A stretch of DNA of 64,000 nt, taken from the NCBI RefSeq assembly GCF_000003815.2, contig NC_049983.1:10855482-10919481 (forward strand). Direction: 5' to 3'. The notes beneath the pieces are model-generated. The model was not told the DNA's origin. It did no database searches and saw only the letters and a program-made list of their open reading frames with translations. Position 1 is the first letter of the stretch; each line of letters starts with the position of its first letter. The translations under genes and the position numbers were made by a program. Positions 1 through 64,000 of the stretch are shown here, piece after piece. The stretch is from Branchiostoma floridae (taxonomy: Eukaryota > Chordata > Leptocardii > Amphioxiformes > Branchiostomatidae).

Positions 1-2000
1 TTGTATTCGCCCTCTGGCAGGATAGAAATATTTCCTTTAGAATGTTAGTGTAGATCAGAACATGTGTATACTTTGAAAATGATGCAAACTGATAGCAAAA
101 ATTGAAGATTTTGGTGTCAATTTCGTCCAGAGAAAACGTCGCATATCTCCGTTCCATTAGGGACAGTCATGAGTGGTGAATACTAGAAAGTAGGGCAGGG
201 GTAGGGTATTTTAATTTAGAAGCCTAGTACTAAAAAGTACAAGACACTGGGGTAGGTATCTTAATTGAGAAGCCCAGTATCTAACCCCAAAGGTGCATAT
301 TTGAGGTCGGAGTCGTAGCAGGTGTCTCCATGAAGAACTGGAGGGTTATAGATTAGTTGTGATGTGGACAGAGTCTCCCACTATCACGTGAAGGCTGGGT
401 CAGTGCGTCCCACCAAGCAGTCATGTGTGATGAAAGCTGACGTGTGCAAGGCTGTGTAAGTAGACCTTCAACGGGAATTTGGGTTTCAAAATATTGATAT
501 ACATTTCAACGAACAAGCAAAACTTACAATGCTTTGAATAAAAAGCAAAGGTTTTGACATCATTATCAATATATAAATGATAATTTTGTGAAGCGTTTTG
601 AAAATCTCTGTCAACAACATTTCTTTAGACGAAGTGAAATTAGCTACCAACAAGAGTTCGTAGACCTCAGGCCTGCATTAAATGTATTGGGTTTCTGTAG
701 ACCTATTGTGTATTTTTGCCTTTTTGTCTGTTGTACGTGGTTGGAAAAATGAGCTTTTTACCGTGTTGGTTGTGCACCATGCAAAAGTCTGACTCTGAAA
801 TTCCATTTTCTGAATTTGTAAGTTTGGACATGGATGAACATTACTTATTTTGGATTTCTTAAGTATGTAACCAACCACAGTACTTTGAAGTTGTTGAGAC
901 GCTACCTTTTTTTGTCTCAGATGGCCCATGCACATGTAGTTACTCTGTCACATGATATACTAATATCTTCCTATTTCAACGTACTGACCTAATGCAGCTG
1001 CTAAGTCTCCTTGGTTTGTGTTCTTCCAATGATATTCATTAAAGATTTATTTCTGGGGTGTTATTCACTTGACATCGGAATGTTACTCGCATAATTTGAC
1101 CAATGATACTTTTATCTGTAGTTCCATAGACATTAGACAATATGAATAGTGGTAGCCCCCATGCAGCAGCAACAGTTAGTCCCCAGGGTGGTATGATATT
1201 TTCATTCAATCCATCCAACCCAAACCTAAATCTCCTGTAGTATCTAAGCCAAATTTAACAGCACAATTTACTATGAAAAATGTCCTTGTCAATCCCATTT
1301 ATAGATGGCAAGCTGCTGGCAATGGAAGCTTTGAAAAGTTCAGAAGCTGTTGTAGTCAGAGCAAACACCCAGCAAACATCCCCGCAAACCAATGAGCAGT
1401 TGCTTAGAAGGGGAATTTCATCATATATTTGCCGCGACAAAATGCAACAAACGATACTGAATTCAAAACAGAACAAAGCTAAGCCTCCACCACTTAACCC
1501 TGCCTGTACCATAGATTAAGCAGGCCCAAAAACCAAGCGAATATGACTAGCCCAAAACAACAAATTACCTGTATACAGTATGGAAATGGCATTACCAAAG
1601 AAACAAAAAGAAACACAGGACAAATCATACACATACCTTTCTCTTATGCCCACACTCTATACAGTTCTCCTCCACATTAGAAAATTGCATCTTCTTCTGT
1701 TTAAGTTCAAGTTCAACCATGATTGCCAACAGGGTAAAGGAACTTGTACCGGAACTTAAAACTCAGTACTATACAGCTCTAGAAACACCACAAAGAGTAA
1801 TAAGCAAACTCCAATTATACCTGACCAACAGATATATAATCTGGCACACTCCCGTCATCTGGCAAACTGTCAGTGCCACTAAGTAACCTGATACATTGAA
1901 GGTGGCCCAGGCCAGATGATGGTTCTACACCCAACCATAATCTGTTTTTAAAACCAAGCAGATATTGGGAGGATGCCCCAACCACACTAAAACAGGGTCA
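1..2000. other. No supported gene, repeat-poor intergenic sequence
   Basis: Only short ORFs without splice context or recognisable domains occur here. The stretch at 1280-1519 is open in both directions and resembles no family I know. I see no RNA gene. The text around 640-670 contains a short degenerate relative of the 'agttcg-agacctca' repeat end seen again near 30.6 kb and 51.6 kb, so some of this is old transposon debris. Confidence 0.5.
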
Positions 2001-2012
2001 ACCTATACAGTA

Positions 2013-2610
2013 TCAAGTTCAAGCACTAGGAGGCCCAAAATCAAACCTGACCACCAGGACACCACAAACAACTCACGTACCAAATGGCAACACAATGGCA
2101 CCTTGCGTTCCGGAGATACAGCGCACGCCCCGTGCCCGCACAAAAGGTAACCTAAAATGTCAAGTTCAAGCACCAAGGGCGCCAAAATCAAAATTGAGCA
2201 TTATTCAGCCACCGCCGACACATGTGCCAAATATCATCGCGCCAGCACCAGCCGTTCAGAAGATATAACTCCGGAAACACCCCTCCCGGACACAAAATTC
2301 GACCTGCCGGGTCAAGTTCAAACGCGACAAGGCCCAAAGTCAATCCTAGGTAACAGGCAACAACCCCCCACCCATGCACCAAAAATCGTTGCAATCGCGC
2401 GTATCGTTCCGGACACACAGCGCCAAAAGTGCCCCCAAAACACCAAAAATGCCACCTTCAATGTCAAGGTCAAGCGCCAGGAGGCCCCAAATCACACCTG
2501 AGTGTCAGGCTACCACCCCCAACCCACGTACCAAAAATCGTCGTGCTCGCACCATCCGTTCACGAGATACAGCGCCCTACATCCCCGGCTACCGAAAAGT
2601 TTCCACCAGC
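2013..2610. repeat. Degenerate tandem repeat, about 150-bp unit, four copies
   Basis: Four units start with a tcaagttcaag-like string at 2013, 2160, 2312 and 2464, so the spacing is 147, 152 and 152 bp. Each continues with a ggcccaaa-tc block, a caccaaaaatcg-like block and a cggagatacagcgcc-like block. Several overlapping ORFs cover it on both strands, but they follow the repeat and not a protein family. It resembles the degenerate gene-free 'tcaaggtcaag' repeats common in marine invertebrate genomes. Confidence 0.7.
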
Positions 2611-3090
2611 ATCAAAACCATACCTGCATACATGCAGGTAAATACTTATCATTCATTGACAAAATCATTGACCACTCTTCGTTAACATTCCCATTCTAGT
2701 CAACATAGGGCGGTGGCCGCACTGTGGCCTAAATTTTGATAGATCGCTGAACGAATTCCTTAAATACAAAACGAATCTTTTAACGCCACGTTGTCTTTTC
2801 AGTCATACTTCTACATTTTGCATAATAGTCGAATCATGCACATGGAGTCAAGGGTTACAGAATTTAGGTCGTAGATGGGCCGTAGAGCGATCGCCGTCTG
2901 ATGGAATGGGGGTAACGATGGAAGTGCCAACGACGACTCGCGACATCATTTATCAATATGTCAGTGACCCAGGAAAGATTGTCCGGAGTTCCTCACATGT
3001 CTGCGATTCTTGGAGTCGTTCCAAGAGGCGGAGAGACGGTCCATGTGCCACCTGGAGGACTTTCACTTCTGTTCCGTAGACTTGTTGTCT

Positions 3091-3322
3091 CTCACTGCAC
3101 TTGGGGCACCGGTGCGGCACTGCAGGGTTCGTTCACTGCTGCACTGTTGTGTTATTTTTGCCGATTTGTTATAATCTAGATGTACGTAATACGTAAAAGT
3201 ATGACTTAGAAGACAACAAAATACACAATACGTAAAAAAAAAAATCCGTTCTTTATCTGTGAAATTCGTTGAGTAATCTTTCTAACCCCGCAGTGCCGCA
3301 CGGGTGCCCCAAGTGCAGTGAG
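3091..3322. repeat. Foldback (inverted-repeat) element with about 40-bp arms
   Basis: The left arm at 3091-3130 and the right arm at 3284-3322 are near-perfect reverse complements, sharing ctcactgcacttggggcac. About 150 bp of AT-rich sequence separates them and includes a run of about 13 A. The layout is that of a MITE or the inner part of a nested foldback; no coding sequence is present. Confidence 0.7.
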
Positions 3323-3332
3323 ATACCACCTC

Positions 3333-3537
3333 TAGGCTTAGTTCACATTTCCAAGCCGGGCCCAACCGGACAGCTTTAGGGAGCGAAAAGAATGATATAA
3401 AAGACACCAAAATACACAACATTTCGAAATGAGACTCATGGGCATAATTTGTGTATATTTTTAGGTATACATTATAATTTTTCGTTCCTTTAAACATCCC
3501 GGCCGGGCCCCGGTTTGGAAATGTGACCTAAGCCTTA
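3333..3537. mobile_element. MITE-like element with GC-rich terminal inverted repeats
   Basis: The left end at 3333-3370 (taggcttagttcacatttcc followed by a GC-rich tract) is the reverse complement of the right end at about 3499-3537. The arms differ at a few positions, so the copy is not fresh. It sits directly against the foldback at 3091-3322. There is no ORF; the family is unknown to me. Confidence 0.65.
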
Positions 3538-4534
3538 AAGAGACGCAGCCGTGGTTATTATAAGTGCCGGGCGGATATTCCACACATCCCTCCGTGATCC
3601 CAGTGGACCCACCTTAGTCCAACCCTGCCCTCCTTCACCAATTAGGTCAACATTATAGCCGTAATTACGAGCCAACTGTGTTTACCAATAGAGGGGGATC
3701 TGAGCATTCCCCGGGACGTCTTCTAAGACTCTCGACATGCCGCAGACTCTTCCAAGGCGTCTTGTGGGGTTCTTGAAGATAGAATTTCTACATTCTAGGT
3801 CATCGCGCAGACAGCCATCAAATCATCAAAGCAATTAGCAAGCTATGATAAAAGCACTGGGTATTCGATGTTTAATCTGTTTGATATTAATCAGGGGCTG
3901 CGAGAGTCAAGATGACATGCACATGTTTGAGGAAGTTTTGCTACTGCTTTGCACAAATTAAAAAAAAAACACACAAAAAAAAACTAGACAGTCTTTACTT
4001 TCGAAATTTATCTTGTCACTTAATGAAGATGTATTGACCGTTACGATTCAGGTCTGTCATTATTTTATGTTGGTTAGATGTCCATGAACTAACATAAGGC
4101 CTACATTTGTCTTTAGTCCTTCTGTTCGTACATAAATTTTCACGTTTAGTTATCTGATTAAACATAACCTCCAACGCAACGCAAAGCAACGGATAAATCA
4201 GCGAACCAAGCAGCCGACATACTTGACTGTGACTTGCATGTATGAACTTGTGGTAGAGTTTGCATAGTTTGTGGCAAAACGTTTGGCAAGTATCATTTGT
4301 TCTGCCGTTTATCTACTTCTCTTTCACTCACCTCACATCAAGGTAAGCCGGTCCGGAAGAGATATTGGGCACTGTGGCACGTTTGCTAGAGATTATGATG
4401 TTTGTAAACAAATACTAAGATATGGCTTGTTAGTCGATTTGTTAGAGGAAATACGGCTTATTAACTTCCCTTCAACAATTGAAAGATGGATGACATCTGG
4501 ACGAATGTAGTCCACCTGCCACCAGGGGGAGCGG

Positions 4535-4661
4535 ATGGATATCACAATGGCAATAAGTGTGAACGGCCTACTGGGTCTGTGCCATGTTTTACTCACCATT
4601 TCATTCGCTTATTCTAAAACATCCGAATGCAAAGTAGTCAAGCAAATGGTTGAAAGTTCAG
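4535..4661 (+). CDS. Possible first exon of a small secreted protein (weak)
   Basis: An ATG at 4535, with another in frame at 4547, opens a reading frame whose start is strongly hydrophobic (residues about 5-24, including GLLGLCHVLLTISFAYS). This looks like a cleavable signal peptide. A short stretch with one Cys follows, and then a potential donor (tcag|gtagtt) near 4661. I could not find a convincing next exon downstream, and no family is recognised. It may be a chance ORF. Confidence 0.2.
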
Positions 4662-7600
4662 GTAGTTTACAAACCAAGTACACGTGTACTAGATTTACAT
4701 CCTTCCTACACTGTTTTTCTATCCATGCAGTTGTTTTATAAGCCATCGAGTCCAAGCAGTTCAGGAAGAATTGCGTCAATTCATTCAGCTTTGCAAAGCT
4801 TTTAGATCCTCATCATAGCAAGTTTCCCTCAGAAACGAAACTATCTATTATTCAAATCAAAGAGATACGTAGTCTCATATCTACGGTCTATTTGGTGATC
4901 AAAATCTTGTTGCCATAAGCAAACAGTTCAAGCAGGGCAGTCGATGCTGCAAACCTGAACACTACATTATATATGTCCGACTCAAGACTTAGTTTTAGAT
5001 CAAAATATCTACATATATACTTTTGATAATCTTCAAGCAAAGTATGTGAGGTACAATAGTGATTTTCCCCGAATGGTCCCATGAGGGATAAACTGCTGGG
5101 AAGGTAGAGTGTTAATTGGTAGTAACTTGGCCGGTCAGTCAAAATACGTTCCTACCCCCTCTCCCAACATCTGCTCGGAGATGACTATTTACTTGTAGTA
5201 CAATGGTGGCGCCTCACAGCAGCGTGCGATGGACGTATGTTGCACAGGGCCTGTAGGCAAGGTCTGCATTAAGCTGGGTAGTACAAAAACAAGCCAATAA
5301 ATGTTCAAACGTTTTCCATAACTTTTATGGTCGACCTTGACGAAATAAGGCAAAGGTCAAAATGTACAAATATAGGTAAGGTGCCAAAATAACGGGGGCA
5401 GCGTCAGCGAATCGCGAAAGGATCCAAAAGGAGGATGCCGTAGCAGCATGGCAAAATTGAGCAAAGTACACCATTGCAGTTTAAAAAGTGGCATAGCAAT
5501 TGAATAGTACTAGTTTACGCGAAAAATGTTCTTACATCGTCATCTTCAGAAGGGAGGGTGTGAAATTCTCTTTCTGTTCTACTGCTAAATCAACTAACCT
5601 TATATTTTTTACAAGGATAGAATGATGCTCTCTTCACATTATTGGCACAGTCCTGTATTTGTCACTTGTAAGTGCTGATAAATATATGTTTACTTGTGTC
5701 ACATTCCTATTCTTATGGCTTTCGCCCCCTGACCCCGATCAAACATGCACAAACCGAGCCGGACCTGCTATAGTCAATACCTACGTCCTGGTTACCGAAA
5801 TGTAAGAAGTAAGAACACATGCTGGGCCTTTTAGTTTGACATTGATTTATGATATTTTCCCCTTCCTTCCTCGCCATCCTCTGCTCGCCATCTGCAATAC
5901 GGTTGGTTCTATTCTACCTTCCATTCAGCTACGAACTCGCTGAGACCTAAATCAGATGTGTGTAACTTGTACCTTCATACATGTAATTGGAATATCACAA
6001 AAAAGTACGTATGGCTGAAAAGACAACAAAACATACGAAGCATGAAAAGATTCGTTTTTTATAACAGTGAAATTCGTCGATATCTCTCACAGCGAGTTCG
6101 TCGCCCTAGTGGAATGGGGGTGTTCTTAAAACTAGTGTCGCAATACGATTATGTGTCGTACGACAACTATCGTACGACAGGTAATCCATTCCGTGTGTAA
6201 AGCGTGAATTAATCACAACGAAATTTTTGAAACGAAACAATTGCTGTAGCGAATATAATAATAATATAAGTAACGTAGGAGCAAAGCAAGTCCCCTTTGT
6301 GAGTTTGCTTCGAATCAGTCTAGCAAAATGCGATCAAAACATGACCAACGGTTCACTCCTCCAATATTGGATGGACAGATCCTTTTGTTAGGTCTAGTCC
6401 TTCTTTCTGTGTCCGGTTTTGTCCAGTGACGGATCAAAAGGAGAGGTCGCAACCTTGCAAATATAGCGAGAGGAGGCTGGCCTACCCGCAGATTTGCTGG
6501 CGAGTGACGGTCAACAAAACTGTGACCCACAAAAATGTTGAAGAATCATTTGTACTCCACGCCCCCATCCCTTAAGCGTACACATTAAAACTTTCCTGTT
6601 TTAAAAACTTGTTAGTATATATTAACAAGTTTCAACACAAGACTGTAACTTATTGTCTGAAAAACAAGGCATTGAAAATGTTAAGATGGTTGCGGATTTC
6701 AGAATGAATTCGTGAACCCCTAACTTTGGTAACGATATTGAAAAAGATGCTGTTGAAACTAGAAGTACTGTGAACGAAAGACAGAACGGAAACTAGGGCA
6801 AAGTTATCGGATGTAATATTTAGCTTCTTTCATGGAAATAGTATAGTGGGACTTTGATTGTTTCTAACTTTGAAAAACTTGAAAAACTGAACTTGAAGCG
6901 TTCTTCAAATTCCCCAACGACACTTTTCCGATTTATATCGATTTGAGCTTTCTTCATTAACCTTTAACTACAAGCTTCCAGAAAAGGCGGCACGACAGTA
7001 ACACTGGTAGAAAAGAGTCTACCAGGACTGACAGAGTCGCCTATTAATGACCCACATTCTGTAAACAGTTGGATCGACCCTTGAACTAGACCTTGGGAAA
7101 TTGGGACCAGGAGTTGAAAGGAAATATATGAAGTGTCTGCAGACACGGCAAAAGTCTGAAGTCAGGAGGGTGAAAAAGGTTGTCTGTGGGCCAATCGCGA
7201 TGGAAACCAGGGTGATTGTGAAGTTTGTTCTCGGCACGAAACCTGGTCATTAGAGATAATGCATTGCAGACAGGAGGCCTGGGGTTGAGACATGGGGCAA
7301 GGCGTCCTATCTGACGGGACGGTCGTCAAGACTTCAAACACCATAGGGAAAAGATCTTGTTTCACCACTTAAGGGTGATTTGCGTGGGATCACATGACAA
7401 AATGGCCTATTTGGAAGTGTTATTTATTAGTTTCATGTCTTTCTCCTCGCCCGTGTGTTTTTCTTTGGTGTTTGGGGTTTTGACAAGGCCAGTCAAAACG
7501 TTGTCTCCATAAACTACAAGACCACAGCATGTCCGGGACAAAAGATACAAAGACCGGACGTTACGCTTCAGTTGAAAGCCGGCAGGCCAATAATTAACCT

Positions 7601-7716
7601 TGACCTTCGTCCCAAAATCTACCAACATCATACCAAATATCATTATAATCCATCCAGAGGATTATACTCTATAGTATATCAGTGTTATAATGGCCACATA
7701 TATTCAGAAACGCCAT

Positions 7717-7744
<28 letters not shown>
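7717..7744. repeat. (CA)n microsatellite
   Basis: About 14 uninterrupted CA units are followed by degenerate CA/ACAG sequence to about 7765. The tract sits at the end of a degenerate dispersed repeat that also contains a 'ccatccagagg' phrase. Confidence 0.95.
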
Positions 7745-7748
<4 letters not shown>

Positions 7749-9360
7749 AACAGACACACAGACACCAAAAACAATACCTCACGTTTTCATGGGGTGAGGT
7801 AACAACTGTCACAGAAAGAAATAGCAAGATCCTGAAGTCCCATTACTACAAAACTTACGACCGCAAGGTCAACCAATGTAGGAAAAAGTCACTATATAGC
7901 GGACGATTCAAAACACCTGTCGGGCCAGTTTTGTGGCCCCATAGATCAGTACAAATATCTTAAGGCAAAGTCCAGAGGGTTATGTAGGATTAGAGTTATA
8001 TCAAAAGGACTCAGAGGTCCACCATTTAGCGGAGTAAGATGGATGAAATGATTAACGGAACCGCAGCTATGGGCCTATTTGTGCACTTAGGTACAATTAC
8101 AGGTGAAGACAGTCGACAGGACTGTAGCTATGAATCCGGGAACAGAATCCGGGAGGGGTCGGTAACTGTATGCTATGCGACAGACTATTATGTATGTTTC
8201 TTTTCAGGTACGACACCTAGGGCTAGCCATATATAATTGACAAAATCTATCTCTGAGTCAGTACCTTGAAACGTCAACCTGTGGCACTGTTTCGATGTTG
8301 TATTGTTTTGTATCCCCTTTCCACTAGTGGCTGCGAAGCTGAGCGAACTATGACTTGACGGATCGCTAAACAAATTTTATAGATACAGAACAATTTGTTG
8401 CCATAAGTTTTGTTGTCTTTATAATCATACTTCTCTATCATGTTCCAACTATGTACCCAAGGGTCACACAGACCTAATAGTGGTCGCTATACGATAGCCC
8501 ATTGACCGCTGTTTGATTTAAAGTTCAAACGTCCTTGGGGTTTCAACAAGTTCATCCCTATTATCATCCTGTGCCTTACGGTGCAAAAGGTCATTCTACA
8601 TGTATGTTTCTAGTTATCCGAGGAGTGAACGACTTGAAGACTGTGCTATGTGATCACATCTTTCGACCTGTTTCACCACAGAAATGGTTTGTTTTGACTG
8701 CAAGTGAACTGGGCGCTAGTTTGGAGAAATAGATAATAAATCATATGAAGAACGTTGAAAGGCATCAATTTTAGTCATAGTGCCTTTGAACTGGAACATG
8801 TATCTTCATTCATAGGATGTGAAGGATACACAAGCTGATAAATAAACTTTAAGACCTGCATCCCATTGGACTAAGGATCAAAGACACAAGCTTCCGATAG
8901 TTTATCCTACCCTGCTGTGAACAAATGACGCAACATCTCTGATCATCTTAAGATTTATGACTTGGAAACTACATACATGTCCCTTTGATTCCCAAGAATT
9001 TTGTTGCTATGTCCGGTAGTGTTGATGGGCGTGTTGAAGGTTTATGAGATACAGATGTTTGGGAATGGTAATGTCACCCAGCCGTGATATTAGAGATTTC
9101 TGGACAGTGTCTCCCCCTTTTGACCCTTTCACCTTACCTGTAACTAAAGATAGTGCCGTTTTTGTCAAGGACGATCTGTTGATTAAAACTGCAAAGTGCA
9201 GTGTCTTTGCCTAAAGTTGATTTTTGTTGCAATCAGCTGAAATCAACTTATTTTAGAACATAGTTCACCACCATGTTATAAAACTTCCCCAAGACTTCAG
9301 GTACTAGTATATAAAACATATATTTCAGAACCTGGCCTATCCCAAACGATCAGGCGCAAA

Positions 9361-9793
9361 TAGGGCTGGGTACCGGTACAGAAAATTCAGGTCCAGGTCC
9401 GGTTCAGGTCCAAAGGATTAGGTCCAGGTCCAGACCTGAACCTGGACCTGATGCAGTATGACTCATACCAATGGTCCATTTTACTACAAAGAAATCTGTT
9501 TGGTGGAGTATTAGACTTGCACTGGCATTTTAAAACCATACAACGCTAACTGCACCTGTACGATTGGCTGTAAAACTTGGTAGAAATTACTATAAATTCT
9601 ACTCTACTTCACTCTTGTTATTTTCTTTCATCTGCAAGCGCTAAAACGTGTGAATGCCTGATAAAATAATCTTTTAATTTTCGAATCGGTCCAACATCCG
9701 GTCTACCTAATTTTTTCAGGTCCGGTTTTTCTGGACCGGTCCAATAAGAAAAACCGGTTTTGTACCGGTACGCAGTACCGATACCCAGCCCTA
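9361..9793. mobile_element. Non-autonomous hAT-type DNA transposon (MITE), 433 bp
   Basis: The ends are terminal inverted repeats: TAGGGCTGGGTACCGGTAC at the left and its near-complement ending in CCCAGCCCTA at the right. Exactly flanking them is an 8-bp direct duplication GGCGCAAA, at 9353-9360 and 9794-9801. An 8-bp duplication plus a TAGGG-type terminus is the hallmark of the hAT superfamily. The interior has ccaggtcc-rich repeats and ggaccggtcc palindromes and no transposase. Related copies lie at 18333-18776 and 23215-23297. Confidence 0.85.
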
Positions 9794-9801
9794 GGCGCAA
9801 A

Positions 9802-11285
9802 CTATTAATACGTTCAGAAATATAATATAACATTAATGTTCCTCGTCCTTGAGTTTGTCAACACGTGTGGTGGGTTGAGTTACCTAATCTCCTCCTGACA
9901 TAAGAGTTTTCTTTCTTGTCACACAGCTAGTAACCCAAATCCTGCCTGGAATGTCGGACAGTCGAAGAGTACAAACAGTAGTACTACCTATTACAACAGG
10001 ATATGCAACTATAGACAACAGGTTGGATGCAACTTAACAGTTTTATCCTAGTTAGCCACTCACTGTTTTGTCACCCAGTGACAAGGAAAATTATGGCACA
10101 TTTACAGTTACATGAATAAACAAAAGTTCAAACAAACAAGTTAGATCTTAAACGTTGTAACAATGAACATGGACAATGATCTCCAAATGAAATTCTATGG
10201 TCTTACCTTATGCAGTAGCAGTTCACATAGGTTCTTCTCAGGTTTAGTCCACATACAGCGCCTGACCTACAGCTTCTTGCAGTGTAAGGACTAAGGACCT
10301 TCTCTTGGGCACTTGGGCCATACAAATAAATGTCTCAAGATCCAAGGGGAGGTGATGGCAAGACAGCAAACATCTCACAAGGCCAGAAGGGCACATTCCT
10401 TATTAACCTCATTCACCTGGACTTCTAAACAGTTACAAGTAACAATTTATATCATGAAACACAGGCCAACATTTCTTCATAATGCATCAGTGAAAGACTG
10501 TTCTTAGACTACTAAACGTTAGAATTCATCACATATTCTTGCCTATCCAAAGACTCCTATAAAGATTTATTTCTCTCTACATGTGTTATTCAGTATTTAG
10601 CATGTGCTAAAAACCACATCATGGCATCATGTAAACAGTAACACCCACCACTGTGAACTTGAGTGATTGTACTGCTGACTTGTTTGACTATTTTGGGACA
10701 TCTTGGCCTGGCACCAAAACCTCTACATGGTAACGTTAACTCTTATCACAATCTAGATACCATTCATAACTATGTCAATGAAGCAGGAAATGTTGATTGT
10801 AATGTTGTATTTCATTGTATTTTACTTCATATCATTCCATTTTATTTACTAAGGATAAAGTACAAAAATAGACTGTATTGCTGAAAATTTGACATTGTGA
10901 CAATCAATATCTAGTATTAAATGATATTAATTTCATTGAGTAAAAACATGACATGTATTGCCTTGATATTATTATAATGATTAACAACAACATTGCACAA
11001 AGACTGTTATAATTCAATCATGACATGTCATGTATATATCCATCAATTATGGCATGGTTATCAAGAAAAGGTTATCAAGTACACTATAGTGACAAAAATA
11101 TGAATAGCATATCTTATAAAAGATAGGATATAAAAACCTCCTCTCCAACTAGATCTCTTCGGTGTCACTGATGAAATATAACAGATGTTATCTGAAACTT
11201 CTGACAGCTTCCAAAATCATATCCAGTTGTAATTGCTATATCTTAATTTTATAAAACTATATGGAATGTTCAGCACATCAGAGTG
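9802..11285. other. 3' flank of NUBP1, no other gene seen
   Basis: This AT-rich interval lies downstream of the minus-strand NUBP1 stop codon. The plus-strand string tttatt at 10841-10846 reads AATAAA on the minus strand and could end a 3' UTR of about 440 nt. That assignment is a guess from distance only. A short block at about 11160-11232 recurs at about 13846-13922 inside the last NUBP1 intron. Confidence 0.4.
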
Positions 11286-14200
11286 TCATCTGGTGACCTC
11301 CCCCATAACTGCCTGTGCCACCTGTAGAAGTGCTGATGCAGCAGGAGACTCAGGATGGGACTTGAAGATGCTACTGCCTTCCTCACAACACTGTACCAGG
11401 TGCTGCAACAGGTAAACACATGTCGAAACATGAATATCACAACTTTCTGTCTCTAGTGCATAATTCAAAATGAAACAGTTTTTGTGGGATCAACTGTTAG
11501 GATCTTGTGTCTGTCGTAAGGTTTCCTTGGATATCTCGAAGGATCTTGAGGGATGACAACAGTAGGCAGGCCAAATCTGGTATTCATCTTTTCACAACAT
11601 TAAGCAAACTTTAAGATGACTGCACAAAGCTATCCAAATGGCTCCCTGACTACTTGTTCCCTTACATCATGTACAAATCATTTGCAGTACAGTTGACGAT
11701 GGATTCCCCCATACCCCCACAACAACATTAAGTTGATCCCTTAATCCCTCAAATTTGTCTAACAAATCCAGTTTTATCCAGTGCAACCTCCTGGTCATCA
11801 TTTGGTGAGAAACCTGTAGATCAGCAGACCATGACTCCACAGATAACCAAGATAGATGGGACTGGTTAGGAGGGGAAGGGATGGCACCTGGGGCTGGACT
11901 TCTCAAGACTTTTCCAGGTGGAACTTCTAGTATTATAAGGCATGTATAAATGTTACGCTATATATGCTGTGTGGATATTGATTTTGTCATTTTGTTTGCT
12001 TAGTAAACAGGATCCAAATTCAGTTCAACATCCCGGCACACCTGATCTTAACAGGCTCCCTTAATCCCTCAAATTTGTTAGACAAATCCAGCTTTATCCA
12101 GAGTTCATCATTTGGTGAGAAACCTGTAGATCAGCAGACCATGACTTCACAGATAACCAAGATAGATGGGACTGGTTAGGAGGGGGAAGAGATGTCACCT
12201 GGGGCTGGGCTTCTCTGGACATTTCCATGTGGAACCATTACATACATACGTAAGGAGCTATATTATGTCTTTTACTATTCATTATGTTAAACTGGATGCC
12301 ACCATAGTCCCTGACCCTCAGGCATGAGGATGGGACTACGTGACTGTGAGGTGATGTTTCACTTAATATAAATATGCTGTGTGGATACAAACTTTGTCTT
12401 GGTTAGTCAATAGAGGATCCAACTTCAGTTCAACATCACGGCAAACCTGGTCCCCACAGGCTCCCTTATTCCCTTAAATTTGTCCTACAAATCCAGCTTT
12501 ATCAGGCTGAGGTCATCATTTGGTGAGAACCCTGTACAACAGCAGACCATGACTCCACAGATAACCAAGATAGATGGGACTGGTTAGGGGGGGGAAGGGA
12601 TGGCACATGGGGCTCGACTTCTTAGGACATTTCCATGTGGAACCATTATGTACACAATGAGTGTATATGTCTTTTCACTATGTTACACTAAATATGCTGT
12701 GTGGATACGAACTTGTCTTGGTAAGTCAATGCAGGATCCAACTTCAGTTAAACATTGCGACACACCTGATCCCAGAAGACTCCCTTAATCCCTCAAATTT
12801 GTCCTACAAATCCAGCTTTATCCAGCTGAGTGTTCAGCACCACCTCCTGGTCATCATTTGGTGAGAAACCTGTACATCAGCAGACCATGACTCCACAGAT
12901 AACCAAGATAGATAGGACTGGTTAGGAGAGGGAAGGGATGTCACCTGAGGCTGGACATCTCAACTTTTCCATGTGGAACCATTACATACATAAGGAGTGC
13001 ATGTCTTTTACTTCATTGTGTTTCACTAGACGCCAGCATAGGCCCCGACCCTCAGGTATGAGGATAGGCTAGGTGACTGTAAGGTGATGTTACACTAAAT
13101 ATAAAAATATGCTGTGTGGATACAAACTTTGTCTTGGTTAGTAATAGTACACAGAATCCAACATAAGGTCAACATCACGGCACACATGGTCCCAGCAGGC
13201 TCCCTTAATCCCTCAAATTTGTCCTACAAATCCAGCTTTATACGGAATTCTTCCTTTGGTGAGAAACCTGTAGATCAGCAGATCATGACTCCACAGATAA
13301 CCAAGATAAATGGGACTGGTTAGAAGAGGGAAGAGATGTCACCTAAGGGTAGGACTTCTCAGGACATGTCCAGGTGTAAACTATAACGTAACACCCAGGG
13401 GAGATGCCACCAATCTGAGAGTCATCCTAGTGTGATCCTTTTTCCCATTACACTAGAGATAAGCTTAATCAACTAACCACATATTATCTCTTTTGTAGTT
13501 AGCACAATTTGTTGAACTGTTATGATAAAATCACACACGAAATTTTTTGCGTTACATGGAATGTCATATTCTTACTGGAAATATTCCTACATGAAGTACA
13601 CTTTGAATTCTTAAAGACTAAAAATCACTTCTGATGCATACAAAAAGCACTGCACTGAATTCTTCAACCAACCTCAACTGAGGATAAACACACACAACGT
13701 ATTGAACATGTTTTTACGTGCTTAGGCTAGGACCTGGCTCCTTGTATTGGCTATTGGGTATACATGTACAAATATCATTCTGGGAGGAATTATGCAAAAC
13801 TTCATTGCTAGTTAGGGTATAAAGACCAGTTTCTCCCAGATCACCTCAGTGTCACTGACGAAAGATAGTGGATGCTATCTGAAACATTACTTCTGACCGT
13901 TTCCAAGATCATATCTAGTTGCTTGGAAAAAAAATGCTTTTTGGCATACCATCTTTGCTACTATTATTATTTTGGGATTGGATTCAGAATAAACAATGAA
14001 CATTTTTTATGGTCTGTTCAGACATCAAAATGTATACTGTACATCTGTGAGGCTACAAACTGACAGAGAGATGGGTTTGATGGGGGCTGACAGGAGAGGC
14101 TGTTAATCCCTGGCAGGTGTGGGAGATTAGCTGGACAAGCTGCTGATTGACAGGAGATAAGGACAGTTGGAGGAGACAGGTGTCCGGCACAGGACACAAG

Positions 14201-17200
14201 CCAGGGGTGCACAGCAATGATAGGTATGGGGGGTGTACAATTCAGTACAGGCAAAAGTGATGCAACTTGCAAACTTTCATTTTCTAGGATGATTCTAAAA
14301 TTGCATTTAAAAATCTACTTTTCATTCTGTTTACATTGTATCAGTTACATCATTGTCGCACAACATTTTCGTGTTGTGTTGCAAATTTAACATTGAAAAT
14401 TTTTTCCAGAACTGCCACACAACAATAGCACAAAAATTAATGTTCTGGATGGCAGTTTAAAGCCAGTCCATCATCACAAATCAATACATGTGTACGTTTG
14501 AAAATGGTACTGTGAAATCATGAACATTTTCGCATTTGCCCATATAGATTGCATAATTCTATATACCTGGTCAATGGGTATTCTCCCCAGGAAAGGGACA
14601 CTGTACTCTCTAGCTAGCCTCTCTCCAGCACCGGAGGAAAAGATGTTGGTTCTTTCCTGTAAAACAACACATTAAAAATGTAAAATTGATGAAGACTTCT
14701 GTGATGCCATTTACACTTGCACAGCAGTTGTAACGGTCTTTTGTATCAGTGAATATAAATATAATGGAAACTAAAGGGAATGTTTCTAAAGCAAATGGAA
14801 TACTACAACTATCACTGACCATTTCTAATTTGAAAAGACATATGGAATCTAGAAAATCTAATCAATTCTACAGGCACATATCTGAGACTAAGACTTTGAA
14901 TGTTAAGATTGGAATCCAGATACCAAAGTCTTGCCCTTTCAACTGACATGTTGAATGTTACCGTATTAGTAACAAGTTGAGATAATTAAGTTTCCAAATA
15001 CCAAAGGTCCCTGCAGATACCAAACACTGTCACTATGCTATCCTTTCCACTACAGTAATGAAGACAAGTTTGCACACTTGGCATGGCAGTAAGAAAGATT
15101 CCACAACATCCTTAATCAACTTTTTTTGTCACCAGTCCTCATGCAGAGTAAAGGGCCTTGACTGTATAAAATGAGTACCATCACCTGACAACATGGGCAG
15201 ACATATCCGCTCATATTCTCCACAATGCCAATCACAGGCACTCCCATCTTCCTGCAGAAATTCAGCTCCTTCCTGATGGTTGCTATGGCAACCTCCTGGG
15301 GCGTGGTCACGATGACGGCTCCATCAGGGTTGGTGCTCTTCATCGCCTTGACAACAGTCAGGTGTTCATCACTCGTGCCAGGTGGAGTGTCTTTAGAAAG
15401 CGAGGACAAAAGTTTATCAGATGCATAAAAACTGAATTAAGTGAATAAACATGTACCTACGGTATAGTACTCAATGTGGCTTGTTTTCTTAGCAACCTAT
15501 GCACAATTGAAATAAAAACCACTCCTCTGAGTAAAGGGATGCTGCAGTTTGAAAGAAAACTGCTGGGGGGCAAAAATAAGCAGCCAAATGTTTGCTCTGT
15601 ACAGGTCTAAGTTAATTTTTAGTTTTTTGAATTGCATTACAAATTATATATTACACACATGTAGGACTGTCCTAACAATACATTTCTTTACAAATGCAAG
15701 TCAAACTGGATACAAAAAAACAGTCTATGCTTTAACTAAGAGAGGATGCCTGTGAAACACCTGTGACTGCTAAGAAGTAGATACAATTCCCAGTGATATA
15801 CCAGCCTGAGAGTGTTTACATTGCAGATCTGCAGATCTACCAACTGTGTCCCTGGTCCTTAATCTGGGTTGCCCCACTAACCTGAACTCCTTCATCCAGG
15901 ATTACCCCAATAAGATACACTATGTCCTGGGTTGTATTCAGTTACAGCAGGATTAAATGGTAACATATACTCTAAACTAATTAATGCCAAGTGAATCAAA
16001 TGTTATCAACGAGTCTCTATGTTGGAAGGAAACATCTGTAACAGGCAATGCAGATGACCTGAAAACAGTATTTCTACATTTAAAAAGTTTTTCTGAGCTG
16101 TCAGGTTACATAGCTGTTCTTGTTATCTTGTAATAAAATGAATTTCTTCTGAACAGATTAATCAGATACATATAACTTTATGTAGCAGGACTGACAGGTA
16201 TGGAGAAATTCTGTTGTTGCAAAAATATAATTATATACACGGGTGTATATGTTTATTTCTTCTGTGCATAATGTGACACTAAATGGCAGTAAGCTGTGTG
16301 GATATTATTTTAACATTTTTTGTTTGTCTTGCAAACAGGATTCAAATGCAATTTTACTTGGAAAGACTGTCAAAAAAATTGCATCTTAGTCTTAGAATAA
16401 GTTCTCACCACAGATTAGGACATCCAGACGTCCCCAGAAGGTGTCTTTGAGAAACCTTCTGATCAGGGCTGGAAAAAAAAGCAGAAGTATTGTAGAATAG
16501 TAAAAGTAATTCTGCATTGTCAACATAATGCCATACATTCCTGAGTGATAGCATAAAAATGTGAAACAAATATATAAAAGGAAACCAAGCTAGCAAATGC
16601 TGATGTTCAAATTCCCTAAGTTTTCTAACACTAACAGTCCCATTCAAAGACTTTCAGAAGACCTGGTCAGTCAAAAAACTTCTAAACTTCTACCCTAACA
16701 TCTGCTTGAATATTATGGCTAGGGGACATCTGCACACATCTGTGTAGTAACAAAGCCTCATACAGCCCAACATGTGGCATTTGGAATGGCAGAAATTTCT
16801 GGAATGATTCCACCACTGATATCTTCCAGAAACCTGAATAACCTGGAGAACATTCATAAATCCCTAGCTTGAATATTTCTACTCATATATCATAATCATA
16901 ATTATAGAAACTGTACAAAGGTACACTATCAAAGATTGAGTACAGACCTGTTTTCCTTGGTCCTCTCCATATGACTGCATTGTCTGACTGTTCCAACAGG
17001 GAGCCCACTGACATTACCTTTACATCATGATGGGGGGATCTGTCGAAAAAACAACATCTCATTCAAAAAAGAACTTAATCTTATATTTCAAACAATTTCA
17101 AGATTTTTCACTGCAAGATATTTGTAGGAATGACTCATCACTAATTTGGCCTAGTCCCATCTTGAAAGATGCAATGTTTGGTCATGGTCATATTCGATTA

Positions 17201-20200
17201 TTATATAAATAAACAACGTTACCAACACACAAAACAAAAGTCAGTTAGAACAGAATCTGATGCATTTTGGAATTCCAAACAGTGATAACCTATGACACCA
17301 AATGTCAACATTCTGCTAAACAGGCATACATTACTCCATACCTGAAACATCAAGTTTTCTTGTCATTACCAAGTATTTTCTTTAACAGCTGAAGAATATC
17401 CAAGACTCTTCAATTAAGAACCTGACCCTTCTTAAGACAGCCACACAAACCACCTGTCTTCTAACTTATCACAGGCAGTAAGCCGGCCACATGTGGGACT
17501 TGAAGAATCCTGAGGATTACTTATCAAAACCTTTATGTAAGATAATCCATGGGATTAGGCATGGGATTTAAGAGAAGAAACAGGAACTATGTATGGGGTA
17601 AGCAGTGGAAAGTAGAGAGAGAATTTTGAATAGATACCACAATTCAAAGAGACCCAAAAAATTTTGCGTAGGAAATACTGTAAATGTAGAAATGTTCACA
17701 GTGGTTTTATATTCATTCATAATAGTTTTTTACTACAGTCTATGGCACTACCACCAACTTAAAACAACCGTGATTTTCCCGCTAACATGAAATTAAATCC
17801 CCAAGAACTTAATATATTTACAGTAAGTACTACTTGTTTCCTACTCAGAATCTTTTTTACTAGATTTTATTGTTAATATCAGGACACCAGTAATAATATA
17901 TTTGATTAAATATAATGCTATTACACTGTACATGTACCATGATTTAGCTTTAATTGTATAATTTTGTATATGTGTCTCCAAACTCCATTTACTCCGACCT
18001 TATTTTCCTCTTTCCTTACCCATTGCACTCCCACCTTCCTAGATTTGTGAGGCATACATCCCTGTCATGTACAATAACCTGCACTATATATTTGTATGAT
18101 TTAAAACAGATGTTATAAATTGTAATGAACAAGCCCAAAGTCAAGGATGTTGACCCCATGAGGTCAGGATATGCCCCTTGTCTGGATGTTTTTACGCTTT
18201 AATAGCATCCTTCTTCCTAGTGCTTGCAGGGTTTGTCGACTCAGGTTCTGGGATAGCTGAATGTGGGTTCATAAGTTGGCCTTAGGATAGAAAACTGTGG
18301 ACATAATATAGACAACTTCATAATATAGATGTTAGGGGTGGGTACAGAAAATCTAGGTCCAGGTATAGTCCAGGTACAGGTGACCAGGTCCAGGTTTGGA
18401 CCTGAACCTGGACCTAATTGTTTGTGAAAACTTGCAATTGTGAATGGGCAATACTCAAAACAAAGAAAGTCCATTTTGCTAACAGAGGAATCTGTTTCAT
18501 TGAGAATCTGATCATGACTTCTACAGGCATTTTAAAATCCTATCTTCATGTAAACAGTGCCACTGTTTGCCAAGTTTGACTGTAGAAATGTCAGCTTTCC
18601 TCTACTTTTCTCCTGTTATTTTCTTGGGCCAGTAAGACCCCAAACCACGTGAACGCCTGCGGGTATAATCTGTTCATTTTATCATCGGTCCACTGCTCCA
18701 CTGTATTTTCAGGTCCCGGCGGTCAGACAGTTTTTCTGGACCGGTCCAACAAGAAAAACGGTTTTGTACCAGTATGTTGATCAAGGCGATGCATGATTAC
18801 ACGACTGAATGTATTTCTATAAAAAATTATGTGGACCCAGATTTGAAAAACAATTGACCAGAATGAAAGTGATTTTCTTTCATCAGACTCTTTGAGGTTC
18901 TTAAGTCATAATACCCCCCTCACATTAGGCGCGATTTGATCGGACGACGAGTCTGCGAGCTCTAATTTATGAGGAGGCATGACCCTGATGCCGACGAAGA
19001 AATTGCCCCTTCCCGTCAGGGTCATGCCTTCTCGTAATTTAGAGCTCGCAGACTCGTCGTTCAATCGAATCGCGCCTAATGTGAGGGGGGTATTAGACAG
19101 ACTGTGTTCTGCCATAGTTAGTTTATCTGAATCCCCTGGCCTGCTTACTGGCTTAACCCCTCAGAGGACTTCCACACAAAAAACACATCCGGAGATCAAG
19201 GTTTGTTTAAGTATTATAACTATATGGATCCTATATATAATGCATGTGCTCTTAATACTGGAAACCACAAAATTTACAATAAGTACATTAACACATTGTG
19301 TGTCCCCAATACAGTGTTTTGAATCATCCATTACATCACACTACCTGGACGTCTAACCTTCATCGATGCAGTCAGATCTTCTTAATCCATCTAACATAAT
19401 TGAGGTAACTTACTACATACACTTAAATGCTACAAAAGGGAAACGACAATGTCAATGTGATTTGAAAGGTGGTTTGAAAGACATTTTGAGAGAGAGAGGG
19501 GGGCAACTTTTTGCTATAAGGCTAGGCAATTTGTAAAGTTCAGACAATCCTTATTGCAAGGGAACAAAGCTGTTCAAATCTGAAGTTAAGATATTTGAAG
19601 CCCTATGTGTAACAGCTTTTCTTGGCAGGTTTGGCAAATGTTCTCTATAGAGCTAATCTCTTGAATCTACAGACTTCACATCAGGCCAATGTTTAGACCA
19701 GGAAAAGCAGTGCCTGTTGGACAGAGTCCAGTACAGGAGACCCTAACATCCTGTACCACCAGCAGGGGATCTGTGGTCTGACTTAGGTTAGTCTTTAAGG
19801 GTCTGCAGAGAGTCTGGAGACATCTGTAAGATGTATATCTTTCAGCAAACTTGGCATTCAGCCCTTCAGCTTTCAGCACCTCTGACCATTGAGAATTCAT
19901 GGCAAGGCAAAGATCTGTTAATATGGCACTTCATGATTCACATGTGTATGTACAAAATAAATGTACCTTATCCTGCCAGAGGGACACATCCTGGAAAGCC
20001 TAAATCTTTCTCTCTCATGCTTTAAGGAACACCAAACAAAGAAGTCCTGGCAATTCTATCAAATGTTATGATAGTCTAACAGAAAAATCAAATGATAGTT
20101 TAAAAGAGGCTAAAAGCAGCGACATTGTGGAAAACAATGACAGCCCGCCTCAGTGCAATGTGGCAATTTATTGAAAAGTGGCAATGATGATGATGATGAT

Positions 20201-23200
20201 CACTAGTCTAACACTGCGATGAACTCATATTTATCCTTAAAGTTTGGATAAAGGCTTATTACACATCACATGATCAGCAATCATTATTACATGATTGTGT
20301 TTTCTACATTGCATTATACTTACATGTACTTACTCTATAAGGTGTATGAAAAGCATAAAACCATCATTTACTTTTCCCACAAGATTGAAACCATTGACTG
20401 ATCCTGAAGTTTGCTTTTGATGAGTCTGCATAAATATTCTGGCACAACTTACTGTATACAGTATACAGTATATATATGTATAGCATTATGATACCTTTTA
20501 GCCTGGTATCCAGCTGTGCTATAACTCCCGAGTCTCTTCTGTCCTTAGGCATTTGCAAATTGGACAGAAGAGATTCGGGAGTAATCATAATACGCTGTAA
20601 TACAGCTGCATACCAGGCTTTATTCCTTTTCCTTGCTGCTTATACCAATAATCAAGTTTGGTGCCAAAGGGCTATATATACCTTTGGTGCCAAAGAGCTA
20701 TATATACCTTGGCAAAGGTTTTAACAGTTACAAGAGTTGGGCCTAAAGCCAATCACTTACAGTAATATAAAATGACAGTAAGTGTCCAAGGCTCTTACAT
20801 CAAAGGTTTCCACCCCCACTGTGAGTTGATGACCTCCCTCCCCTCCACTGCCAGTAGTTTGGGGATGCTGGGTCCACAGATATCAAGGTCCACCACTCCT
20901 ACCTGTGCAATAAGGGAGAAACATTTGTCAAAAGACAAATCAATTAACGATGCAGTATCTCTTTGTGCAGTCAGTGAGGAAGAAGGAAAAAATTCAGGAC
21001 AGCCAATGAAGGTATATTGATAGATAACATGCAGGAGGTATCACCTAATTTACCACTTAGAACCAAATTGGGTCACCAGTGGTTGTATATCACTTTAAGT
21101 TACTGTTGAAATTTGAACACAGCTGTACATGTGGGGCCTACAACTCTAGGTCTGGAAACTCTTCCTTACTCCTACCTTCACAGCTGTTTATCAACTGTGA
21201 TCCTGAACTGCTTTCATCAAGAATAAACTCCAACTGGTCACAATACCAGTTGCGAACTGTGTTTAAGATAAATCAATTACAGTTTGTGCCAAATTCCTGC
21301 CGTGTAATGACAGCTAGCTCTGGCTAGTGCATCCTGGGTATACCCTGCAAATGCATGCATTTTGTTTCATCTAACTCTATTAGTCCTAATGTCTAAAAAA
21401 ATTGAAGCTACAGTAAGAGTTTCCTGATCAAATAGAGCAACATGGTACATATGATGTACTGTCAAAGTAGAGGCTTCTGGCTTGAGTCATGTGAGGTCAG
21501 AGTTTGAGGCCACTAATTAGCTGATTTCATCTGCACTGAATAATGCTTTTGACAAAAAAAGTGCTGAAACAATTTTTTTTTAAATTTGGTGAATCAGATA
21601 GAAAACTTTGAGTGTCACACAAAAAAGTTGGAGGAAAGAATGAAGATAATTTCATACAATTGATTAATATCATTCCATGTTTTAACATGCATTTCTGCAA
21701 AGAAGAGTGTTAAAACACTCTTCTTTGCAGAAATGGACAATGGTATAAAAAGTCATAACTTAAATCCATTTAACCCATTTTTCTCTTGTTGCCATCTTTA
21801 GCCTCTTGAACATTTACAGAAACTTTTCAGCAGCCCCATGTCAGCACATTCAATTGTCTTGTATCCAAACTAAACAAAACATCCTCTAATCCAAAACACT
21901 CCATGTCTCCTGGGTCCTGGCACAGTTCTTTCTCTCAACAACTCAGAGAGAGTTGGGGAATATCTGGAAGGTCGGGGTTTTCTATAAACCAGTTTTTGTT
22001 TCCACAGTTTAAACATGGTGACAGACACAGGAGGCGCTATGCCAGTAGGTAACATTATGGAGTAATTGTTGCACATCTGTTATTAGTTGTCCTAATTCTC
22101 TGTAACACTGAACTTATCATGGTATACAATGCACTACACTACAAGCAAAATGCCCTTATAAAAGTAGTGCATACTGAAAACAGGAATATGTACTTCAATC
22201 AATATTTTCTTTACATTAATACCATTTGGCTTCAATGTCCCAAGGATAACATGTTTGCATGTGTGTTAACTTTTTTTTCAAATAACAACTTGAAGTTTTC
22301 TTACCTGCCAATGTTTTGCCACCTTGATGTATCATGTAGCAAAAATATACCACAAATGAAGAGATTTCTAGCTTCTCGACATCTAGATATATTGTGTTGA
22401 GTGTATACATATACATGTACCTACAACACTACGAGTACAGATCAACTTACCTTGTGTGACAATTCTGCCAGTGCCATACTTAAACAGGCTGCTACACTGG
22501 ACTTCCCTACACCTGTACAGATACATGTGTGTAAAAATTCAATGAGTGAAACTGTTACACTACTAGTATTTTGTTACTATTACTGTAATGGCTTAAAATG
22601 ATCACAATTGTTTTAAAAAAAGATTGTAATACTAATACCTTTGAGACAACACTCCAAGAGTTTTATGGCTACAAAGTCAATGATTATGGGTTTATGAATC
22701 AAGATGATAAAAGTTGTATAAAGATCAACATCTTTGACAAAATATTCCATATCACACAAAAAAAGTGTACTATTTTTAAATCTACTTGGGGAGCTTTCCA
22801 GTCTTCTCTTTTTCAACCCATATCAGATCTCATCTTTGAGTTGACTTGTCACATAGCTGTTGATAGAGACAGTGAATACAAACACTGAAACAGGCTTGAG
22901 ATCGTTTGTCATCAAGTCAAAATGTATTTATACCTCCTTTCCCTGACAGAATGAGAATCTTGTGCTTAATGGCTTTCATCCTGGTGTCCAGTATATCCTG
23001 GTCTGGGTCTCGTCCACCTGGAACACAATTGGTGTGGTAACTATTAGTATGAACTGGACAAACAAATACATCATACACAACCTAAGATGGTGTGCAAAGC
23101 CATTTTGTCTCCATACCTCAAAGTTTGTACCAGAGATGTAATCTCCAAGCAGAAGTAAACAGACAAAACAGTGATATTCTGGTAAACTGGGAGCTTTAGA

Positions 23201-24235
23201 TGCATTACAATTTAGCCTCCCAAAACTGTTTGGAGGGTCCAACAAGAAAAAATGGTTTTATACTGGTACACCGTACCGGCACCAGCACCCATCCCTAATT
23301 CATACCCCCTGTAGTGTCCGTACCCCATGTAGTGTTCACGCCTCCCTTAATCAGTTAGTTAATGCCCATGCATCCTGAAGCATCCGTACCCCTGTAGTGT
23401 TCGTATCTCACATATATAGTATGTTCATATTCTTACCTTGCTGCTTGCAGAGTGCCTGTCCTGGACAACCTTCACATATGTCAGCCTTCCCTGCTAACTC
23501 CTATAGCAACAATGCAACAGAGAACAGTGCTGGTGTTCTCTTTATAACGTTTCTAAGACTAATAGTAAGCGAATGGAGAGCATCACTTCAGGTATTCACT
23601 TTATATGATCAAACTATCAACTACATCATTACTCTTCAGACAGAACTTCAGACTGAAGTTACATTGCACCTGCTAATTATAATGATTGACTACTTTCCAC
23701 TTCCTAAATTTCAAATCATGCTACAATTTCATTTTGATTTGCTTTTATTGGAATTGCAACCTGACAATGTACATGTATGTGGGGTATCACAGAACTTCTA
23801 GTAAAATATGACGTTTCTTTATAACCTACAGAACAGAAATGAATCTGCAGGTCAAAATATCGGTGTTATTACTTTCGTGTCGTAATGCACTGATCCGCTT
23901 AGGGGCGCTCGTGAGTGGTGTCAGTTTTCTGTTATGATGAACTTGGGTTTTGCAGGTCATACGACGTGAATTTCCCAACTGTGTGTACTCACAAACTAAA
24001 TAAACCCAGTAGGTTTGCATACAGGGCCTGCATGAAAGACAAAGTTCGAGTGAACGTTTGGAAAAACAAGGTGTTATGTCAAATATCCACTCAGCTCAGC
24101 TCTGTCAGTGCAAAATTTTGTAACGACGTTTTATAGCAAAAGTTTAGAAGTTAAAATTTAGCTAGTTAGTGGACTTACGGTCTCGGACGGGCATCCAGCA
24201 GCCGTTGCGGATTCTGAACCCTCTGTTTTCTTCAT
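11286..24235 (-). CDS. NUBP1: Cytosolic Fe-S cluster assembly factor NUBP1/Nbp35-like (10 exons)
   Basis: This P-loop scaffold ATPase of the Mrp/Nbp35 family assembles and transfers [4Fe-4S] clusters in the cytosol. Coding exons, read right to left, are 24179-24235, 23437-23500, 22934-23017, 22451-22512, 20799-20902, 16948-17039, 16409-16468, 15185-15390, 14567-14656 and 11286-11402. They total 936 nt, or 311 aa plus stop. All borders are GT/AG and the phases join. Visible features: an N-terminal four-Cys cluster typical of Nbp35/NUBP1 (C15, C28, C31, C37), the deviant Walker A GKGGVGKS (66-73), [35 protein letters not shown], and a C-terminal CPCC (239-242) that supplies the dimer-bridging CxxC. 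The N-terminal Cys cluster excludes NUBP2. The first gap is x12 where human NUBP1 has x13, and several blocks diverge, so an Nbp35-like paralogue is possible. The start at 24235 is the first ATG after an upstream stop. Confidence 0.9.
11680..13400. repeat. Higher-order tandem repeat in the last NUBP1 intron
   Basis: Five units share the block ccctcaaatttgt (or cccttaaattt), starting at 11746, 12066, 12471, 12790 and 13210. They also share gtgagaaacctgtagatcagcagaccatgact-like and ataaccaagatagatggg blocks. The spacing alternates: 320, 405, 319, 420 bp. The longer intervals contain an extra block of about 90 bp (ccctgaccctcagg... tgaggtgatgtt) at about 12290-12370 and 13020-13100. This is a two-part repeat of roughly 730 bp built from about 320-bp monomers. 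It is non-coding and spliced out with intron 9. Confidence 0.85.
17676..17825. mobile_element. MITE with TACTGTAAAT terminal inverted repeats
   Basis: The element starts TACTGTAAATGTAGAAATG and ends ATATTTACAGTA. The termini are complementary, and the inner arms (gtggttttat and acaaccgtgattttc) are also partly complementary. A second copy lies at 60706-60834. There is no coding capacity. It sits in a NUBP1 intron. Confidence 0.7.
18333..18776. mobile_element. Second copy of the hAT-type MITE, 3' end decayed
   Basis: It starts TAGGGGTGGGTAC and follows the 9361-9793 element through the ccaggtcc repeats, the 'gtccattttgctaac' middle and the ggaccggtccaacaagaaaaacgg block. The right terminus is lost after ttttgtacca. 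It lies in a NUBP1 intron. Confidence 0.75.
18910..19094. mobile_element. Foldback MITE, 79-bp arms
   Basis: The left arm (18910-18988) and right arm (19016-19094) are reverse complements with few mismatches, starting aatacccccctcacatta and ending taatgtgaggggggtatt. About 27 bp separates them. The long GC-rich hairpin lies in a NUBP1 intron. ORFs on both strands are by-products of the palindrome. Confidence 0.85.
20500..20619. mobile_element. Palindromic MITE, AGCCTGGTATCC family, copy 1
   Basis: The termini are agcctggtatccagctg and cagctgcataccaggct. Inner arms ctcccgagtctcttctgtcc and ggacagaagagattcgggag pair across a short centre. A second copy sits at 30407-30517, inside sialyltransferase gene A. 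Confidence 0.8.
21690..21735. repeat. Perfect 22-bp palindrome with 2-bp centre
   Basis: The left arm at 21690-21711 and the right arm at 21714-21735 are exact reverse complements (catttctgcaaagaagag...), with aa between them. It lies within a NUBP1 intron. The 2-nt centre cannot form a normal RNA loop without opening pairs, so it is better seen as a DNA palindrome than as a microRNA hairpin. Confidence 0.9.
23215..23297. mobile_element. 3' fragment of the hAT-type MITE
   Basis: The sequence ggtccaacaagaaaaa, then a tactggtacaccgtaccgg-like stretch, then cacccatcccta matches the right end of the element at 9361-9793. The left part is missing. It lies in the NUBP1 intron between exons 2 and 3. 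Confidence 0.65.
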
Positions 24236-24549
24236 TTCGTTGCAGAAATAGATTGAAAATTTGACGAGAAATGTCTTCGAAGAAACTGTTCTGATAAAAT
24301 CCACATGGACATAGTAAATAGAGGGTATAAAGGTCAATGGGGATAAACCAATATCAATCTTTAGGGTGATCGTAAAATTAAACTTACATCAAATATTTGG
24401 TACAAAAGACGCTTGCAGTATAATCTTGATGAAACTTTGATTTCTTTTTGTAACAAAACCCAGGAAAAGTAAGGGTTTCAAACAATATTTGGCCCAATCT
24501 TCGAAAGACAACCCCTTGCTAAATCGCCCTGGTTTGTCCCTTTCCCAAG
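24236..24549. promoter_or_regulatory. Candidate bidirectional promoter between NUBP1 and ECHS1
   Basis: The start codons of NUBP1 (minus, 24235) and ECHS1 (plus, 24550) are 314 bp apart and diverge. No TATA box is evident. The ECHS1 start region contains caagATGGcgg, which overlaps a YY1-type element often found at housekeeping starts. Shared control is inferred from the layout only. Confidence 0.5.
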
Positions 24550-25841
24550 ATGGCGGCGTTACGAGTCACCGTGCAGAAACTCCTGCAGGCCAGGTCGGCA
24601 GTTTCTCCCCTCCTCGCCGTGCCAGCACTGTCTAGAGCCTGTCATCACGGGCATCATTTTGAGTACATCAATGTGAGCAAGGCGGGAGAGAAACAGAACG
24701 TCGGAATGATCGAGTTGAACCGACCCAAGGCGCTGAACGCGCTGTGCGACGGCTTGATGGGGGAGGTAAGTGCGTTTCGTCAGTCCCATGATAGGGGGCG
24801 TGGCACCGTTTGACCTACTGGGCGCTAAGTTTGTGTGGTGTCTTGCCTACCTATGGATGGATTTTCTAATTTTACAATAACAATATTATTAAAGCAGATG
24901 ATATCAAAGACAATATAGAGATGATCTCAGGTGTGACAGGCCGTTCATTGGATAAAATATACAAAGCCACACGTGCCACCTTTTGGCCTACTGAACTATT
25001 GACCTGTGTGATGGAGCAGGTTTTCTTGTCTGCCAGTAACGTTAACCTGTGAAAGAAACCCACAAATTTTCTTAAGTACAACTTGCACAGCCATAAACAA
25101 AACATGTCTTTCAACCGAAAAAATGTTACATTTCTATAAGCACTAATGTTATGTTGACATTTCCCTCAGGTCAAGACTGCACTTGAGGACTTTGAAGCAG
25201 ATAAGGAAGTGGGCTGTATCGTCCTGACCGGGTCGGGTCAGAAGGCGTTCGCGGCAGGTGCCGACATCAAGGAGATGTCTATCCGAAAGTTTCAGGAAGT
25301 CTTCGGCGGTAACTTCCTCTCCAACTGGTCCCACCTTGCGGATACGACCAAGCCCGTCATCGCGGCTGTGAACGGCTACGCACTGGGCGGCGGCTGCGAG
25401 ATCGCCATGATGTGTGACATCATCTACGCCAGCGAGAAGGCGAGGTTCGGGCAGCCGGAGATCGCCCTGGGGACCATCCCGGGGGCGGGGGGCACCCAGA
25501 GGCTGACCCGGGCGGTGGGGAAGTCCCTCGCCATGGAGATGGTACTGACCGGTCTCCCCATCACAGCACAGGAGGCTCAGCAGGCCGGACTGGTCAGTAA
25601 GGTCTTCCCTCCAGACCAGCTGGTCAGCGAGGCCATCAAGGCGGCCGAGAAGATAGCCAGTCATTCCAAGCTCGTAGTGGCCATGGCTAAGGAGGCGGTC
25701 AATGCCTCACAAGAGATGACCCTTAGGGAGGGGGTTCACTTTGAGAAGAGGCTGTTCCATGCCTCCTTTGCTACTAATGACAGAAAGGAAGGCATGGCAG
25801 CTTTTGTAGAGAAAAGGAAGGCTGAGTTCACAGATAGCTAA
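24550..25841 (+). CDS. ECHS1: Enoyl-CoA hydratase, short chain, mitochondrial (2 exons)
   Basis: This enzyme hydrates trans-2-enoyl-CoA to (S)-3-hydroxyacyl-CoA in mitochondrial beta-oxidation and valine/isoleucine breakdown. Exon 1 is 24550-24765 (donor GAG|GTAAGT, 72 codons) and exon 2 is 25170-25841 (acceptor ttccctcag, 223 codons plus stop). The product is 295 aa, close to human ECHS1 (290). Residues 1 to about 30 form an Arg/Ala-rich mitochondrial presequence. The crotonase core shows the oxyanion-hole region [14 protein letters not shown] (95-108), [13 protein letters not shown] with catalytic Glu149, and [19 protein letters not shown] with catalytic Glu169. The 20-residue spacing matches Glu144/Glu164 of the rat enzyme. 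The C-terminal helix region ([20 protein letters not shown]) is intact. Exon 2 is unusually GC-rich and carries three quarters of the protein without introns, unlike the eight-exon human gene. Confidence 0.95.
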
Positions 25842-25919
25842 ACATACAGTTTGCCATATCCTGGGTAGCTTACTCCACAAGAAATGTGTACTGTTACTCT
25901 ATATCAACATTTATCACAT

Positions 25920-26232
25920 AATAAATGTGCCTGAAAGTAGACCCAAAAGATTGTCTTTATCAAACAGTGTATTGGATGAAAAATGGAACTGAAGGAGTAC
26001 TTAGAATTCTCTCTTATAGCTGTAAGTTCTGCCAGTTAAGATTTTTTCTGTGCATCTATGATACCTGTTTGAAGACAATCATGTATGTAACTCAGATTAG
26101 ACAACAAGAACAGAGGTTTCATTAAAAAGTCACAGTATTGACATGAACATGGTCATCACAATGAGTGTAAGTTATGTCAATCATTCCTAACATGTAGCTG
26201 TGGATGGCTGAAGCTTGTACTGATGAAATAAA
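25920..26232 (+). terminator. ECHS1: Poly(A) signals of ECHS1
   Basis: AATAAA occurs at 25920-25925, 79 bp past the stop, and again at 26227-26232, followed by a GT-rich stretch (gtctcgtgttttcc). Either could serve; the second has the better downstream element. Confidence 0.55.
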
Positions 26233-26239
26233 CTGGATG

Positions 26240-27110
26240 CAGTGTATAGTCTCGTGTTTTCCTTATGAAAGAAGTGCTGTCAGCATTCGTCATTATAATA
26301 TTTTTGAACAGAAAATAAAATATCTAAAAGTTATAATGGCTTGCAAACAGTGTTAGCTGTGAGCTGCCACGTAGCCCAGTATTACTCAAGTAATCGTATA
26401 CATGGAGGTGAATAATTAACCAAACCTCAAACACAGACCTGTTAAATTCGTCTTGTTGTACCCTGCAATTCCGACAGGGGTCGCTGTTCCTACCTGCTAG
26501 TTACCCTGCCGAACAAATTTCGCTTCATTTTTGTGTCACAATCAAGATATTTCATAAGGATTTGGCATGGAAAACAAAATCTGTTTCATCATTTATTTAT
26601 TGCATTTAATATTTTCTGCAAAACTGTGCTGATCAAATGCCAAGAAAAACAGTCAATATTCGCCAAAAAATCACCAGCGCGAATGCGAGTTCGATACGTG
26701 TATGTCAATACATTAAGATCGGAGGTTTACTTTACAATGTAAACAATGACAAACCCTGATGGATACCAGTGGCGGATGTGTCTACCTCGGAGATTTTCTT
26801 TGCATCACGTGGAGTAAGACTAAAAATAAATGGTAAGAACTACACTTTTCTGTCCCCTTTCTACTGTTTTTTTTTTTTTTAATCTCTATCATTCGATGGG
26901 GAACCGAAACGACAAGCCACTTCGAATTCTGCCAGAATGTGGCCAAAATTATATCTGGCATTTTGGCTCATTCCTTCTCGTGTGAAGGGGCTGTAAGGTC
27001 CATTTTGAATTCCCAACCGAATGTAGCACGAATATTGCAAATACTTCATTCTCGCTGCAGCTGGTTCTGCTTGATTCCTGCTAATTCGGTTTCAGTGTGA
27101 GGGCCCCATC
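26240..27110. other. Intergenic spacer, no gene seen
   Basis: AT-rich sequence with a T run at about 26868-26880. No splice-supported ORF, RNA gene or clear repeat was found between ECHS1 and the LINE fragment that follows. Confidence 0.45.
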
Positions 27111-27129
27111 ATGCTGAATTGTCATACTA

Positions 27130-27540
27130 TCATTTTCGTAGGTCTAAGAAAAGGACCTTGTGGGTGTTGATTGCAGCCCTGATATCCTCCACTACCTTCA
27201 GTACGGCGGTACCGGTGCTGTGGTGTTTTCTAAAGCCACTTTGATAAGGCGTAAGCTGGCCACTACTGTTCATGAAGTGCAAGACCTGGCTGCACTATTT
27301 TCTCTATGACTTTGGACACAACATTTAAGACGGACACCACACGGTGGTTGGACACGATTTCTCTGCTTCCAGACTTGTAAACAGGGGAGACTCTTGCCAT
27401 TTTCAAGTCTTTTGGGATTTCGCCCGTTGCAATTAACAAGTTGTAAATGTGCGTCAATGGCTTGGCGATGATTGGAGCAGAGTCCTTGAGAAGCTATTCT
27501 GGGATCTTGTCTAGTCCTGCGAATTTTCTAGTCCTCAGTT
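27130..27540 (-). mobile_element. LINE reverse-transcriptase fragment
   Basis: The minus strand encodes a decayed non-LTR reverse-transcriptase N-terminal segment. It includes THIYNLLIATGEIPKDLK, MARVSPVYKSGSR and the VSVLNVVSKVIEKIV region, which equal the conserved 'W/K-ARVxPIYKSGD' and 'SVLPVxSKxxE' blocks. An in-frame stop lies in the PE*LLKD stretch just before them, and the canonical NYRP motif reads NHRV. There are no flanking ORF or tail sequences, so it is a short dead fragment. It lies just upstream of the gene A promoter cassette and is a different copy from the LINE at 36962-41624. Confidence 0.75.
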
Positions 27541-27574
27541 TGATAAACTAACTACATGTTTGCGGTGGTCAGTT

Positions 27575-28712
27575 GGTCCTTGTCGACTGTCTAGAAACAA
27601 ATCTAACCGGTTTTCCTTCGACCCTACTGACCTTTACGGTTTACTTATTAAGCCACTCTTTCAAAACGGATCATGAACGTTGTCATTAGCAAAACCAAAG
27701 CTGGCTTAACTTCAAAGCTACCTGAAGGCTGAATTATTGGCATTTTATTTCACTCCACCATACTGTAGGTATGGTACGGATTAAATAACCATGTACTAAT
27801 TAGTTTATGTGCAAAATAAATGGGACTTTAAGGTTATGACAGGCATATGATTACTGCAATTACTGCATTCTTTTTTAGACAAAAGCATACAAAACATGTG
27901 AATACATAAACAGACTTGGTGCATACATTAAGTGGCTAATTGGCTTTGTTAATGAACGTATATGTATCAGCTAACTAATCTTACGTGTAAAAACTGACTG
28001 TGATCCTTCTTTTCTAGTCTGAACACAGGCTGCAAAACTTAATATGTGTTTGTATTTATCATGTCATTGCAGTGCAACCATAATATCCAATTGGGTTTTA
28101 CAGATCTACATACACTTAGCTGAAAACGGTTAATTAGCACAACTCTAATTAGCATATTTTGATATAAAGACTTTTAGCTGTAGTGCAGTTTGTTTAGTAA
28201 GGTTTTCCTACATGCAGATTGATAAAGCTGGTGACAACCTTAGATAAGTAGATTAACTGCCCTTGACATGTGTAAATAAGCAGGAAAACTTCAAATCACA
28301 AGCACGCCATTGTCCGCTGTGGGTATGTATTACTACTATGTCGCATAACGTGTTGTTCCTGCAGAAAAAAAAAAACGAAACAAGTTCCTTTTGTGAAATA
28401 AATGTTTTCTTTCTTGAAGAACAACGGTGCCTTCTTCGTTAATGTGTGAATCATAGTAGTGTACATGTTGTAATCAAGAAATAAATGTGTGATTACAGTT
28501 CAGCACTAGTATGAATGTATCGTAATTCTGGTAAAGACCTTAAACGTACAGCATGAAGTATCCACTCTCACATAGAATGATTTTGTGTTCATATTCAATT
28601 TTAGAACCGTCAATTGTATGAGGAGGAGGGTGAGGTGAAAATTGCCGAATTTGCTCATCAGCAAATATCGGCCTTTCTAGTTAACGTCGTTTTCGTCTGA
28701 AGTAGTGAAAAC
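27575..28712 (+). promoter_or_regulatory. Promoter cassette and non-coding exon of gene A, split by an insertion
   Basis: Positions 27575-27748 match the first part of the cassette shared by genes B to E. The AACCGGTT site is at 27605-27612, but the TATA box is degenerate (TATTAAG near 27646). The matching end of the non-coding exon, ttaacgtcgtttt-cgtctgaag and then the donor gtgagt at 28713, lies only at 28681-28712. About 0.93 kb at 27749-28680 has therefore been inserted within the non-coding exon. Transcription of A may start elsewhere or include this insert. Confidence 0.6.
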
Positions 28713-29395
28713 GTGAGTAGCTTCTACATTATTTTCCATAAACACAACATTGTCATGTTTGATTCTGAAAGCCAACTCATGAGAAATACGAGATTATCTT
28801 TATTTAAAACGGGTACTTTTTATTGTGGACTGACCACCAATTGAAACGCCTGTAAAACTCTACGATGTTGTAACGTGACATGAGCCTATATAGATATACA
28901 GATGAATAAGTAGCTACACGTACAGAGTACAGGCATTATCATTGTAAGTTGTGTAACACTTGCTTATACAAATATGACAAGCTAGTGTGACTTTCTGCCC
29001 ACCTTTCTGTCATACGACATGAAAGAAGAGTACACTCAAATGGAAACTACGTATAGTACACTATTTCTTAAAGCTAGCTGGGACCACTTCTATGGTGTAA
29101 TTTTAGACATTGACGCCCCGTGTTTACTAGTGAGTGAGTGATCGCAATGACAATAAGATAAACACGTCTGCTGTTTATGCCCAACGTAAACGTTTGATAT
29201 CTAAACTGTGTTTCTGTAGAAAGCATTGCACATATTTGAGAAATGTATACTTTTCCCAAGAACTACTGACTACCTCAATTCCCCAAATTGAGCTAAAACG
29301 TGTTATAAAAACTTTGAAGATGGCATGTCAGAAAATAACTATGATATTTTAATAACGATGATAATTTACACGGATTAGGTACTGTAAGTGTGGCC

Positions 29396-31891
29396 ATGGC
29401 GACAACAGAAGTTGTGAGCTGGCGTCCAGAGGACAAGGATGTCGGTTTGCGTTCAACAAAGACAAGCAGAGGACTGATGACATTCATTGTCTGTACAGTA
29501 ATATTTACCGCAATATATATTCTGCAGGCAGTGTTGTGGAGGTAACAATCTAAATAAATTTGTAGAATATTTTGATAGTCTAGTCTTGAGGTATGGATAT
29601 CTAATACAAAAGCGATCATGCCATATGGTTTTAGATCATAAGTCCGACTCCAAGGCGGGTCCCCGGGAGTGAGTTAAGCGACAAGATCATAATCTAATCA
29701 TGCATGAACTTTAAATTTGATGTCGTATATTGTACATTTTTGTTCTGATCACATGACTACGGTCAAACCTGTACTGGTGATCATCTTTGCGCGAAGACTA
29801 CTTGGAAAGTGTGATATGTTTTTGGCTACGTAATCCGTTAAATTATCTGTGCCACTGACACATGCATTATGAATCCAGTCTATACTGGTCACCTGTTTAC
29901 TGTGACAACTTCCTTTGAGTATACCTTGGGTGAGGACGTCGCTTTGGACACTTTTGATGGAATATTAACAATGCAACAAAAGATTCGCCCAATATTCGGT
30001 TCAGCCTTTGTTGAATCCTGATCTAATTGTATTTGAGAAAACAAAATATAGATGGTTATCCACCAATGCAAAAGTGTTGCTGCAAGTACATAATTCAATG
30101 CATATACAAAAAATTGTACTTTATCCCTGCAACCAGGTACTCGTTACACATGATGCCACAAGTCCCGTTGCGTCGGATAGAGAACAGAACAGCTCTCCGG
30201 ATCCACCCCGCTGGAACACTTCCTCGACCAACCGCAGCAAACATGAAAATAGGTGTTTCAACCTCCACTCGGTCAAAGCTACACTTTGGATCCTTGGCAC
30301 CAGATGCAGAATGGCAATTCAAACCTGAGGCCATGGAGAAAGTCAGGTTAGCACAGTTCGCATAGACGGTTTTGACTCTTGTAAAATCAGTCAGTAAGTA
30401 ATCTCTAGCCTGGTATCCGACAGCCGTAATATAGCTCCCGAGTCTCTCCTCTCCTCTTTGCAATTACAAAGAGGAGAGAAGAGACTCGGGGGCTATATTA
30501 CGGCTGGATACCAGGCTAGGTAATTTCTGTCGAAATCAGTTCATGTACTGGAATTGTTGGAGAATGGTTTGTCACCTTTCTATAAAATATGAATAGTTGA
30601 TCGTAGCCACATAATGAATAAGAGTTCGAAGACCTCATACCTTCATGAAAAATATAAAGTTGTTGTAGGTAACTGGAAGGGTACTACTGAGTGTGTGCAC
30701 TTTGATGGCATTAGAGCTACAGCCATACCTCTCGTAATGTCACATCTTTTTTGAATTTTTTCCAGAAATGTTACAAAGAAACTGCATCCTGACGTTCATC
30801 TCGTAAAGAGTATAAAGATGGAAAACTTTTCCCTAGACAAAACTGTTAAATGTGAAGAAAACGAAACAAGCACTTCCGATATCCACTGCCAGACAGACTA
30901 CAGCACTAACATTGGTCACTACAACACGTGTGCTGTGGTTGGCAATAGCGGCGTGCTTCTGGGAAGTCGTTGTGGTGCTGAGATTGATTCCAAGGATTAC
31001 GTCATAAGGATTGACATACCCCCCGTCATAGGATATGAAAAAGACGTTGGCAGACGATCCAGCATGACGGTACTCAACCTCAGCGCACCGAAACGGTTAC
31101 AGCGGTTTGCACGTTTAAAAAATTTAACACAGGGAGTCGAGAGTCACCTTAGGAACATTGGTGGCACTGCCCTGGTGACGGATAAAAGGTCAAGACGCAG
31201 AATGATGAGTTTGGCAAGAAAGTATCATCTCCCATTTTCTTGGTACACTGTCAAAGGAAGCTTAAGACGAGGGATCAATCCGTAAGTGTTGGTTTCTTAA
31301 GATGTGTATCCACGTTTCAATCATTCTTATTTTTATGCATACTCCATGTGATACAGATTGTCTCAGTGTGCTCTTGAAGAGAATATAATTTTCAACGTTA
31401 AAAAAAGTTGAAAAGAAAAAAAATATATAAAATCGTATGCAAAACGTATTGGGTTATAGATAGGTGTAGGAAACACTGTTTAAGTCATGACTATGGCAAA
31501 TACCATTCCCCAGTTACCAGTTCTGCATGTCAGTCTGAAGTAACATAGACAAAATTGTTCCTATTTCTACTGTTTTAATTTCACCTCCAGAATTGCGTCC
31601 AGGTTGGCGAACAGGAAAATGGGCGGGAATCCTACCACGGGACTGGTGACCGTTCTGATGGCGACAACGTTCTGTGACCACCCTTTCTTGTACGGCTTCT
31701 TCCCATTCCAAGAAGATGCGAAGGATACACCTATCCCTTATCACTACTATCCGGGAGACTACATGTACATCAAACCTATCAAACAGAATGAGGGAGGCCG
31801 TCATAACATGGCGCGAGAATATAACTTCTTTAGGAATCTACATAAGCAGGGCGTGCTGAAGATGCATGTCGGTTCATGCGAGGAGAAATAA
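29396..31891 (+). CDS. Alpha-2,8-sialyltransferase (ST8Sia-like), array gene A
   Basis: Predicted Golgi type II membrane enzyme that transfers sialic acid from CMP-sialic acid to glycans. Exons: 29396-29541, 30137-30346, 30766-31281, 31591-31891; all introns are phase 2, giving 390 aa. A cytosolic tail is followed by a signal anchor (about 30-48). The stem exon carries an NRT glycosylation site. Sialylmotif L spans 173-214 (CAVVGNSGVLL with C174, RCGAEIDSKD with C188). Sialylmotif S spans 306-331 (FCDH with C319, LYGFFPF). Motif III is YHYY (341-344), motif VS is H362-x4-E367, and the C-terminal Cys is C387. These are the ST8Sia hallmarks, including the Cys pairs expected to form disulfides. 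A two-codon insertion gives GDYMYIKP where all paralogues have GDYIKP, and one residue is lost near 244. It looks functional. Confidence 0.9.
30407..30517. mobile_element. Palindromic MITE, AGCCTGGTATCC family, copy 2 (intron 2 of gene A)
   Basis: The ends are agcctggtatccgacagcc and ggctggataccaggct. The inner arms are almost fully complementary around a centre of ttgcaattacaaag. This copy is better preserved than 20500-20619. It is absent at the same place in genes B to F, so it arrived after the gene duplications. Confidence 0.85.
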
Positions 31892-32399
31892 AGACGTTTA
31901 TAGCACACTGCTTTAGTCACCTTATCTTTGTACATAAGTGTATGTGTTTCATGCATACCAATATTATATCATGACTAGTTGAACTTGTGTCGCATCGCTT
32001 TCTTTCAAAATTTATAACCGCTTAATGATAAATGATCGGATTTGTGACATGTGTAAGCTAATCAAGGCCGAACATCAAAATGCATAGATTATGTAAATAT
32101 TCAAGTTATTTGCATAGCATCTAGATCTACAAACGCTTTAAATATTTCATGGAGGTATGAGGTCGCCGAACTCTTTTTACACTATACACTTTATACAGGT
32201 GCGAGTTGCGACTCTGGTATTCCAGAAGCGAACATATGAACGGACTACTGAATGCATGACAATGTATTTGCGCATTTACACGCCCAGTCCAGGAGTGGAC
32301 TACTATACGGATGGTACCCAGGCGAGGTGACCTCTCGATCACTGCGCTATTTTGCGTGTGTCGTGACGACGGTCGTCCACGATGCAAACTAACTGGTAT

Positions 32400-32593
32400 A
32401 CTCCCCGGTGGTTTCGTCCATGTCGACTGTTCAGAAACAAATCTAACCGGTTATCCTGCAACCCTACTGACCTTAACCGTTAATTATGTCGTTTGCCTAT
32501 AAAAACACGCTTTCAAGATCATGGCCGTTGTCAGTCTGTCTTCAAAACCAAAGCTGAATTGTTGGCATCTTATCATCGTTTGAGTCTGAAAAC
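32400..32593 (+). promoter_or_regulatory. Promoter cassette and non-coding exon of gene B
   Basis: AACCGGTT at 32445-32452 is followed by the conserved block accctactgacctt..., TATAAAA at 32498-32504, and an untranslated exon ending at 32593 before the donor gtgagtag. The same order is found upstream of genes C, D and E. The matching acceptor (gattag|gtactgcaag) is just before the coding ATG at 33246. Confidence 0.7.
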
Positions 32594-35236
32594 GTGAGTA
32601 GTTTTTACACTGTCTTTCATTAACACTACATGGTCATGTTTGATTCTGAAAGTAGAATATGAACTCAAACGAAAAATGAAATCTCTTTATTCAGAAAAGT
32701 CATTGTGCAGAAAAGTCATTACATGTGGACGATGTCATAACGTGGCAGGACTCTATAAATAAAATACACGTCGGCATATCATTGTAATATGTGCTTACAA
32801 ATATGACACCGTTCTGTCATAATACACGTGAGAACTGTACATTCATTCGTCTGAAAACTATAAATGTAAATGGGAACAGTCTATGGTGTAGCTATGTGGG
32901 ACCGTCGATTGTTTATTTTTATAATAGACATTGACGTGGCCACTGGTGAGTGAGTGATCGCAATTATAGAATGCTCTCAGGTGGAAACGCCTTCTGTTTA
33001 TGTTGAATCTAATCTCTAACCCTGTTTCTGTAGAAAGCACAGTACATATTTGGGAAATGTACACTTTCTCCAAGAACTACTGACTAACTTACATCCCCAA
33101 ATAGAGCAAACAAAAACGTGTTATGAAACCAAGAAACTTAAAGGCTTTTTGTCAAAAGGGAGCTGGGTGCGGAGAATGTAAACTTTGAACTTGTCAGAAA
33201 ATAACGAAGAATAAATCACACCGATTAGGTACTGCAAGTGTGGCCATGGCGGCAACAGAAGTTGTGAGCTGGCGTCCAGAGAACAGGGGTGTCGGTTTGC
33301 GTTCAACAAAGACGAGCAGAGTACTGACCACATTCATCGTCTGTACAGTAATGTTTACAGCAGTATATATTCTACAGGCAGCGTTGTGGAGGTAACAAAA
33401 TGCATTAATTTTGTAGAATAGTTTGGTCGTCTAGTCTTGAGGTATAAATATCTAATACAAAAGCTGTCGTGTGATATGGTTTTAGATTTTAAGTTCGACC
33501 TCAGAGCGGAAGTGGGTAAACGACAAGATCATAATCTAATCATGAACTTCGATGCCGTATATTAGGTGACCATCTTTGCACGAATAGTGGCAACTTAATG
33601 CCTACGTAATCGATATCCGTTAAATTATCTGTGCCACTGACACAAGCATAATGAATCCTATCTATACTGGTTGTATGTGTACTGTGACAACTTCCTTTGA
33701 AGATACCTTGAGTGAGGACGTCGCTTTAGACACTTTTGATTGGATATGTGTTTGTACATTGAAGGCATTGCTTGAATAGTACTAGTGACTGGCGAAGTAC
33801 AGTACATTTGTGATAAGAATATTAACTTTTTCTCCAATACAAAGCAACAAAGATTCGCCCAATATTCGGTTCAGCCTTTGTTAAATACTGATTTCATTGT
33901 ATTTGAGAGAGAAAACGTGTGGATTGTTATTAAACAATGCAAAAGTGTTTGGTACAATGTATACACTTTATCCCTGAAACCAGGGACTCGTTACACATGA
34001 TGCCACAAGTCCCGTTGCGTCGGATAGAGAACAGAACAGCTCTCCGGATCCACCCCGCTGGAACACTTCCTCGGGCAACCGCAGCTACATCAGCGAACAA
34101 AAAAAAGGATATTTCAACATCCTCTCAGTCAAAGCTACACTTTGGATCCTTGGCACCTGATGCAGCATGGCAATTCAGACCTGAGGTCATGGTGAAAGTC
34201 AGGTGAGCACAGTTCTCAGATTGTGCATTTGCATGGACGGTTTTGTAAAATCAGTCAGTAGGTATTATCTTCACTCCACCTACCCACCTACTAAATACCA
34301 TCGAAATCCATCCAGCGGATCTTGCCATATTCCCTCACACATAATTCATACCAAAACAGTAATGTTACATCCATTTTTCATTGAGATAAAAATGTCTAGC
34401 AATGATAAAGATTGAACAACTTTTGTAAATATCTTTCAGAAATTTTACAAAGAAACTGCATCCTGACGTTCATCTCGTAAAGGGTGTAAAGATGGAAAAC
34501 TTGGCCCTATACAAAACTGTTAAATGTGAAGAAAACGAAACAAGCCTTTCCAATGTACACTGCCAGACAGACTACAGCACTTACATTGGTCACTACAACA
34601 CGTGTGCTGTGGTTGGCAATAGCGGTGTGCTTCTGGAAAGCCGTTGTGGTGCCGAGATTGATTCCAAGGATTACGTCATAAGGATTGACATACCTCCTGT
34701 CAGAGGATACGAAAAAGACGTTGGTGAACGAACCAGTATGACAGTACTCAACCTCAGCACACCGAAACGGTTTCGGAGCTCTGCAAGTTTGAAAAATAGA
34801 ACCCAGGATGTGTACGAGAGTCGCCTGAGGAACATCGGTGGCACTACCCTGGTGACGGACAAAACGTCCAAACGTAGAATCAAAAGTGTGGGGAAGAAGT
34901 ATCATCTCTATTTTTCCTTATACTCTACCAGGGAATGGATGAGAGGCGAAATCAATCCGTAAGTGTTGGTTTCTAAATATGCATACACTACTTACAAATT
35001 AAACATGTTAATGGACGTTTTGGAAATGGCAAATTTCCAATATTGTACTATTTACAACTTGGGCAATTGTTATGAATGCTACACGTGTGCCTTGTAATAC
35101 GTGTAGGATAAGATCTTTAAAAAATTTACATGCCTCCAGTTACCAGTTTTTCCTACATGAAAGATGAAACATAAAGGGAACCTATCATTGTCTCTTTTTT
35201 TCTCATCTCCAGTATTGCGTCCAGGATAGCGAATAG

Positions 35237-35518
35237 TATCCTATTTGTCCTGGTCATCTATCCGCCCTCCGTTATAAAGTGATGGGGAATCGTCGTCTGG
35301 AGCCTAAAGTCACCTATGCGCTGAGACGACCGCCTACGAGCGGGCGTCTAATTCCGCGCAAAGCAGAAAAACTTACCGAGGGCTGGGCGGGTGGGTCGCT
35401 TCAGGCTCCAGACGTGGTCGGAGGGCGGCCTGATGAGTGACGAGATGCCTCTAATCTGCATATTTATACAATGGATGGATCACGTGTCTAACATCCGGGC
35501 GAATAGGCGACCAGAATA
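35237..35518. mobile_element. Short TIR element (internally deleted copy), 282 bp
   Basis: It starts tatcctatttgtcctggtc and ends gcgaccagaata. The imperfect terminal inverted repeats include CTGGTCATCTATCCGCCC against CTGGTCGCCTATTCGCCC. AATAG flanks it on both sides (35232-35236 and 35519-35523). Its first 52 bp equal the first 52 bp of the long element that follows directly, and its last 120-130 bp equal the end of that long element at about 42905-43028. It is therefore a deletion derivative of the same family. Confidence 0.8.
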
Positions 35519-36126
35519 AATAGTATCCTATTTGTCCTGGTCATCTATCCGCCCTCCGTTATAAAGTGATGGGGAATCGTCGTCTTCCGCCTTTGCCCTC
35601 TCTGGCTTCAGAGCCTTTCCTTTCCTGTCACCTAGTATCTTCCTCCGAAGACACTCTCCGAAGATATCTTCTCACTCCTTTTCCTGTTCACTCTTTCAAA
35701 TCATCTCCTATCTTGTCCCTCTCTCAACTTCCCATCCTTATCTTCGCTCTTTCACCTTTCTTCTCCCCTTACTCATCTTATCCCTTTCTTATTCCTGTCG
35801 ACTTGTCACCCTCACTTCATCTTGCCCTTCTCTAAACTTTATCGCTACGTAAAACCACACATTCCTAAGTATTCTCTCTCGTTTACCCAACGCTAATCAA
35901 CCCACTCTAATCTTACACATCGGTCAAACCATGAAGAGAAAACCAAACATAACTGAACCGTGCTCTGCACTGCATCTGGTAAATCAGCGCTGTGCGATAC
36001 AAAATCATTTGTGCACAAACGCACGTCATGCTGCTCACTTCTGTCCACACAGCCCGTTTCCCGCGCACACTCCTTAGCCAGGCCTCAGTCCGGCCCAGGT
36101 CCTTACGCACTTCCGCTTAACAAATC

Positions 36127-36266
36127 ATCCAGCCTTCCGCGGGAACCCATCGCACTGGATTAAGTCACAAAAGTAGATAAATCGTACAAGACTTCTCGGA
36201 TCGTCCAGCTTTCCGCGGAACCCCTTCGCACTGGATGTCGTCACAGTGTGTCACGAAAAACGTGCA

Positions 36267-36301
<35 letters not shown>

Positions 36302-36596
36302 TGGATCGCCCAGCTTTCCGCGGAAACCCTTCGCGCTGGATAATGCCACACCGGCTAAAACAACTGCATACTTTCCGAATCATTCAGCTTTCCGCGGCAC
36401 CCCGTCGCACTGAATGATATTCCACCGTACTGAGAAAGGATACACCGTCCTACACCTTCTCGGATCCCCGCACTGGAATAACGTTAGAAACAAACGAGTA
36501 ACTCGACGTGTTATTCACAAGGACGTCAGGCTAACACAGGGTTACTCGAATAATTCCGAACAATCCAGCATTCCGCGGCACCCCATCGCACTGGAA
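36127..36596. repeat. Array of about 35-bp hairpin repeats inside the TIR element
   Basis: Units are at 36127-36160, 36200-36236, 36304-36341, 36379-36418 and 36563-36596, with a degenerate one near 36455. Each has an ATCCAG-type start, a central TTCCGCGG, an ACCCC-TCGCAC block and a CTGGAT-type end, so the ends pair. In the fourth unit both ends change together (ATCATTCAG with CTGAATGAT). Spacing is about 75 or 105-110 bp. A run of about 29 T sits between units 2 and 3. Confidence 0.75.
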
Positions 36597-36678
36597 AACG
36601 AATTTCACAAATTAAGAAAAGAGGGCGGAAAACCTGCCTAACAAAGGAAACCAAAAGACTCACAGTCCGTTCCTTGGG

Positions 36679-36815
36679 CTGCCGGTGAAGTTGGATGAAC
36701 TGGCGGGCTGGGCGGTGTTGGGGACCGGAACGCCAGCCGGGCCTGATCCTCAAACTGCTGTTCCTCATAGCGCTGCGCCCTGAAGCCACCTCCTCGGACT
36801 TTGGTATCTGTTTTC
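36679..36815 (-). pseudogene. Possible captured host exon in the TIR element
   Basis: On the minus strand an acceptor-like ttttcaacaacag-type region leads into an open stretch reading TKVRGGGFRAQRYEEQQFED and then ARLAFRSPTPPSPPVHPTSP. It ends at a donor-like GGACT|GTGAGT. Composition and splice-like borders suggest a piece of a host gene carried by the transposon. The source gene is not recognised. It could also be a chance ORF in GC-rich sequence. Confidence 0.35.
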
Positions 36816-37236
36816 AACAACTCTAATCGGTGAAAGAAACAAGGTTCACAAAGAAAAAACATCACAGCCTAACAGGTTCCCTGGCGCGTCTTGTCCCCTC
36901 TCTGCTGCTGTAGCTTGTGCATGCCACCGACGGGTCCCATGGCCGCACATCTGGCGAGGTTTTTTTTTTTTTTTTTTTTTTTTTATTCAACATAAAAGCA
37001 GACAGGACAAAGTGACACTGCACTCAAGTTAAAAAACTTATTTTAACAGTGCCACTTAACATACATTTGAATACATGAATACAGATATAACAACATTAGA
37101 AAACAATAATTGAACAAACTAATCGACTAACATCGTGTGTGCACAAAACACCCCTACCCACCCCATGTACAAAGTACACAATTCAATGATGTATAAATGT
37201 AGTAAATTCTACATAGCATGAAATATGACAATATGA

Positions 37237-40200
37237 CTAAAAACGCTGAGTTAGATCAATGAACTTTTGAGTGAATAACATAAGCTTGGAATTGATTTCA
37301 GCATTGAATGTAGGCGAACCTCTAAGAACTATAGAAAGTTTCAGATTGTCGGAAATGGTGTCAAAATCAAGCAAGTGGTCAGTTAAATTAGATATATTGT
37401 TTAAAAGAACCGTTCTATGTTTATCAAACAAAGGGCAATCAAATAAATAGTGATAAATAGTTTCGGATTGGCACCCACAGACACATGATGGGCTTGGAAC
37501 CAAACCTCGTTTGAAAAGAGAATGATTAAGTCCGTAGGTACCAATGCGAAATCGAGCGAGAAGGGCGCAGGTGTATCGGGGCCCGGACGAGAAGTGTAAA
37601 GGACTATTGGGCCGAACTAGTTTGGTAAGGTAACTACGAAACATTGGATATCTCAGACAGCGAACGCTGGAGTCTAGTTCGTTCCAGTGACTTACGCAAT
37701 ACGGGACAAAGGATTTACTAAGTCTATTAGTTGAATACCTTGAAAGTCTAAAATTAAATTTGTTTCTTAAGTTATAAGAGGTTGTTTGAGTTATTTCGCG
37801 GGGAAGCAACTCAAGGAGATAGTTCCGTGTTAGGCCGTTGACAATCTTATAGAACAACAATAAACGGTGGTTATGTCGTCTGCTGGAGAGCGACTCCCAC
37901 CCCAATTCCTCACATACATTGGAATAAGAAGACCCTTTAATGGCTCCTGACACTACTATGGAACATTGGTATTGAATTCTCTCTAAAAGGGAGGATTGTT
38001 CTGCTGAACAGCCATGCCAAACTACGTCTGCATATTCCAGACTAGGACGGATAAAAGACTTGTATATAGTTTGTAAAACATGGCGGGGAAGTTTGAACTT
38101 AAGACATTTAAAAACATTAACCCTCTTCGAAACATTACTACATATATTGTTCAAGTGGTTGTTCCAAGACATATCAGAAGTTAAGATAGTACCAATGTGT
38201 TTATGAGATGAGACACTAACAATTTCGGCAGTTCCAAGAAAAAGTGGAGGGTGGTATTGAGGACTCTTTTTAGTGGTAAAACACATTTCTTCTCTCTTGG
38301 AAGGATTTAAATCCATCAACCATGTGTTTGACCATGCCAAAATTTTGGATAAATCGGAATTAAGCCTGTGTGCAGACGTGTATGGATTTTCAACAATCTC
38401 CAACAAAGAACTGTCATCTGCGAATAAAAAAGGAAGGGAATCTAATTCGTTTACAATGTCATTAATATATATGATGAAAAGAAGTGGGCCTAACACGGAA
38501 CCTTGTGGGACACCGGCACCGATCTCTCTCCAAGGAGAAGCTTGACCATCAAGAACTACTCTTTGCAGTCTTTCCGATAAATAACTAGAAAACCAGTTCA
38601 ATAAAGGACCTTCAATACCGTATTGTTGGAGTTTAAAAATAAGACCGGTGTGCCATACCTTGTCGAAAGCTCTAGAGAAATCTAAAAAAACTGCACGTAC
38701 CTCTTTTCCTTTGTCAAGTGCTTCTAGAATTAAGTTACATATGTAAACGAGCTGACAAGTTGTAGAGTCATTTTTCATAAATCCAGATTGGAAAGTGTAC
38801 AATAAGTCATTGGAAATTAGGTGATTATAAACATGTTTATATACAATTTTCTCCAGGATTTTTGACAAAGATGGCAGCAGCGAAACAGGACGGTAATTTG
38901 TTTTGTCACGAGAGTCACCTTTTTTAAAGATTGGAATAACATTTGCTTTTTTCCATACATTAGGGAAGATACCATGGGACAAAGACAAATTAAAAACATA
39001 CGCTAATTTATCAGAAATAAAGGGTGCTATCAACTTAAGAAAACGATTATCGATGTCATCATAGCCATGAGCCTTTGAGGACTCTAAGCAACCGATAAGC
39101 ATTTCAACCTCATCAGACGTAGTTGAAATGTATGTTGATTTCTCACTGGTGAGAAAGGTCAGATCAGGAAGGGCGGCATTGGATGTGTCTATTGTTGACT
39201 GAGAAGCAAAGAAGTCATTGAAAATGCAAGCTTTTTCATACGAGTCAACAATGGATACTAAGCCATTCAATAGCGGAGGTATGGTGCTGAAAGAATTACG
39301 TTTATAAAACTTTTTAACAATATGCCACCATTTCTTGGGGGCTGTTGAGGGGTTTGAAAGAGATTGAGCCAAACGAGATTCATAGTCAAACTTGGCCTTG
39401 GAGATTTTGTTGGTCAATTTGTTACGAATGTTTCGATATGCAATCCAATCAGCAGAAAAATTAGATTTTTTAGCTTTTTTATGAAACTTATCTCGTAAGT
39501 GCATTAATTTCCTGATGTTGGATGACATCCAGGGTTTGTCATTAGGTTTGATAGTTATAGTCTTATGAGGAATGCAGCTATATTTTGCCTCTAGAATAAG
39601 TTGTACAAGCTTACTAGTTGCTTCATCAACTGTTCCGCATCCGTATATATCAAACCACTTGGGATCTGACAGGAAGAAAGTAAGAGAATCATTATCGATA
39701 TTACTAAAGTCCCAAAAAGTTCGAGAATATGGTTTTGGAACAGAGACAAGAAAACTCATGTAACCAATAATAGGAGAGTGGTGACAATTGGACAGGGGGG
39801 ATAAAACAGACGTTTTTGTAAAGAACTCAGGTGAATCGGTAAAAATTAAGTCAATCAACGAGGGAGACTGTGAGAGGTCACAGGTCGGTTCGGTGATGAT
39901 CTGTTGAAGATTTACAATCTGAGTAGCTTGGCGTAATTTAGCACCGGCATAATTAACTGGGTCCAGGTGCCACCACTCATTGTGTTTGGAATTAAAATCA
40001 CCAGTCACAACAATGGCATCTGGGCGCTCAGAATGCGCCGTACTGACAGAGTCAATGAATTGATCCATGAAGTCATTAGTCATGGAAATATTCTGACCAG
40101 GTGGACGATAGTAAGTAGCAAACAAAATTTTAAAGATGCCAATCTGGAGTTCCAACCAAACACATTCGGACGAGATAACTTCAAGATCATCTCGTCTTTT

Positions 40201-40497
40201 ACAAGGAATAGTATTTGAAATATAAATGAGAACTCCCCCTCCGTGACGATTTCTGTCACGACGGATGGGAGGTTGGAAGCCATCTAATGAGATATCATCT
40301 GACTCAATGGAATCTCCAAGCCAGGATTCTGTGACAGCAACAATGTCAATATCATAATCAGATACGATCGCCGAGATTTCATCAAGTTTAGATCCAGCAA
40401 CAATACTGTTTACATTAACGTGCATGAAAGTCAAACATTTATTGTCTCCCGAGGTCCTCCTAAACCCTTGGGCAGTAGGTAGATTAACCATAATCAA
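37237..40497 (-). CDS. LINE ORF2: endonuclease and reverse transcriptase, 1086 aa
   Basis: The N-terminus (about 20-245) is an APE-type endonuclease with VTESWL, a GDFN block near 166, and SLIDLIFTD and HSPI near 213-242. The reverse transcriptase follows (about 500-800): VWKKANVIPIFKKGD, NYRPVSLLPSLSK, LDFSRAFDKV near 606, GVPQGSVLGPLLF near 663, and the catalytic FADDSS near 692. The C-terminus carries a CxCG-x-H-x-C zinc-knuckle-like segment (CVCGCQSETIYHYLFDCP). No RNase H is seen. The FADD form and domain order fit the CR1/L2 group. There are no interruptions. Small plus-strand ORFs over it are shadows. Confidence 0.95.
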   Translation of the reverse strand: MIMVNLPTAQGFRRTSGDNKCLTFMHVNVNSIVAGSKLDEISAIVSDYDIDIVAVTESWLGDSIESDDISLDGFQPPIRRDRNRHGGGVLIYISNTIPCKRRDDLEVISSECVWLELQIGIFKILFATYYRPPGQNISMTNDFMDQFIDSVSTAHSERPDAIVVTGDFNSKHNEWWHLDPVNYAGAKLRQATQIVNLQQIITEPTCDLSQSPSLIDLIFTDSPEFFTKTSVLSPLSNCHHSPIIGYMSFLVSVPKPYSRTFWDFSNIDNDSLTFFLSDPKWFDIYGCGTVDEATSKLVQLILEAKYSCIPHKTITIKPNDKPWMSSNIRKLMHLRDKFHKKAKKSNFSADWIAYRNIRNKLTNKISKAKFDYESRLAQSLSNPSTAPKKWWHIVKKFYKRNSFSTIPPLLNGLVSIVDSYEKACIFNDFFASQSTIDTSNAALPDLTFLTSEKSTYISTTSDEVEMLIGCLESSKAHGYDDIDNRFLKLIAPFISDKLAYVFNLSLSHGIFPNVWKKANVIPIFKKGDSRDKTNYRPVSLLPSLSKILEKIVYKHVYNHLISNDLLYTFQSGFMKNDSTTCQLVYICNLILEALDKGKEVRAVFLDFSRAFDKVWHTGLIFKLQQYGIEGPLLNWFSSYLSERLQRVVLDGQASPWREIGAGVPQGSVLGPLLFIIYINDIVNELDSLPFLFADDSSLLEIVENPYTSAHRLNSDLSKILAWSNTWLMDLNPSKREEMCFTTKKSPQYHPPLFLGTAEIVSVSSHKHIGTILTSDMSWNNHLNNICSNVSKRVNVFKCLKFKLPRHVLQTIYKSFIRPSLEYADVVWHGCSAEQSSLLERIQYQCSIVVSGAIKGSSYSNVCEELGWESLSSRRHNHRLLLFYKIVNGLTRNYLLELLPREITQTTSYNLRNKFNFRLSRYSTNRLSKSFVPYCVSHWNELDSSVRCLRYPMFRSYLTKLVRPNSPLHFSSGPRYTCALLARFRIGTYGLNHSLFKRGLVPSPSCVCGCQSETIYHYLFDCPLFDKHRTVLLNNISNLTDHLLDFDTISDNLKLSIVLRGSPTFNAEINSKLMLFTQKFIDLTQRF

Positions 40498-40718
40498 AAG
40501 TTACATGTATAGTGAAATTTACGATAATTCTGGCTTGGGAAAGGGTAGGTGGGACAGGCACACACATGAGAATATAAACGCACATAACAACACAAAATGG
40601 CAAACTGTTTCCGGCACAACTGTTGAGAAGAGCCCTAACAAATATACATGACATTCAGGGCCGCCGTTACCAGGCCATCATAAGTTTAGATAAAGCAGAT
40701 ACTTAACGGAGAAGGAGT

Positions 40719-41492
40719 CTAGTTGAAGTAGTCCTCAGGTGTTTTGAACTTCTTCCCTCCCGCAACGCAGAGGTACATAGTGACACCATCAAGTTTGAAC
40801 TTGGGCTTAAGGTCCTTGCTCCTTGCATCATGAAAGGCCGTCTTTAGCCGCTCTTTCGCCTTCTGGATGGGGATAGGAAGGTGAACACTGACACCGATGC
40901 CAGACTTCGGCTGGAGACGATATGCGTGGCGCAGAACAAGATCGCGATCCGTCATGGAAACAAACTTGGCGATGACTGGGTTGCCGCGCATCTTGGGTAG
41001 ACGGTGGACGTTAACAAAGGCGATACTCTTGACGTTGGCCACCTTCAGGTTATCCTCCATGAATTTGTAGGTTTTCTCAACTACATCTTCTTCTGTCTCG
41101 GCCGGTACACCCCAGAAGAGAAGATTTTGCTTCTTGGAATAGAGCTCCGATAACAGCAGTTTCTCCTCGAGGGCGATGACGCGCTCTTCCATTTTCTTGG
41201 TTTTGGTGGAAGTTTCTTGTTTGAGGGTATCGATCTCGTCGTGAGCGAAGGATACGCTCTGCTGAAGAGAAACAACTTCCTGACGCAGAGACTTCACGTC
41301 TTCACCCAAGTGATGAATTGAGGCATTTAACTTGTCAAAGCTCGCAGATGTTTTAGATGCAAATTCACTCAGGTGTGCAGCGATACTGGTCAGGGATACC
41401 TGCGATGCCATGCTGCTATCCTCTGAATCTTGCGCGACAGAGTCTCCAGAAGTAGGTCTGCGTTTCCTCTTAGGTTGCTTTCTACCCGGCAT
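40719..41492 (-). CDS. LINE ORF1 protein (coiled coil plus RRM-like), 257 aa
   Basis: This nucleic-acid-binding chaperone is expected to coat the LINE RNA. A basic start (PGRKQPKRKRRP) precedes a heptad-rich coiled coil at about 45-130. An RRM-like core begins at NLLFWGVPAETEED, and a basic C-terminal domain ends KFKTPEDYFN. This is the L1-type ORF1 layout found in several LINE clades. It lies upstream of ORF2 on the same strand, and the frame is uninterrupted. Confidence 0.9.
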   Translation of the reverse strand: MPGRKQPKRKRRPTSGDSVAQDSEDSSMASQVSLTSIAAHLSEFASKTSASFDKLNASIHHLGEDVKSLRQEVVSLQQSVSFAHDEIDTLKQETSTKTKKMEERVIALEEKLLLSELYSKKQNLLFWGVPAETEEDVVEKTYKFMEDNLKVANVKSIAFVNVHRLPKMRGNPVIAKFVSMTDRDLVLRHAYRLQPKSGIGVSVHLPIPIQKAKERLKTAFHDARSKDLKPKFKLDGVTMYLCVAGGKKFKTPEDYFN

Positions 41493-41636
41493 TGACTGGA
41501 GAAGGAGACAGTAACAACACTGGATGCCACAAAATGTCGGAATAAGAAAGAATTGGAGTCAAACGGCCCGGTATGGCGGGAGCTCCGTATCACACGTTAC
41601 GCTTCGCCGCCATCTTGAACAACCTCTGGCGAGGTT

Positions 41637-41711
41637 GATGGCGGCGTGTCCCGTAGCTGGCAGTGGTGTGTCCCGCGCATCCCTGCTGTCGGAGGGGGAG
41701 AGCGTCAGACC
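41637..41711 (-). pseudogene. Possible captured host exon, split by the LINE
   Basis: Read on the minus strand, an acceptor-like ttgttcatacag precedes an open frame GLTLSPSDSRDARDTPLPAT and then GHAAINLAR. The frame continues across the LINE target site into sequence at about 36880-36950 that encodes CAAMGPVGGMHKLQQQRGDK. Joining over the empty target site keeps the frame, so this was one coding-like stretch before the LINE landed. The family is not recognised. The capture idea rests on splice-like borders and open frame only. Confidence 0.35.
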
Positions 41712-43799
41712 TGTATGAACAACACGTGAATCATGAGATGGTGGGGAGGGACGGGCGCCCGGCAACAGGTCCGGTCCCAGACAGACAAGTCTAAAACATA
41801 CGCAACTTCCATACCGCCCAGATCCCACATGCGAGCGAGCCGCGTTACGTGGAGTAGTCGTGGGCCACGCGTGTCCACAACTCAGTCACCACACGCCTTA
41901 CAGGTGCACACTCATACACATGCAAACTAAAACAAATGGTAGCAGGAAACCCCAACACAGCCTCGACGTTCAAACTAGGAAAGCAAAAGAAAAATTCTAC
42001 CTGGCCACAAAAACGGAAAATGACACCCAAATCGTACCAACTGCAGCCTTCCAAGCTCAGATGGGTTGGCTGAACGCTACGCCAGGCTCTCCCAGAAGGG
42101 TGACATGTAATCCTAAAACAAAGAAACCAAGGGGGGTCGCCATCTTGCCTCCTGGATCATGCCATTGTCGTCCTCTGTTCCTGCCTGAAAAATTCACGGA
42201 AATCAGAAAATGACATAAAAATCTGGAAACTCGTTCTGCTCCACGCCTCAGCATTAAATGCCAACACCCACAGCTTTCTTGCGCAGAGGATTAGAGTGCT
42301 AGTGGATACCAAAACATAGCGAGGACAAAAGAATTCCGGAGAATCACCAGCTCGCCATGTGGGCACCAATTATCTGCTTGGAGTGGCTGTCGGGCCCTGC
42401 TCGGAAAACATACACAAGGTCACGAAATCACACAACAATCACTCAGCTCCACGCGGAGCCAAAACGCCAACGTGAACTAAAAGCGTCCTAAACTCGACCA
42501 GGCCTAGGATAAAAGGGAAGAAACTGTAAAACGAGAAAAAAAGGTGTAAAGCAGCCGTCCTCTGCACCAGGATCTTTCCTGCCCCGCCGCTCAGAAGCTC
42601 ATACATACGAATAGGCGATAGAAATGCAAATTAGAACGAACAGCCGGTACTCAGAAATTCCAGGCATGCTAGAAGAAAATACGCAACAATACACGAAAAG
42701 AAATTTTAAAATACGGGAGAAGCGCAGAAAATGTACCGACCGACCACTGGAAACCGACACCAAACCTTCCGTGGAAAGAACAAACGTCGACCTGACGGTA
42801 ACCACGCCGTGGCCGCCGGAGTCCTCGGGTTGACTCGTACCACCCTGCGGCGTCCAAACGCAAATCTTGCCGCCTCGGGAAGTTTTGTCTGCTTTGCGAA
42901 GGAGCCGTCGCTTCAGCTCCAGCCGTGGTTGGAGGCGGCCTGATGAGTGACGAGATGCCTCTAATCTGCATATTTATACAATGGATGGATCACGTGTCTA
43001 ACATCCGGGCGAATAGGCGACCAGAATAAATAGGAAAATGAATGGGAGTCCTACCACGGGACTTGTGACCGTTCTGATGGCGACAACGTTCTGTGACCAC
43101 CCTTACTTGTACGGCTTCTTTCCATTTCAAGAAGATGCGAAGAATGTATCTATCCCTTATCACTACTACCCGGGAGATTATATTAAACCTATTGAAGTGA
43201 ACAAAGGCCATCACCACATGGATCGAGAATACGACTTTTTCAGGGATCTACATAGACAGGGTGCGCTGAAGATGCAAGTCGGCCCATGCGGGGAGACGTA
43301 ACCACGTTTCTACACGAGCACACTACTTTGGTCGCCTTACATATAGTGTCTGTCATCCATATCTATCACGTGTAAATTCTCTGTGAAACTGATGCCAGAT
43401 CGAAATCACCTTATACGTCACTGTAGATGGAAATCCGCAATGTAGATTATGAAAGCTATAGCAACATTGTATATAATCAACAAATCAGGTACAGAATTAG
43501 ACATTTACTAACTTAAAGATGTTTATGCGCCTTATGGTGGAGTCCCAGGGTTACGTTCATGCAAGGAGCCTTTAGTTCATGCGACTGCATCGTATTCGTA
43601 AAAGTGAGATTCAAGGCAATGATGTAATCTGTCACGAAAAGCCTGGCGCCATACAACAGAAATAGCTTTTCTGACGAGTCTCTGGGCTGTAAAGGACATT
43701 TCCGATAGCAATACGCGTACGGTCCCGCTGTCATCTGCACTAGTTTTGTATGTCGTAAAATGTCGATCACGATACGTTTGACAGCATTATAACTACGTA

Positions 43800-44024
43800 C
43801 CCCCCGTGTTTGCGGTGGTTCCTTCCATGTCGACTGTTTGGAAACAAATCTAACCGGTTATGCTGCGACCCTACTGACCTTTACCGTCAATTATATCGTT
43901 TACCTGTAAAGCATAGGCACGCTTTCAAAACAGATCATGAAGGTTGTCGGTCTATCTTCAAAACCAAAGCTGAATTACTGGCATTTTTACGTCGTTTGCG
44001 TCTGAACTCTGAAGTATTGAAATC
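43800..44024 (+). promoter_or_regulatory. Promoter cassette and non-coding exon of gene C
   Basis: AACCGGTT is at 43852-43859 and the conserved ccctactgacctttaccgt block follows. The TATA position is degenerate (tacctgtaaag near 43912). The non-coding exon ends at 44024 before a gtgagt donor. This part looks intact despite the insertion that ends 0.8 kb upstream. Confidence 0.65.
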
Positions 44025-44357
44025 GTGAGTAGGTTTTATGCATTTATCAATTAAGTTAATTACAGTGAGTGGTCGCAATCATACATGCTACCAGATAGAC
44101 ACACCTTCTGTATATATGTCCAATCTAAACTCTGTTTCTGTAGAAAACCTTGCACATATTTGGGAAATTTATACTGTTCCCAAGAACTACTGACTGCCTC
44201 AAATCCCGAAAAAAAGTGTTATGAAACCAAGAGACTTTGTAACTTTTGTTAAAAGGTAGCTGGATGAGAAAAAAAATTATATATTTGAATATAGTTTGTC
44301 AGAAAATATTTTGATAACGATGATAAATCAAACCGATTAGGTACTGCAAGTGTAGCC

Positions 44358-47136
44358 ATGGCAACAACAGAAGTTGTGAGCTGTCGTCAAGAGGACCAGG
44401 ATGTCAGTTTGCGTTCAACAGAGACGAGCAGAGGACTGATGACATTCATTATCTGTACAATAATGTTAACGGCATTATGCATTCTACAGGCAGTGATATG
44501 GAGGTAACAAAATACATTTGTAGAATCATTTGGCCGTATTGTGTTTAGGTTTAAACTCTAATAAAAAGATGTATAATATTATCCAGTTTGATAGTCGAGA
44601 ATGTTACCACGACAGAAGGGTGTGAACGAAGAGGTTATGATCTTTAGCTTATCGTTAAATATCGAGCTGTATATCGCGTTACTTTTATCATAAGTAGGCG
44701 TGACTAAATCTAGCACCAACACAAAGTGTAGCATTTCCTGCGGTCGAACTTATAGTAGTAGCAAATGTTGCATGAAGACCACCTGGCAATTGTAACCACT
44801 TTTGGATAATGTAGTCGACTATCTACCACTCCCTTAGTTATTTGTCCCACTGCCACTGGCATTACGTACCATGAGGCATTATAAGGAAGGTGACCAGCTA
44901 AGTACAACACAATGCCATAAAGATTGATGAATCTTGGTTTCATTGTATTCTAGCAAACGTTCATATTGTTATTCACCAATACAAAAGAGATTCCGTGCAC
45001 AAACATGGCCCATACTTTATCTCTACAATTAGGAGCTCGCCATACACGCGACACGTCCCACCGTACCAGATTGGGAACAGATCCACGGTTTCATTTATGG
45101 CGAACAGGAAAATGGGCGTTGCAAGACTCCGTCGGCCAAGTCTAAACGTTGGATCCTTGGCACCGAACTCAAGTTCACAAGTCCGGATCCCGCCGTACCA
45201 GATTGGGAACAGGTCCACGGCTTCATTTATAGCGAACAGGAAAATGGGCGTTGCAAGACTCCGTCGGCCAAAACTACACTTTGGATCCTTGGCACCGGAT
45301 TTAGCATGGAAATTTAGACCTGAGGCCATGGCGAAAGTCAGGTTAGCACAGTTTCCAATGTATTTTGCATCGGCGGTTTTGTAAAATCATGCAGTCTGTG
45401 GGCGATATCTGTCCTAGGAACATTCGTAGTCATCTGTTTATGAAAGATGAGTAGCGATGAAACTGAATTACGTCCAACGATGGTGATGATGATAAGTAAA
45501 CAACGTGAATGATATCAAATCTGCGATCATATCTGTCACAATGTCACATCTTTAAATACATTGTATCTTTCAGAACGTCTACAATGAAACTGCATCCTGA
45601 CGTTCATCTCAGGTTATATAAGGTGGGCACTCAATACAAAAAGGATAATTGTAACGTAAACAGAGACATTTCCGAAGTCCACTGCCAGACAGACTACAAC
45701 ACTAAGATTGGTCACTACAACACGTGTGCTGTGGTTGGCAATAGCGGTGTGCTTCTGGGAAGTCGTTGTGGTGCTGAGATTGATTCCAAGGATTACGTCA
45801 TAAGAATCGATATACCCGTAGTCAGGGGATATGAAAAAGACGTTGGCCGACGAACCAGTATGACGGTACTCAACCTCAGTACACCGAAACGGTTACAGAG
45901 CTCTGCACGTTTGAAAAATAGAACCCAGGATGTGTACGAGAGCCGCCTGAGGAACATCGGTGGCACTGCCCTGGTGATGGATAAAAAGTCAAGACGCAGA
46001 ATGATGAGTTTGGCAAAGAAGTATCATCTCCCATTTTCCTTATACACTGTCAAAGGAAGCTTAAGACGGGGGATCAATCCGTAAGTGTTTTTTTTTAGTT
46101 GAGATGTGTGCTGAATTCATTGCTTAGAATTAAACATTTCAATCCACGTTTTGAAATTGTCAATTTTCCAATATTCTACAACTTTGAGAATCATGCATAG
46201 CATGTTGATTCATGTAATACCGGTTGCCACAGTTTGCTCTTGAAAAACGACCTAGGCCGAAGAGAATGTAAATTGCAAGGTTAAATAAAAGTTGAAATGA
46301 AATAACTTAACTTGAAAGTTCATCTGTGTTGGTAGAAGTCATTTTTAAACTAGTTTACTTTAATATCCAACACAAAAATTGGACTCACTCAAATTTTCGA
46401 CTGAACAGCACCAGTCTTTGTCAAGGAATAAACAAAGATGGTGGGCGCCATAGACTTCCTGCAACCTATGATTCACTGCTTACTGAGTCACGTGTTCTAT
46501 CTGCATAACGTGACGTCACGACAACAGTGGATTGTTCATTCCTAGATCCTTGACAAAGACTGGTGCTGTTCAGTCGAAAATTTGGGTGAGTCCAATTCTC
46601 GTGTTGGATATTACAGTTAAACTAGTTCAGAAATGAAATAACTATATTGTAATATCTATGTAACTGTATTAAAAACTACAATTTCCGTGCAATAAAGTTC
46701 ATTTATGTAGAGAGGTCCAGATAATACTGTATAAGTCAAGACCATGGCAAATGCCATTCCCCAGTTACCAGTTCTGCATGTCAGTCTGAAGTAACATAGA
46801 CAAAATTGTTCCTATCTCTACTGTTTTTATTTCACCTCCAGACTTGCGTCCAAGTTAGCGAAAAGAAAAATGGTCGGGAATCCTACCACAGGACTGGTGA
46901 CCGTTCTGATGATGACAACGTTCTGTGACCACCCTTACTTGTACGGCTTCTTCCCTTTCCAAAAAGATGCGAAGAATAGACCAATCCCCTATCACTACTA
47001 CCCGGGAGACTACATCAAACCTATCAAACAGAACGACGGTGGTCATCATCACATGAAGCGAGAATATGACTTCTTTCGGAAGCTACATAAGCAGGGCGTG
47101 CTGAAGATGCATGTCGGTTCATGCGAGGAAAAGTAA
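44358..47136 (+). CDS. ST8Sia-like sialyltransferase, array gene C, with duplicated stem
   Basis: Exons are 44358-44503, 45033-45341, 45574-46080 and 46842-47136; the product is 418 aa, the longest of the array. The signal anchor, motif L (CAVVGNSGVLLGSRCG), motif S (FCDHPYLYGFFPF), YHYY, VS (HHMKRE) and the last Cys (GSCEEK) are all present, so the enzyme should be active. The stem exon holds an in-frame 132-bp tandem duplication, with units starting at 45061 and 45193. Each unit encodes PPYQIGNRST, ANRKMGVARLRRP and a GSLAP end, so the stem gains 44 residues and a second NRS glycosylation site. Intron 3 contains a foldback element (46346-46628). Confidence 0.9.
45061..45324 (+). repeat. 132-bp in-frame tandem duplication in gene C stem exon
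   Basis: The string ccgtaccagattgggaacag starts at 45061 and again at 45193, exactly 44 codons apart. The two copies differ at several sites, mainly near the end of the first unit, where SLNVGSLAPNSSSQ replaces KLHFGSLAPDLAW. The other array genes have a single unit or a reduced one. Confidence 0.92.
46346..46628. mobile_element. Foldback element in intron 3 of gene C
   Basis: The left arm from about 46346 (aactagttta, aatatccaacac, attggactcac, caaattttcgactgaacagc, accagtctttgtcaagga) is the reverse complement of the right arm ending near 46628. The arms are about 90-100 bp with few mismatches, and the centre is about 90 bp with no ORF of note. Genes A, B, D and E lack it, so it is younger than the duplication. 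Confidence 0.85.
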
Positions 47137-47519
47137 AGACGTTTATAACACAATGCTTTGGCTACCTTAATTTTGTACATAAGTGTATGTGATTCATGCA
47201 TGCTAATCTAATATCATGACTAACAGTTGAATTTACGTAACAAACTTTCGTCGCTTCGTTTTCTTTTAAGAATTTAAAACCGCTTAATGATTAGATGATG
47301 GAATTTTTTACTTGTAACATGTGTAAGCTAATCAATGATGAACATCAATATGCATATATTATGTAAATATTTAAGTTATTTGGATAGCATCGATAGCTTA
47401 AAAGAGATCTACGAAAGCTTTAAATATTTCACGGAGGTATGAGGTTGCCGAACTCTATGAACACTATACACTTGAACAGTTGCGTCTCTGGTAGTGCAGA
47501 AGCGAACATAGGAGCGGGC

Positions 47520-47620
47520 TAATGAATGAATGAATGAATGAATGAACGAATGAATGGATGAATGAATGAATGAATGAATGAATGAATGAATGAATGAATG
47601 AATGAATGAATGAATGAATA
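47520..47620. repeat. (AATG)n microsatellite
   Basis: About 25 tetranucleotide units with rare variants. The orthologous spot upstream of gene E (51568-51600) has about eight units, and the gene B upstream region has almost none. It expanded after the array unit duplicated. Confidence 0.95.
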
Positions 47621-47677
47621 AGGCAACTATACGGATGGTGCCCAGGCTATGTGACCTCTTGATCACTGCGCTATTTT

Positions 47678-47937
47678 TACCTACGCCGAGAAGGTTATAT
47701 TTTGGGTAGCGTTTGTATGCATGTATGTTTGTATGTAGGAAACCAGCATAACTCGAGAACACCTGAATGTATTGTATTGATATTTGGTTTATGGGTCGGT
47801 CTTGGTGAGATCTGAAAACGATTAGATTTTGGGCCCCCTAGCAACCTGCTACGGTACTGCAGCGAAACTTCCTGGTTTGATCTCTCGAGTTCTGAACATG
47901 TTGCGGCTATAATTTTTGAGTGGTAGACAGCTCTTGT
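47678..47937. mobile_element. Dispersed repeat inserted upstream of the gene D promoter
   Basis: Genes B and E read directly from the gcgctattttt-type string to tgtgtgtcgta, while D has about 260 bp between them. The insert's reverse complement matches 61867-62063 (blocks aaaatctaatcgttt, aatatcaatacaat, agttatgctggt, gctacccaaaatataa). This is a short non-coding transposon-like repeat. Confidence 0.7.
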
Positions 47938-47994
47938 TGTGTGTGTCGTAGTAAGTCGACCACTATGCGATTGACAGCAAACTATCCACATGCA

Positions 47995-48207
47995 CCCCCG
48001 TGTTTGCGGTGGTTCCTTCCATGTCGACTGTTCGGAAACAAATCTAACCGGTTATCCTGCGACCCTACTGACCTTTACCGTCAATTATGTCGTTTGCCTA
48101 TAAAAATACGCTTCCAAAACAGATCATGAACGTTGTCAGTCTATCCTCAAAACCTAAGCTGAATTGCTGGCAATCTAAACGTCGTTTGCGTCTGAAGTAT
48201 TAAAAAC
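47995..48207 (+). promoter_or_regulatory. Promoter cassette and non-coding exon of gene D
   Basis: AACCGGTT is at 48046-48053 and TATAAAA at 48099-48105, 46 bp further on. The non-coding exon ends at 48207 before gtgagt. The order is the same as in gene B. The acceptor ccgattag precedes the ATG at 48916. Confidence 0.72.
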
Positions 48208-48915
48208 GTGAGTACAATGTAGGTTTTACACTGTCTTCCATAAACGTTACATGGTCATCATTGATTCTGAAAGTAGAATATGAACTCATGAGAAAGACGT
48301 ATGTTCGGTTTCAATTGTGGACTGACCACACAGCGTGTGTAAAACTCTACGATGCTGTAACGTGGTGTAAAACTATATAGATATACAATATGTCAAATAA
48401 GTAAATAAGTTGGCATATCATAAGTTTTATAACACGTGCTGACAAATATGGCACGTGCAACCTTATACACATGTTCTGTCATAATACACGAAAGAACTGT
48501 ACATTCACTCATTTCAAGACTTAAAACTAAATGGGAACAGCCTAGAAGTTCACTACTTTCTAAAGCTAGGTGGGACCGTCCATGGTGTAATTTCAGACAT
48601 TGACATGATGCGTTCACTGGTGAGTGAGTAATCGCAATCATATAATTCTCTGAGGTAGACACGCCTTCTGTTTATGTCCAATGTAAACTGTAGAAAGCAC
48701 TGCACATGTATACTTTCCGCCAGATCTACTGACACGACTGCCTCACATCCCCAAATAGAGCAAAACGTGTTATAAAACCAAGAGACTTTTAAACTTTTGA
48801 CAGAAGGTAGCTAGATGAGAAAAAATGTTATCTTTGAAGATTACTTGTCAGAAAATAATGATGATATTTTAATAACCGTGATAAATCACACCGATTAGGT
48901 ACTATAAGTGTTGCC

Positions 48916-51237
48916 ATGGCAACAACAGAAGTTGTGAGCTGGCGTCAAGAGGACAAGGATGTCGGTTTGCGTACAACAGAGCCGAGCAGAGGACTGATGA
49001 CATTCATAATCTGTACAATGATGTTAACAGCATTATGCATTCTACAGGCAGTGATGTGGAGGTAACACAATACATTTGTAGAATCGCTTGAACGTCTAGT
49101 CTTGAGGTTTAAATTCTAATAAAAAGATCTATAATATTATTCAGTTTAATAGTTGAGAATGTCGGTAGGACAGAAGGGTGTGAAGGGAAATATAATGATC
49201 CTTAGCTTATCGTTAATTATCGAGCTGTAACTTGCAGTATTTTAACTATAAGTCGGCGTGAACAAATGTAATATCAACACAAAGTGTAACGTGTAACTGC
49301 AGTCAAACTTTGTAGTGATAAACTTTGCATCAAGACCAACCAAAATTGTGACAATGTTTGGGTATGTAGTCGACTATATGCGATCCCCTTAGTTATTTGC
49401 CTCTCTGCCACTAGCATTACGTACCTTCATGCATTGTAAGGAAAGCTTAAGTGACTGCTAAGTACAACACAATCGTACGCGTGATAAGAGTCTACGTCTA
49501 ACCTTGTTCTCCAACACAATGTCATAAAGATTGGTGAATCTTGGTTTGATTGTATTCTAGTAAACGTTCAGATTGTTATCCACCAATACAAAAGAGATTC
49601 CGCGCACAAACATGACACATGCTTTATCCCTACTATCAGGGACTCGTTGCCACAAGTCCCGCCGTATACAGCAAGACTCCGTCGGCCAAAGCTACAATTT
49701 GGATCCTTAGCACCAGATGCAGCATGGGAATTTAGACCGGAGGCCATGGCGAAAGTCAGGTTAGCACAGTTTCCAATGTATTTTGCATCCGCAGTTTTGT
49801 AAAATCATGCAGTCTGTGGGCGATATCTGTCCTAGGATCATTCTTATAGTCATCTGTCTATGAAAGATGAGAAGTGATGAAACCGAATTACGTCCAACGA
49901 TGGTGATGATGATAAGTAAACAACGAAAATGATATCAAATCTGCGATCATATCTGTCACAATGTCACGTCTTTGAATACATTGTATCTTTCAGAACTTCT
50001 ACAATGAAACTGCATCCTGACGTTCATCTCGTGTTATATAAGGTGGGCACTCAATACAAAAAGGATAACTGTAACTTTAACAAAGACATTTCCGATGTCC
50101 ACTGCCAGACAGACTACAACACTAAGATTAGTCACTACAACACGTGTGCTGTGGTTGGCAATAGCGGCGTGCTTCTGGAAAGTCGCTGTGGTGCTGAGAT
50201 TGATTCCAAGGATTACGTCGTAAGGATTGACATACCCGTAGTAAGAGGATACGAAAAAGACGTAGGTGAACGAACCAGTATGACTGTACTGAACCTCAGC
50301 ACACCGAAACGGTTACAGAGCTCTGCGCGTTTGAAAAATAGAACCCAGGATGTGTACGAGAGTCGCTTGAGGAACATCGGTGGCACTGCCCTGGTCATGG
50401 ATAAAAGGTCTAGATCTAATATGACGAGTTTGGCGAGAAAGTATCATCTCTCCTTTTCCTTGTACACTGTCAGGGGGAGATTAGTACGAGGGATCAATCC
50501 GTAAGTGTTGTTTTCTAACGATGCATACTGAATGCATTGCTTAAAAATTAAACATGTTAATCCACGTTTTGACATGGTCAATTTTTTTCAACATTCTATA
50601 ACTCTGAGGATTACGGAACCTTTATGTGATGCCAGTTGCCACAGTTTGCTCTTCCAAAACGCGAAGGCCGAAGAGAATGTAAATTTCAAGGTTAAGTAAA
50701 AGTTGAAAACGAATAACTGTGCTGTAATATATGTAACCGTACCGTGTGATATATGCATAACGTATTGAGTACTAAATGTAGATATGTCTAGGAAATACTG
50801 TATAAGTCAAGACCATGACAAATACCATTCCCCAGTTACCAGTTCTGCATATCAGTCTGAAGACACATAGCCAAAACCTTTTCATATCTCTTCTGGTTTA
50901 TTTCACCTCTAGACTTGCGTCCCGATTAGCGAGCAGGAAAATGGGAAGCGGGATCCCTACCATTGGATTGGTGACTGTTCTGATGGCGACTGCGTTCTGT
51001 GACCATCCTTATTTGTACGGCTTCTTCCCATTCCAAAAAGATGCAAACAATACACCAATCCCCTATCACTATTACCCGGGAGACTACATCAAACCTATCA
51101 AACAGAATGAGGGAGGTCGTCATAACATGTCCCGAGAATATGACTTCTACAGGAATCTACATAAGCAGGGCGTGCTGAAGACGCAAGTCGGTCCATGCGA
51201 GGAGCACACTGCTTTAGCCACCTATCTTCATACATAA
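48916..51237 (+). CDS. ST8Sia-like sialyltransferase, array gene D, short stem and extended C-terminus
   Basis: Exons are 48916-49061, 49640-49759, 49994-50500 and 50913-51237; the product is 365 aa. The type II anchor, motif L (CAVVGNSGVLLESRCG), motif S (FCDHPYLYGFFPF), YHYY, HNMSRE and GPC are present. The stem exon is only 120 nt and lacks the NRT/NRS site seen in A, B, C and E. After GPCEE the normal stop is gone and the frame continues as HTALATYLHT to 51237, because about 20 bp around the stop (present in A, C and E) is deleted. Motif S is preceded by MGSGIPTIG where the others have GGNPTTG. Probably functional; the tail is a lineage novelty. Confidence 0.9.
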
Positions 51238-51603
51238 GTTTATGTCTTGCAAATGTGTTTCTTGCATACTAATATCATATTATGACTAACAGTTGGATTT
51301 ATCTAACAAACTTTTGTGGCTTCGCTTTCTTTTAAGAATTTAAAACCGCTTAATGATAAATGATGGGATTTTCACTTGTGACATGTGTAAGCTAATCAAT
51401 GGTATACATCACAATGCATACATTATGCAAATGTTTAAGTTAATTGCATAACATCTATATGTACAAAAACTTTAAATATTTCATGGAGGTATGAACGCCG
51501 AACTCTATCTACATTATACACTTATACAGTTGCGTCTCTGGTATTCCAGAAGCGAACATAGGAGCGGACGAATGAATGAATGCATGAATGAATGAATAAA
51601 TAA

Positions 51604-52708
51604 ACTAGAGTTCGGGGACCTCATACCTCCATGAAATATTTATTGCTTTTTTGTGGATGGTATGTATGTTTATAGTCGGTTGTATTTGAGAGTAATGGTT
51701 ATATAATATAAATGTTATGGGAAAGTAGTGGTGTATTTATTTAATGACACAGAGGATGTCCATCTGATTAGTAATTATCAAAATGTGACACTTAATTGTG
51801 TAATGTGCGTTTAAGAGGTCGACGGCATATGGTAGCGTGGTGTTCCTTAAGCTTGATGTTTGGCATTTAAAATGTCTAAGGTTGTCAGCATTATTGAGGT
51901 TCGACTATGTGCCTCAGAGCTGTGTGGTGGGAGAAAGTTGGGAAACTCAGAAAGAAGAAGGGATGTGGCCAACTTTAGTCAGATGGTGATTTGATTTTCC
52001 ACCAATATGTCATAACATCAGCTGTTCACACGGTACAAAAACGAGATGCACACTTTCCTCTGACAGCCCTACACCAACTGTAAGATGAATACTTGGCGCC
52101 AACCCCGTCTGCTAAAAAACAAGTACCATTGGCTACGAAAGAGACAACTAACAACTGTCCCTTATCTTAACAAAATCAGATCATCTGTGTCGCCCATAAA
52201 ACTTCTGACACCCAACCCAGATGAGAGGACCTAATGGCATTTTAATCACCATGTCACTCAAATCAGCAGTACAGTATGTGAGACATCCATACCTGTTAAG
52301 CATTATCGTTAAATGTATCTCAACTTCTTACAATGATACTTACGCTTCACATCTCCATGATATCCTAAGCAGACATAAATAAAACTAATTATCATACTAA
52401 AAAAACTCGGGGTTCCCCAAACAGCTGTCACCTCACCATCTGCTTGGAGCTAAGCCCATTAACAAACACATAAAGCACGATGCCTGTACCAATATATCTC
52501 AAATATAGGGGTGACTTCTGATATTATTACATCGATTATAACGACAGATACGGCTCCCAAAATCTCATCGATTCGAGCTTTCATCACACCTCACCAACAC
52601 AACAAGTATGAAACCAATCCATCCAGCCGTTCTTGAGTAATCATCTACACAGACAGAGACACATAACAGAAAATATAACCTCCATTCCATGACATTTCAT
52701 GGAGGTAA
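51604..52708. mobile_element. About 1.1-kb TIR element upstream of the gene E promoter
   Basis: The ends are complementary: acctcatacctccatgaaat near 51620 and atttcatggaggt near 52706. It interrupts sequence that is continuous upstream of gene B (gaatgcatgacaatgtatttgcgc). The right part carries the phrase ccaatccatccagccgttc. It encodes no long ORF. The left end also resembles a host-repeat segment at 51473 in inverted orientation. Confidence 0.65.
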
Positions 52709-52867
52709 TGAATGACAATTTACTTGCGCTTTTACACGCCCAGCCCAGGCGTGGACTACTGCACTGATGGTACTCAGGCTAGATGACCTCTCGAGCACTG
52801 TGATATTTTTTTGTGTGTGACGTAATATGTCGCCCACGATGCGATTGACAGCAAACTAACTAGTATG

Positions 52868-53082
52868 CACCCCCGTGTTTGCGGTGGTTCATTCCATGCC
52901 TACTGTTCAGAAACAAATCTAACCGGTTACCCTGCGACCCTACTGACCTTTACCGTTAATTATGTCGTTTGCCTATTAAAACACGCTTCCAAAACAGATC
53001 ATGAACGTTGTCAGTCTGTCTCCAAACCCCAAGCTAAATTGCCGGCAATCTTAACGTCGTTTGTGTCTGAAGCATTGAAAAC
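52868..53082 (+). promoter_or_regulatory. Promoter cassette and non-coding exon of gene E
   Basis: AACCGGTT is at 52921-52928, a TATTAAA box at 52974-52980, and the non-coding exon ends at 53082 before gtgagtag. The spacing is the same as in D. The acceptor ccgattag lies before the ATG at 53804. Confidence 0.7.
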
Positions 53083-53803
53083 GTGAGTAGTTTTTATACT
53101 GTCTTCCATAAACATTACATGGTCATGTTTGATTCTGAAAGTAGAATGTGAGCTCATGAGAAAGACGTACGGTTGGTTTTACCATGGGTACCACACAGCG
53201 CGTGTAAAACTCTACGATCTTGTAACTTAACATGAATCTGTACAGATAGATAATATGTCAAATGGCTATATACGTTGGAGTATCATAAGTTATCACAATA
53301 TGACTATATCACACAATATAAGAATATCACAAATGACAAATATGGCTCGAGCAACCTTATACGCACATTTTCTGTCACAATACAGGAAAGAACTGTACAT
53401 TCACTCATCACAAGACTAAAAACTAAATGGAAACAGCCTACAGTACACATTTAAAGCTAGGTGGGACCGTCCTTGGTGTAATTTTAGTCATTGACGTCAT
53501 GTGTTCACTGGTGAGTGAGTAATCGCAATTGTACAATGCTCTGAGATAGACACGCCTTCTGTTTTTTTGTCCAATGTGAACACTGTAGAAAGGACTGCAC
53601 AGATTTGGGGAATGTTCCCAAGGTCTACTGACACGACTGCCTCACATCCCCAAATGAGAAAAACGTGTTATGAAACTAAGATTTTTTAACTTTTGACAAA
53701 AGGTAGTTGGATAAGAAAAAAATGTTGTATTTGAAGATAACTTGTCAGAAAATAATGATGATATTTGAATAAATCACACCGATTAGCTACTGTAAGTGCG
53801 GCC

Positions 53804-56088
53804 ATGGCGACAACAGAAGTTGTGAGCTGGCATCAAGAGGACAAGGATGTCGGTTTGCGTTCAAAAGAGCCGAGCAGAGGACTGATGACATTCATTATCT
53901 GTACAATAATGTCAACAGCGTTATGCATTCTACAGGCAGTGATATGGAGGTAACACAATACATTTGTAGAATCGCTTGAACGTCTAGTCTTGAGGTTTGA
54001 ATTCTAATAAAAAGAGCTATAATATTATTCAGTTTAATGGTTGAGAATGTCAGTAAGACAGAAGGGTGTGAAGGGAAATATCATGATCCTTAGCTTATCG
54101 TTAATTATCCAGCTGTAAGTTGCAGTATTTTAACTATACGTCGGCGTAAACAAATGTAACAAGACTCTGTCGCTGGAGGTTACCCTCCAGTCACAGAGTA
54201 ATATCAACACAAAGTGCAATTGCAGTCAAACTTTGTAGTGATAAACTGTGCATCAAGACCAACCGAAATTGTGACAATGTTTGGTTATGTAGTCGACTAT
54301 ATGCGATCCCCTTAGTTATTTGCCCCTCTGCCACTAGCATTACGTATCTTCATGCATTGTAAGGAATGTTTATAAGTGACCAGCTAAGTACAACACAATT
54401 GTGGTAAGATTCTACGTGTAACCTTGCTCTCCAACACAATGATGGGTGAGTCTTGGTTTCATTGTATTCGAGCAAACGTTCAGATTGTTATCCACCAATA
54501 CAAAAGAGATTCCGTGCACAAACCTGGCACATGCTTTATCCCTACTATCAGGGACTCGTTGCCACAAGTCCCGCCGTACCAGTTTGGAAACAGGACCATA
54601 GCAAGACTCCGTCGGCCAAAGCTACAATTTGGATCCTTAGCACCAGATGCAGCCTGGGAATTTAGACCGGAGGCCATGGCGAAAGTCAGGTTAGCACAGT
54701 TTCCAATGTATTTTGCATCGGCGGTTTTGTAAAATCATGCAGTCTGTGGGCGATATCTGTCCTAGGAACATTCCTATAGTCATCTGTCTATGAAATATGA
54801 GTAGTGATGAAACCGAATTACGTCCAACGATGGTGATGATGATATTAAGTAAACAACGTAAATCTGCAATCGTATCTGTCACAATGTCACGTCTTTAAAT
54901 ACATCGTATCTTTCAGAAATTCTACAATGAAACTACATCCTGACGTTCATCTCAGGTTATTTAAGTTGGGCACTCAATACAAAAAGGATACCTGTGAAGG
55001 AAACAAAGACATTTCCGAAGTCCACTGCCAGACAGACTACAGCACTAAGATTGGTCACTACAACACGTGTGCTGTGGTTGGCAATAGCGGCGTGCTTCTG
55101 GAAAGCCGTTGTGGTGCTGAGATTGATTCCAAGGATTACGTTATAAGGATTGACATACCCGTAGTAAGAGGATATGAAAAAGACGTTGGTGAACGAACCA
55201 GTATGACGGTACTCAACCTCAGCACACCGAAACGGTTACAGAGGTCTGCACGTTTGAAAAATAGAACCCAGGATGTGTACGAGAGTCGCCTGAGGAACAT
55301 AGGTGGCACTGCCCTGGTGACGGATAAAAAGGCAAGACACACAATAATGAGTTCATCAAGAAAGTATCATCTCCCCTTTTCTTTGTACATTGTCAAAGGA
55401 AGCTTAAGACGAGGAATCAATCCGTAAGTGTTGGTTTCTTAAAATGTGTATCGAATACATTGCTTAAAAATTAAACATGTTAATCCACGCTTCGAAATTT
55501 TCAATTTTCAATCATTTTACAACTTTTATGCATACTTAATGAGATACAGGTTGCCACAGTGTGCTCTTGAAGAGAATGTACTTTTCAACGTTAAAAAAGT
55601 TGAAAAGAAAAAAAATATATTGTATGCAAAGATATTGTATGCAAAACATATTGGGTTATCTGATAGGTGTAGGAACCACTGTTGAAGTCATGACCATGGC
55701 AAGTACCATTCCCCAGTTACCAGTTCTGAATGTCAGTCTGAAGTAACATAGACATAACTTGCTCTTATCTCTTCTGGTTTATTTCACCTACAGAATTGCG
55801 TCCAAGTTAGCGAACAGGAAACCGGGCGGGAATCCTACCACGGGACTGGTGACCATTCTGATGGCGACTGCGTTCTGTGACCACCCTTACTTGTACGGCT
55901 TCTTCCCATTCCAAATAGATGCCAACAATACACCAATCCCCTATCACTACTACCCGGGAGACTACATCAAACCTATCAAACAGAACGCCGCTGGTCGTCA
56001 CCACATGACGAGAGAATATAACTTATTTAGGGATCTACATAAGCAGGGCGTGCTGAAGATGCACGTCGGTCCATGCGAGGAGAAGTAA
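53804..56088 (+). CDS. ST8Sia-like sialyltransferase, array gene E
   Basis: Exons are 53804-53949, 54552-54689, 54917-55423 and 55794-56088; all junctions are phase 2 and the product is 361 aa. The N-terminal tail MATTEVVSWHQEDKDVGLRS precedes a signal anchor (FIICTIMSTALCILQAVIW). The stem is 46 codons with one NRT site. Motif L (CAVVGNSGVLLESRCGAEID), motif S (FCDHPYLYGFFPF), YHYY, HHMTRE and GPCEEK are complete. It groups with C and D through the shared exon 3 start (STMKLHPDVHL) and the GTQYKKD stretch. Intron 3 is almost the same as that of gene A. Confidence 0.92.
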
Positions 56089-56676
56089 AGATGTTTACAG
56101 CACAATAATTTAGCCACCTTATCTTTGTACTTAAGTAGATAAGTTCCATACATACTAATATAATATCATATCATATCATGACCAGCAGATAACTTTGTAT
56201 AACAAATTTTATGAAATCATTTTGAAAACCAGCTTGAACCATCGATGTTGACATGGCATTGGTGACAATAACAAAAGCTTTTAATGATTTTACTACGCAT
56301 TTGCTGCTAAATGCACCATAGTATAACGTTATATCTATCAAGTAACTTCACCATCTGTTAGCTAAATCGACGAAACGATAGATTCACATGACCATTCCCT
56401 TGTAAATGTAAACCAAGCGCTTAGATCGTAGCTTTCAACAGTCCATATCATTGCTTGAATAGTCATTCGTTTCCACTTGTCACCACTGTTATCTATACCA
56501 AAGTCTTTTATTTCATGTATGTCTGCTATATTCTGTATGTCCCATGTTGCAATCAACCCTCGGGCAATCGGTTACTGGCAATTTTGAAATTTGGTGACGT
56601 TTGGCGAAAGTCGTCGACAGAGGGACGCCGGTGTAACTTGTGTGTCAACATTTGTCAACAATTACTGTGGAGCCGG

Positions 56677-56869
56677 AATAAATGATATTCAAATTCCTAC
56701 ATGTATTGTGTACTGGCAATAGCATATTCATATATAAACGTCGCTAGGTCAATGCAATTTGACGAGAAACTATACCAGTGTTTTACGATTTCTGTTTGTG
56801 TCTTAATTCTGTGCTTTGTGTAATAGTTGTTGCCATACATTGTATTATGTACAATCGTCGTGCAATAAA
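56677..56869 (+). terminator. Candidate poly(A) signals after gene E
   Basis: AATAAA occurs at 56677-56682 and 56864-56869, the latter followed by a short T/C-rich stretch. The stop codon is at 56088, so the 3' UTR would be 0.6 to 0.8 kb. Confidence 0.35.
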
Positions 56870-56889
56870 GTTCTCTATAACTGGCTCAA

Positions 56890-58376
56890 ATAGGCCTGCA
56901 GGCCGCTTTTCATTGAGGTCATGAGGGAAGAGGAAGGGGTCATGTAAGCAACAGATAGCAAAGATACAGATTACAGGATGTAGTCCTACTTAATCTTTAA
57001 ACATAAATTGATATACTTGCACACACAAAAGCACATTACATGTTGAAGGTTAGTGTGGTCTCAACCAAACCAAATATTTTCATAAGGCCGCAGCGAGTAA
57101 TCTTTATGGATGACACCATTGGCAGACTAAATCTAATGTCAACGTGCAAAAAAGATGGGTAAAATAGATAGTCTGATAGATAGACCATAAGGCTTGTAAT
57201 GATAAGTGAAGCGACAGATCATATATTAAGGAAAAGGACGAAGTGACACTAGTGTGGTAGTCTGGCACATATGATATATATCGATATATCAACTACATTC
57301 AAGGTTACCCCCTTCCCCCAAAACTTCCTTTTGTAGCCTTTTCTTGTCGTGTTGGCAATCTCCACAATGTTCCTTCAAAATCAGACAAAAATGAATGCGT
57401 GCGCTGATGTTATCCAAAGAATTTACTTCTTGTGGCCTGACCTATATAACTTATGTTGCGGCCTTGCCACGTTAATCATACATAATGATATAATAGATGT
57501 GTACCACCGAACTAACCGAGCCGGTTTTCACACGTCACCGTCTGTAACGTTACACCCCATCGGCCATTTTGTTTTGGTGTGACATCACCCATACCTGCCT
57601 GAGGATACGCAGACATTGAATAGAAACAGTCGTGTAAACGATAAGACTCCTTCCAATGTGTCTTACGTCGTTCGAGCTAAAGTTAAGACGACGTCTCTCC
57701 TGTTAGCGACCGGTCAAAGTTTAAAGTAACCTGAAGTGTTCAACATCAACCGGTCCACGTTAAGTAGGTAAGTGCTACATTTTCAAGTTGATATGGTCAG
57801 GACTTTTTACTTTTAGAACGAGTGAAAGACTTTTAATCGCTATTTGGTTACACCGCATTCAAGGCTCGTTCTCATCTAAATGTAAAAATGCTGTCGCCTG
57901 ACTTGATATGGAGCAAATCATAGACAACATCACTAGTTCCTTCGTTTTTCCACGACCCCTGTAATGTTTTACAAAAGATGCACCACAAAATTCATATTGG
58001 TTGATTGCTTGGAAGATTATTATAGCCACGGGTGGGATTTCGCCCCCTAAAAATGGCTGTCGCCTGAGAAGACACAAAGAATTCAAATAGCAGCCAAAAA
58101 CGTAACAATTCAGTTCCTAGAATGATTGTTAGGCAGGTGAAACCAGCTACCCTGGATGTCTAAACTTATCGACGAAACAAGAATCGCTCTTAGGGAGTGA
58201 AACAAGAATCACTACTGTAGGCTACAAAAAAATATTGGACAATACAAGATAATGTTACCGTTACTTCCAGACCAGGGCACGACTTGAAGTCATTATGTGG
58301 CTACAGCTTCACAATGTAACCAGTATATTTTTTATTCTCTGTTAATAATGAGAACATTTATACCTAAGGTACAACA
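56890..58376. other. Spacer between genes E and F, possible distinct F promoter
   Basis: The shared A-E promoter cassette is absent here. Two CCGGT-type sites (gaccggtc near 57708 and aaccggtc near 57746) occur close to a possible donor (tag|gtaagtg near 57770), which could mark a non-coding first exon of gene F. No other gene is seen. Confidence 0.35.
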
Positions 58377-60457
58377 ATGGTAACCAGTGAAGGAAACAAA
58401 GTCGTGGTCGTGAGTTGGCGTCAAGATGATCATCCCTCAAGAGTAGCAGACAGACGGCCATCTCCTTTCTTTATTTGTGCAGCAATGTTTACAACCGTAT
58501 GCTTTTCGCTCTCAATGTTCTGGGGGTAAATGATTATCATAACCATCTATAAAGTATTAGTAATAAATATATATATATCACTTTACGATCAGTTTTGATT
58601 TTTGTCCATTTGTGGCCTTTGTAGATGTGGGTAGAGTATGATACTATTTTATTTACTGCGATTATCAAACATTTAACTAGTATCTTCATCATATATACCG
58701 AACATCTTAATTGATCTATAAATTGTTTAGGTTTTCTATTTGTGAACAAATCTAACAAACAACGCATTTTGAGAAAACCTACCTATGCATTGCCTACATG
58801 GTACATTTCTTTTAATCATTAGTGCAACGTTGGAGGGTATACCACAATTCCTACCATATGCGATGCGGAACAAAACTGACCTCCATTCCGGTGCGATCCA
58901 TACTGATGCGAGGTTTTCCAGGCCCACCCTGGACTTTGGGAAGTTGGCACCAGATTCTAATTGGACATTCAGCGAAGAAGCCTTTGCGAAAGTTAGGTCA
59001 GTACTTGGAACCCATTTAGTAAAACCATTTAGCCCACAACTACTGTATCTTCAATGCAGTATCTCTGATAGGCAAGAAGAAAAAAAACGTTTACATGTCC
59101 CATTAACTGGCAATGCTTGTACACCGTTTCTCTCCCATGCAAACTATGGGGTATATAACCTGAATCATAACGAGTTTGATGAAAGATCCGCCATGTGTAA
59201 AATAAGAATGAGTGCGCACCCATTAGAAATATAAAGGGGTCGCTATAGAAAGCTACCTGTACACGATAGATTATGTAAATATTGCTCAATGAATGCAGTG
59301 GAAAATGAAACGCACTTCATTAGTCAGTGCCCTTACTACGAGGCCCACAGAAACAGATTATATCAAAACATGATTTTGCAAATAAACTCACAATTCTATA
59401 ACACATCATAACTTGATTACATACTAATTTGTGCAGTATTATACTTACGATGATTTCTTTAGGTCAAGACATGATATCATACTTTTTATGCAATTTGCAG
59501 AAGTGCTACAATGAGACTACATCCGGACACTCATACAACGAAGTTGCTGTTAGGAAAACTGCCCAACCAGACAGTCGGTGAGTTTGGCCACTACAACACG
59601 TGTGCTGTCGTGGCCAATAGCGGCATCCTTCTCGGAAGCACATGTGGTGGCGAGATTGATTCCAAGGATTACGTCATACGAATGGATTTACCTTTGATAA
59701 GAGGGTTCGAACAAGACGTCGGCAGCAGGACGAATATGACATTGTTGAACTCCAGCACGCCGAAACGAATCAAGCAGTCTTCACACTTAAAAGATAGAAG
59801 TCAAGACGTATACGAGAATCGCCTAAGGAACATTGAAGGCACTGTGCTAGTGGGAGGCATGCGTTCGAAAAGCGCAATCCGGACGGTGGTGCAATTGTAC
59901 AAACTTTCATTTCTTCTACTTACTACCCGAAAAAGCCAAAAGTCAGGGCTCAACAAGTAAGTTATATTTCTCTTCATACATTAATACGCATTGAAATACA
60001 GCATGCATGGATATAGTTGCAGTTAATTGGGGAGTGAATTTAGGCTTCTGCTGTAATAGATAAAGAGCATCGTGCATTATTGTCATTAAAGCTTAACTGT
60101 ATTGAATAATTTTGTTTAGACCTTTGTTCTTCTAATTTATGATTTTTTTCATTGCACAGGCTTGCGACAAAGTTAGGAAACAAGAAATTTGGTGGAAATC
60201 CTACTCTGGGCCTGGTGACCGTTCTGATGATGACAACATTCTGTGACCACCCTTACTTGTACGGCTTCTTCCCATTCCAAAAAGATGCGAAGAATACATC
60301 TATCCCTTATCACTACTACCCGGGAGACTACATTAAACCTACCATACAGAATGAGGGGGGCCATCATCACATGGCACGAGAATACGACTTTTTTAGGGGT
60401 CTACACAAGCAGGGGGTGCTGAAGATGCAAGTCGGTCCATGTATGAAGAGGAGATGA
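58377..60457 (+). CDS. ST8Sia-like sialyltransferase, divergent array gene F
   Basis: Exons are 58377-58525, 58823-58996, 59501-59956 and 60160-60457, with the same phase-2 layout; the product is 358 aa. The N-terminus is unlike A-E (MVTSEGNKVVVVSWRQDD) but keeps the VSWR motif before the anchor (PFFICAAMFTTVCFSLSMFW). The stem has an NKT and an NWT site. Motif L reads CAVVANSGILLGSTCGGEID, so the usual VVGNSG is VVANSG. Exon 3 is shorter (456 nt) because the Cys-containing stretch between the exon start and HYNTC is reduced. Motif S (FCDHPYLYGFFPF), YHYY, HHMARE and GPC are intact. It is the outgroup of the array and is probably functional. Confidence 0.9.
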
Positions 60458-60705
60458 CCTTGCACGGCCGTAGTACACACCTATGCCATTAGCTTCCAGT
60501 CTTGAGTAGCAAGCAATTCTTCAGTGAGAATTTGACAGCTATTCTTTTGTATTCTGAAAATTATCCTTCCCTTGACAAATGTCATAGCAACAACAAAACC
60601 TTCGGTGCCGATACATCGCATTACCTACAATATCAACTGCGACAAGATAATAGATATCGATGCTATTTCATGACACGATGTTACTTATTCCCAATCCTAA
60701 TAGAT

Positions 60706-60834
60706 TACTGTAAATGCAGAAACTTTCGTGGTGGTTTCCTTGGCATGCTGCCGCGAAGTTAAAACCAACGCGAAATGTCCATTTTTCCGCTACCGCGAAA
60801 TGAAATCTCCGCGAACTTGTATACATTTACAGTA
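60706..60834. mobile_element. MITE with TACTGTAAAT ends, copy 2
   Basis: The start is tactgtaaatgcagaaac and the end is atacatttacagta. Inner blocks gtggtggtttcc, gcgaagttaaaacca and gcgaaatg recall the widespread 'actgtaaatg...gcggtggtttt' marine MITE. Same family as 17676-17825. Confidence 0.7.
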
Positions 60835-61681
60835 TCTTCTATTCAATGATTTTTCATCTGGCCGTTGTATGTTCTTGAATATATGTACGGTCGATAGTCT
60901 ATACAAACGAGTACACATTTAGTCAAGCAAATACAGCACATTACACGAAAAGATTTGCATACGCATTGTCCTTACAACGTTGGTACCTGCACGAAAACGA
61001 CCATCTCTATGATAAATGTTACAACCGCAATTGCTGCAGCTTATACTCTTCACTATCCTGTACTCTGAAATTAAGTTATGATTGTCAAAGGATGTGAGGC
61101 AGGAAACGGAGAATCCGCATGCATATTCAACGACCCTGTTTTAGTTACCTTCGCTTGTATTACGAGACTTCCACACCTCATAAAAGTTGCCTAATAATGA
61201 CGACCTGTAAGACTGACGTATTACAAATGTTTCTCAATGATAATGCATATCTTACGCTGAAAATCGCATTACACCTCGATCTTTGTTTTCCCGACCCCTA
61301 ACCACTTACAAAGCATCATGAATATCCATCCACAATATCTCGAATTATGCTTTCCACAAACAAACAGATACACATGTCAGCTTCGTGACGAAGGCAACGA
61401 TGGCTCCGACTTACGCTACATATATCACGACTATATTTATTTCAATTTTATTCCAGGCACTTGGCCCATATCATATGAACAGTAAAAATGGAAAAAAAAA
61501 CACAATACAGCAATACAAATTATGATGTGTCCAGAATATGCTGTGGATGAAGACATCTGAGTGGAATAAGCGGGAGATGGTGTTGCTTCCAGATGTGGCT
61601 GTACGTTGTATAAATACGTGCGTTATTTCTCTTCTTCTAGACTTAAAAACCATAAAGGGTATAGCATAGTCAAATAGTAAC

Positions 61682-62244
61682 ATATGATGTAATCCATGGG
61701 ATACAAAGTCTAACCGTTTCTATAAGCGATCAAGGAAAGCATCATATCAAATATTCCATCTAGAAATTTGCCCCGTCCTGTTCTAACACAAAGTACATGT
61801 ACAACACAACATGGTCTCTTTTACGCAAATAATTGACTAACTAATCCTTCATGAATATTTGCCAGTTGCTAGCATGCTGTATTAATTCTGGGCACAAAAT
61901 CTAATCGTTTCCAGGTCTCATCAAGAACTACCCACATACCGAATATCAATACAATCCATCTCTAGAGGCGTTCTCAAGTTATGCTGGTCTTTTACATACA
62001 ATAATACATACAAACATAGATACATGCAAATGCTACCCAAAATATAACCATTTTGGCGAAGGTAATGATATCATATGATATAATCCATGGGATACAAATT
62101 CTAACCTCTTCTATAAGCGATCAAGGAAAACATCATATCAAATATTCCATCTAAAAATTTGCCCCGTCCTGCACAAACTTGTACAACAAACATGGCCTCT
62201 TCTACGCAAGTAATTGACTAACTAATCCTTCATGAATATTTGCC
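61682..62244. repeat. Direct repeat (about 180 bp) flanking a dispersed element
   Basis: 61682-61864 and 62072-62244 share the order atgat-taatccatgggatac, ctataagcgatcaaggaaa, catcatatcaaatattccat, tttgccccgtcctg and aattgactaactaatccttc, with about 90% visible identity. Between them, 61867-62063 is the inverse of the insert at 47678-47937. It may be one composite element or a tandem duplication. Confidence 0.75.
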
Positions 62245-62356
62245 ACTCCCTGCAATATCGCACCCGTTTGGTAACAGACAAATTAGATTTGGAGGAAATA
62301 CCTTAGTCCTTTGTCGTTAGCGGCTTATTAAAAAAACGTTATTCGGAATTTTCCCC

Positions 62357-63095
62357 ATGGCAACAGCATCAAAACAACCCGTTGCGGTGAGGTTTTGTCA
62401 TTTTTTTACGGATCTATCCTCATTTCCGGGGATTAGACTTGTCAGAAACCTTTCCATACGAGAGACAAATACGGACGAAATGATCGAAAACGTAGATGCG
62501 GTGGTTACGGAGCCAAAAATGAGCGGCGATTCGGAGGGTTTAAGTCCAGCCAACAAAAAGCAGTCCATCAGGCGGCGGAAAACAGCGCCTGGGCGGCAAG
62601 AGTTGTACGGACGTCCGCCTGAGGATACCCAGTCCAATAAAGAGAGAACAACCATCACAACTCACGTGCACGCTGTAGTACATAATGAACCGTCCTCGCC
62701 ACGGAAGGAAGAAAACAGGCGGCGGAAAACAGCGCCTGGGCGGCAAGAGTTGTACGGACGTCCGCCTGAGGATACCCAGTCCAACGACGTTAGAGAGAGA
62801 ACAACCATCATGACTCACGCTGTAGTACACAAGGAACCGTCCTCGCCACGGAAGGAAGCAAACAAGTGGCGGAAAACAGCGCCTGGGCGGCAAGAGTTGT
62901 ACGGACGTCCGCCTGAGGATACCCAGCCCAACGTTAGAGAGAGAACAACAGTCACGACTCACGCTGTAGTACACAAGGAGCCGTCCTCGCCACGGAAGGA
63001 GGGAGCGAAAGGCACACAGAAAGCGGTGCAAACCTCTTCATCACCAGGTCAAGACGCTGAGTTAGACCAGCTCTATGAAAGTCGAAAGGCAACGG
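62357..63095 (+). CDS. First exon of an unrecognised gene with 49-residue repeats
   Basis: The ATG at 62357 sits in a good start context (ccccATGGc). The frame is open to a donor-like ACGG|GTATGT near 63095; after it the frame turns AT-rich and runs to a stop at 63158. Residues 74 to about 220 are three near-identical 49-aa units (147-bp period, DNA starts at 62574, 62721 and 62868). Each has RRKTAPGRQELYGRPPEDTQ, then RERTT, THAVVH and EPSSPRKE. The units are basic and proline-rich and look disordered, with several SP and TP sites. The first 40 residues are mildly hydrophobic around FCHFFTDLSSFPGIRL. Later exons lie outside or were not found. I do not recognise the family. Confidence 0.55.
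62574..63010 (+). repeat. 147-bp coding minisatellite, three units
   Basis: The string ggcggaaaacagcgcctggg recurs at 62574, 62721 and 62868. The period is 147 bp, so the frame is kept. Small indels of whole codons (after TQSN) keep it open. The third unit ends with a partial fourth start (KEGAKGTQKAV). Confidence 0.92.
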
Positions 63096-63739
63096 GTATG
63101 TTGATTTTTATTTACCCCATCAACATGATTAGTAATTATGATTTAGTACATAATATGTAGTCAGTCGTACATATACGAAATGACGAGTTTTAGTACCGAG
63201 TACCTTGTATTCAACAGTCGGGTACCGGGTATTGACAGTCCGGCATATCAGTAGAAAGGTAGGGCGGTCGACCAAGGACAAAGCAATATATATACATGTG
63301 TGTGTACTTTCCGCAACAGGTATAATTCCGTTGCCGGTAAACGTTAGAACAGTACACTTTGGATTTTTTTCTTAATTTTAAAGGATTTGTTGGCTACATC
63401 ATTCAGGAATAAATGGACGTACGTACGTAAGGACGTTTAGAAACCGGGCAACTTTCTTACACAAAGTCAAATACATTAAGATTATAGCCAGCGAGAGGTT
63501 CAAACTGGTCGCAAACTATCCTTTTTAATGTGTTACATTAGAAAGTCACTAAATTGTAGAATGTCATAAAAATGGCAATTATTGTGTTGTATGTTGCTAA
63601 TAGAATTGAATGAGTCCCAAACTCTTCAAGACGATGTGATTTTCCGATAGATATTAATTTTAGGAAGTAAAAACATACATGCTTCTACCTAGTCTCGCAA
63701 AACCAATTTGAGGTGCCATGTTAAAAAACTTGTCTTGAT

Positions 63740-63970
63740 ATGTGTTGTTTAATATCTTGTGAACAATTGACCGTCTTGGTGTGCACATCGCCTCTCATTT
63801 ATGCCGAAAATATTCACGATGAAGAAAGTGTCTATACGTATAAAAAATGCATGGGTAGAGTCTGCATGGGTGAGTTTTGCAAACACACCTCGCGTAACTC
63901 ACCACAAGTGAAATTCTGCAAAAAGGTTACTGATTATGAATTCATTAATACCTACTCTATTGGAAAATAA
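63740..63970 (+). CDS. Possible small secreted Cys-containing peptide ORF (weak)
   Basis: A 76-codon ORF has a hydrophobic start (MCCLISCEQLTVLVCTSPLIYA) that could act as a signal peptide. An acidic stretch (ENIHDEE) follows, and then a tail with four Cys (KKCMGRVCMGEFCKH and KFCKK). No splice, promoter or family evidence supports it, and AT-rich DNA yields such ORFs by chance. It could also be a later exon of the gene starting at 62357. Confidence 0.2.
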   Translation: MCCLISCEQLTVLVCTSPLIYAENIHDEESVYTYKKCMGRVCMGEFCKHTSRNSPQVKFCKKVTDYEFINTYSIGK

Positions 63971-64000
63971 GCACTCCCTTTTGGAGTTTAGGACCCCTTT

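Follow-up and report, generated by a model that had tools for sequence, protein, structure and literature searches.

A tandem array of six ST8Sia-type sialyltransferase genes in amphioxus, probably of the EX group, with one copy broken by a retrotransposon

Introduction

Six genes resembling ST8Sia sialyltransferases stand head to tail on the + strand, between positions 29396 and 60457, in a stretch of 64,000 nucleotides from Branchiostoma floridae (the window, in what follows). How did so many copies come to lie at one locus, to which branch of the family do they belong, and are their products likely to be enzymes?

That ST8Sia genes have multiplied in amphioxus has been in print since 2008, which weakens the notability of the expansion: our main conclusion is not new. 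The main text of PMC2564942 (2008) reports a group of ST8Sia genes, termed EX, from B. floridae and Strongylocentrotus purpuratus, attributes most of them to tandem duplication in the amphioxus lineage, and maps EX genes to scaffold 66 alongside other ST8Sia genes. In that text the EX group is a branch (Bfl-0, -1, -2 and -5) outside the vertebrate subfamilies, linkages other than alpha2,8 (e.g. alpha2,9) are raised for its enzymes, and no motif is given that sets the group apart. A review (PMC10225777, 2023) repeats the four amphioxus groups in its text, and both sources describe multi-copy ST8Sia genes in amphioxus together with one group lost by vertebrates. Our reading, to which we assign a probability of about 0.85, is that the locus is a tandem array of six ST8Sia-type GT29 genes, probably EX, produced by unequal crossing-over and with some homogenisation of exon 4.

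Results

Organization of the array

The six gene models are:

29396..31891, + strand: gene A, ST8Sia-like; exons 29396-29541, 30137-30346, 30766-31281, 31591-31891; 390 aa
33246..43301, + strand: gene B, ST8Sia-like, broken; open exons 33246-33391, 33984-34202, 34440-34958
44358..47136, + strand: gene C; exons 44358-44503, 45033-45341, 45574-46080, 46842-47136; 418 aa
48916..51237, + strand: gene D; exons 48916-49061, 49640-49759, 49994-50500, 50913-51237; 365 aa
53804..56088, + strand: gene E; exons 53804-53949, 54552-54689, 54917-55423, 55794-56088; 361 aa
58377..60457, + strand: gene F, the most divergent copy; exons 58377-58525 (candidate), 58823-58996, 59501-59956, 60160-60457; 358 aa

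These models yield five open spliced products (A, C, D, E and F); gene B is interrupted in exon 4. All 18 introns of the six genes can be written as GT-AG introns in phase 2, a statement that is partly built in because phase 2 was required when choosing the six exon-2 acceptors and exon 1 of F (58377-58525); the phase of introns 2 and 3 follows from the exon sequences themselves. Successive gene starts are separated by 3850, 11112 (3315 without the insertion in B), 4558, 4888 and 4573 bp. The original prediction of six same-strand, four-exon genes – five intact and one broken by a transposon – is therefore borne out by the exon models, and its coordinates hold. The start-to-start spacing of 3.3-4.9 kb that it gave once the insertion is removed agrees with the recomputed values, and its phase-2 introns can be written throughout, with the qualification just made for the exon-2 acceptors and exon 1 of F.

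Exon 2 has a different length in each of the six copies. That of gene C contains an in-frame duplication (45056-45297; 110 bp, 93% identical, offset 132 bp). A tblastn search of the whole window with the six products (for B, exons 1-3 alone) revealed no further copies or fragments: all 23 merged regions (E 1e-3) overlap the exons of the array. Elsewhere in the window are:

11670-11957: ORF matching no Pfam family
11737-13379: direct repeats in a cluster, 78-88% identical, at offsets of 320 bp or more
15119-15436 and 20798-21040, - strand: pieces of a P-loop NTPase (NUBPL/Mrp type, PF10609)
25158-25838, + strand: enoyl-CoA hydratase ORF upstream of the array (PF00378, E 3.9e-82)
27266-27527, - strand: ORFs resembling, by eye, a reverse-transcriptase fragment
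62321-63157: ORF matching no Pfam family
62569-63000: 147-bp tandem repeat in three copies, within the preceding ORF

Scans of the whole window with Rfam (gathering threshold) and for tRNAs gave no matches.

Sialyltransferase family and motifs

Each of the eight array ORFs submitted to Pfam matched PF00777, the GT29 sialyltransferase domain: the six from exon 3 with E values of 1e-25 to 3e-24, and the two tried from exon 4 (B and F) with 8.7e-15 and 7e-13. Sialylmotifs L, S, III and VS are found in the array genes. Motif S reads GFFPF in every copy (+ strand; 31694, 43113, 46945, 51019, 55897, 60263). The LHxQG tail is likewise present in all six (a further, chance match lies on the - strand at 56397) and is followed in each by VGxC, the C-terminal Cys of ST8Sia, which is predicted to pair with the Cys of motif L. 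The VS pattern HxxxxE occurs in all five spliced products, and the exon-4 piece of B reads HHMDRE; the histidine of GT29 enzymes is thus present at the residue level, and its role as catalytic base is predicted. The strict motif-L pattern fits five copies. Gene F lies outside it, with CAVVANSG as against CAVVGNSG in the others. In motif III the last place is P (HYYP). Where the family motif NPSI would be expected (alignment by eye), A, C, D and E have NPIAS or NPLAS, spanning the junction of exons 3 and 4, and F has NKLAT; B is broken close by. In each intact product the strongest hydrophobic segment is near the N-terminus. Since motif and Pfam matches recur in six copies, the array is far beyond chance.

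Comparison with solved structures was made with gene E alone as the query. The best relative in the PDB is ST8SIA3 (5bo6, E 3.7e-25), which we take to be the human enzyme; ST6GALNAC2 is next (E 5.2e-16). Within the ST8Sia family, the PDB searches yielded only ST8SIA3 and PSTD peptides of a polysialyltransferase. Gene E and ST8SIA3 agree in motif L (CAVVGNSG), motif S, YHYY, HxxxxE, the motif cysteines and the C-terminal Cys, in an alignment spanning motif L to that last residue. They differ in that ST8SIA3 has GFWPF and HYYD where the array has GFFPF and HYYP, and in that the array copies, by eye, are without the NRYW-like stretch upstream of motif S. GFWPF is the published ST8Sia family motif and is also present in a zebrafish protein; GFFPF is one residue away in all six copies, a mismatch that we do not treat as a bar to ST8Sia membership.

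Could the array instead represent another GT29 family, of the ST6GalNAc type? The second place of ST6GALNAC2 in the search speaks for such an assignment. The match to ST8SIA3 is nonetheless the stronger one, carrying through GFxPF, YHYY and HxxxxE to the C-terminal Cys, and the array possesses the C-terminal motif that the main text of PMC2564942 describes as specific to ST8Sia; an ST6GalNAc identity is thus the least probable of the readings considered here. The ST8Sia call of the original prediction is upheld by this alignment of gene E. Its motifs L, S and VS and its ST8Sia-type C-terminal end are present in every copy (with the deviation of F in motif L), as is its GFFPF; its further claim, that vertebrate ST8Sia enzymes have GFWPF, holds for ST8SIA3 and the zebrafish protein, the sole ones compared.

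A polybasic region precedes motif S. In all five intact copies the 35 residues before the motif are free of acidic residues and have a net charge of +6 to +8; the corresponding charge in ST8SIA3 is +6. The PSTD of human ST8SIA4 (PDB 6ahz) is a basic stretch in the same place, also without acidic residues, with a charge of +9, and its sequence shows by eye no recognisable likeness to that of the array. Nor, by eye, is the PSTD consensus of the polysialyltransferases (ST8Sia II/IV) found upstream of motif S. The region is compatible, as far as its composition goes, with the handling of acidic chains; it offers no evidence of polysialylation.

Divergence of the copies

The 10 pairs that can be formed from A-E have protein identities of 65.7-85.6%, and the five pairs with F, 48.6-59.1%; where B is involved, the comparison is limited to exons 1-3. 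When all exons are taken together, dS ranges from 0.22 to 0.39 within A-E and from 0.80 to 1.16 for F pairs (dS is saturated in exon 2 of E-F), and dN/dS lies between 0.26 and 0.56 across the 15 pairs. In every pair pS exceeds pN: of 2000 bootstraps per pair, two had pS<=pN for A-E and none for the other 14 pairs. Homology at the DNA level runs past the exons and is longest between D and E (47934-51204 vs 52808-56082; 3376 aligned positions, 84% identical). A repeat piece upstream of gene A (27557-27703) is also present between the array genes, at 32.4, 43.8, 48.0 and 52.9 kb, with 72-76% identity; its position suggests that the duplication unit once extended further.

Highly heterozygous marine genomes are prone to tandem misplacement of haplotypes, and divergence between alleles is expected at a few percent. 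It might thus be considered that the assembly has inflated the array by setting the allelic haplotypes of just one or two genes side by side, and the long homologous unit common to D and E could be taken in favour of such an artefact. However, that unit is just 84% identical, the dS values are far above the allelic level in all pairs, and the length of exon 2 is unique to each copy; we judge it to be very improbable. Indeed, the values of dS, the excess of pS over pN, the protein identities and the homology outside exons together mean that allelic copies offer no easy explanation, and they are in keeping with unequal crossing-over. Within the window, the lineage-specific tandem expansion that had been proposed is upheld by the identities, the common exon structure and the DNA homology past exons.

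A second alternative concerns function: most of the copies may be paralogues in decay or already inactive, contributing little as enzymes. One of the six is broken, and pairwise dN/dS is fairly high, its upper values being compatible with a relaxation of constraint in part of the copies. The length of exon 2 is unstable, and deviations occur in motif III and in the motif L of F; HYYP or CAVVANSG could alter or abolish activity. Against general decay, five of the six copies are fully open and retain the catalytic and cysteine residues, and synonymous change is in excess in all 15 pairs. We consider widespread inactivity improbable.

Exon 4 of gene F

Divergence is not uniform along the genes. 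All five pairs with F have a smaller synonymous difference in exon 4 than in exon 3 (A-F, for example: 0.292 vs 0.566). Of 5000 shuffles each, those reaching the observed drop numbered 4 (A), 15 (B), 24 (C), 253 (D) and 27 (E), the five pairs being mutually non-independent. Among the 10 pairs without F, exon 4 is higher in eight and slightly lower in two (A-C and C-E), and none has a drop beyond chance (1632 to 4980 of 5000 shuffles). Because exon 4 is more diverged than exon 3 in B-D (4980) and B-C (4841), exon 4 of B is itself unusual.

A tree of exon 4 groups that of B with that of F (support 83), and the branch to F, 0.63 in exons 1+3, shortens to 0.12 in exon 4. In AU tests, the tree of exon 4 is rejected by exons 1+3 (p 0.024), and that of exons 1+3 is not rejected by exon 4 (p 0.077). 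The difference in topology is thus weak, and the contrast in branch length and synonymous divergence is the stronger evidence for exchange. In the comparison of exon 4 of F, DNA similarity ends close to the exon edges. Selection on synonymous sites would be another way to account for the low synonymous divergence of this exon; we favour an old conversion or exchange in which the fourth exons of B and F took part.

Loss of gene B

Exon 4 of gene B has its acceptor, begins at 35213, is cut after 24 bp by an insertion from 35237, and resumes past 43033 to end in a stop at 43301. The insertion, 7.8 kb in length, comprises two elements:

35237..35518, - strand: short 282-bp element, both ends common to the long insertion, AATAG on either side
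35524..43028, - strand: non-LTR retrotransposon of 7.5 kb, AATAG on either side

AATAG is found before, between and after them. The longer element carries a 1087-aa ORF (37240-40500, - strand) with endonuclease and reverse-transcriptase domains (PF03372, PF14529, PF00078) and, upstream of it on the same strand, a second ORF of 279 aa (40722-41558) that matches no Pfam family. An LTR or DNA element had been considered on account of the recurring ends and the AATAG repeats; the endonuclease and reverse-transcriptase domains rule this out and identify a non-LTR retrotransposon with a short relative beside it. The two lie head to tail in one target (35237-43033), an arrangement that possibly reflects template jumping of a non-LTR element or else two insertions in one site.

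Gene B was lost through this insertion, and the event was probably recent, as suggested by the long ORF still being open. A CCAG at the end of the element offers, by eye, an acceptor with an exon start at 43025, in phase with exon 3 of B. No pyrimidine tract was seen before it, and the resulting protein would fall short of its neighbours by several residues: splicing of B past the insertion is unlikely.

Discussion

The array is probably part of the ST8Sia EX expansion already described. The likeness is one of description: as set out in the main text of the 2008 paper, EX genes are ST8Sia-type genes of invertebrate deuterostomes, multiplied in tandem and bearing the C-terminal motif, and the same is true of the array. 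That main text (figures and supplements apart) contains no use of exon, intron, GFFPF, gene conversion, pseudogene or retrotransposon. GFFPF, HYYP, the low synonymous divergence of F exon 4 and the loss of B were not found in the parts of the published text examined; our literature search returned no paper on GFFPF, which says little, since the search did not extend to sequences in figures.

We propose that the array grew by successive rounds of unequal crossing-over, with a unit of 3-5 kb, and that exon 4 may have undergone some homogenisation between copies. The intact products are predicted type II Golgi membrane proteins, in which exon 1 would supply the signal anchor, exon 2 a variable stem and exon 3 the CMP-sialic-acid binding motif L; exon 4 would carry motifs S, III and VS and the C-terminus. 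With the VS histidine as putative catalytic base, sialic acid would be moved onto a terminal sialic acid. Vertebrate ST8Sia relatives form the alpha2,8 linkage. Most likely, then, the array encodes Golgi enzymes predicted to add sialic acid to sialic acid, in alpha2,8 or another linkage.

A narrower version of this proposal is unlikely: that the enzymes transfer sialic acid onto sialic acid but with an altered acceptor or linkage (e.g. alpha2,9). Gene conversion of exon 4 would then keep GFFPF and HYYP uniform across the copies, and the anchor and stem encoded by exons 1 and 2 would diversify. For the expansion as a whole, the exact map of the array, the copy lost to a retrotransposon and the possible conversion of exon 4 provide concrete constructs with which the products of the extra enzymes may be probed.
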